Source of the DNA: Brevinematales bacterium
GTDB taxonomy: Bacteria; Spirochaetota; Brevinematia; Brevinematales; JAOACQ01
Reading direction: 5' to 3'
Length of the DNA stretch: 43,724 nt
NCBI GenBank assembly: GCA_020052515.1
Contig: JAGVOW010000002.1
Span: 1 to 43,724, forward strand
The stretch's first letter is position 1. The number at the start of each line of letters is the position of its first letter. A program made the position numbers and the translations under genes. The notes under the pieces are model-generated. The model did no database searches. It was given only the letters and a program-made list of their open reading frames with translations, and was not told the origin of the DNA. Shown here one piece after another: positions 1 through 43,724 of this stretch.

Positions 1-36
1 ATAAATAAAGTCTGGATCAAGACAGGCTTCTTCCAG

Positions 37-405
37 ATGATAAAGTTCGGCCTGGTAGGAGTTTTAAACACCGCGATCGGCTGGGGAACTTTTTTTGTTT
101 TATTTCATTTCTTTTCTTTCAATTATGTCCTGGCGAATACAATCGGCAATATTCTGGGCTTTATCAATAGCTTTTTCTGGAACAAGTTCTGGACTTTTAA
201 AAGCAAAGATTTACGCTATGAAGAAATGTTCCTCTTTATCCTTGTGTTTCTTATCTGCCTGGCAGTCCAGTCTGGAATTCTCATTGTTTTTAAAGAAGTC
301 TTTAAATGGAACGTTTACCTTTCTCAAATTATCTCAATGGTTATTTATACCTTGCTGAATTTCATCGGCAATAAATGGTTCACTTTCCGGAAAGCAAAAG
401 CCTGA
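37..405 (+). CDS. GtrA-like family membrane protein (5' end probably truncated by the window edge)
   Basis: IKFGLVGVLNTAIGWGTFFVLF...NTIGNILGFINSFFWNKFWTF...NFIGNKWFTFR is typical of GtrA. The frame stays open upstream to base 1 (INKVWIKTGFFQ-M). Confidence 0.85.
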   Translation: MIKFGLVGVLNTAIGWGTFFVLFHFFSFNYVLANTIGNILGFINSFFWNKFWTFKSKDLRYEEMFLFILVFLICLAVQSGILIVFKEVFKWNVYLSQIISMVIYTLLNFIGNKWFTFRKAKA

Positions 406-414
406 GAAAGAGAT

Positions 415-600
415 TTATAATTTTTTAATTTCATTGAATATTTCTCTTGCGCTCTTATCACCGAATATTTTATCTTTTAGATGTACATAATCTTCTTTCT
501 GAGATAAAATCTCTTTTATAAAAAGGGGAAATACTTTAATAAGGCTAAAGGTTAAAAGCCTTTTCTTCCTTTTCTTTTTCCCTTTCCCAGGCTTTTGAAA
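415..600 (-). pseudogene. Start-less ORF fragment, possible C-terminal gene remnant
   Basis: Minus-strand open frame without Met: FQKPGKGKKKRKKRLLTFSLIKVFPLFIKEILSQKEDYVHLKDKIFGDKSAREIFNEIKKL*. The C-terminal half looks protein-like; the family is not identified. Confidence 0.35.
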
Positions 601-611
601 TCAACCGCGCA

Positions 612-726
612 GGGTTTTAAATGAATATCAAACAGAGCGAGCAAACCACGGATGGTTTGCGCTCCGGCGGTCCAAACAAGGATGTTTATAAAGCCGGGCG
701 CGACGTTTGATATTCATTTAAAACCC
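612..726. repeat. MITE-like or structured element: perfect 22-bp inverted repeat enclosing nested hairpins
   Basis: gggttttaaatgaatatcaaac (612-633) and gtttgatattcatttaaaaccc (705-726) are perfect reverse complements. Inside is gcaaacca-cgga-tggtttgc (641-660). Confidence 0.8.
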
Positions 727-749
727 GCAGCAAATGTTTCAACAGCGAC

Positions 750-765
750 GCGCTCTCCCGAGCGC
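750..765. repeat. Short hairpin gcgctc-tccc-gagcgc
   Basis: 6-bp perfect stem with a 4-nt loop, immediately downstream of the 22-bp inverted repeat. Confidence 0.6.
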
Positions 766-934
766 AACTTCCTATCTCTTTAACTAAATTCGATTTTTTC
801 ATAACTTTTTCATAAAACTTTTGACATTACCCTTTTGTATATTTAAGATATTAGAAAAAAAAGCAAACGGAAAGCCCGCTCTATCTGGCTGGAAAAGCGT
901 TTGTAAAGTACAGGAAAGAAAAAGGAAACAAAAC

Positions 935-1033
935 ATTGGCGCGCATGCGGCGGCAACTGGAATGACATTGATTACAAGAGATATCCAGAGAGTTCGTTAT
1001 TATTTCCCAACGGTTGAACTTGTTAGCCCATAG
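935..1033 (+). pseudogene. C-terminal remnant of a VapC-type PIN toxin
   Basis: Within the 70-aa ORF: IGAHAAATGMTLITRDIQRVRYYFPTVELVSP* resembles the VapC C-terminus (A..A....LvTRD.rr.r.yFP...li.P). The N-terminal part of the ORF does not look like PIN. Confidence 0.55.
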
Positions 1034-1118
1034 TAGCTCAGCCTTTTTTGCCTATTTTTGGGAGCTATTATATACTATTTTGTCTTAAGGAAGAAAAGCT
1101 TTTAAGGAAGGTTAAGAT

Positions 1119-2462
1119 ATGATTCTGAATAATCGAATCGGCTTGAAGAAACTGCTGGTTGTATTTGCCGCGATCATTCCCGTTGTTTATTTTTTCTGGA
1201 ATATTTATTTATACGCTGTCAATATTCCTTATAATGATGATTATGATACTGTTCTGGGGTTTATGAACCAGTTTTTAAATGTGGGGGGGCTGAAAGAACG
1301 CTTTGATCTCATTGCGGGGTTCTGGAATGACCATCGTATAGCTTTTAATAAAATAGTCATCGTGCTTATGTATCATTTGATGGGGCACATTGATTTAAAG
1401 TGGATGATTTTTATAGGGAATATGGGACTGATTTTGATGATCGGGAGTGTTTTTCAGGCTTTTAAAGTTAAAGAAAACAAGCTTCTTTATTTTTTACCCG
1501 CGCTGTTTCTTTTCTTTCAGCCGATGTACAGCGAAAATAGTTTTTTTGCAGGAGCATCTTTAGCAAATTTTTACATTATGTCTTTTGGTTTTTTAGCTCT
1601 GGCGCTTTTGGACAAAAAAGAACAAAAAGTGGTTTCTTTTATTTTAGCAATTCTTTTCGCGGTACTTTCTTATTATAGCCTGAGAAATGGCATTCTGTTC
1701 TTGGCTTTAGGTTTGTTTATGCTTATCTGCCAGAAAAGGTACCGGGAAAGCGCTTTTTGGTTATTCATTTCCATAGCGGCAGTTTTATTTTACCAATTCT
1801 ATAATGTCGCGCCGGCAGCCGCTTCAGCTTCTTCCATTCTCTCACTTTTTAATCTAAAGGAAATGGGCAGGATGATCCTTTATTTTCTGGTATTCATAGG
1901 CAATAATTTTGGGACTAATTTTTCAGCCGGCTTTGGAAGCGGCAGTAAACTGGTACAAATGGTATCCTTCTCGATGCCTGTGATCGCCGGCTTAGCTGTC
2001 TGCGCCTACTTTATTTATTTGACTATTATGCAGTATTACAAGAAAAATATTTTGATCTATTCGCTTTTTCTTTTTCTTTTCTTAACAGCGATTGGCGCCT
2101 CAATAGATAGGGGAGGCGGCCTGGGATTAGCGCAAGCGCTTACTTCCCGTTACAGGGTTGTAACCATCCTGTTTTTTATTCTGGCCTATTTGTCATTCAT
2201 AGAAATATTGGGAAACAGCGCGCGGAAAAAAGTTTTCTTTACTATCGCGATGGTTCTCAGCTTGCTGTTTAATGTTTTCACTTACATCTTAAAGCACAAA
2301 CCCATTCTAAGACATAGAGAAGACCTGATTGTCAGTTTAAATCAATGGATAAAAATAGGCAAAGGCATTGATCCATTGGCGCATCCCTATCCTTATGCCA
2401 ATGTTATTCTGGCAGAATCTGTAAAGAGAAAAATTTATATTGTTCCTGAAATTAGAAAATAG
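1119..2462 (+). CDS. Polytopic membrane protein of unknown function, possibly envelope-polysaccharide related
   Basis: 447-aa ORF with many hydrophobic segments and an N-terminal NIPYNDDYD motif, just upstream of an O-antigen ligase-like gene. Confidence 0.7.
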   Translation: MILNNRIGLKKLLVVFAAIIPVVYFFWNIYLYAVNIPYNDDYDTVLGFMNQFLNVGGLKERFDLIAGFWNDHRIAFNKIVIVLMYHLMGHIDLKWMIFIGNMGLILMIGSVFQAFKVKENKLLYFLPALFLFFQPMYSENSFFAGASLANFYIMSFGFLALALLDKKEQKVVSFILAILFAVLSYYSLRNGILFLALGLFMLICQKRYRESAFWLFISIAAVLFYQFYNVAPAAASASSILSLFNLKEMGRMILYFLVFIGNNFGTNFSAGFGSGSKLVQMVSFSMPVIAGLAVCAYFIYLTIMQYYKKNILIYSLFLFLFLTAIGASIDRGGGLGLAQALTSRYRVVTILFFILAYLSFIEILGNSARKKVFFTIAMVLSLLFNVFTYILKHKPILRHREDLIVSLNQWIKIGKGIDPLAHPYPYANVILAESVKRKIYIVPEIRK

Positions 2463-3762
2463 TAAAATACAGAGAACCGTCTTCAAAGCCGGATTTTTTG
2501 CGGAGCTTTCCATGCGAGCATTAACAACCATTCTTCTTGCTTTATTTCTCTTTTTTAATCTGGCCCTTCCGAAAGCGGGAACAAAGCTGGAAGGATTTCC
2601 TCTTTATGTTTCCTTAATTCTGGCTTTCGTGTTTTTTGTGCTGATCATTCCTCGTTTCTTGAAAAACAGGAAAGAAAATGAAGAAAAAATGGTTTTGTTT
2701 TATCTACTTTCTTTGATCATTGTTTTTTTTGCGGCTTTTTTCTTTTTTCATTCTTTTCATCCGGATTTTAAAAAAAATTTTCTGGACGTGACGCCTTATA
2801 TGGTTTCTTTATCCTCCATTTTATTTGTTTTTCTGGCCAAATATTATCCTGATCGATTGACATTATTCAAAAATGTGATTGTTTGCTCTTTTTTCTTAGT
2901 GACAGTTTATGGATTGATCCAGAAAATATTCGGCGATGTCAGGACTATTATACCAGGCATTACTTTTAATTTCGCTGAGGCTATGGAAATTCCTTCCTGG
3001 TGGAGTAAAAGCAGTTATATCCATTCCCTGAACTATATCAAGCTTACTTCAACCTATCAAAACGGAAACCTTTTTGGTGTAAATTACCTGGTGCTGTCCT
3101 GGTTTGCCTTTTATTTCTTAAAAGAAAAAAAAGATTGGATTGGGCGGATCGTTTTAATTCTTTCTCTTGCCGCTTTTGTCATCATTTGTTTACTCACTGC
3201 TTCCAGGACTGTTTACGCGGGCCTCTTGTTTTCCGGAATTCTTTTTTATATTCTTATGTTCAAAAAAGTCCTATTGGACAATAAAAAACAGAATGAAAAA
3301 AAATACTTTTTTATTGGATTATCAATCGCGGCCTTGATTTTAGCGATAAGCGCCTTTCTCTTTATCCCGCCCTTGAACTATTCTATTTCCAAAATCATAT
3401 TTAAGACGCGTTTGCTTGAAGACCCAAGAATAAAGGAGTTAACCTCTTATTTAAAGTACATCTGGGACCACAAACTGCTTTTTCAATTTCTTTTCGGCTC
3501 CATTTGGAACCCTCTCCCGGCTGGTGGAGCTTATGAAGTAACACTCGCAGCGATATTTGTGAAATTTGGCCTGATATTTACCAGTGTTTTTATCACGGCA
3601 ATTGTTTACTTTATGAAGAAACTAAAACTAACGTTATATAATATCGGTTTGTTTTCTTATATTTTCGCTTCTCTCTTTGACGGGGCGTTCTGGCTTCCTC
3701 CGACACCGATCAATTTTTTTACTTTCCTGGGAGTCAGTTATTTTGCCTTGAGGCAGAAATAA
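2440..3762 (+). CDS. O-antigen ligase/polymerase-like membrane protein
   Basis: About 12 hydrophobic segments and a Wzy/WaaL-like region (TYQNGNLFGVNYLVLSWFAFYFL...LTASRTVYAGLLFSGILFYILMF). An alternative start at ATG 2512 would remove the overlap with the upstream ORF. Confidence 0.6.
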   Translation: MFLKLENSKIQRTVFKAGFFAELSMRALTTILLALFLFFNLALPKAGTKLEGFPLYVSLILAFVFFVLIIPRFLKNRKENEEKMVLFYLLSLIIVFFAAFFFFHSFHPDFKKNFLDVTPYMVSLSSILFVFLAKYYPDRLTLFKNVIVCSFFLVTVYGLIQKIFGDVRTIIPGITFNFAEAMEIPSWWSKSSYIHSLNYIKLTSTYQNGNLFGVNYLVLSWFAFYFLKEKKDWIGRIVLILSLAAFVIICLLTASRTVYAGLLFSGILFYILMFKKVLLDNKKQNEKKYFFIGLSIAALILAISAFLFIPPLNYSISKIIFKTRLLEDPRIKELTSYLKYIWDHKLLFQFLFGSIWNPLPAGGAYEVTLAAIFVKFGLIFTSVFITAIVYFMKKLKLTLYNIGLFSYIFASLFDGAFWLPPTPINFFTFLGVSYFALRQK

Positions 3763-5014
3763 CTTCCCTCTCTATTCTGAAAAAAACTAAAATCCCTACA
3801 AAGACCACAAGAGACAAAAGCGCGGGAGTTCCCCAGAAAATGGAATAGCTGTTCATTCTTATCCCATTCTGTATAGCGCCCGAAACATCCATCATTCTAC
3901 CTGCGCAAAAATTCCCCAGGAATCCGGCCAGGCCTCCTGTAATTAAACAAAAAAGCTGCTGAACCCCTGCCCGGGAGCGCTTATCGCAATGGCTGTCCAG
4001 ATAAATGAATAGGGCTGTAAAGAAGAAGGTATAAGTCAAGCCATGGACGCTGATCGCTGCAATCAGAAGAAAAGGCGGGCCTCCAAGGGCAAAAACGGCA
4101 AAACGAAATACTTCCAGGAAAACACCCAACAGAAAGACTTTTTTAAAACCGAAGCGGGATAAAGAAAACCCCAAAAGGCTCATAGCAAATATCTCCGGAA
4201 TCTGGCCGATGCTTAAGACAGGCAGGATCGATTGTTCGCTGAAGCCAAGCTGTTTCAGGAACGGGGCTCCTCCAAAGAAATAAAAGCGGTCCACAAAAGA
4301 AATAAAAAATCCGAACAGCGATAAAATCAAAATTTCCGGCCGGATTAAAACTTTGAGCGACTCAACAGGAATAAAACTCGGCTTTTCTTTCCGCCCATCA
4401 TAGCTGGAAGGAATTGTCCAGACATAAAAACCCAATAGGAGCGAAGAAACAGCGGAAATCTTAAAAATATCCGGCAAGTGAGAAGAAACCCCGCCGTTAT
4501 TTCTCAGCCAGAGCAGGCCAAACACCCATGCGGCGGCTATCCAGCCGATGGTGCCCCAAACGCGTATCCTACCGAAATGATTCCGATTGTCCGGCAAGTG
4601 ATGAAAAGTAACCGCATTTGCCAGAGCCATAGTCGGCCCAAATGTAAGTGAATAAGCCATGTAAACAAAAAGAACCGGCAAAAAATCTTTCTGAAAAGAA
4701 AATAAAATAATGATTACCGCGGAGAATAGATGCAAAAACCCAAGAAGCTTTTCGGCGCTTAAAACCCTGTCCGCGATAAAAGCGCCGATAAGGGGGGAAA
4801 CAAAAGCGGCAATGGAAGACATGCTCAGGATAATTCCAATTTGGGCGCCGCTGAAATGCAGGTAATCCTTTAAATACAAGCTCATAACCGGCATTGTCGC
4901 GCCCGGCACAAAAAGCTGTAGAAACATAACAATGGAAAGCGACACCTTCATGCCTTGTTTCAAAAAGGGCTTCCCGCGATCAAAATTTTCACTCCGCAGG
5001 GAGGCAACAAGCAT
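3734..5014 (-). CDS. Major facilitator superfamily transporter (MFS_1-like / nucleoside-H+ symporter-like)
   Basis: QLFVPGATMPVMSLYLKDYLHFSGAQIGIILSMSSIAAFVSPLIGAFIADR, FGRIRVWGTIGWIAAAWVFG. True start is probably the ATG at 4951 (MKVSLSIV), just after the upstream GH13 stop. Confidence 0.85.
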   Translation of the reverse strand: MLVASLRSENFDRGKPFLKQGMKVSLSIVMFLQLFVPGATMPVMSLYLKDYLHFSGAQIGIILSMSSIAAFVSPLIGAFIADRVLSAEKLLGFLHLFSAVIIILFSFQKDFLPVLFVYMAYSLTFGPTMALANAVTFHHLPDNRNHFGRIRVWGTIGWIAAAWVFGLLWLRNNGGVSSHLPDIFKISAVSSLLLGFYVWTIPSSYDGRKEKPSFIPVESLKVLIRPEILILSLFGFFISFVDRFYFFGGAPFLKQLGFSEQSILPVLSIGQIPEIFAMSLLGFSLSRFGFKKVFLLGVFLEVFRFAVFALGGPPFLLIAAISVHGLTYTFFFTALFIYLDSHCDKRSRAGVQQLFCLITGGLAGFLGNFCAGRMMDVSGAIQNGIRMNSYSIFWGTPALLSLVVFVGILVFFRIEREVISASRQNN

Positions 5015-6261
5015 TCATAAGGGTAAGCTGAATTTATAGGTGAGGATGATTCCAGATCCATAGAAATATCAAAGAACGCCGCGTTTTTACCAAAAACATC
5101 AGCTAAAGCAGGAAAGATAAAGCTCTGGGATTGTTTCCAGTCCCGATTGAATAGAAAAAGCGCCTTCTCCTTTTTATTCCTGGATGTTTTCAAAAAAGCA
5201 AGGGCAAGGGGATTGTTCTGCTTCCAGATTTCATTGTCGCTTTCTTCGTTAAAAATAGAGTGTCTTTTTTTTGTTTCATTCACCCTTTTGATAAAAGCGG
5301 TTAAATCATAATTCACGCTTTCCCAGTCAGAAGGCAGCATCTTGACCACATCCAGCTTTTTCTGAAATCCGTATTCAAAGCCGATAGGCATCATCCAGCC
5401 GGATGAAAAAAAAGCGGTAAAAATAGTTTTTTGCTTTACTCCTTCCTGATTGTTCTTCAGCTCTTCCGAAAGGCGTATGGTGTCATGCGACTCAGGAAAA
5501 GCAATGGAAGAGACCACTTTTTTGGTTTGGTTGTATTGTTCCAGAAGCCAGGGGGCTTCCATGTCCCACCACTTGGCGCTGTTAAAAATAAAATCAAAAC
5601 CTGCTTTTGCCAGCGCTAATGTCTGCTCAATATTGCATCCCAGGCTCTCCGCGAAAAAGACGCTGTCTTTCCTCTTTTTTTTAGCCGCCTGGATCAAATA
5701 AACCCAGAGTTCCGCCGGCACTTGATAAGCCGCGTCGGCCCGGAAGCCATCAAAACCCTTCTCAATGTAAAAAATTACCAGGTTTTTCCAGTACTCCCAG
5801 ATACTATATTTATCCGGTGAATTCTCATTATCCACTTCAGCCAGGTCGCCCCACTCTATCCATTGTCCATTGTCCCATGCGCCGGGGCTTTTGATCCCGC
5901 CTTTTTCGTTTTTTTTATACCAGTTAGGGTGCTCTTCGGTAAAGGGATGATCCTTTGCCGTGTGATTGATCACCAGATCCATCATTACTTTGAGTCCCCT
6001 TTTATGCGCTTCGGAAAGCATGGCTTCCATTTGTTTCATAGGGGAAAGCACGGAAGACTCATCCATGAAAAGCGGATTAAAAGCATAATAATCCTTCGGC
6101 GCGTAAAGGCTTCCTGAAAATCCCGGATAATGAAAAGGATTGATGTAAATCCAATTAAAACCCATAGCTTTGATTCGATCAAAATGGCTATTCCAATCCT
6201 GCATTCTCCCCACAAGGCGGGGAAAAAGATTGTAAATTCGCGCGCCTTCCTGAGCGGGCAT
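4960..6261 (-). CDS. Alpha-amylase family (GH13) glycoside hydrolase / glucan-active enzyme
   Basis: Conserved GH13 regions: DLVINHTAKDHPF, GFDGFRADAAYQVP, FFAESLG, FPESHDT. Confidence 0.88.
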   Translation of the reverse strand: MPAQEGARIYNLFPRLVGRMQDWNSHFDRIKAMGFNWIYINPFHYPGFSGSLYAPKDYYAFNPLFMDESSVLSPMKQMEAMLSEAHKRGLKVMMDLVINHTAKDHPFTEEHPNWYKKNEKGGIKSPGAWDNGQWIEWGDLAEVDNENSPDKYSIWEYWKNLVIFYIEKGFDGFRADAAYQVPAELWVYLIQAAKKKRKDSVFFAESLGCNIEQTLALAKAGFDFIFNSAKWWDMEAPWLLEQYNQTKKVVSSIAFPESHDTIRLSEELKNNQEGVKQKTIFTAFFSSGWMMPIGFEYGFQKKLDVVKMLPSDWESVNYDLTAFIKRVNETKKRHSIFNEESDNEIWKQNNPLALAFLKTSRNKKEKALFLFNRDWKQSQSFIFPALADVFGKNAAFFDISMDLESSSPINSAYPYECLLPPCGVKILIAGSPF

Positions 6262-6273
6262 AGTTGCTCCTGG

Positions 6274-6308
6274 AACCCCCTAACCCCCTTAAAGGGGGGT
6301 AGGGGGTT
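6274..6308. repeat. Interspersed palindromic repeat, C-rich/G-rich family (copy 1)
   Basis: aaccccctaaccccctt-a-aaggggggtagggggtt, 16/17 arm match, in the 50-bp gap between two co-directional genes. Confidence 0.8.
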
Positions 6309-6311
6309 TGT

Positions 6312-7781
6312 CTATGTACTTCGTTTAAAGGAAATTTTCTTGCTGCTGAGGTCAAGAAAGAATTGGAACCCAAAAGCGATATAAAGAGCGACTAGCATAT
6401 GAAGCTGGGAAAAATATTGTTTTTGAATAGAAACTGTCCTGGCATCCAGCTCAAAATTAATAAACTTAATGAGCAATAAGTAAGAAATAACAATAGCTCC
6501 CAGTGTATAAAGCGCCCATATCTTTTCTTTGAAGAAAAGGTAAACTATCCCTATTCCCGCTACAAGCATGTGGATCCATGTAAACTGCTTCACAGTCACC
6601 ATAAATACCGTGTAAATCTGCCCCGCCAGATTATTGAACTCACTGCCGCCGCCCATTCCGTATTGCTTACGCATCATATGATTAAAAAGGACATCCAATG
6701 TCTGCGTATCTCCCCAGCTTAAGGGTTTTGGATCCGGAAGAGGCGCTAAAGCCTTTGCCCTAACCACCAGGTAAAGATAAAGAGTCATGGCAAAAATAAA
6801 CATCCAGATTCCCATCATAAAGGTTTCAAAAAACTGGTCTACCCAATTTTCCTCTGTTTTTAGAAGCTTGACGGAAATAGTATAAACCGTCAGGGAAACA
6901 GGAAGTAGAAAAATAGAGAATAAAATAGCGGGAACATTTTCCTTGAGAATGAGGGGATTAAAATAGCCCTGCTTCAAAAACAAATAAACGCTTACCGCTC
7001 CTGCGATGAGAAACAGGATAACCACCGTGCTTCTCTGTTTTAATTCCTGCTTAAATTTCTCATTTCTGTCAGAAACAACAATAAACATTGCCGCCGGCAG
7101 AAGAATCAATGCATAAGCGACTATAAACCACAAGGGCAATTGATGCACTGTAAGGGAAAGCCCCATCATAAATCCCAGCAATATAGTCATCCTCTGCGCG
7201 AAATGAAGCTTACCCTCATTTCGAAAAGCAATGATTTCTTCGTACCATCGTATCATTACCAAAAGCAAGGCCGCTACCAACAGGGTATTCAGAGGATAAA
7301 ATTTCCCGCTCCCGGAGGATTGGCTCCAGAAATCATAAGAAAAAGCAAAAACAAAAGCCGCCGCGATAGCGGGAAGATGGACAAACAAGGATATTTTCCC
7401 TTCATCCCGGTTGAGCCCCAAAAGTTTCAACATAAACAGAAAGAAAAAGAAAATCGCAAAGGCACCGCTAAAAGCCACATAAACATTGACCCGGTAAGCA
7501 ATGTCGCCTATGGGTAAAAAAGTAAAAAGCTTTCCAATAATACCGTAAAGCGGATATCCAGGCGGATGACACGCTCCCATATTGTAAACTTCGGTCGTCA
7601 ATTCCCCGCTGTCTCCCGCGATCACGCTGGGAGCCTGCGTCTTGATAAAAACGAAGAGGACAATCAAAGTAATAATAAAAGCAATCACAATATCAAACCA
7701 TTTAATGCGGTAAGGCTGATAGCCTTTTGGATAAATAGATTCAAACAGCTTACTTTCAACCGATGCGTTTGTCATGCTCAT
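6312..7781 (-). CDS. DUF2723 (TMEM260-like) multi-pass membrane protein
   Basis: PSVIAGDSGELTTEVYNMGACHPPGYPLYGIIGKLFTFLPIGDIAYRVN is the DUF2723 N-terminal signature. Confidence 0.88.
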   Translation of the reverse strand: MSMTNASVESKLFESIYPKGYQPYRIKWFDIVIAFIITLIVLFVFIKTQAPSVIAGDSGELTTEVYNMGACHPPGYPLYGIIGKLFTFLPIGDIAYRVNVYVAFSGAFAIFFFFLFMLKLLGLNRDEGKISLFVHLPAIAAAFVFAFSYDFWSQSSGSGKFYPLNTLLVAALLLVMIRWYEEIIAFRNEGKLHFAQRMTILLGFMMGLSLTVHQLPLWFIVAYALILLPAAMFIVVSDRNEKFKQELKQRSTVVILFLIAGAVSVYLFLKQGYFNPLILKENVPAILFSIFLLPVSLTVYTISVKLLKTEENWVDQFFETFMMGIWMFIFAMTLYLYLVVRAKALAPLPDPKPLSWGDTQTLDVLFNHMMRKQYGMGGGSEFNNLAGQIYTVFMVTVKQFTWIHMLVAGIGIVYLFFKEKIWALYTLGAIVISYLLLIKFINFELDARTVSIQKQYFSQLHMLVALYIAFGFQFFLDLSSKKISFKRST

Positions 7782-7854
7782 AAATTCTCATCCTCCATTA
7801 CAGGCTTCAACACGTTCACACAACCCATTGGCTAAGATTTTAAAACAGTTTTGT

Positions 7855-7885
7855 TTTTTTTGCAAAAAAAGCCTTTCGTTCAGGC
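7855..7885 (-). terminator. Candidate intrinsic terminator downstream of vapC (minus strand)
   Basis: Minus strand reads GCCTgaacgaaAGGCTTTTTTTGCAAAAAAA: a short 4-bp stem followed by 7 T. The stem is weak. Confidence 0.35.
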
Positions 7886-7899
7886 AGTCAAAAAAGAGA

Positions 7900-8298
7900 C
7901 TATCGAATCCAGAAGATTTTTATCTCTTCTTCGACCTCTTTTAGCTCTTTGTCGCTGGTAACCAATTCTCCCTTTTTTAACTTCGCAAGAGCGGCGGCAA
8001 AGCAATCAGCATAAGACATCTTTTTGTGCGCTTTGTAAATCGCTGCTTGTTTGGTAATTTCTAAATCAACAGAAATAAACTCTATAGGAAAAGTCTCTAT
8101 TACTTTTAATATCTTTGCGGTTTCTTCCTGGCCGTATTCCCGTAACAGCACATAAAGAACTTCGCCAAGATTAATCGTAGTCATAAGCAAATCGCTATCT
8201 CCCTCTGCGGCTTTAATAAATAAATTTTTTACCTTTTCATAGCCTTCTTCTTTTTCAAGATAAGCCATCAAAGCACAAGCATCAATTATTTTGACCAT
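7900..8298 (-). CDS. vapC: VapC-type PIN domain toxin
   Basis: MVKIIDACALMAYLEKEEGYE...NLGEVLYVLLRE...KMSYADCFAAALAKLKKGELVTSDKELKEVE has PIN acidic motifs. Confidence 0.88.
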   Translation of the reverse strand: MVKIIDACALMAYLEKEEGYEKVKNLFIKAAEGDSDLLMTTINLGEVLYVLLREYGQEETAKILKVIETFPIEFISVDLEITKQAAIYKAHKKMSYADCFAAALAKLKKGELVTSDKELKEVEEEIKIFWIR

Positions 8299-8537
8299 TT
8301 TTCATCCTCAATTTCTCTTTCGTTTGAACGTTCTTTAAGAATAGCCTTCGTCAACTTTCCCTTTGTTTTCAAAATACCCGCCATCTTTTCAAAATATTCG
8401 CTAGTTAAAGGCTGAAGAATAATCTGATCCTCTCTATCCACTATGTTTAACTTTGTTCCTTTCTTAATATGGTGCTTTCTTCTGATCTTCGATGGAATCA
8501 CGATCTGGCCCTTCATGGTTACAATAGCCGTATTCAT
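8286..8537 (-). CDS. vapB: AbrB/MazE/SpoVT-like antitoxin (VapB)
   Basis: MNTAIVTMKGQIVIPSKIRRKHHIKKGTKLNIVDREDQIILQP. The ORF-track start at 8588 lies in the promoter; ATG 8537 follows an AAGGAGG ribosome binding site. Confidence 0.85.
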   Translation of the reverse strand: MNTAIVTMKGQIVIPSKIRRKHHIKKGTKLNIVDREDQIILQPLTSEYFEKMAGILKTKGKLTKAILKERSNEREIEDEKWSK

Positions 8538-8559
8538 AACGATTCCTCCTTCTTCGGAA

Positions 8560-8588
8560 AGTATAACACGAATGTTAATGTAAGTCAA
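8560..8588 (-). promoter_or_regulatory. Sigma70-type promoter of vapBC with overlapping inverted-repeat operator candidate
   Basis: Minus strand: TTGACT-N17-TATACT. taaca-ttcg-tgtta (8564-8577) overlaps the spacer and -10. Confidence 0.75.
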
Positions 8589-8613
8589 TATAAAAAAGTA
8601 ATACGTCTAAACT

Positions 8614-8651
8614 AACTCCCCTCCTTAATAAGGAGGGGCTAGGGGGTGGTT
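8614..8651. repeat. Interspersed palindromic repeat, C-rich/G-rich family (copy 2), possibly acting as uvrA terminator
   Basis: cccctcctta-t-taaggagggg perfect 10-bp arms (8618-8638) plus the ctagggggtggtt extension, seven bases downstream of the uvrA stop. Confidence 0.8.
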
Positions 8652-8657
8652 GGGTAA

Positions 8658-11507
8658 TCAGCACCTCTGCATCGACTCCAGGTACTTGTGCAAATACTCC
8701 GCCGTATAAGACTTCTTATCCCTTAAAAGCCCTTCCGGCGTACCTTCAAAAAGGACTTTTCCGCCTTTGTCGCCGCCTTCCGGCCCCAGGTCAATAATCC
8801 AATCCGCCACCTTGATCATGTCCATATTATGCTCAATAACAATGACAGAATTGCCCTTCTCTACCAATGTCTGCAGCACATGGATGAGTTTCTTCACGTC
8901 GTCAAAATGAAGTCCTACCGTCGGCTCATCCAGAATATAAAGAGTATTGCCTGTGCCGATTTTGGAAAGCTCTTTTGCCAGCTTGATCCTTTGAGCCTCG
9001 CCGCCGGAAAGAGTCGTAGCGGATTGGCCTAAATGGATATAGCCCAGGCCCACATTCTGCAGGACTTCCATCTTTCTTCTGATCATCGGAATTTTTTCGA
9101 AGAATTCCAGGGCTTCATCCACAGTGAGCTCCAGTATATCCGCAATAGATTTTCCTTTAAACTGAACTTCCAGCGTTTCGCGGTTGTAGCGCTTACCTTT
9201 GCAGACATCGCATGCGAGGTAAACGTCGGGCAGAAAGTGCATTTCGACTTTGATCACGCCGTCACCTTCGCAGGCTTCGCAGCGTCCGCCCTTTACATTG
9301 AAGGAAAACCGGCCGGCTTTGTAGCCTCGGGCTTTGGCTTCCGGCAGATTGGTAAAAAGATCGCGGACCTCCGTAAAGACGCCCGTGTAAGTCGCCGGGT
9401 TGCTTCTCGGGGTACGCCCGATGGGACTCTGGTCAATATCAATAATTTTATCAATATTTTCAATGCCTTTGATCGCTTTATGCTTTCCCGGTTCGGTCCT
9501 GGAATGGTAGATCGCTTTGCTGACAGCGTTGTAGAGAATATCATTTACCAGTGTGGACTTGCCGCTTCCGCTCACGCCTGTCACAGCGGTAAATTTACCC
9601 AGCGGAAATTTTACGGTAATATTCTTGAGATTGTGCTCTGATGCGCCTGATACTTCTATGAATTTTCCATTGCCTTCTTTTCTTTCAGCGGGAATATCAA
9701 CGCAAAGCAAACCGGACAAATATTTCCCGGTAAGAGAATTTTTATTCTTTTTTATTTCTTCAAAAGTCCCTTCCGCGACTACAGTACCGCCATAAATTCC
9801 GGCTCCCGGCCCAATATCAACAATCCAATCCGCACGGGCAATGGTTTCCTCATCATGTTCGACGACAATAACTGTATTGCCGGAATCCCGCAGTTTTTCC
9901 AGCGTACGGATCAGCTTGTCCGTATCCCGGGAATGAAGCCCGATAGTGGGTTCATCCAGGACATACAAAACGCCCATGAGCCCGGAGCCAATCTGTGTAG
10001 CCAATCGGATGCGCTGAAACTCCCCGCCGGAGATGGTGCTGACCTTGCGGTTCAGAGTCAGGTAATCCAGGCCCACATCCAGAATAAATTTCAGGCGCTT
10101 ATTAATTTCATTGAGGACTCTTTCGGCGATCATTTTTTCACTTTCAGAAAGCTTTGGCGGCAAAGACTCAAAAAACTGAAAGCTCTCATGCACATTCATC
10201 CGGGTGACTTCCATAATGCTTTTGCCGTCCACCTTTACAGCAAGGCTTTCCTGCTTGAGCCGCTCTCCATGGCAAAGCGGGCAGTCGATGGACTTCATAT
10301 ATTGTTCCAGCCACTCCCGCATGCCGGGGGACTGTGTTTCAAAATAGCGCCTTTTCAGATTGGGAATCACGCCCTCGTAAGAAGCGCTCGTCTCAAAATT
10401 GAACCGCTCACTCTGGTAATGGATATCAATTTTTTCAGAGTCGCCATACATAATAATCTTCCGTATCTCTTTTGGCAGATCACGGTAAGGCGTATCTAAA
10501 GAGAATTTGTGCTTTTTGGAAAGCGCCTTCAGAAAAGACCCCCAATGCGCCTGGCTGGGCGGATGGCTTTTCAGCGCTCCTGAATGAATACTTAATTCAA
10601 AATCAACCAGCAATTCCTCGTCGAATTCCAGTTTTTCGCCTAATCCGCTGCACTCAGGACAGGCCCCGTAAGGCGCGTTGAAGGAAAACATTCTCGGTTC
10701 AATTTCCTCAAAGCTGACATTGTGCTCCGCGCAGTAGTATTTCTGCGAAAAGATTTTTTCTTCATTTGTATCCGGCCAATAAATTGAAAGGAGGCTATTG
10801 CCGTAATGAAAGGCTGTTTCTACTGAGCCGGCAATACGGCTCTTCTCTTTTTGATCCATGACCAGCCGGTCTACAACAATATCAATGTTATGCTTGATAT
10901 TCTTTTCCAATTTTATCTCTTCGCTTAATTCTTTCATTTCGCCGTCAATACGCACCCGGCCCAGGCCTTCCTTTCTCAGATTCTCCAGAACATCCGCATG
11001 AGTGCCTTTTTTGCCGCGAACCGCGGGGGCCATTACCATAAATTTTGTCTTCGGCGGCATCGTCATAAGAGAATCCACAATCTCATCCACCGTTGTAGAC
11101 ACAAGCTTTTTGCCGCAGACAGGGCAGGTCGGTGTGCCGATAGTCCCCCACAGAAGCCGGAAGTAGTCATAAATCTCCGTCACTGTTCCCACAATCGAAC
11201 GGGGGTTGCCGTGCACGCCCTGCTGTTGAATGGAAATGGCCGGTGAAAGCCCTTCAATAAATTCCACATTGGGCTTCTGCATATTCCCGAGAAATTGGCG
11301 CGCGTAGGTGGAAAGCGATTCCAGGTAGCGCCTCTCCCCTTCCGCGTAAATCGTGTCAAAAGCCAGCGATGACTTTCCGCTTCCAGAAACCCCGGTAAAA
11401 ACCACCAGTTTATTGCGAGGGATCTCTACATTGACATTCTTGAGATTGTGCTCTTTCGCGCCCTTGATGATTATCTTTTCGTGCATAAACTCCGTTTTCC
11501 TCTTCAA
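8658..11507 (-). CDS. uvrA: Excinuclease ABC subunit A
   Basis: [57 protein letters not shown], two Walker A motifs, [16 protein letters not shown], zinc-binding CxxC motifs. Likely start is ATG 11486 (MHEKIIIKG), not the upstream TTG. Confidence 0.98.
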
Positions 11508-11510
11508 ATA

Positions 11511-11906
11511 TTATTCTTTTATAAAACCTTTTTCTTTGGAGGCCATTAAGATTCCTATTGTGCCCGTCACTTTTATTTTTAATGGTTGAGCGTATTTTCT
11601 AGCCAGGTAATCGTCTATGATACATAAGTCCGCTTGAAGTTCCCGATAAAGAATCATTACTTCGACTTCCCCCTTATGAAGGGCTGTTGAAAAAAGATTT
11701 TCGGCTTCAATGTTTTTTACATTTTTTACTTCAATATATTTCTCTCCATCGATCGCTGAGGAAATAATATTAGAATGTTCTTTAAAATAAATTTCATCAT
11801 AGACAGCTTTTGGAATAATGACTTTTTGATATAACTTTTCCAGTAAATGAAGCTGATTAACAGAAGCTAAGGAAATAATCGGGCTGGAATCAACAATTAC
11901 TTGCAT
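11511..11906 (-). CDS. DUF3368-type PIN-like toxin
   Basis: [39 protein letters not shown]...[28 protein letters not shown]...[15 protein letters not shown]. Confidence 0.85.
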
Positions 11907-12095
11907 TCGAAAAATCTTTTCTTAATTCTTCTTCTGTGGATTCCGCCAAAGCGGCGCATTGCCCCAATGAAAGCTTCTTTTCCTTATAATAAGTTAAAGC
12001 GGCAATTCTTTTTAGCTCTCTTTAAAATCATCTTCTGTTTCACGCAAAGAGAGAAGAATCTCTTCGGGAAATGTCAGGCTCACCACAGCATCCAT
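11890..12095 (-). pseudogene. UPF0175-type antitoxin split by a single-base frameshift
   Basis: Minus strand frame A (12012-12095): MDAVVSLTFPEEILLSLRETEDDFKES*. Frame B (11890-12015): [41 protein letters not shown]. Together they reconstitute a UPF0175-like protein. Confidence 0.75.
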
Positions 12096-12130
12096 GTTTT
12101 TTACCTCGTAAATGAAATCTCTTTTTAAAA

Positions 12131-12159
12131 AATATATCATTTATTTACCCCTGTGTCAA
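12131..12159 (-). promoter_or_regulatory. Sigma70-type promoter upstream of the UPF0175/DUF3368 pair
   Basis: Minus strand TTGACA-N17-TATATT, about 35 bp upstream of the UPF0175 ATG. Confidence 0.7.
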
Positions 12160-12174
12160 ATTTCTTAACCCCCT

Positions 12175-12678
12175 TTATTTGTTTAAAACTTTCATGGCCC
12201 TTTCAACAATTTTATTTTTCGCCTCTTCCAGTACTTTTTTATCACTACTGACAGAGGCTGAAGTAACCGCGTCAATTTTTTTCTTGTCCAGCGAAAAACC
12301 ATAAGGAAGGTTAAACATCGAGTAAGTAGAAAAGTAAATAATATTGCTGGAATATTTATTCTTGATAATGTATTCCGTTGTTTTCGGCAAGGGACCAAAC
12401 GCCTGCACAGCCGACAATAAAATAACAGCGTTATAGTCAGAGGCTTTATAATTTGAGCCATTGGAAACCGTATCCACCGTAACGTTCATTCCTTTAGCCT
12501 TGAAATCTTGAATGAGAACAGCCGTAAGATTTTTCTTAAACGCCGTTTCATAGGTAAGAATACAGATATTTGTTTTTGAATTCGCGGTCCTAAAAACTTC
12601 AGCGAACAATGTGACGGACAATAAGACAAAAACAGAAGCTAAGGCAAAAAACGCAAAAGCTCTTTTTGAAATCTTCAT
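12175..12678 (-). CDS. Secreted hypothetical protein, possibly flavodoxin-like fold
   Basis: 167 aa with an N-terminal signal-like segment (MKISKRAFAFFALASVFVLLSVTLFAEV) and an alternating beta/alpha-looking body (NICILTYETAFKKNL...YNAVILLSAVQAFGPLP). Confidence 0.6.
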   Translation of the reverse strand: MKISKRAFAFFALASVFVLLSVTLFAEVFRTANSKTNICILTYETAFKKNLTAVLIQDFKAKGMNVTVDTVSNGSNYKASDYNAVILLSAVQAFGPLPKTTEYIIKNKYSSNIIYFSTYSMFNLPYGFSLDKKKIDAVTSASVSSDKKVLEEAKNKIVERAMKVLNK

Positions 12679-12725
12679 TTTCCCCCCTTGATTTTCATTT
12701 CAATGTTTTTTCTCTTCTCCGCGCT

Positions 12726-12757
12726 TGATAGGCGCGGTTAATTAACCGCGCCTATCA
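12726..12757. repeat. 32-bp perfect palindrome, family TAGGCGCGGTTAATTAACCGCGCCTA (copy 1)
   Basis: tgataggcgcggttaa|ttaaccgcgcctatca; shares GCGCTTGATAGGCGCGGTTAATTAACCGCGCCTAT with 13673-13707. Confidence 0.9.
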
Positions 12758-12781
12758 GCTAATAGCTATTAGCAGCCATTT

Positions 12782-12994
12782 TTACATCTTCAGAAGTTCC
12801 AGCGCCTTGTAAATGACAAGCAGAGGCCATATCAGCGCCTTAAGAAGGCCAAGCACGCCGCCCCAGAATGAGGTTGAATGCTGGATAAAATAAATCGCCG
12901 CGCCCACGATGGTCATAAAATAAACTCCGCCCATAAACCCATTGTTATTCATGTTTTTCCCCCTTTTTGTACATAAGTCATTGTTTTCAGACAT
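12782..12994 (-). CDS. Small hydrophobic (membrane) protein
   Basis: ...MNNNGFMGGVYFMTIVGAAIYFIQHSTSFWGGVLGLLKALIWPLLVIYKALELLKM. The ATG at 12952 preceded by AGGGGG is a plausible alternative start. Confidence 0.65.
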   Translation of the reverse strand: MSENNDLCTKRGKNMNNNGFMGGVYFMTIVGAAIYFIQHSTSFWGGVLGLLKALIWPLLVIYKALELLKM

Positions 12995-13013
12995 ATTTTT
13001 CCTCCTGTTGAAG

Positions 13014-13184
13014 TTAGATGTTTTTTTTGATTTTATTTTTGTATCTATTTTTTAATTCGCGAGTATTACTATCCAGATAATAATCGTATTCTTGTGAATT
13101 CATTTTTTTAGTTTCCTGGTAAATTCTGTCTTTAATCTCCCAGATTTCTTTTAACGATTTAGAAACAAAACTTTTAGTCTTCAT
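13014..13184 (-). CDS. Small 56-aa ORF, candidate antitoxin of the adjacent PIN toxin (not in the supplied ORF track)
   Basis: MKTKSFVSKSLKEIWEIKDRIYQETKKMNSQEYDYYLDSNTRELKNRYKNKIKKNI*. Its ATG overlaps the last codons of the PIN ORF. Sequence type resembles small PIN-associated partners (I.dE.YeETK.M...E). Confidence 0.7.
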   Translation of the reverse strand: MKTKSFVSKSLKEIWEIKDRIYQETKKMNSQEYDYYLDSNTRELKNRYKNKIKKNI

Positions 13185-13656
13185 AAAGCGCCTCCAATGG
13201 ACTCATTAAATTTAATTTTTTCCAATACCCTTCTTTTTCATTGATTGCGTTTATAAACGCTTCTTTATGAATATTAGCAAGATGTTTAAAATTCCATGAT
13301 AACAATATATCCAATTCAAAAACAGTACAAATAGCAATATGCTTGGCGTCTTCTGTTTTTTTCTCCGGAATAACTTTTTCTTTGATATACAATTCGGAAA
13401 GGTGGAGAATCCGTTTGTCTCTTTGAACTTCGAGAATTATAAAAGGATAATCATCGATAACTTGAAGAAGTTCTTGTTTTTTAACGTCATCATTTGTTTT
13501 ATTTATTTCCAGAAGAACAATATCAGAAATATAAACTTCATAGTGAACAAAATAGTTTTCAAAGAAATCAATAGTTATTCTTTTAAAATCAGGGGCATCA
13601 TCAGCAAACAAAAAATTTATAACAGACGTATCCAGATAAATTTTTGGCTTTTTCAT
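13174..13656 (-). CDS. PIN domain toxin (VapC-like)
   Basis: MKKPKIYLDTSVINFLFADDAPDFK...SDIVLLEINK...KTEDAKHIAICTVFELDILLSWNFKHLAN matches PIN D-E-D-N motif order. Confidence 0.85.
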   Translation of the reverse strand: MKKPKIYLDTSVINFLFADDAPDFKRITIDFFENYFVHYEVYISDIVLLEINKTNDDVKKQELLQVIDDYPFIILEVQRDKRILHLSELYIKEKVIPEKKTEDAKHIAICTVFELDILLSWNFKHLANIHKEAFINAINEKEGYWKKLNLMSPLEALYED

Positions 13657-13672
13657 TTATAGGCCTCCTCCT

Positions 13673-13707
13673 GCGCTTGATAGGCGCGGTTAATTAACCG
13701 CGCCTAT
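13673..13707. repeat. Second copy of the GCGCTTGATAGGCGCGGTTAATTAACCGCGCCTAT repeat (28-bp perfect palindrome 13680-13707)
   Basis: 35 nt identical to 12721-12755. Lies between the PIN gene and the OmpA-fusion gene. Confidence 0.9.
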
Positions 13708-13715
13708 GTGAGTTC

Positions 13716-16700
13716 TTATTTCCTGATAAAAAACTCCACCCTTCTATTTCTCGAGCGGTAGTCATTCTTCTTCTCCCGGCTCATTCCCGCTGTGATCATT
13801 TTATAAGGCCGGCTTTCCCCATAACCTAAAGATGTCAGTATCTTCTGTTCAATGTCATTTTCCACAAGGTAATTGTAAACTGACTTTGCCCTTCTCTCCG
13901 ACAGTTTCTGGTTGTAATCCGCGGTCGGCCCCGGCACATCGTCCGTATGGCCGCTTACCTCAATGCGGTATTTATCGGTGATGCCGTACTTTTGCCGGTC
14001 GGACAAGATTTTACGGATAATGAAAATAACCTTATCCAGGTTCTTCTTGCCTTCCGCGGTAATATCCGCGCGGTCGGTGGCAAAGCGGATACTGCTGACC
14101 CGGATTCTCAAACCCTCAGGAGTTTTCTCCACCAATACGCCTACGGAAATATCTTTTGACAGGCTCGTTTTATTTCCCAGGGTATCATTTACCGAAAGCT
14201 GCGCGGTATAATCCTGCACCGCTTCTACCATATCTTCTTTATCATCCCCTGTGCCGTCCCATTGGATCAATTGCTTAACGGGGCCCTGGCCTGTAAATTT
14301 CTTAAAAACGCCGCCTGATTCTCCATTCTCCATTTTCTTGTAAACAGCCGCTTCCCAATCCTTAACACCAGAAAAATCCGCGATCGCCAGATTCATAAAC
14401 AAGATATCGTCTTCACCGTCCCCATCCGGGGTAAAGAGATCGGGAGAAACTGTCCACTTGACTTCCGGCGGGGTTTTATCAAAAACAATATTTGAAATCA
14501 CCGCAAAGGCGATATTCCCGCTCGCGAATTCGCAGTGCATTTCCGCGGAATAAATTCCATCTCCAGTAAAATCACCGTTTTCACTCTTGCCATCCCAGAA
14601 TATAGCCCTGTCAATTCCTTTCTCTTTCGAAAATTGCTTTACTATTTTCCCTGAAGCATCCAGTATATCCAATACAGAAAGCTGCAGGTCCGTCGTTTGC
14701 GATAGAGAAGCGCTAAAAGTAATTTTATGAGGAGAAGCATCGCCGTTGACAGAAAAAGATTTTGTGTCGCCATTCATCGCTAGCTTTTCAAAGCTTCTTA
14801 CCAATTTAAAATCAATTTTTCGAACAATTTTATTTTTCGCGATGTCCGTTGAAGTGATTTGATAGGAATAATTTCCTTCTGCCGCAGAATTTCCCTTCTC
14901 ATCTGTGCCGTCCCACGTCAATTCTTTCGGGACCGCGCCTGTACAGCGGTAAATCCGAACCGGCTTTCCAGAAGCATCGCTAATGAGCGCTTCGGTTGAA
15001 TCCGCCTTATCGTTTTCGCTCTTCTGACTGAATGTAATGGTTTCTTTATTGCCGTCACCGTTGGGTGAGAAAATAGGATTGTCAGCTTTTACTTCCAGCT
15101 TTGGGGCATTCCGCTTGATCTGGATCGTTTTCTTCGCTGAAAGGGGCTCATCCCCGTAATTGTATTTTACCTTCAGAGTATAGTTATAATTTCCGTCCGG
15201 CAAAGGCGTCCCAACATCGTCCTTTCCATCCCAGACAATCCGGTCGATCCATTTGTCCGATTTTACGCTTTTGACTACCCTGTTGTTCTGATCTATCTCA
15301 AATATAAAAGAAACAACCCCTTCTTTTGAAGTGGCCGTCGGAGTAAAGACAGCTTTCAGATTGGCCTCCTTGTTCTCAGGAGAAATGGCCAGAACATCGC
15401 TTTGAACAGCCGTTTTGTCTAAACCGGTTTTGAGAAGGATGTCTTTTACCTCTTTCCGGCTTTTATTGCCCAGATCATCCGACCCTTCTATAATATAAAC
15501 ATAATTGCCTTCCGGGAGGGGCTTCAGGTCTTTGTCCAGGCCATTCCAGACAAAATTGGCCGAAAAATCCTTTCTACTCGATTTATTGTAATAAACAATA
15601 TTGCCGGAATTGTCCATTATTTTGGTTTCCAGAATATCGCTATCATCTCCCTGCGCGCTCTGGGTAAAGGTAAGCGTACTTTGCTTTCCATTCGGTGAAA
15701 AGGCCAGAAAATCAGATTTAACAGCAATAATCGGAGGGGTAGTCCTCACACGAATAGTTTTTTTGTCCGTTTTCGGGTGGTTGCCGCTGTCAAAAAAGAG
15801 CTCCAATTCATAATTGTAATTTCCGTCCGGCAAGAGCTTATTGTTCTTGTCCTTGCCGTCCCAGGCCAGCTCTCCGGGAAGGGCCTGCGCGCCCGTTAAT
15901 TCCTTTACAATATTGCCTGCCGGATCCATAATCCGGAGGCTCCATTTTTCCAATCCCTTCGCGTCAGACACTTTCATTTTAAAAAGAGCGCTGTCCTTTA
16001 CGCCATCACTGTTCGGCGAAATACCGCCCAGATTGGCTTCCAGCTCAGCCTTTTGGTAAGCAATGACCAGATGAATATTACCGATCAGGCTCTCTGTTTT
16101 ATTGCCGGCCGCGTCAGATGCGGCTATAGAAAAAGAATAAACCCCTTCGGGAACCGCTTTTCCATTGTTGTCTTTGCCATCCCACGCGATTTTTTCCGGC
16201 GCCTTTCCCTCATAAGAATACGCCCTGACCACATTGCTCTGAACGTCTCTTACTAAAGCCTCAATCTTATCTCCAGATCCAATGTCAGCGCTCTTGACAG
16301 AAAAAGCCATCTCGTCTTTTACGCCATCTCCATTAGGAGAAAAAATCAGGGTTTGAGGAACTGCTTCTACCTTCGGCAAAACAGTATCAATGATAATTCT
16401 CCCCGCCTCTGTTTCATTGGTATTTTTGTTGTCATCCCAGGCCGTAAGAATATAAGAATATTCGCCGTCCGGCAGCCGCACACCGTTTTCGTCCTGGCCA
16501 TTCCAGGAAAGCTCAGCGGGAATCTCCACCTGCTCTTTCCTGGAGAAAATCTGTCCGATCGCCTTCTGGACCGTCAGGCTCTTGATCTGCAGTTTATCCA
16601 TACTCTTATAGGTTTTGACAATCCTTTTGTTCGAATCCAGGACTTTTACTTTCCAGCCGTCCACCAATTTATTGTCCTTTACCCGAAGGGAAAGTTTGAT

Positions 16701-17786
16701 TTCGTCCTGTGTCCCGTCAAAATTGGGTGAAAAAGCGCTGAAATCCGGTACAGCCTTCAATTCCGGTTTCTGGTCATCGTAATAGCCAAAAGCCACGCTC
16801 AAATTGATAAAATGAGCCAGTTCACTCTTGCCGTTAAAAGTCTGGTTTTGAATTCCATAAGATAAATCTATATCGGTAGCGTTTTCAAGCTTTTCATTGC
16901 CGCTTTTGATCTGAAGGGTTTCCAGCTTAAAATTAGTATTGTCAAATTTGACCTTGGCGGAAATACCGACACCGGCGAACAAGGGGCCGATTCCGGTAAT
17001 TCCAAAACTATCTGAAGAAAGCGAATAGCCCAGGCGGATTTTCAGAAAATCAAAGAGGTTGTTCTCCATCCCGACATTGAGCGCCAGATTGATAGGGTTA
17101 AACGGAAGAAAAACGTCGCCCAGAAGCTTCAGCTTGTACCCGTCCAGTTTGACAGCGTAAAAAGAAACCCCGCCGCCGATGCCCAATCCCGGAAAAGAAT
17201 CATTCGTGCCCAGAGTAATGGTTTTGCCTATATTCTTCAGGACCAATCCAAAAGATGGATCTAAAAACCCAAGTCCCTTCGCGTCGGAAGATGAAATTTT
17301 AATGATCCCCATATCGAGCCCAAGCTGCCAGTCAGAATTGGTAAAAGCGTTTGCGCTATTGATTTTAATGCCGGCGCCCCAGAAAAGGTCTTCCGTAATG
17401 GGTTTAGCAATGGAAATCCCGGCGCCCAGAAGGCTCTTTAATCCGTTTGAATCGGCCGAGGAAAGAAAAATCCCGTTTATGGAAAATACCCCGAAGTCGG
17501 AAGGATACGCAAAAGCGGGCATCAGAAGAAAGCTGTCACTCCCCAGCCCTCCCAGAGAGAGGCTCGCCGCCATTCGCTTTGCGTTGCCCAGGCTGGCCGG
17601 GTTAAATGAAGTGCCATCTATACTGCCCATTTCTGAAATGCCGGTATAACCCAATGAAAATTCTTTCACACCGCTGCCCGCATAGATATACTGCGAAGCC
17701 GGCAGTTGATTGGCCGCAAAGCCAACCACAACGGCAAATATTCCAATCACACCTAAAAACAATTTTAAAAAAGATTTCACAAACAT
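13716..17786 (-). CDS. Large outer-membrane protein: N-terminal PorV/UPF0164-like beta-barrel, eight FlgD-Ig-like repeats, C-terminal OmpA domain
   Basis: Signal peptide; barrel-like N-terminus (YIYAGSGVKEFSLGYTGISE...FNPASLGNAKRM); repeats FSPNGDGxxDE...WDGKDxNGxxLPDGxYxY; C-terminal RFATDRADITAEGKKNLDKV...VSGHTDDVPGPTADYNQKLSERRAKSVYNYL (OmpA/MotB). GTG at 17780 may be the true start given GGGAGGG spacing. Confidence 0.85.
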   Translation of the reverse strand: MFVKSFLKLFLGVIGIFAVVVGFAANQLPASQYIYAGSGVKEFSLGYTGISEMGSIDGTSFNPASLGNAKRMAASLSLGGLGSDSFLLMPAFAYPSDFGVFSINGIFLSSADSNGLKSLLGAGISIAKPITEDLFWGAGIKINSANAFTNSDWQLGLDMGIIKISSSDAKGLGFLDPSFGLVLKNIGKTITLGTNDSFPGLGIGGGVSFYAVKLDGYKLKLLGDVFLPFNPINLALNVGMENNLFDFLKIRLGYSLSSDSFGITGIGPLFAGVGISAKVKFDNTNFKLETLQIKSGNEKLENATDIDLSYGIQNQTFNGKSELAHFINLSVAFGYYDDQKPELKAVPDFSAFSPNFDGTQDEIKLSLRVKDNKLVDGWKVKVLDSNKRIVKTYKSMDKLQIKSLTVQKAIGQIFSRKEQVEIPAELSWNGQDENGVRLPDGEYSYILTAWDDNKNTNETEAGRIIIDTVLPKVEAVPQTLIFSPNGDGVKDEMAFSVKSADIGSGDKIEALVRDVQSNVVRAYSYEGKAPEKIAWDGKDNNGKAVPEGVYSFSIAASDAAGNKTESLIGNIHLVIAYQKAELEANLGGISPNSDGVKDSALFKMKVSDAKGLEKWSLRIMDPAGNIVKELTGAQALPGELAWDGKDKNNKLLPDGNYNYELELFFDSGNHPKTDKKTIRVRTTPPIIAVKSDFLAFSPNGKQSTLTFTQSAQGDDSDILETKIMDNSGNIVYYNKSSRKDFSANFVWNGLDKDLKPLPEGNYVYIIEGSDDLGNKSRKEVKDILLKTGLDKTAVQSDVLAISPENKEANLKAVFTPTATSKEGVVSFIFEIDQNNRVVKSVKSDKWIDRIVWDGKDDVGTPLPDGNYNYTLKVKYNYGDEPLSAKKTIQIKRNAPKLEVKADNPIFSPNGDGNKETITFSQKSENDKADSTEALISDASGKPVRIYRCTGAVPKELTWDGTDEKGNSAAEGNYSYQITSTDIAKNKIVRKIDFKLVRSFEKLAMNGDTKSFSVNGDASPHKITFSASLSQTTDLQLSVLDILDASGKIVKQFSKEKGIDRAIFWDGKSENGDFTGDGIYSAEMHCEFASGNIAFAVISNIVFDKTPPEVKWTVSPDLFTPDGDGEDDILFMNLAIADFSGVKDWEAAVYKKMENGESGGVFKKFTGQGPVKQLIQWDGTGDDKEDMVEAVQDYTAQLSVNDTLGNKTSLSKDISVGVLVEKTPEGLRIRVSSIRFATDRADITAEGKKNLDKVIFIIRKILSDRQKYGITDKYRIEVSGHTDDVPGPTADYNQKLSERRAKSVYNYLVENDIEQKILTSLGYGESRPYKMITAGMSREKKNDYRSRNRRVEFFIRK

Positions 17787-17813
17787 CCCTCCCCACTATA
17801 CTAAAACTAACTA

Positions 17814-17842
17814 ATCTTAATTTCTTGCCCAAAAAAAGTCAA
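17814..17842 (-). promoter_or_regulatory. Sigma70-type promoter for the OmpA-fusion gene
   Basis: Minus strand TTGACT-N17-TAAGAT, about 28 bp upstream of the first ATG. Confidence 0.6.
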
Positions 17843-17860
17843 AGGATAGGCTATTAACAT

Positions 17861-17895
17861 AAATTTTCCTTTTTAAAGGGGGCCGGGGGGGATTT
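17861..17895. repeat. Interspersed C-rich/G-rich palindromic repeat (copy 3, one arm decayed)
   Basis: aaattttcctttttaaagggggccgggggggattt: G-rich arm intact, other arm C-to-T eroded. Confidence 0.6.
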
Positions 17896-18087
17896 ATGGG
17901 CTATTCCCATATAAAAAAATATTTGATTTTTTTTAACTTAATTATTATCATTTGTTTTATAGAATACCAGACCGATTGAAAACGCCTTTTGCTGCCGCTT
18001 GATGTTTCTGCATAGGGACTAATAAAGCTTTTTGCAAAAATATCATAAAATAACGCACCCAAGAGGATAAAAGGAGGGTTTTCAAAT

Positions 18088-19791
18088 ATGGTCGGTAATC
18101 TGGTGTTTGTCATTGTTTTCTTTTCGGTTCTGATTATTCTCGCTTTATTTTTAGGCCGTTATATGGGCAGGGTTTTTAGCGGCGAAAATTTATTCTTTTC
18201 TCCGGTTTTAATGCCTCTGGAAAAGCTCATATACCGTATTTGCGCTATTGACCCAACGGAAGAAATGAACTGGAAAAAGTACGCATTTTCTCTTATTCTT
18301 TTCAATATTTTTGGAATGTTGCTGTTGTTTATTCTACAGTTGATCCAGGGTTTCCTTCCGTTTAATCCGCAAAATTTTGGCGCGGTCAGATGGGACACAG
18401 CGCTTAATACAGCCATATCTTTTATGACCAACACCAACTGGCAGTCTTATTCCGGGGAATCCACAATGAGCTATCTGATCCAGATGGCAGGCCTTACCGT
18501 ACAGAATTTTGTATCAGCGGCTACAGGTTTTAGTGCCGCGCTGGCGCTATTTCGTGGTTTTACTCAGAAAAATTCCAACACCATCGGTAATTTTTGGGTA
18601 GATTTGACTCGTTCTATCCTTTATGTTCTTATTCCGCTTTCAATTGTACTATCATTGGTATTAGTTTCCCAGGGTGTTGTACAAACGTTCGGCAGTTATG
18701 TTCATGCAAAAACATTGCAGGGAAAAGAGCAGATCATTGCTATCGGTCCAACCGCTTCCCAGGAAGCGATCAAAGAATTGGGAAATAACGGCGGTGGTTT
18801 TTTTAACGCAAATTCCGCACATCCTTTCGAAAACCCAAATTTTTTGACAAATTTTCTTGAGATGCTGGGACTGCTTCTTCTTCCATTCTCATTTCCATTT
18901 CTATTCGGCTATTTGCTCAAGAGCAAAAGAAAGGGAATCGTGATATTTATGGCTATGTTTATTCTACTGGCAGCAGGCATTATCATAGCTGCCTATTTTG
19001 AATTCAAGAGCAACCCCAATCTGGTGAAATTGGGCATTATAAATGGCATAAATATGGAAGGAAAGGAAACACGGTTTGGGGTTTTCACTTCTGTTTTATT
19101 TAGCATTGCTACAACAGTCACTTCCACCGGCGCTGTAAATTCGATGCATGAAAGTATGCTGCCGATGACCGGCCTGATTCAGATGTTTAATATGGGAATT
19201 GGTGAAATTATTTTCGGCGGCGTGGGGGTGGGCATCATCAGTATGCTGTTTTATGCTTTTATGACGATGTATCTTGCGGGCCTCATGATCGGACGAACTC
19301 CTGAGATCTACAATAAAAAGCTGGAACCTTACGAAATGGTCATGACGCTCATCGGGATGCTTGTACCGCCGATCGGCGTATTAATATTCTCATCCGCCGC
19401 CTGTGTGCTTCCGGCAGGACTGTCCAGCCTGAATAATTCTGGTCCGCGCGGTTTATCAGAAATTCTCTACAATTTTGCTTCTCCCTTTGGGAATAACGGC
19501 TCCGCGTTCGCCGGAATGAACGCAAACACGGTTTTCTACAATTTGGCTGCCGGGATCGCTATGCTGGTGGGCCGCTTCGCGACGATCATTCCCGCGCTGG
19601 CTATTGCCGGATCTCTGGCACAGAAGAAAATCGTTGCGGATACTCCGGCGACATTCCAGGCGACTACGCCGCTTTTTGTAGTAATGCTGGTATTTATTAT
19701 CATTGTCTTTGGCGGTCTGACCTTCTTTATGCCGCTTGTGCTTGGGCCTGTATTAGACCATCTTTTTATGAACGCTGGAAAATTATTTTAG
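18088..19791 (+). CDS. kdpA: Potassium-transporting ATPase potassium-binding subunit KdpA
   Basis: NTAISFMTNTNWQSYSGESTMSYLIQMAGLTVQNFVSAATG, GPTASQEAIKELGNNGGGFFNANSAHPFENP, TSTGAVNSMHESMLP; AGGAGG ribosome binding site upstream. Confidence 0.97.
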   Translation: MVGNLVFVIVFFSVLIILALFLGRYMGRVFSGENLFFSPVLMPLEKLIYRICAIDPTEEMNWKKYAFSLILFNIFGMLLLFILQLIQGFLPFNPQNFGAVRWDTALNTAISFMTNTNWQSYSGESTMSYLIQMAGLTVQNFVSAATGFSAALALFRGFTQKNSNTIGNFWVDLTRSILYVLIPLSIVLSLVLVSQGVVQTFGSYVHAKTLQGKEQIIAIGPTASQEAIKELGNNGGGFFNANSAHPFENPNFLTNFLEMLGLLLLPFSFPFLFGYLLKSKRKGIVIFMAMFILLAAGIIIAAYFEFKSNPNLVKLGIINGINMEGKETRFGVFTSVLFSIATTVTSTGAVNSMHESMLPMTGLIQMFNMGIGEIIFGGVGVGIISMLFYAFMTMYLAGLMIGRTPEIYNKKLEPYEMVMTLIGMLVPPIGVLIFSSAACVLPAGLSSLNNSGPRGLSEILYNFASPFGNNGSAFAGMNANTVFYNLAAGIAMLVGRFATIIPALAIAGSLAQKKIVADTPATFQATTPLFVVMLVFIIIVFGGLTFFMPLVLGPVLDHLFMNAGKLF

Positions 19792-19800
19792 GGGAAAAAT

Positions 19801-21852
19801 ATGGCTGCAGTTAAGACAAATAAATTGGATTGGAAGTCAATACTTCCTGAAGCATTGAAAGAATCTTTTGAGAAATTAAACCCGGTTTTGCTCTCCCGGA
19901 ACCCGGTCATGCTGGTCGTTGAAATCGGATCTATTATTACAACTATAATTACCATCAACGATATTTTGAACAAACAGCCCTTCAGCTTTAATTTGAATAT
20001 TTCCATCTGGCTCTGGTTCACAGTCCTCTTTTCAAATTTCGCTGAGTCGATCGCCGAAAGCCGGGGAAAGGCGCAGACCGAGGCTTTAAAAAGTACCCGC
20101 AGTACTTCTATGGCGAAAAAGATTTCGGACAAAGCCACTGCCGCAAAGCCCGGGGAGATTTTGGAAATTCCCGCGCTCAATTTGCGGAAAGGCGATTTTG
20201 TACTGATCCGTAAGGGCGAATTGATCCCGGGTGACGGCGAGATTGCGGAAGGAACAGCGCTGGTAGATGAATCGGCCATTACCGGAGAATCCGCTCCTGT
20301 GATACGCGAATCAGGCGGAGACCGAAGCGGTGTGACCGGAGGAACGAAGATCATAGAGGGAACAATAAAGGTTAGAATTACCAATGACCCCGGCGAAAGC
20401 TTTCTGGACACGATGATTTCGATGGTGGAATCCGCTAAAAGGCAGAAAACACCGAATGAAATTGCTCTGGAAATCCTGTTGATCGGATTAACAATATTAT
20501 TTATTGTCGTTGTTGTTACCCTCATTCTTTACAACAGATATTCCGGCGTGATAGTCACAGTACCGATTCTAGTCTCCCTTCTGGTCTGCCTGATGCCCAC
20601 AACTATTGGCGCACTGCTTCCCGCGATCGGGATCGCCGGTATGGACCGGCTGATAGAAAAGAATGTGATTGCCCTTTCCGGCCGAGCTGTGGAAGCATCC
20701 GGAGATGTGAGCATGGTCCTTCTGGATAAGACCGGTACCATTACGCTTGGGAATAGAATGGCCAGGAAATTCATTCCGGCGGAAGGCGTTACTCAACAAA
20801 ACCTGGCTGAAAAGGCCTTGTATGCTTCTCTGGCTGATGAAACACCCGAGGGCAGGAGCATACTGACTCTGGCGAAGGAAACTCTGCAGATACGCGGCCG
20901 GGATATAAAGACGCCGCAAAACGCGAGGTTTATTCCTTTTACACCGGAAAGCAGGATGAGCGGAGTGGATATTGGTGAAAACAGAATCCGCAAAGGCTCT
21001 TATGAAGCGATGGAATCCTATATTGTGTCCCAGGGCGGAAGTATTGATAATTCAGTGAAAATGAGTGTTAAGGATATATCGGCAAAAGGCGGAACACCAC
21101 TTGTGGTTGCCGAAAACGAAAAGGTTCTGGGAGTAATCCGGCTGACCGATATTTTGAAAGTGGGAATAAAAGAACGATTGGCGCATCTCCGCAAAATAGG
21201 AATCAAGTCTATTATGATCACCGGAGACAATCAGCTGACGGCCGCCACGATAGCCGCAGAAGCCGGGATTGATGACTTTATTGCCCAGGCACGGCCGGAG
21301 ACCAAGCTGGAAATGATCCGGAAGTATCAGGCGGAGGGTTTCCTGGTGGCAATGATCGGCGATGGAACCAATGACGCTCCTGCTCTGGCGCAAGCGGATG
21401 TAGCGGTTGCCATGAATGCCGGAACGCAGGTAGCGAGGGAAGCCGCAAATATGATCGATCTGGACTCAAACCCCACGAAGCTTCTGGATATAGTTGAAAT
21501 AGGCAAAGAGATTTTGATCACAAGAGGAGCGCTGACCACATTCAGTATCGCCAACGATGTAGCGAAGTATTTCGCGATTGTTCCGGCAATGTTTGTCTCA
21601 GTTTTCCCGATGCTGGGTATTCTGAATATTATGCGTCTTAGCAGCCCTGAATCAGCAGTACTTTCCGCGGTCATATTCAACGCGATTATCATTCCAATAC
21701 TGATACCGCTTGCACTGCGGGGTGTAAAGTATAAAACTCAATCAGCAGTTTCATTGTTGTGGAGAAATCTTGTAATATATGGCTTCGGTGGATTAGTTCT
21801 GCCGTTTCCAGGAATCAAGATCATTGATATGATGATTGGTTTGTTCCTGTAG
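19801..21852 (+). CDS. kdpB: Potassium-transporting ATPase ATP-binding subunit KdpB
   Basis: [61 protein letters not shown]; nine bases downstream of kdpA. Confidence 0.97.
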
Positions 21853-21876
21853 AGGCGCACGGCCGTGCGCCTCTAC
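21849..21876. repeat. Short GC-rich palindrome at the symmetry centre (GTAGAGGCGCACGGCCGTGCGCCTCTAC), probably a native intergenic repeat where the fold-back occurred
   Basis: Perfect palindrome starting at the kdpB stop codon. GC-rich and unlike the flanking coding sequence. Confidence 0.7.
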
Positions 21877-23924
21877 AGGAACAAACCAATCATCATATCA
21901 ATGATCTTGATTCCTGGAAACGGCAGAACTAATCCACCGAAGCCATATATTACAAGATTTCTCCACAACAATGAAACTGCTGATTGAGTTTTATACTTTA
22001 CACCCCGCAGTGCAAGCGGTATCAGTATTGGAATGATAATCGCGTTGAATATGACCGCGGAAAGTACTGCTGATTCAGGGCTGCTAAGACGCATAATATT
22101 CAGAATACCCAGCATCGGGAAAACTGAGACAAACATTGCCGGAACAATCGCGAAATACTTCGCTACATCGTTGGCGATACTGAATGTGGTCAGCGCTCCT
22201 CTTGTGATCAAAATCTCTTTGCCTATTTCAACTATATCCAGAAGCTTCGTGGGGTTTGAGTCCAGATCGATCATATTTGCGGCTTCCCTCGCTACCTGCG
22301 TTCCGGCATTCATGGCAACCGCTACATCCGCTTGCGCCAGAGCAGGAGCGTCATTGGTTCCATCGCCGATCATTGCCACCAGGAAACCCTCCGCCTGATA
22401 CTTCCGGATCATTTCCAGCTTGGTCTCCGGCCGTGCCTGGGCAATAAAGTCATCAATCCCGGCTTCTGCGGCTATCGTGGCGGCCGTCAGCTGATTGTCT
22501 CCGGTGATCATAATAGACTTGATTCCTATTTTGCGGAGATGCGCCAATCGTTCTTTTATTCCCACTTTCAAAATATCGGTCAGCCGGATTACTCCCAGAA
22601 CCTTTTCGTTTTCGGCAACCACAAGTGGTGTTCCGCCTTTTGCCGATATATCCTTAACACTCATTTTCACTGAATTATCAATACTTCCGCCCTGGGACAC
22701 AATATAGGATTCCATCGCTTCATAAGAGCCTTTGCGGATTCTGTTTTCACCAATATCCACTCCGCTCATCCTGCTTTCCGGTGTAAAAGGAATAAACCTC
22801 GCGTTTTGCGGCGTCTTTATATCCCGGCCGCGTATCTGCAGAGTTTCCTTCGCCAGAGTCAGTATGCTCCTGCCCTCGGGTGTTTCATCAGCCAGAGAAG
22901 CATACAAGGCCTTTTCAGCCAGGTTTTGTTGAGTAACGCCTTCCGCCGGAATGAATTTCCTGGCCATTCTATTCCCAAGCGTAATGGTACCGGTCTTATC
23001 CAGAAGGACCATGCTCACATCTCCGGATGCTTCCACAGCTCGGCCGGAAAGGGCAATCACATTCTTTTCTATCAGCCGGTCCATACCGGCGATCCCGATC
23101 GCGGGAAGCAGTGCGCCAATAGTTGTGGGCATCAGGCAGACCAGAAGGGAGACTAGAATCGGTACTGTGACTATCACGCCGGAATATCTGTTGTAAAGAA
23201 TGAGGGTAACAACAACGACAATAAATAATATTGTTAATCCGATCAACAGGATTTCCAGAGCAATTTCATTCGGTGTTTTCTGCCTTTTAGCGGATTCCAC
23301 CATCGAAATCATCGTGTCCAGAAAGCTTTCGCCGGGGTCATTGGTAATTCTAACCTTTATTGTTCCCTCTATGATCTTCGTTCCTCCGGTCACACCGCTT
23401 CGGTCTCCGCCTGATTCGCGTATCACAGGAGCGGATTCTCCGGTAATGGCCGATTCATCTACCAGCGCTGTTCCTTCCGCAATCTCGCCGTCACCCGGGA
23501 TCAATTCGCCCTTACGGATCAGTACAAAATCGCCTTTCCGCAAATTGAGCGCGGGAATTTCCAAAATCTCCCCGGGCTTTGCGGCAGTGGCTTTGTCCGA
23601 AATCTTTTTCGCCATAGAAGTACTGCGGGTACTTTTTAAAGCCTCGGTCTGCGCCTTTCCCCGGCTTTCGGCGATCGACTCAGCGAAATTTGAAAAGAGG
23701 ACTGTGAACCAGAGCCAGATGGAAATATTCAAATTAAAGCTGAAGGGCTGTTTGTTCAAAATATCGTTGATGGTAATTATAGTTGTAATAATAGATCCGA
23801 TTTCAACGACCAGCATGACCGGGTTCCGGGAGAGCAAAACCGGGTTTAATTTCTCAAAAGATTCTTTCAATGCTTCAGGAAGTATTGACTTCCAATCCAA
23901 TTTATTTGTCTTAACTGCAGCCAT
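21873..23924 (-). CDS. kdpB: KdpB (mirror copy)
   Basis: Identical protein to 19801-21852. Confidence 0.95.
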
Positions 23925-23933
23925 ATTTTTCCC

Positions 23934-25637
23934 CTAAAATAATTTTCCAGCGTTCATAAAAAGATGGTCTAATACAGGCCCAAGCACAAGCGGCATAAAG
24001 AAGGTCAGACCGCCAAAGACAATGATAATAAATACCAGCATTACTACAAAAAGCGGCGTAGTCGCCTGGAATGTCGCCGGAGTATCCGCAACGATTTTCT
24101 TCTGTGCCAGAGATCCGGCAATAGCCAGCGCGGGAATGATCGTCGCGAAGCGGCCCACCAGCATAGCGATCCCGGCAGCCAAATTGTAGAAAACCGTGTT
24201 TGCGTTCATTCCGGCGAACGCGGAGCCGTTATTCCCAAAGGGAGAAGCAAAATTGTAGAGAATTTCTGATAAACCGCGCGGACCAGAATTATTCAGGCTG
24301 GACAGTCCTGCCGGAAGCACACAGGCGGCGGATGAGAATATTAATACGCCGATCGGCGGTACAAGCATCCCGATGAGCGTCATGACCATTTCGTAAGGTT
24401 CCAGCTTTTTATTGTAGATCTCAGGAGTTCGTCCGATCATGAGGCCCGCAAGATACATCGTCATAAAAGCATAAAACAGCATACTGATGATGCCCACCCC
24501 CACGCCGCCGAAAATAATTTCACCAATTCCCATATTAAACATCTGAATCAGGCCGGTCATCGGCAGCATACTTTCATGCATCGAATTTACAGCGCCGGTG
24601 GAAGTGACTGTTGTAGCAATGCTAAATAAAACAGAAGTGAAAACCCCAAACCGTGTTTCCTTTCCTTCCATATTTATGCCATTTATAATGCCCAATTTCA
24701 CCAGATTGGGGTTGCTCTTGAATTCAAAATAGGCAGCTATGATAATGCCTGCTGCCAGTAGAATAAACATAGCCATAAATATCACGATTCCCTTTCTTTT
24801 GCTCTTGAGCAAATAGCCGAATAGAAATGGAAATGAGAATGGAAGAAGAAGCAGTCCCAGCATCTCAAGAAAATTTGTCAAAAAATTTGGGTTTTCGAAA
24901 GGATGTGCGGAATTTGCGTTAAAAAAACCACCGCCGTTATTTCCCAATTCTTTGATCGCTTCCTGGGAAGCGGTTGGACCGATAGCAATGATCTGCTCTT
25001 TTCCCTGCAATGTTTTTGCATGAACATAACTGCCGAACGTTTGTACAACACCCTGGGAAACTAATACCAATGATAGTACAATTGAAAGCGGAATAAGAAC
25101 ATAAAGGATAGAACGAGTCAAATCTACCCAAAAATTACCGATGGTGTTGGAATTTTTCTGAGTAAAACCACGAAATAGCGCCAGCGCGGCACTAAAACCT
25201 GTAGCCGCTGATACAAAATTCTGTACGGTAAGGCCTGCCATCTGGATCAGATAGCTCATTGTGGATTCCCCGGAATAAGACTGCCAGTTGGTGTTGGTCA
25301 TAAAAGATATGGCTGTATTAAGCGCTGTGTCCCATCTGACCGCGCCAAAATTTTGCGGATTAAACGGAAGGAAACCCTGGATCAACTGTAGAATAAACAA
25401 CAGCAACATTCCAAAAATATTGAAAAGAATAAGAGAAAATGCGTACTTTTTCCAGTTCATTTCTTCCGTTGGGTCAATAGCGCAAATACGGTATATGAGC
25501 TTTTCCAGAGGCATTAAAACCGGAGAAAAGAATAAATTTTCGCCGCTAAAAACCCTGCCCATATAACGGCCTAAAAATAAAGCGAGAATAATCAGAACCG
25601 AAAAGAAAACAATGACAAACACCAGATTACCGACCAT
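23934..25637 (-). CDS. kdpA: KdpA (mirror copy)
   Basis: Identical protein to 18088-19791. Confidence 0.95.
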   Translation of the reverse strand: MVGNLVFVIVFFSVLIILALFLGRYMGRVFSGENLFFSPVLMPLEKLIYRICAIDPTEEMNWKKYAFSLILFNIFGMLLLFILQLIQGFLPFNPQNFGAVRWDTALNTAISFMTNTNWQSYSGESTMSYLIQMAGLTVQNFVSAATGFSAALALFRGFTQKNSNTIGNFWVDLTRSILYVLIPLSIVLSLVLVSQGVVQTFGSYVHAKTLQGKEQIIAIGPTASQEAIKELGNNGGGFFNANSAHPFENPNFLTNFLEMLGLLLLPFSFPFLFGYLLKSKRKGIVIFMAMFILLAAGIIIAAYFEFKSNPNLVKLGIINGINMEGKETRFGVFTSVLFSIATTVTSTGAVNSMHESMLPMTGLIQMFNMGIGEIIFGGVGVGIISMLFYAFMTMYLAGLMIGRTPEIYNKKLEPYEMVMTLIGMLVPPIGVLIFSSAACVLPAGLSSLNNSGPRGLSEILYNFASPFGNNGSAFAGMNANTVFYNLAAGIAMLVGRFATIIPALAIAGSLAQKKIVADTPATFQATTPLFVVMLVFIIIVFGGLTFFMPLVLGPVLDHLFMNAGKLF

Positions 25638-25938
25638 ATTTGAAAACCCTCCTTTTATCCTCTTGGGTGCGTTATTTTATGATATTTTTGCAAAAAGCTT
25701 TATTAGTCCCTATGCAGAAACATCAAGCGGCAGCAAAAGGCGTTTTCAATCGGTCTGGTATTCTATAAAACAAATGATAATAATTAAGTTAAAAAAAATC
25801 AAATATTTTTTTATATGGGAATAGCCCATAAATCCCCCCCGGCCCCCTTTAAAAAGGAAAATTTATGTTAATAGCCTATCCTTTGACTTTTTTTGGGCAA
25901 GAAATTAAGATTAGTTAGTTTTAGTATAGTGGGGAGGG

Positions 25939-28900
25939 ATGTTTGTGAAATCTTTTTTAAAATTGTTTTTAGGTGTGATTGGAATATTTGCCGTTGTGGT
26001 TGGCTTTGCGGCCAATCAACTGCCGGCTTCGCAGTATATCTATGCGGGCAGCGGTGTGAAAGAATTTTCATTGGGTTATACCGGCATTTCAGAAATGGGC
26101 AGTATAGATGGCACTTCATTTAACCCGGCCAGCCTGGGCAACGCAAAGCGAATGGCGGCGAGCCTCTCTCTGGGAGGGCTGGGGAGTGACAGCTTTCTTC
26201 TGATGCCCGCTTTTGCGTATCCTTCCGACTTCGGGGTATTTTCCATAAACGGGATTTTTCTTTCCTCGGCCGATTCAAACGGATTAAAGAGCCTTCTGGG
26301 CGCCGGGATTTCCATTGCTAAACCCATTACGGAAGACCTTTTCTGGGGCGCCGGCATTAAAATCAATAGCGCAAACGCTTTTACCAATTCTGACTGGCAG
26401 CTTGGGCTCGATATGGGGATCATTAAAATTTCATCTTCCGACGCGAAGGGACTTGGGTTTTTAGATCCATCTTTTGGATTGGTCCTGAAGAATATAGGCA
26501 AAACCATTACTCTGGGCACGAATGATTCTTTTCCGGGATTGGGCATCGGCGGCGGGGTTTCTTTTTACGCTGTCAAACTGGACGGGTACAAGCTGAAGCT
26601 TCTGGGCGACGTTTTTCTTCCGTTTAACCCTATCAATCTGGCGCTCAATGTCGGGATGGAGAACAACCTCTTTGATTTTCTGAAAATCCGCCTGGGCTAT
26701 TCGCTTTCTTCAGATAGTTTTGGAATTACCGGAATCGGCCCCTTGTTCGCCGGTGTCGGTATTTCCGCCAAGGTCAAATTTGACAATACTAATTTTAAGC
26801 TGGAAACCCTTCAGATCAAAAGCGGCAATGAAAAGCTTGAAAACGCTACCGATATAGATTTATCTTATGGAATTCAAAACCAGACTTTTAACGGCAAGAG
26901 TGAACTGGCTCATTTTATCAATTTGAGCGTGGCTTTTGGCTATTACGATGACCAGAAACCGGAATTGAAGGCTGTACCGGATTTCAGCGCTTTTTCACCC
27001 AATTTTGACGGGACACAGGACGAAATCAAACTTTCCCTTCGGGTAAAGGACAATAAATTGGTGGACGGCTGGAAAGTAAAAGTCCTGGATTCGAACAAAA
27101 GGATTGTCAAAACCTATAAGAGTATGGATAAACTGCAGATCAAGAGCCTGACGGTCCAGAAGGCGATCGGACAGATTTTCTCCAGGAAAGAGCAGGTGGA
27201 GATTCCCGCTGAGCTTTCCTGGAATGGCCAGGACGAAAACGGTGTGCGGCTGCCGGACGGCGAATATTCTTATATTCTTACGGCCTGGGATGACAACAAA
27301 AATACCAATGAAACAGAGGCGGGGAGAATTATCATTGATACTGTTTTGCCGAAGGTAGAAGCAGTTCCTCAAACCCTGATTTTTTCTCCTAATGGAGATG
27401 GCGTAAAAGACGAGATGGCTTTTTCTGTCAAGAGCGCTGACATTGGATCTGGAGATAAGATTGAGGCTTTAGTAAGAGACGTTCAGAGCAATGTGGTCAG
27501 GGCGTATTCTTATGAGGGAAAGGCGCCGGAAAAAATCGCGTGGGATGGCAAAGACAACAATGGAAAAGCGGTTCCCGAAGGGGTTTATTCTTTTTCTATA
27601 GCCGCATCTGACGCGGCCGGCAATAAAACAGAGAGCCTGATCGGTAATATTCATCTGGTCATTGCTTACCAAAAGGCTGAGCTGGAAGCCAATCTGGGCG
27701 GTATTTCGCCGAACAGTGATGGCGTAAAGGACAGCGCTCTTTTTAAAATGAAAGTGTCTGACGCGAAGGGATTGGAAAAATGGAGCCTCCGGATTATGGA
27801 TCCGGCAGGCAATATTGTAAAGGAATTAACGGGCGCGCAGGCCCTTCCCGGAGAGCTGGCCTGGGACGGCAAGGACAAGAACAATAAGCTCTTGCCGGAC
27901 GGAAATTACAATTATGAATTGGAGCTCTTTTTTGACAGCGGCAACCACCCGAAAACGGACAAAAAAACTATTCGTGTGAGGACTACCCCTCCGATTATTG
28001 CTGTTAAATCTGATTTTCTGGCCTTTTCACCGAATGGAAAGCAAAGTACGCTTACCTTTACCCAGAGCGCGCAGGGAGATGATAGCGATATTCTGGAAAC
28101 CAAAATAATGGACAATTCCGGCAATATTGTTTATTACAATAAATCGAGTAGAAAGGATTTTTCGGCCAATTTTGTCTGGAATGGCCTGGACAAAGACCTG
28201 AAGCCCCTCCCGGAAGGCAATTATGTTTATATTATAGAAGGGTCGGATGATCTGGGCAATAAAAGCCGGAAAGAGGTAAAAGACATCCTTCTCAAAACCG
28301 GTTTAGACAAAACGGCTGTTCAAAGCGATGTTCTGGCCATTTCTCCTGAGAACAAGGAGGCCAATCTGAAAGCTGTCTTTACTCCGACGGCCACTTCAAA
28401 AGAAGGGGTTGTTTCTTTTATATTTGAGATAGATCAGAACAACAGGGTAGTCAAAAGCGTAAAATCGGACAAATGGATCGACCGGATTGTCTGGGATGGA
28501 AAGGACGATGTTGGGACGCCTTTGCCGGACGGAAATTATAACTATACTCTGAAGGTAAAATACAATTACGGGGATGAGCCCCTTTCAGCGAAGAAAACGA
28601 TCCAGATCAAGCGGAATGCCCCAAAGCTGGAAGTAAAAGCTGACAATCCTATTTTCTCACCCAACGGTGACGGCAATAAAGAAACCATTACATTCAGTCA
28701 GAAGAGCGAAAACGATAAGGCGGATTCAACCGAAGCGCTCATTAGCGATGCTTCTGGAAAGCCGGTTCGGATTTACCGCTGTACAGGCGCGGTCCCGAAA
28801 GAATTGACGTGGGACGGCACAGATGAGAAGGGAAATTCTGCGGCAGAAGGAAATTATTCCTATCAAATCACTTCAACGGACATCGCGAAAAATAAAATTG

Positions 28901-30009
28901 TTCGAAAAATTGATTTTAAATTGGTAAGAAGCTTTGAAAAGCTAGCGATGAATGGCGACACAAAATCTTTTTCTGTCAACGGCGATGCTTCTCCTCATAA
29001 AATTACTTTTAGCGCTTCTCTATCGCAAACGACGGACCTGCAGCTTTCTGTATTGGATATACTGGATGCTTCAGGGAAAATAGTAAAGCAATTTTCGAAA
29101 GAGAAAGGAATTGACAGGGCTATATTCTGGGATGGCAAGAGTGAAAACGGTGATTTTACTGGAGATGGAATTTATTCCGCGGAAATGCACTGCGAATTCG
29201 CGAGCGGGAATATCGCCTTTGCGGTGATTTCAAATATTGTTTTTGATAAAACCCCGCCGGAAGTCAAGTGGACAGTTTCTCCCGATCTCTTTACCCCGGA
29301 TGGGGACGGTGAAGACGATATCTTGTTTATGAATCTGGCGATCGCGGATTTTTCTGGTGTTAAGGATTGGGAAGCGGCTGTTTACAAGAAAATGGAGAAT
29401 GGAGAATCAGGCGGCGTTTTTAAGAAATTTACAGGCCAGGGCCCCGTTAAGCAATTGATCCAATGGGACGGCACAGGGGATGATAAAGAAGATATGGTAG
29501 AAGCGGTGCAGGATTATACCGCGCAGCTTTCGGTAAATGATACCCTGGGAAATAAAACGAGCCTGTCAAAAGATATTTCCGTAGGCGTATTGGTGGAGAA
29601 AACTCCTGAGGGTTTGAGAATCCGGGTCAGCAGTATCCGCTTTGCCACCGACCGCGCGGATATTACCGCGGAAGGCAAGAAGAACCTGGATAAGGTTATT
29701 TTCATTATCCGTAAAATCTTGTCCGACCGGCAAAAGTACGGCATCACCGATAAATACCGCATTGAGGTAAGCGGCCATACGGACGATGTGCCGGGGCCGA
29801 CCGCGGATTACAACCAGAAACTGTCGGAGAGAAGGGCAAAGTCAGTTTACAATTACCTTGTGGAAAATGACATTGAACAGAAGATACTGACATCTTTAGG
29901 TTATGGGGAAAGCCGGCCTTATAAAATGATCACAGCGGGAATGAGCCGGGAGAAGAAGAATGACTACCGCTCGAGAAATAGAAGGGTGGAGTTTTTTATC
30001 AGGAAATAA
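25939..30009 (+). CDS. Barrel / FlgD-Ig / OmpA fusion protein (mirror copy)
   Basis: Identical protein to 13716-17786. Confidence 0.85.
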   Translation: MFVKSFLKLFLGVIGIFAVVVGFAANQLPASQYIYAGSGVKEFSLGYTGISEMGSIDGTSFNPASLGNAKRMAASLSLGGLGSDSFLLMPAFAYPSDFGVFSINGIFLSSADSNGLKSLLGAGISIAKPITEDLFWGAGIKINSANAFTNSDWQLGLDMGIIKISSSDAKGLGFLDPSFGLVLKNIGKTITLGTNDSFPGLGIGGGVSFYAVKLDGYKLKLLGDVFLPFNPINLALNVGMENNLFDFLKIRLGYSLSSDSFGITGIGPLFAGVGISAKVKFDNTNFKLETLQIKSGNEKLENATDIDLSYGIQNQTFNGKSELAHFINLSVAFGYYDDQKPELKAVPDFSAFSPNFDGTQDEIKLSLRVKDNKLVDGWKVKVLDSNKRIVKTYKSMDKLQIKSLTVQKAIGQIFSRKEQVEIPAELSWNGQDENGVRLPDGEYSYILTAWDDNKNTNETEAGRIIIDTVLPKVEAVPQTLIFSPNGDGVKDEMAFSVKSADIGSGDKIEALVRDVQSNVVRAYSYEGKAPEKIAWDGKDNNGKAVPEGVYSFSIAASDAAGNKTESLIGNIHLVIAYQKAELEANLGGISPNSDGVKDSALFKMKVSDAKGLEKWSLRIMDPAGNIVKELTGAQALPGELAWDGKDKNNKLLPDGNYNYELELFFDSGNHPKTDKKTIRVRTTPPIIAVKSDFLAFSPNGKQSTLTFTQSAQGDDSDILETKIMDNSGNIVYYNKSSRKDFSANFVWNGLDKDLKPLPEGNYVYIIEGSDDLGNKSRKEVKDILLKTGLDKTAVQSDVLAISPENKEANLKAVFTPTATSKEGVVSFIFEIDQNNRVVKSVKSDKWIDRIVWDGKDDVGTPLPDGNYNYTLKVKYNYGDEPLSAKKTIQIKRNAPKLEVKADNPIFSPNGDGNKETITFSQKSENDKADSTEALISDASGKPVRIYRCTGAVPKELTWDGTDEKGNSAAEGNYSYQITSTDIAKNKIVRKIDFKLVRSFEKLAMNGDTKSFSVNGDASPHKITFSASLSQTTDLQLSVLDILDASGKIVKQFSKEKGIDRAIFWDGKSENGDFTGDGIYSAEMHCEFASGNIAFAVISNIVFDKTPPEVKWTVSPDLFTPDGDGEDDILFMNLAIADFSGVKDWEAAVYKKMENGESGGVFKKFTGQGPVKQLIQWDGTGDDKEDMVEAVQDYTAQLSVNDTLGNKTSLSKDISVGVLVEKTPEGLRIRVSSIRFATDRADITAEGKKNLDKVIFIIRKILSDRQKYGITDKYRIEVSGHTDDVPGPTADYNQKLSERRAKSVYNYLVENDIEQKILTSLGYGESRPYKMITAGMSREKKNDYRSRNRRVEFFIRK

Positions 30010-30068
30010 GAACTCACATAGGCGCGGTTAATTAACCGCGCCTATCAAGCGCAGGAGGAGGCCTATAA

Positions 30069-30551
30069 ATGAAAAAGCCAAAAATTTATCTGGATACGTC
30101 TGTTATAAATTTTTTGTTTGCTGATGATGCCCCTGATTTTAAAAGAATAACTATTGATTTCTTTGAAAACTATTTTGTTCACTATGAAGTTTATATTTCT
30201 GATATTGTTCTTCTGGAAATAAATAAAACAAATGATGACGTTAAAAAACAAGAACTTCTTCAAGTTATCGATGATTATCCTTTTATAATTCTCGAAGTTC
30301 AAAGAGACAAACGGATTCTCCACCTTTCCGAATTGTATATCAAAGAAAAAGTTATTCCGGAGAAAAAAACAGAAGACGCCAAGCATATTGCTATTTGTAC
30401 TGTTTTTGAATTGGATATATTGTTATCATGGAATTTTAAACATCTTGCTAATATTCATAAAGAAGCGTTTATAAACGCAATCAATGAAAAAGAAGGGTAT
30501 TGGAAAAAATTAAATTTAATGAGTCCATTGGAGGCGCTTTATGAAGACTAA
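30069..30551 (+). CDS. PIN domain toxin (mirror copy)
   Basis: Identical protein to 13174-13656. Confidence 0.85.
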   Translation: MKKPKIYLDTSVINFLFADDAPDFKRITIDFFENYFVHYEVYISDIVLLEINKTNDDVKKQELLQVIDDYPFIILEVQRDKRILHLSELYIKEKVIPEKKTEDAKHIAICTVFELDILLSWNFKHLANIHKEAFINAINEKEGYWKKLNLMSPLEALYED

Positions 30552-30711
30552 AAGTTTTGTTTCTAAATCGTTAAAAGAAATCTGGGAGATTAAAGACAGA
30601 ATTTACCAGGAAACTAAAAAAATGAATTCACAAGAATACGATTATTATCTGGATAGTAATACTCGCGAATTAAAAAATAGATACAAAAATAAAATCAAAA
30701 AAAACATCTAA
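30541..30711 (+). CDS. 56-aa candidate antitoxin (mirror copy)
   Basis: ATG 30541 to TAA 30711, overlapping the PIN ORF end. Confidence 0.7.
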   Translation: MKTKSFVSKSLKEIWEIKDRIYQETKKMNSQEYDYYLDSNTRELKNRYKNKIKKNI

Positions 30712-30730
30712 CTTCAACAGGAGGAAAAAT

Positions 30731-30943
30731 ATGTCTGAAAACAATGACTTATGTACAAAAAGGGGGAAAAACATGAATAACAATGGGTTTATGGGCGGAG
30801 TTTATTTTATGACCATCGTGGGCGCGGCGATTTATTTTATCCAGCATTCAACCTCATTCTGGGGCGGCGTGCTTGGCCTTCTTAAGGCGCTGATATGGCC
30901 TCTGCTTGTCATTTACAAGGCGCTGGAACTTCTGAAGATGTAA
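30731..30943 (+). CDS. Small hydrophobic protein (mirror copy)
   Basis: Identical protein to 12782-12994. Confidence 0.65.
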   Translation: MSENNDLCTKRGKNMNNNGFMGGVYFMTIVGAAIYFIQHSTSFWGGVLGLLKALIWPLLVIYKALELLKM

Positions 30944-31046
30944 AAATGGCTGCTAATAGCTATTAGCTGATAGGCGCGGTTAATTAACCGCGCCTATCAA
31001 GCGCGGAGAAGAGAAAAAACATTGAAATGAAAATCAAGGGGGGAAA

Positions 31047-31550
31047 ATGAAGATTTCAAAAAGAGCTTTTGCGTTTTTTGCCTTAGCTTCTGTTTTTGTC
31101 TTATTGTCCGTCACATTGTTCGCTGAAGTTTTTAGGACCGCGAATTCAAAAACAAATATCTGTATTCTTACCTATGAAACGGCGTTTAAGAAAAATCTTA
31201 CGGCTGTTCTCATTCAAGATTTCAAGGCTAAAGGAATGAACGTTACGGTGGATACGGTTTCCAATGGCTCAAATTATAAAGCCTCTGACTATAACGCTGT
31301 TATTTTATTGTCGGCTGTGCAGGCGTTTGGTCCCTTGCCGAAAACAACGGAATACATTATCAAGAATAAATATTCCAGCAATATTATTTACTTTTCTACT
31401 TACTCGATGTTTAACCTTCCTTATGGTTTTTCGCTGGACAAGAAAAAAATTGACGCGGTTACTTCAGCCTCTGTCAGTAGTGATAAAAAAGTACTGGAAG
31501 AGGCGAAAAATAAAATTGTTGAAAGGGCCATGAAAGTTTTAAACAAATAA
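31047..31550 (+). CDS. Secreted hypothetical protein (mirror copy)
   Basis: Identical protein to 12175-12678. Confidence 0.6.
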   Translation: MKISKRAFAFFALASVFVLLSVTLFAEVFRTANSKTNICILTYETAFKKNLTAVLIQDFKAKGMNVTVDTVSNGSNYKASDYNAVILLSAVQAFGPLPKTTEYIIKNKYSSNIIYFSTYSMFNLPYGFSLDKKKIDAVTSASVSSDKKVLEEAKNKIVERAMKVLNK

Positions 31551-31629
31551 AGGGGGTTAAGAAATTTGACACAGGGGTAAATAAATGATATATTTTTTAA
31601 AAAGAGATTTCATTTACGAGGTAAAAAAC

Positions 31630-31835
31630 ATGGATGCTGTGGTGAGCCTGACATTTCCCGAAGAGATTCTTCTCTCTTTGCGTGAAACAGAAGATGATTT
31701 TAAAGAGAGCTAAAAAGAATTGCCGCTTTAACTTATTATAAGGAAAAGAAGCTTTCATTGGGGCAATGCGCCGCTTTGGCGGAATCCACAGAAGAAGAAT
31801 TAAGAAAAGATTTTTCGAATGCAAGTAATTGTTGA
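31630..31835 (+). pseudogene. Frameshifted UPF0175-type antitoxin (mirror copy)
   Basis: Frame A 31630-31713 and frame B 31710-31835. Confidence 0.75.
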
Positions 31836-32214
31836 TTCCAGCCCGATTATTTCCTTAGCTTCTGTTAATCAGCTTCATTTACTGGAAAAGTTATATCAAA
31901 AAGTCATTATTCCAAAAGCTGTCTATGATGAAATTTATTTTAAAGAACATTCTAATATTATTTCCTCAGCGATCGATGGAGAGAAATATATTGAAGTAAA
32001 AAATGTAAAAAACATTGAAGCCGAAAATCTTTTTTCAACAGCCCTTCATAAGGGGGAAGTCGAAGTAATGATTCTTTATCGGGAACTTCAAGCGGACTTA
32101 TGTATCATAGACGATTACCTGGCTAGAAAATACGCTCAACCATTAAAAATAAAAGTGACGGGCACAATAGGAATCTTAATGGCCTCCAAAGAAAAAGGTT
32201 TTATAAAAGAATAA
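31819..32214 (+). CDS. DUF3368-type toxin (mirror copy)
   Basis: Identical protein to 11511-11906. Confidence 0.85.
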
Positions 32215-32217
32215 TAT

Positions 32218-35067
32218 TTGAAGAGGAAAACGGAGTTTATGCACGAAAAGATAATCATCAAGGGCGCGAAAGAGCACAATCTCAAGAATGTCAATGTAGA
32301 GATCCCTCGCAATAAACTGGTGGTTTTTACCGGGGTTTCTGGAAGCGGAAAGTCATCGCTGGCTTTTGACACGATTTACGCGGAAGGGGAGAGGCGCTAC
32401 CTGGAATCGCTTTCCACCTACGCGCGCCAATTTCTCGGGAATATGCAGAAGCCCAATGTGGAATTTATTGAAGGGCTTTCACCGGCCATTTCCATTCAAC
32501 AGCAGGGCGTGCACGGCAACCCCCGTTCGATTGTGGGAACAGTGACGGAGATTTATGACTACTTCCGGCTTCTGTGGGGGACTATCGGCACACCGACCTG
32601 CCCTGTCTGCGGCAAAAAGCTTGTGTCTACAACGGTGGATGAGATTGTGGATTCTCTTATGACGATGCCGCCGAAGACAAAATTTATGGTAATGGCCCCC
32701 GCGGTTCGCGGCAAAAAAGGCACTCATGCGGATGTTCTGGAGAATCTGAGAAAGGAAGGCCTGGGCCGGGTGCGTATTGACGGCGAAATGAAAGAATTAA
32801 GCGAAGAGATAAAATTGGAAAAGAATATCAAGCATAACATTGATATTGTTGTAGACCGGCTGGTCATGGATCAAAAAGAGAAGAGCCGTATTGCCGGCTC
32901 AGTAGAAACAGCCTTTCATTACGGCAATAGCCTCCTTTCAATTTATTGGCCGGATACAAATGAAGAAAAAATCTTTTCGCAGAAATACTACTGCGCGGAG
33001 CACAATGTCAGCTTTGAGGAAATTGAACCGAGAATGTTTTCCTTCAACGCGCCTTACGGGGCCTGTCCTGAGTGCAGCGGATTAGGCGAAAAACTGGAAT
33101 TCGACGAGGAATTGCTGGTTGATTTTGAATTAAGTATTCATTCAGGAGCGCTGAAAAGCCATCCGCCCAGCCAGGCGCATTGGGGGTCTTTTCTGAAGGC
33201 GCTTTCCAAAAAGCACAAATTCTCTTTAGATACGCCTTACCGTGATCTGCCAAAAGAGATACGGAAGATTATTATGTATGGCGACTCTGAAAAAATTGAT
33301 ATCCATTACCAGAGTGAGCGGTTCAATTTTGAGACGAGCGCTTCTTACGAGGGCGTGATTCCCAATCTGAAAAGGCGCTATTTTGAAACACAGTCCCCCG
33401 GCATGCGGGAGTGGCTGGAACAATATATGAAGTCCATCGACTGCCCGCTTTGCCATGGAGAGCGGCTCAAGCAGGAAAGCCTTGCTGTAAAGGTGGACGG
33501 CAAAAGCATTATGGAAGTCACCCGGATGAATGTGCATGAGAGCTTTCAGTTTTTTGAGTCTTTGCCGCCAAAGCTTTCTGAAAGTGAAAAAATGATCGCC
33601 GAAAGAGTCCTCAATGAAATTAATAAGCGCCTGAAATTTATTCTGGATGTGGGCCTGGATTACCTGACTCTGAACCGCAAGGTCAGCACCATCTCCGGCG
33701 GGGAGTTTCAGCGCATCCGATTGGCTACACAGATTGGCTCCGGGCTCATGGGCGTTTTGTATGTCCTGGATGAACCCACTATCGGGCTTCATTCCCGGGA
33801 TACGGACAAGCTGATCCGTACGCTGGAAAAACTGCGGGATTCCGGCAATACAGTTATTGTCGTCGAACATGATGAGGAAACCATTGCCCGTGCGGATTGG
33901 ATTGTTGATATTGGGCCGGGAGCCGGAATTTATGGCGGTACTGTAGTCGCGGAAGGGACTTTTGAAGAAATAAAAAAGAATAAAAATTCTCTTACCGGGA
34001 AATATTTGTCCGGTTTGCTTTGCGTTGATATTCCCGCTGAAAGAAAAGAAGGCAATGGAAAATTCATAGAAGTATCAGGCGCATCAGAGCACAATCTCAA
34101 GAATATTACCGTAAAATTTCCGCTGGGTAAATTTACCGCTGTGACAGGCGTGAGCGGAAGCGGCAAGTCCACACTGGTAAATGATATTCTCTACAACGCT
34201 GTCAGCAAAGCGATCTACCATTCCAGGACCGAACCGGGAAAGCATAAAGCGATCAAAGGCATTGAAAATATTGATAAAATTATTGATATTGACCAGAGTC
34301 CCATCGGGCGTACCCCGAGAAGCAACCCGGCGACTTACACGGGCGTCTTTACGGAGGTCCGCGATCTTTTTACCAATCTGCCGGAAGCCAAAGCCCGAGG
34401 CTACAAAGCCGGCCGGTTTTCCTTCAATGTAAAGGGCGGACGCTGCGAAGCCTGCGAAGGTGACGGCGTGATCAAAGTCGAAATGCACTTTCTGCCCGAC
34501 GTTTACCTCGCATGCGATGTCTGCAAAGGTAAGCGCTACAACCGCGAAACGCTGGAAGTTCAGTTTAAAGGAAAATCTATTGCGGATATACTGGAGCTCA
34601 CTGTGGATGAAGCCCTGGAATTCTTCGAAAAAATTCCGATGATCAGAAGAAAGATGGAAGTCCTGCAGAATGTGGGCCTGGGCTATATCCATTTAGGCCA
34701 ATCCGCTACGACTCTTTCCGGCGGCGAGGCTCAAAGGATCAAGCTGGCAAAAGAGCTTTCCAAAATCGGCACAGGCAATACTCTTTATATTCTGGATGAG
34801 CCGACGGTAGGACTTCATTTTGACGACGTGAAGAAACTCATCCATGTGCTGCAGACATTGGTAGAGAAGGGCAATTCTGTCATTGTTATTGAGCATAATA
34901 TGGACATGATCAAGGTGGCGGATTGGATTATTGACCTGGGGCCGGAAGGCGGCGACAAAGGCGGAAAAGTCCTTTTTGAAGGTACGCCGGAAGGGCTTTT
35001 AAGGGATAAGAAGTCTTATACGGCGGAGTATTTGCACAAGTACCTGGAGTCGATGCAGAGGTGCTGA
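32218..35067 (+). CDS. uvrA: Excinuclease ABC subunit A (mirror copy)
   Basis: Identical protein to 8658-11507; likely ATG start 32239. Confidence 0.96.
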
Positions 35068-35187
35068 TTACCCAACCACCCCCTAGCCCCTCCTTATTAA
35101 GGAGGGGAGTTAGTTTAGACGTATTACTTTTTTATATTGACTTACATTAACATTCGTGTTATACTTTCCGAAGAAGGAGGAATCGTT

Positions 35188-35439
35188 ATGAATACGGCTA
35201 TTGTAACCATGAAGGGCCAGATCGTGATTCCATCGAAGATCAGAAGAAAGCACCATATTAAGAAAGGAACAAAGTTAAACATAGTGGATAGAGAGGATCA
35301 GATTATTCTTCAGCCTTTAACTAGCGAATATTTTGAAAAGATGGCGGGTATTTTGAAAACAAAGGGAAAGTTGACGAAGGCTATTCTTAAAGAACGTTCA
35401 AACGAAAGAGAAATTGAGGATGAAAAATGGTCAAAATAA
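35188..35439 (+). CDS. vapB: AbrB/MazE-like antitoxin (mirror copy)
   Basis: Mirror of 8286-8537. Confidence 0.85.
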   Translation: MNTAIVTMKGQIVIPSKIRRKHHIKKGTKLNIVDREDQIILQPLTSEYFEKMAGILKTKGKLTKAILKERSNEREIEDEKWSK

Positions 35440-35825
35440 TTGATGCTTGTGCTTTGATGGCTTATCTTGAAAAAGAAGAAGGCTATGAAAAGGTAAAAAA
35501 TTTATTTATTAAAGCCGCAGAGGGAGATAGCGATTTGCTTATGACTACGATTAATCTTGGCGAAGTTCTTTATGTGCTGTTACGGGAATACGGCCAGGAA
35601 GAAACCGCAAAGATATTAAAAGTAATAGAGACTTTTCCTATAGAGTTTATTTCTGTTGATTTAGAAATTACCAAACAAGCAGCGATTTACAAAGCGCACA
35701 AAAAGATGTCTTATGCTGATTGCTTTGCCGCCGCTCTTGCGAAGTTAAAAAAGGGAGAATTGGTTACCAGCGACAAAGAGCTAAAAGAGGTCGAAGAAGA
35801 GATAAAAATCTTCTGGATTCGATAG
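35427..35825 (+). CDS. vapC: VapC toxin (mirror copy)
   Basis: Identical protein to 7900-8298. Confidence 0.88.
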   Translation: MVKIIDACALMAYLEKEEGYEKVKNLFIKAAEGDSDLLMTTINLGEVLYVLLREYGQEETAKILKVIETFPIEFISVDLEITKQAAIYKAHKKMSYADCFAAALAKLKKGELVTSDKELKEVEEEIKIFWIR

Positions 35826-35943
35826 TCTCTTTTTTGACTGCCTGAACGAAAGGCTTTTTTTGCAAAAAAAACAAAACTGTTTTAAAATCTTAGCCAATGG
35901 GTTGTGTGAACGTGTTGAAGCCTGTAATGGAGGATGAGAATTT

Positions 35944-37413
35944 ATGAGCATGACAAACGCATCGGTTGAAAGTAAGCTGTTTGAATCTATTTATCCAAAA
36001 GGCTATCAGCCTTACCGCATTAAATGGTTTGATATTGTGATTGCTTTTATTATTACTTTGATTGTCCTCTTCGTTTTTATCAAGACGCAGGCTCCCAGCG
36101 TGATCGCGGGAGACAGCGGGGAATTGACGACCGAAGTTTACAATATGGGAGCGTGTCATCCGCCTGGATATCCGCTTTACGGTATTATTGGAAAGCTTTT
36201 TACTTTTTTACCCATAGGCGACATTGCTTACCGGGTCAATGTTTATGTGGCTTTTAGCGGTGCCTTTGCGATTTTCTTTTTCTTTCTGTTTATGTTGAAA
36301 CTTTTGGGGCTCAACCGGGATGAAGGGAAAATATCCTTGTTTGTCCATCTTCCCGCTATCGCGGCGGCTTTTGTTTTTGCTTTTTCTTATGATTTCTGGA
36401 GCCAATCCTCCGGGAGCGGGAAATTTTATCCTCTGAATACCCTGTTGGTAGCGGCCTTGCTTTTGGTAATGATACGATGGTACGAAGAAATCATTGCTTT
36501 TCGAAATGAGGGTAAGCTTCATTTCGCGCAGAGGATGACTATATTGCTGGGATTTATGATGGGGCTTTCCCTTACAGTGCATCAATTGCCCTTGTGGTTT
36601 ATAGTCGCTTATGCATTGATTCTTCTGCCGGCGGCAATGTTTATTGTTGTTTCTGACAGAAATGAGAAATTTAAGCAGGAATTAAAACAGAGAAGCACGG
36701 TGGTTATCCTGTTTCTCATCGCAGGAGCGGTAAGCGTTTATTTGTTTTTGAAGCAGGGCTATTTTAATCCCCTCATTCTCAAGGAAAATGTTCCCGCTAT
36801 TTTATTCTCTATTTTTCTACTTCCTGTTTCCCTGACGGTTTATACTATTTCCGTCAAGCTTCTAAAAACAGAGGAAAATTGGGTAGACCAGTTTTTTGAA
36901 ACCTTTATGATGGGAATCTGGATGTTTATTTTTGCCATGACTCTTTATCTTTACCTGGTGGTTAGGGCAAAGGCTTTAGCGCCTCTTCCGGATCCAAAAC
37001 CCTTAAGCTGGGGAGATACGCAGACATTGGATGTCCTTTTTAATCATATGATGCGTAAGCAATACGGAATGGGCGGCGGCAGTGAGTTCAATAATCTGGC
37101 GGGGCAGATTTACACGGTATTTATGGTGACTGTGAAGCAGTTTACATGGATCCACATGCTTGTAGCGGGAATAGGGATAGTTTACCTTTTCTTCAAAGAA
37201 AAGATATGGGCGCTTTATACACTGGGAGCTATTGTTATTTCTTACTTATTGCTCATTAAGTTTATTAATTTTGAGCTGGATGCCAGGACAGTTTCTATTC
37301 AAAAACAATATTTTTCCCAGCTTCATATGCTAGTCGCTCTTTATATCGCTTTTGGGTTCCAATTCTTTCTTGACCTCAGCAGCAAGAAAATTTCCTTTAA
37401 ACGAAGTACATAG
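35944..37413 (+). CDS. DUF2723 membrane protein (mirror copy)
   Basis: Identical protein to 6312-7781. Confidence 0.88.
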   Translation: MSMTNASVESKLFESIYPKGYQPYRIKWFDIVIAFIITLIVLFVFIKTQAPSVIAGDSGELTTEVYNMGACHPPGYPLYGIIGKLFTFLPIGDIAYRVNVYVAFSGAFAIFFFFLFMLKLLGLNRDEGKISLFVHLPAIAAAFVFAFSYDFWSQSSGSGKFYPLNTLLVAALLLVMIRWYEEIIAFRNEGKLHFAQRMTILLGFMMGLSLTVHQLPLWFIVAYALILLPAAMFIVVSDRNEKFKQELKQRSTVVILFLIAGAVSVYLFLKQGYFNPLILKENVPAILFSIFLLPVSLTVYTISVKLLKTEENWVDQFFETFMMGIWMFIFAMTLYLYLVVRAKALAPLPDPKPLSWGDTQTLDVLFNHMMRKQYGMGGGSEFNNLAGQIYTVFMVTVKQFTWIHMLVAGIGIVYLFFKEKIWALYTLGAIVISYLLLIKFINFELDARTVSIQKQYFSQLHMLVALYIAFGFQFFLDLSSKKISFKRST

Positions 37414-37463
37414 ACAAACCCCCTACCCCCCTTTAAGGGGGTTAGGGGGTTCCAGGAGCAACT

Positions 37464-38765
37464 ATGCCCGCTCAGGAAGGCGCGCGAATTTACAATCTTT
37501 TTCCCCGCCTTGTGGGGAGAATGCAGGATTGGAATAGCCATTTTGATCGAATCAAAGCTATGGGTTTTAATTGGATTTACATCAATCCTTTTCATTATCC
37601 GGGATTTTCAGGAAGCCTTTACGCGCCGAAGGATTATTATGCTTTTAATCCGCTTTTCATGGATGAGTCTTCCGTGCTTTCCCCTATGAAACAAATGGAA
37701 GCCATGCTTTCCGAAGCGCATAAAAGGGGACTCAAAGTAATGATGGATCTGGTGATCAATCACACGGCAAAGGATCATCCCTTTACCGAAGAGCACCCTA
37801 ACTGGTATAAAAAAAACGAAAAAGGCGGGATCAAAAGCCCCGGCGCATGGGACAATGGACAATGGATAGAGTGGGGCGACCTGGCTGAAGTGGATAATGA
37901 GAATTCACCGGATAAATATAGTATCTGGGAGTACTGGAAAAACCTGGTAATTTTTTACATTGAGAAGGGTTTTGATGGCTTCCGGGCCGACGCGGCTTAT
38001 CAAGTGCCGGCGGAACTCTGGGTTTATTTGATCCAGGCGGCTAAAAAAAAGAGGAAAGACAGCGTCTTTTTCGCGGAGAGCCTGGGATGCAATATTGAGC
38101 AGACATTAGCGCTGGCAAAAGCAGGTTTTGATTTTATTTTTAACAGCGCCAAGTGGTGGGACATGGAAGCCCCCTGGCTTCTGGAACAATACAACCAAAC
38201 CAAAAAAGTGGTCTCTTCCATTGCTTTTCCTGAGTCGCATGACACCATACGCCTTTCGGAAGAGCTGAAGAACAATCAGGAAGGAGTAAAGCAAAAAACT
38301 ATTTTTACCGCTTTTTTTTCATCCGGCTGGATGATGCCTATCGGCTTTGAATACGGATTTCAGAAAAAGCTGGATGTGGTCAAGATGCTGCCTTCTGACT
38401 GGGAAAGCGTGAATTATGATTTAACCGCTTTTATCAAAAGGGTGAATGAAACAAAAAAAAGACACTCTATTTTTAACGAAGAAAGCGACAATGAAATCTG
38501 GAAGCAGAACAATCCCCTTGCCCTTGCTTTTTTGAAAACATCCAGGAATAAAAAGGAGAAGGCGCTTTTTCTATTCAATCGGGACTGGAAACAATCCCAG
38601 AGCTTTATCTTTCCTGCTTTAGCTGATGTTTTTGGTAAAAACGCGGCGTTCTTTGATATTTCTATGGATCTGGAATCATCCTCACCTATAAATTCAGCTT
38701 ACCCTTATGAATGCTTGTTGCCTCCCTGCGGAGTGAAAATTTTGATCGCGGGAAGCCCTTTTTGA
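37464..38765 (+). CDS. GH13 alpha-amylase family protein (mirror copy)
   Basis: Identical protein to 4960-6261. Confidence 0.88.
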   Translation: MPAQEGARIYNLFPRLVGRMQDWNSHFDRIKAMGFNWIYINPFHYPGFSGSLYAPKDYYAFNPLFMDESSVLSPMKQMEAMLSEAHKRGLKVMMDLVINHTAKDHPFTEEHPNWYKKNEKGGIKSPGAWDNGQWIEWGDLAEVDNENSPDKYSIWEYWKNLVIFYIEKGFDGFRADAAYQVPAELWVYLIQAAKKKRKDSVFFAESLGCNIEQTLALAKAGFDFIFNSAKWWDMEAPWLLEQYNQTKKVVSSIAFPESHDTIRLSEELKNNQEGVKQKTIFTAFFSSGWMMPIGFEYGFQKKLDVVKMLPSDWESVNYDLTAFIKRVNETKKRHSIFNEESDNEIWKQNNPLALAFLKTSRNKKEKALFLFNRDWKQSQSFIFPALADVFGKNAAFFDISMDLESSSPINSAYPYECLLPPCGVKILIAGSPF

Positions 38766-39991
38766 AACAAGGCATGAAGGTGTCGCTTTCCATTGTTATG
38801 TTTCTACAGCTTTTTGTGCCGGGCGCGACAATGCCGGTTATGAGCTTGTATTTAAAGGATTACCTGCATTTCAGCGGCGCCCAAATTGGAATTATCCTGA
38901 GCATGTCTTCCATTGCCGCTTTTGTTTCCCCCCTTATCGGCGCTTTTATCGCGGACAGGGTTTTAAGCGCCGAAAAGCTTCTTGGGTTTTTGCATCTATT
39001 CTCCGCGGTAATCATTATTTTATTTTCTTTTCAGAAAGATTTTTTGCCGGTTCTTTTTGTTTACATGGCTTATTCACTTACATTTGGGCCGACTATGGCT
39101 CTGGCAAATGCGGTTACTTTTCATCACTTGCCGGACAATCGGAATCATTTCGGTAGGATACGCGTTTGGGGCACCATCGGCTGGATAGCCGCCGCATGGG
39201 TGTTTGGCCTGCTCTGGCTGAGAAATAACGGCGGGGTTTCTTCTCACTTGCCGGATATTTTTAAGATTTCCGCTGTTTCTTCGCTCCTATTGGGTTTTTA
39301 TGTCTGGACAATTCCTTCCAGCTATGATGGGCGGAAAGAAAAGCCGAGTTTTATTCCTGTTGAGTCGCTCAAAGTTTTAATCCGGCCGGAAATTTTGATT
39401 TTATCGCTGTTCGGATTTTTTATTTCTTTTGTGGACCGCTTTTATTTCTTTGGAGGAGCCCCGTTCCTGAAACAGCTTGGCTTCAGCGAACAATCGATCC
39501 TGCCTGTCTTAAGCATCGGCCAGATTCCGGAGATATTTGCTATGAGCCTTTTGGGGTTTTCTTTATCCCGCTTCGGTTTTAAAAAAGTCTTTCTGTTGGG
39601 TGTTTTCCTGGAAGTATTTCGTTTTGCCGTTTTTGCCCTTGGAGGCCCGCCTTTTCTTCTGATTGCAGCGATCAGCGTCCATGGCTTGACTTATACCTTC
39701 TTCTTTACAGCCCTATTCATTTATCTGGACAGCCATTGCGATAAGCGCTCCCGGGCAGGGGTTCAGCAGCTTTTTTGTTTAATTACAGGAGGCCTGGCCG
39801 GATTCCTGGGGAATTTTTGCGCAGGTAGAATGATGGATGTTTCGGGCGCTATACAGAATGGGATAAGAATGAACAGCTATTCCATTTTCTGGGGAACTCC
39901 CGCGCTTTTGTCTCTTGTGGTCTTTGTAGGGATTTTAGTTTTTTTCAGAATAGAGAGGGAAGTTATTTCTGCCTCAAGGCAAAATAACTGA
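38711..39991 (+). CDS. MFS transporter (mirror copy)
   Basis: Identical protein to 3734-5014. Confidence 0.85.
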   Translation: MLVASLRSENFDRGKPFLKQGMKVSLSIVMFLQLFVPGATMPVMSLYLKDYLHFSGAQIGIILSMSSIAAFVSPLIGAFIADRVLSAEKLLGFLHLFSAVIIILFSFQKDFLPVLFVYMAYSLTFGPTMALANAVTFHHLPDNRNHFGRIRVWGTIGWIAAAWVFGLLWLRNNGGVSSHLPDIFKISAVSSLLLGFYVWTIPSSYDGRKEKPSFIPVESLKVLIRPEILILSLFGFFISFVDRFYFFGGAPFLKQLGFSEQSILPVLSIGQIPEIFAMSLLGFSLSRFGFKKVFLLGVFLEVFRFAVFALGGPPFLLIAAISVHGLTYTFFFTALFIYLDSHCDKRSRAGVQQLFCLITGGLAGFLGNFCAGRMMDVSGAIQNGIRMNSYSIFWGTPALLSLVVFVGILVFFRIEREVISASRQNN

Positions 39992-41285
39992 CTCCCAGGA
40001 AAGTAAAAAAATTGATCGGTGTCGGAGGAAGCCAGAACGCCCCGTCAAAGAGAGAAGCGAAAATATAAGAAAACAAACCGATATTATATAACGTTAGTTT
40101 TAGTTTCTTCATAAAGTAAACAATTGCCGTGATAAAAACACTGGTAAATATCAGGCCAAATTTCACAAATATCGCTGCGAGTGTTACTTCATAAGCTCCA
40201 CCAGCCGGGAGAGGGTTCCAAATGGAGCCGAAAAGAAATTGAAAAAGCAGTTTGTGGTCCCAGATGTACTTTAAATAAGAGGTTAACTCCTTTATTCTTG
40301 GGTCTTCAAGCAAACGCGTCTTAAATATGATTTTGGAAATAGAATAGTTCAAGGGCGGGATAAAGAGAAAGGCGCTTATCGCTAAAATCAAGGCCGCGAT
40401 TGATAATCCAATAAAAAAGTATTTTTTTTCATTCTGTTTTTTATTGTCCAATAGGACTTTTTTGAACATAAGAATATAAAAAAGAATTCCGGAAAACAAG
40501 AGGCCCGCGTAAACAGTCCTGGAAGCAGTGAGTAAACAAATGATGACAAAAGCGGCAAGAGAAAGAATTAAAACGATCCGCCCAATCCAATCTTTTTTTT
40601 CTTTTAAGAAATAAAAGGCAAACCAGGACAGCACCAGGTAATTTACACCAAAAAGGTTTCCGTTTTGATAGGTTGAAGTAAGCTTGATATAGTTCAGGGA
40701 ATGGATATAACTGCTTTTACTCCACCAGGAAGGAATTTCCATAGCCTCAGCGAAATTAAAAGTAATGCCTGGTATAATAGTCCTGACATCGCCGAATATT
40801 TTCTGGATCAATCCATAAACTGTCACTAAGAAAAAAGAGCAAACAATCACATTTTTGAATAATGTCAATCGATCAGGATAATATTTGGCCAGAAAAACAA
40901 ATAAAATGGAGGATAAAGAAACCATATAAGGCGTCACGTCCAGAAAATTTTTTTTAAAATCCGGATGAAAAGAATGAAAAAAGAAAAAAGCCGCAAAAAA
41001 AACAATGATCAAAGAAAGTAGATAAAACAAAACCATTTTTTCTTCATTTTCTTTCCTGTTTTTCAAGAAACGAGGAATGATCAGCACAAAAAACACGAAA
41101 GCCAGAATTAAGGAAACATAAAGAGGAAATCCTTCCAGCTTTGTTCCCGCTTTCGGAAGGGCCAGATTAAAAAAGAGAAATAAAGCAAGAAGAATGGTTG
41201 TTAATGCTCGCATGGAAAGCTCCGCAAAAAATCCGGCTTTGAAGACGGTTCTCTGTATTTTACTATTTTCTAATTTCAGGAACAA
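39963..41285 (-). CDS. O-antigen ligase/polymerase-like protein (mirror copy)
   Basis: Identical protein to 2440-3762. Confidence 0.6.
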   Translation of the reverse strand: MFLKLENSKIQRTVFKAGFFAELSMRALTTILLALFLFFNLALPKAGTKLEGFPLYVSLILAFVFFVLIIPRFLKNRKENEEKMVLFYLLSLIIVFFAAFFFFHSFHPDFKKNFLDVTPYMVSLSSILFVFLAKYYPDRLTLFKNVIVCSFFLVTVYGLIQKIFGDVRTIIPGITFNFAEAMEIPSWWSKSSYIHSLNYIKLTSTYQNGNLFGVNYLVLSWFAFYFLKEKKDWIGRIVLILSLAAFVIICLLTASRTVYAGLLFSGILFYILMFKKVLLDNKKQNEKKYFFIGLSIAALILAISAFLFIPPLNYSISKIIFKTRLLEDPRIKELTSYLKYIWDHKLLFQFLFGSIWNPLPAGGAYEVTLAAIFVKFGLIFTSVFITAIVYFMKKLKLTLYNIGLFSYIFASLFDGAFWLPPTPINFFTFLGVSYFALRQK

Positions 41286-42606
41286 TATAAATTTTTCTCT
41301 TTACAGATTCTGCCAGAATAACATTGGCATAAGGATAGGGATGCGCCAATGGATCAATGCCTTTGCCTATTTTTATCCATTGATTTAAACTGACAATCAG
41401 GTCTTCTCTATGTCTTAGAATGGGTTTGTGCTTTAAGATGTAAGTGAAAACATTAAACAGCAAGCTGAGAACCATCGCGATAGTAAAGAAAACTTTTTTC
41501 CGCGCGCTGTTTCCCAATATTTCTATGAATGACAAATAGGCCAGAATAAAAAACAGGATGGTTACAACCCTGTAACGGGAAGTAAGCGCTTGCGCTAATC
41601 CCAGGCCGCCTCCCCTATCTATTGAGGCGCCAATCGCTGTTAAGAAAAGAAAAAGAAAAAGCGAATAGATCAAAATATTTTTCTTGTAATACTGCATAAT
41701 AGTCAAATAAATAAAGTAGGCGCAGACAGCTAAGCCGGCGATCACAGGCATCGAGAAGGATACCATTTGTACCAGTTTACTGCCGCTTCCAAAGCCGGCT
41801 GAAAAATTAGTCCCAAAATTATTGCCTATGAATACCAGAAAATAAAGGATCATCCTGCCCATTTCCTTTAGATTAAAAAGTGAGAGAATGGAAGAAGCTG
41901 AAGCGGCTGCCGGCGCGACATTATAGAATTGGTAAAATAAAACTGCCGCTATGGAAATGAATAACCAAAAAGCGCTTTCCCGGTACCTTTTCTGGCAGAT
42001 AAGCATAAACAAACCTAAAGCCAAGAACAGAATGCCATTTCTCAGGCTATAATAAGAAAGTACCGCGAAAAGAATTGCTAAAATAAAAGAAACCACTTTT
42101 TGTTCTTTTTTGTCCAAAAGCGCCAGAGCTAAAAAACCAAAAGACATAATGTAAAAATTTGCTAAAGATGCTCCTGCAAAAAAACTATTTTCGCTGTACA
42201 TCGGCTGAAAGAAAAGAAACAGCGCGGGTAAAAAATAAAGAAGCTTGTTTTCTTTAACTTTAAAAGCCTGAAAAACACTCCCGATCATCAAAATCAGTCC
42301 CATATTCCCTATAAAAATCATCCACTTTAAATCAATGTGCCCCATCAAATGATACATAAGCACGATGACTATTTTATTAAAAGCTATACGATGGTCATTC
42401 CAGAACCCCGCAATGAGATCAAAGCGTTCTTTCAGCCCCCCCACATTTAAAAACTGGTTCATAAACCCCAGAACAGTATCATAATCATCATTATAAGGAA
42501 TATTGACAGCGTATAAATAAATATTCCAGAAAAAATAAACAACGGGAATGATCGCGGCAAATACAACCAGCAGTTTCTTCAAGCCGATTCGATTATTCAG
42601 AATCAT
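41263..42606 (-). CDS. Polytopic membrane protein (mirror copy)
   Basis: Identical protein to 1119-2462. Confidence 0.7.
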   Translation of the reverse strand: MILNNRIGLKKLLVVFAAIIPVVYFFWNIYLYAVNIPYNDDYDTVLGFMNQFLNVGGLKERFDLIAGFWNDHRIAFNKIVIVLMYHLMGHIDLKWMIFIGNMGLILMIGSVFQAFKVKENKLLYFLPALFLFFQPMYSENSFFAGASLANFYIMSFGFLALALLDKKEQKVVSFILAILFAVLSYYSLRNGILFLALGLFMLICQKRYRESAFWLFISIAAVLFYQFYNVAPAAASASSILSLFNLKEMGRMILYFLVFIGNNFGTNFSAGFGSGSKLVQMVSFSMPVIAGLAVCAYFIYLTIMQYYKKNILIYSLFLFLFLTAIGASIDRGGGLGLAQALTSRYRVVTILFFILAYLSFIEILGNSARKKVFFTIAMVLSLLFNVFTYILKHKPILRHREDLIVSLNQWIKIGKGIDPLAHPYPYANVILAESVKRKIYIVPEIRK

Positions 42607-42691
42607 ATCTTAACCTTCCTTAAAAGCTTTTCTTCCTTAAGACAAAATAGTATATAATAGCTCCCAAAAATAGGCAAAAAAGGCTGAGCTA

Positions 42692-42790
42692 CTATGGGCT
42701 AACAAGTTCAACCGTTGGGAAATAATAACGAACTCTCTGGATATCTCTTGTAATCAATGTCATTCCAGTTGCCGCCGCATGCGCGCCAAT
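42692..42790 (-). pseudogene. VapC C-terminal remnant (mirror copy)
   Basis: Mirror of 935-1033. Confidence 0.55.
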
Positions 42791-42998
42791 GTTTTGTTTC
42801 CTTTTTCTTTCCTGTACTTTACAAACGCTTTTCCAGCCAGATAGAGCGGGCTTTCCGTTTGCTTTTTTTTCTAATATCTTAAATATACAAAAGGGTAATG
42901 TCAAAAGTTTTATGAAAAAGTTATGAAAAAATCGAATTTAGTTAAAGAGATAGGAAGTTGCGCTCGGGAGAGCGCGTCGCTGTTGAAACATTTGCTGC

Positions 42999-43113
42999 GG
43001 GTTTTAAATGAATATCAAACGTCGCGCCCGGCTTTATAAACATCCTTGTTTGGACCGCCGGAGCGCAAACCATCCGTGGTTTGCTCGCTCTGTTTGATAT
43101 TCATTTAAAACCC
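42999..43113. repeat. MITE-like nested hairpin element (mirror copy)
   Basis: Mirror of 612-726. Confidence 0.8.
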
Positions 43114-43319
43114 TGCGCGGTTGATTTCAAAAGCCTGGGAAAGGGAAAAAGAAAAGGAAGAAAAGGCTTTTAACCTTTAGCCTTATTAAAGTATTTCCCC
43201 TTTTTATAAAAGAGATTTTATCTCAGAAAGAAGATTATGTACATCTAAAAGATAAAATATTCGGTGATAAGAGCGCAAGAGAAATATTCAATGAAATTAA
43301 AAAATTATAAATCTCTTTC

Positions 43320-43688
43320 TCAGGCTTTTGCTTTCCGGAAAGTGAACCATTTATTGCCGATGAAATTCAGCAAGGTATAAATAACCATTGAGATAATTTG
43401 AGAAAGGTAAACGTTCCATTTAAAGACTTCTTTAAAAACAATGAGAATTCCAGACTGGACTGCCAGGCAGATAAGAAACACAAGGATAAAGAGGAACATT
43501 TCTTCATAGCGTAAATCTTTGCTTTTAAAAGTCCAGAACTTGTTCCAGAAAAAGCTATTGATAAAGCCCAGAATATTGCCGATTGTATTCGCCAGGACAT
43601 AATTGAAAGAAAAGAAATGAAATAAAACAAAAAAAGTTCCCCAGCCGATCGCGGTGTTTAAAACTCCTACCAGGCCGAACTTTATCAT
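43320..43688 (-). CDS. GtrA-like protein (mirror copy, 5' end open to the window edge)
   Basis: Identical protein to 37-405. Confidence 0.85.
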   Translation of the reverse strand: MIKFGLVGVLNTAIGWGTFFVLFHFFSFNYVLANTIGNILGFINSFFWNKFWTFKSKDLRYEEMFLFILVFLICLAVQSGILIVFKEVFKWNVYLSQIISMVIYTLLNFIGNKWFTFRKAKA

Positions 43689-43724
43689 CTGGAAGAAGCC
43701 TGTCTTGATCCAGACTTTATTTAT

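Follow-up and report, generated by a model that had tools for sequence, protein, structure and literature searches.

The window analysed here (43,724 bases) is the entire contig G000:C95 of a draft genome with 114 contigs, 2,615,017 bases and an estimated completeness of 99.6%, and it reads as a single palindrome from end to end. Judging from its sequence and that of the rest of the draft, we put at about 0.93 the probability that C95 is the product of a de Bruijn graph that folded back where it met a short palindromic repeat, and that there is no real palindrome. An artefact of this kind is known, and its trigger is now identified. The preliminary description, made from the window alone, had already leaned towards an artefact, and this leaning gains support from a second palindromic contig (C85), from breaks at palindromic repeats, from the signature of a k of about 100 and from the missing kdpC at the fold.

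Symmetry and gene content of the window

Compared with its own reverse complement over all 43,724 bases, the window shows 0 mismatches, with no N and no spacer, and its symmetry axis lies between positions 21862 and 21863. This confirms the perfect spacer-less palindrome with a mid-window axis that had been described earlier. A chance origin of the symmetry is excluded. Given that C95 is one whole palindrome, its identical ends and an axis exactly at mid-window follow directly. The contig equals its own reverse complement without a spacer or unique flank, as a fold-back contig should, while the unique flanks that would border a natural very large inverted repeat on either side are absent, since the palindrome fills C95. 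Among the contig termini compared, none matched the outer ends of C95. The arms and the two kdp genes are as follows:

1..21862, + strand: left arm, the only independent sequence of the window (ordinary chromosome, 21.9 kb); genes identified with Pfam and NCBIfam are gtrA-like, Wzy_C-like ligase, MFS transporter, amylase-like, TMEM260-like, a VapC-like/AbrB-like pair, uvrA, an FlgD_ig/OmpA-type surface protein, kdpA and kdpB
18088..19791, + strand: kdpA (NCBIfam kdpA, 676 bits)
19801..21852, + strand: kdpB, full length, 683 aa (NCBIfam kdpB, 976 bits, profile positions 3-674 of 675)
21863..43724, − strand: right arm, mirror of 1-21862, identical at every position to the reverse-complemented left arm (0 mismatches)

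The right arm is judged to be an assembly duplicate of the left. The earlier advice to count the loci once is upheld, the arms being identical copies of this kind. It had also been stated that both ends stop at a common internal point of a gtrA-like ORF; the common point stands, but a truncation is not clear, as the 122-aa protein read from the ATG at position 37 spans positions 1-117 of the 117 in the Pfam GtrA profile and thus holds a complete GtrA domain. No telomere resolvase or replication protein was found with Pfam or NCBIfam among the 15 arm proteins searched, in agreement with what had been noted before, and the replicon-type genes that would mark a hairpin-telomere replicon or an inverted dimer are therefore lacking in this set. 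Together with the ordinary housekeeping genes of the arm, this counts against a natural palindrome.

The probable fold point and the missing side of kdpB

21849..21876, no strand: fold point, the perfect 28-bp palindrome GTAGAGGCGCACGGCCGTGCGCCTCTAC, member of a dispersed family

The context of the axis had been overlooked: rather than arbitrary sequence, it is a perfect palindrome belonging to a dispersed family. Relatives of GTAGAGGCGCACGGCCGTGCGCCTCTAC with 2-3 mismatches are present in contigs C65, C67, C100 and C5. The relative in C65 stops 1 base short of the contig end and that in C67 stops 6 bases short, and those in C100 and C5 are internal to their contigs. The axis of C95 is thus the kind of repeat at which the same assembly breaks elsewhere too. 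At 28 bp, it is at least k − 1 long for some of the k values that we infer to have been used. The centre was also considered as a telomere or an origin, and both were ruled out given that the same repeat is found inside ordinary contigs. Where the axis lies is not decisive by itself, since short inverted repeats can also seed natural giant palindromes (PMC5345009).

The stop codon of kdpB, TAG, already belongs to the fold palindrome, at its very start. L014 (Methanomethylovorans), the locus with the closest KdpB detected (69% identity), has kdpC immediately after kdpB, and kdpD comes next. The sequence expected past the fold point, kdpC, is also a sequence absent from the genome: searches for KdpC and KdpD gave no match in this 99.6%-complete draft, and the only close KdpB matches within it were the two mirror copies of C95. 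To find what truly follows kdpB, a half-palindrome search was run with 2 mismatches allowed; it returned only known family copies. C65 and C67 were ruled out as partners of this end, as both bear a different core variant. The surveyed relatives contained no close kdpB, and hence synteny could not place the missing side. Considering that these relatives are mostly without kdp genes, the organism itself may have lost kdpC, although the apparent loss is probably not real. In a separate observation, no close KdpB was detected in 40 relatives searched, and the KdpB of the window (19801-21852) is 69% identical to that of a draft from a methanogen, Methanomethylovorans. This suggests that kdpAB may have been acquired by horizontal transfer.

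A second palindromic contig and the behaviour of the assembly graph

Beyond C95, the sequence examined comprised the first 20 kb (or the whole) of each remaining contig and, for longer contigs, also the final 2 kb. Contig C85 (G000:C85:1-15406, locus L187; 15,406 bases) was also found to be identical to its own reverse complement over its whole length. At its centre lies AACAAGGGGCTTAAGCCCCTTGTT, another dispersed palindrome, the 16-bp core of which occurs at four other loci. No further whole-contig palindromes were detected among the other readable contigs, a set from which C2, C64, C69 and C71 were excluded for the N at their ends; the palindromes seen in these four are only apparent, since their ends read as N.

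Perfect palindromes of at least 16 bp hold the ends of 13 out of 216 other termini, compared with 0.09 expected (scaled from 1.56 million interior cut points). Fold-back behaviour is therefore seen elsewhere in this assembly, in C85 and in these 13 termini. Furthermore, 61 of the 220 termini have exactly 99 bases in common with another terminus, and such exact 99-base overlaps indicate a de Bruijn assembler with a final k of 99 or 100 (near 100). Both ends of C85 abut a single terminus of C51 over 99 bases, an arrangement that does not match a genuine two-flanked duplication unless C51 itself is present twice. By eye, the 99 bases in question are 5S-rRNA-like. C47, which starts in the palindrome at the C85 centre and has 36 bases in common with the C85 arm, is only a candidate for the true neighbour of C85, since copies in C33 and C50 show the flank to be partly a repeat family. 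In C108 (24,834 bases; L209, L264), both ends carry the same terminal 99 bases, inverted, and 149 25-mers are common to them; the contig may therefore lie between two inverted repeat copies.

In the mechanism that we propose for C95, the real locus would run from arm A (1-21848) through the palindrome P (28 bp or slightly more) into a far side B, unassembled or unbinned, that probably begins with kdpC. During a multi-k assembly, at small k (about 20-29), P would be its own reverse complement, and the node leaving P would open both onto B and back onto the reverse complement of A. With the B branch missing or pruned, the sole unbranched path would be A-P-rc(A), which would be written as an exact spacer-less palindrome ending where A began and passed into the larger-k rounds as finished sequence. 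Which assembler was used, the small-k round as the step concerned and why B went missing are the parts of this account that we infer. Some MEGAHIT versions use k from 21 to 99. IDBA-UD has been run in published work with k from 20 to 100 (PMC4879347). Literature searches gave no usable account of a palindromic k-mer mechanism under a name of its own.

To model this, the final 3 kb of the window arm, the 28-bp palindrome and a far side B of random sequence were combined into a toy bidirected graph. Without B, the graph yielded a single contig, an exact palindrome of length 2A+P, at every k tested from 20 to 29. When B was included, k values up to 29 made it break at the palindrome. For k of at least 31, the plain linear sequence was returned.

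Chimeric molecules usually leave a loop or unequal arms, and this speaks against an origin at the library level, where molecules that snapped back at the palindrome while the DNA was amplified or the library prepared would have entered the reads and been followed by the assembler. Such an origin, which would make C95 an artefact as well, seems improbable, even though an exact mirror and a preference for palindromes would likewise be expected from it, and palindromic contigs are known from whole-genome-amplified single cells (PMC12755884). In two contigs, the chimera would need to have outweighed every other path through the locus, and it is superfluous, as the graph suffices to reproduce the structure; the frequent ending of contigs within palindromes is, moreover, what the graph predicts. 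The evidence points to the assembly graph over a chimeric library molecule, because a chimera would not need a dispersed perfect palindrome at the fold.

Long spacer-less palindromes are unstable in bacteria, which weighs against a genuine, recent 43.7-kb spacer-less palindrome in the living cell. Such a structure could be an inverted duplication, an inverted dimer or a replicated hairpin end, seeded at the 28-bp REP-like palindrome, with the same process giving rise to the 15.4-kb one, and we regard it as highly improbable. Its best precedent is Lactobacillus delbrueckii ssp. bulgaricus, in which inverted repeats of 38-76 kb lie at the replication terminus; an 8-bp ancestral spacer has been inferred for them, and fold-back priming at short inverted repeats has been proposed as their origin (PMC5345009). 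The likeness consists in a chromosomal inverted repeat of tens of kb with a proposed start at short inverted repeats. However, a survey of 1373 other chromosomes revealed no such repeats, and those seen today have unique flanks and central regions at least 1 kb long (PMC5345009), whereas C95 has neither and is one of two cases in the same draft. Two exact palindromes in one draft would mean two events, each filling its contig exactly and leaving no unique flank. In addition, a real large inverted repeat would be expected to collapse to one copy in a short-read assembly (PMC5345009). A pair of natural events in one draft, with ordinary housekeeping genes, is far less probable than a fold-back in the graph.

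Dispersed palindromes and known palindromic contigs

12726..12757, no strand: 32-bp palindrome with core TAGGCGCGGTTAATTAACCGCGCCTA, centred at 12741, with a mirror copy in the right arm
13680..13707, no strand: 28-bp palindrome with core TAGGCGCGGTTAATTAACCGCGCCTA, the second copy in the arm, centred at 13693, with a mirror copy in the right arm

The TAGGCGCGGTTAATTAACCGCGCCTA core has 62 exact copies in the genome, counting the mirror copies of C95, and its presence as a dispersed palindrome in the arm indicates that the arm belongs to this genome. Many copies sit in longer, locus-specific inverted repeats. Among the 34 copies away from contig ends, 16 extend symmetrically by at least 4 bases, against about 0.13 expected with random flanks. 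These symmetric extensions possibly reflect insertion into terminator stems or correction of the palindrome by template switching.

Five Y1_Tnp (PF01797) genes (L269-L273) were identified in the genome:

C54:7311-7667: Y1_Tnp gene, flanked by two copies of the TATAGGCGAGG palindrome
C26:125-349: Y1_Tnp gene, followed by palindromes at 393 and 805
C26:14869-15177: Y1_Tnp gene
C33:6781-7080: Y1_Tnp gene, with the AAGGGGCTTAAGCCCCTT palindrome close by
C47:164-460: Y1_Tnp gene, with the AAGGGGCTTAAGCCCCTT palindrome close by

REP-type repeats beside Y1 (RAYT-like) transposase genes resemble what is seen here, namely five PF01797 genes in a genome with many short perfect palindromes, some of the genes lying beside or between the palindromes. 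From their sequence and position, the Y1_Tnp genes and the adjoining palindromes appear to form a REP/RAYT-like arrangement. The short palindromic repeats explain why the assembly folds; they are not themselves the finding, and their mobility is putative. It was also observed that AACAAGGGGCTTAAGCCCCTTGTT would read NKGLKPLV on both strands, and that at its five loci (C33 near 7223, the C50 end, C97 near 14980, the C47 start and the C85 centre) it lies within frames open for 20-174 codons, which are candidate frames only.

Contigs of this kind have been reported before. In Mycobacterium bovis drafts, 81 whole-palindrome contigs were judged to be an assembly error and removed (PMC9455707). As in C95, the entire contig was palindromic, with identical genes in reverse complement; no trigger is named in that work (PMC9455707), whereas the axis of C95 falls on a short palindrome of a dispersed family and a toy graph reproduces the mechanism. 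Palindromic contigs in Synechococcus single-cell genomes were also judged to be an assembly artefact and removed (PMC12755884), although the source in that case was amplified single cells, in which chimeric molecules are possible as well.

Taken as an artefact, C95 makes about 15 genes, uvrA and kdpAB among them, appear twice in the draft, and the false sequence added comes to about 21.9 kb from C95 and about 7.7 kb from C85. Other genomes with an abundance of perfect palindromic repeats may be liable to this error, and a comparison of each contig with its own reverse complement exposes it at once.
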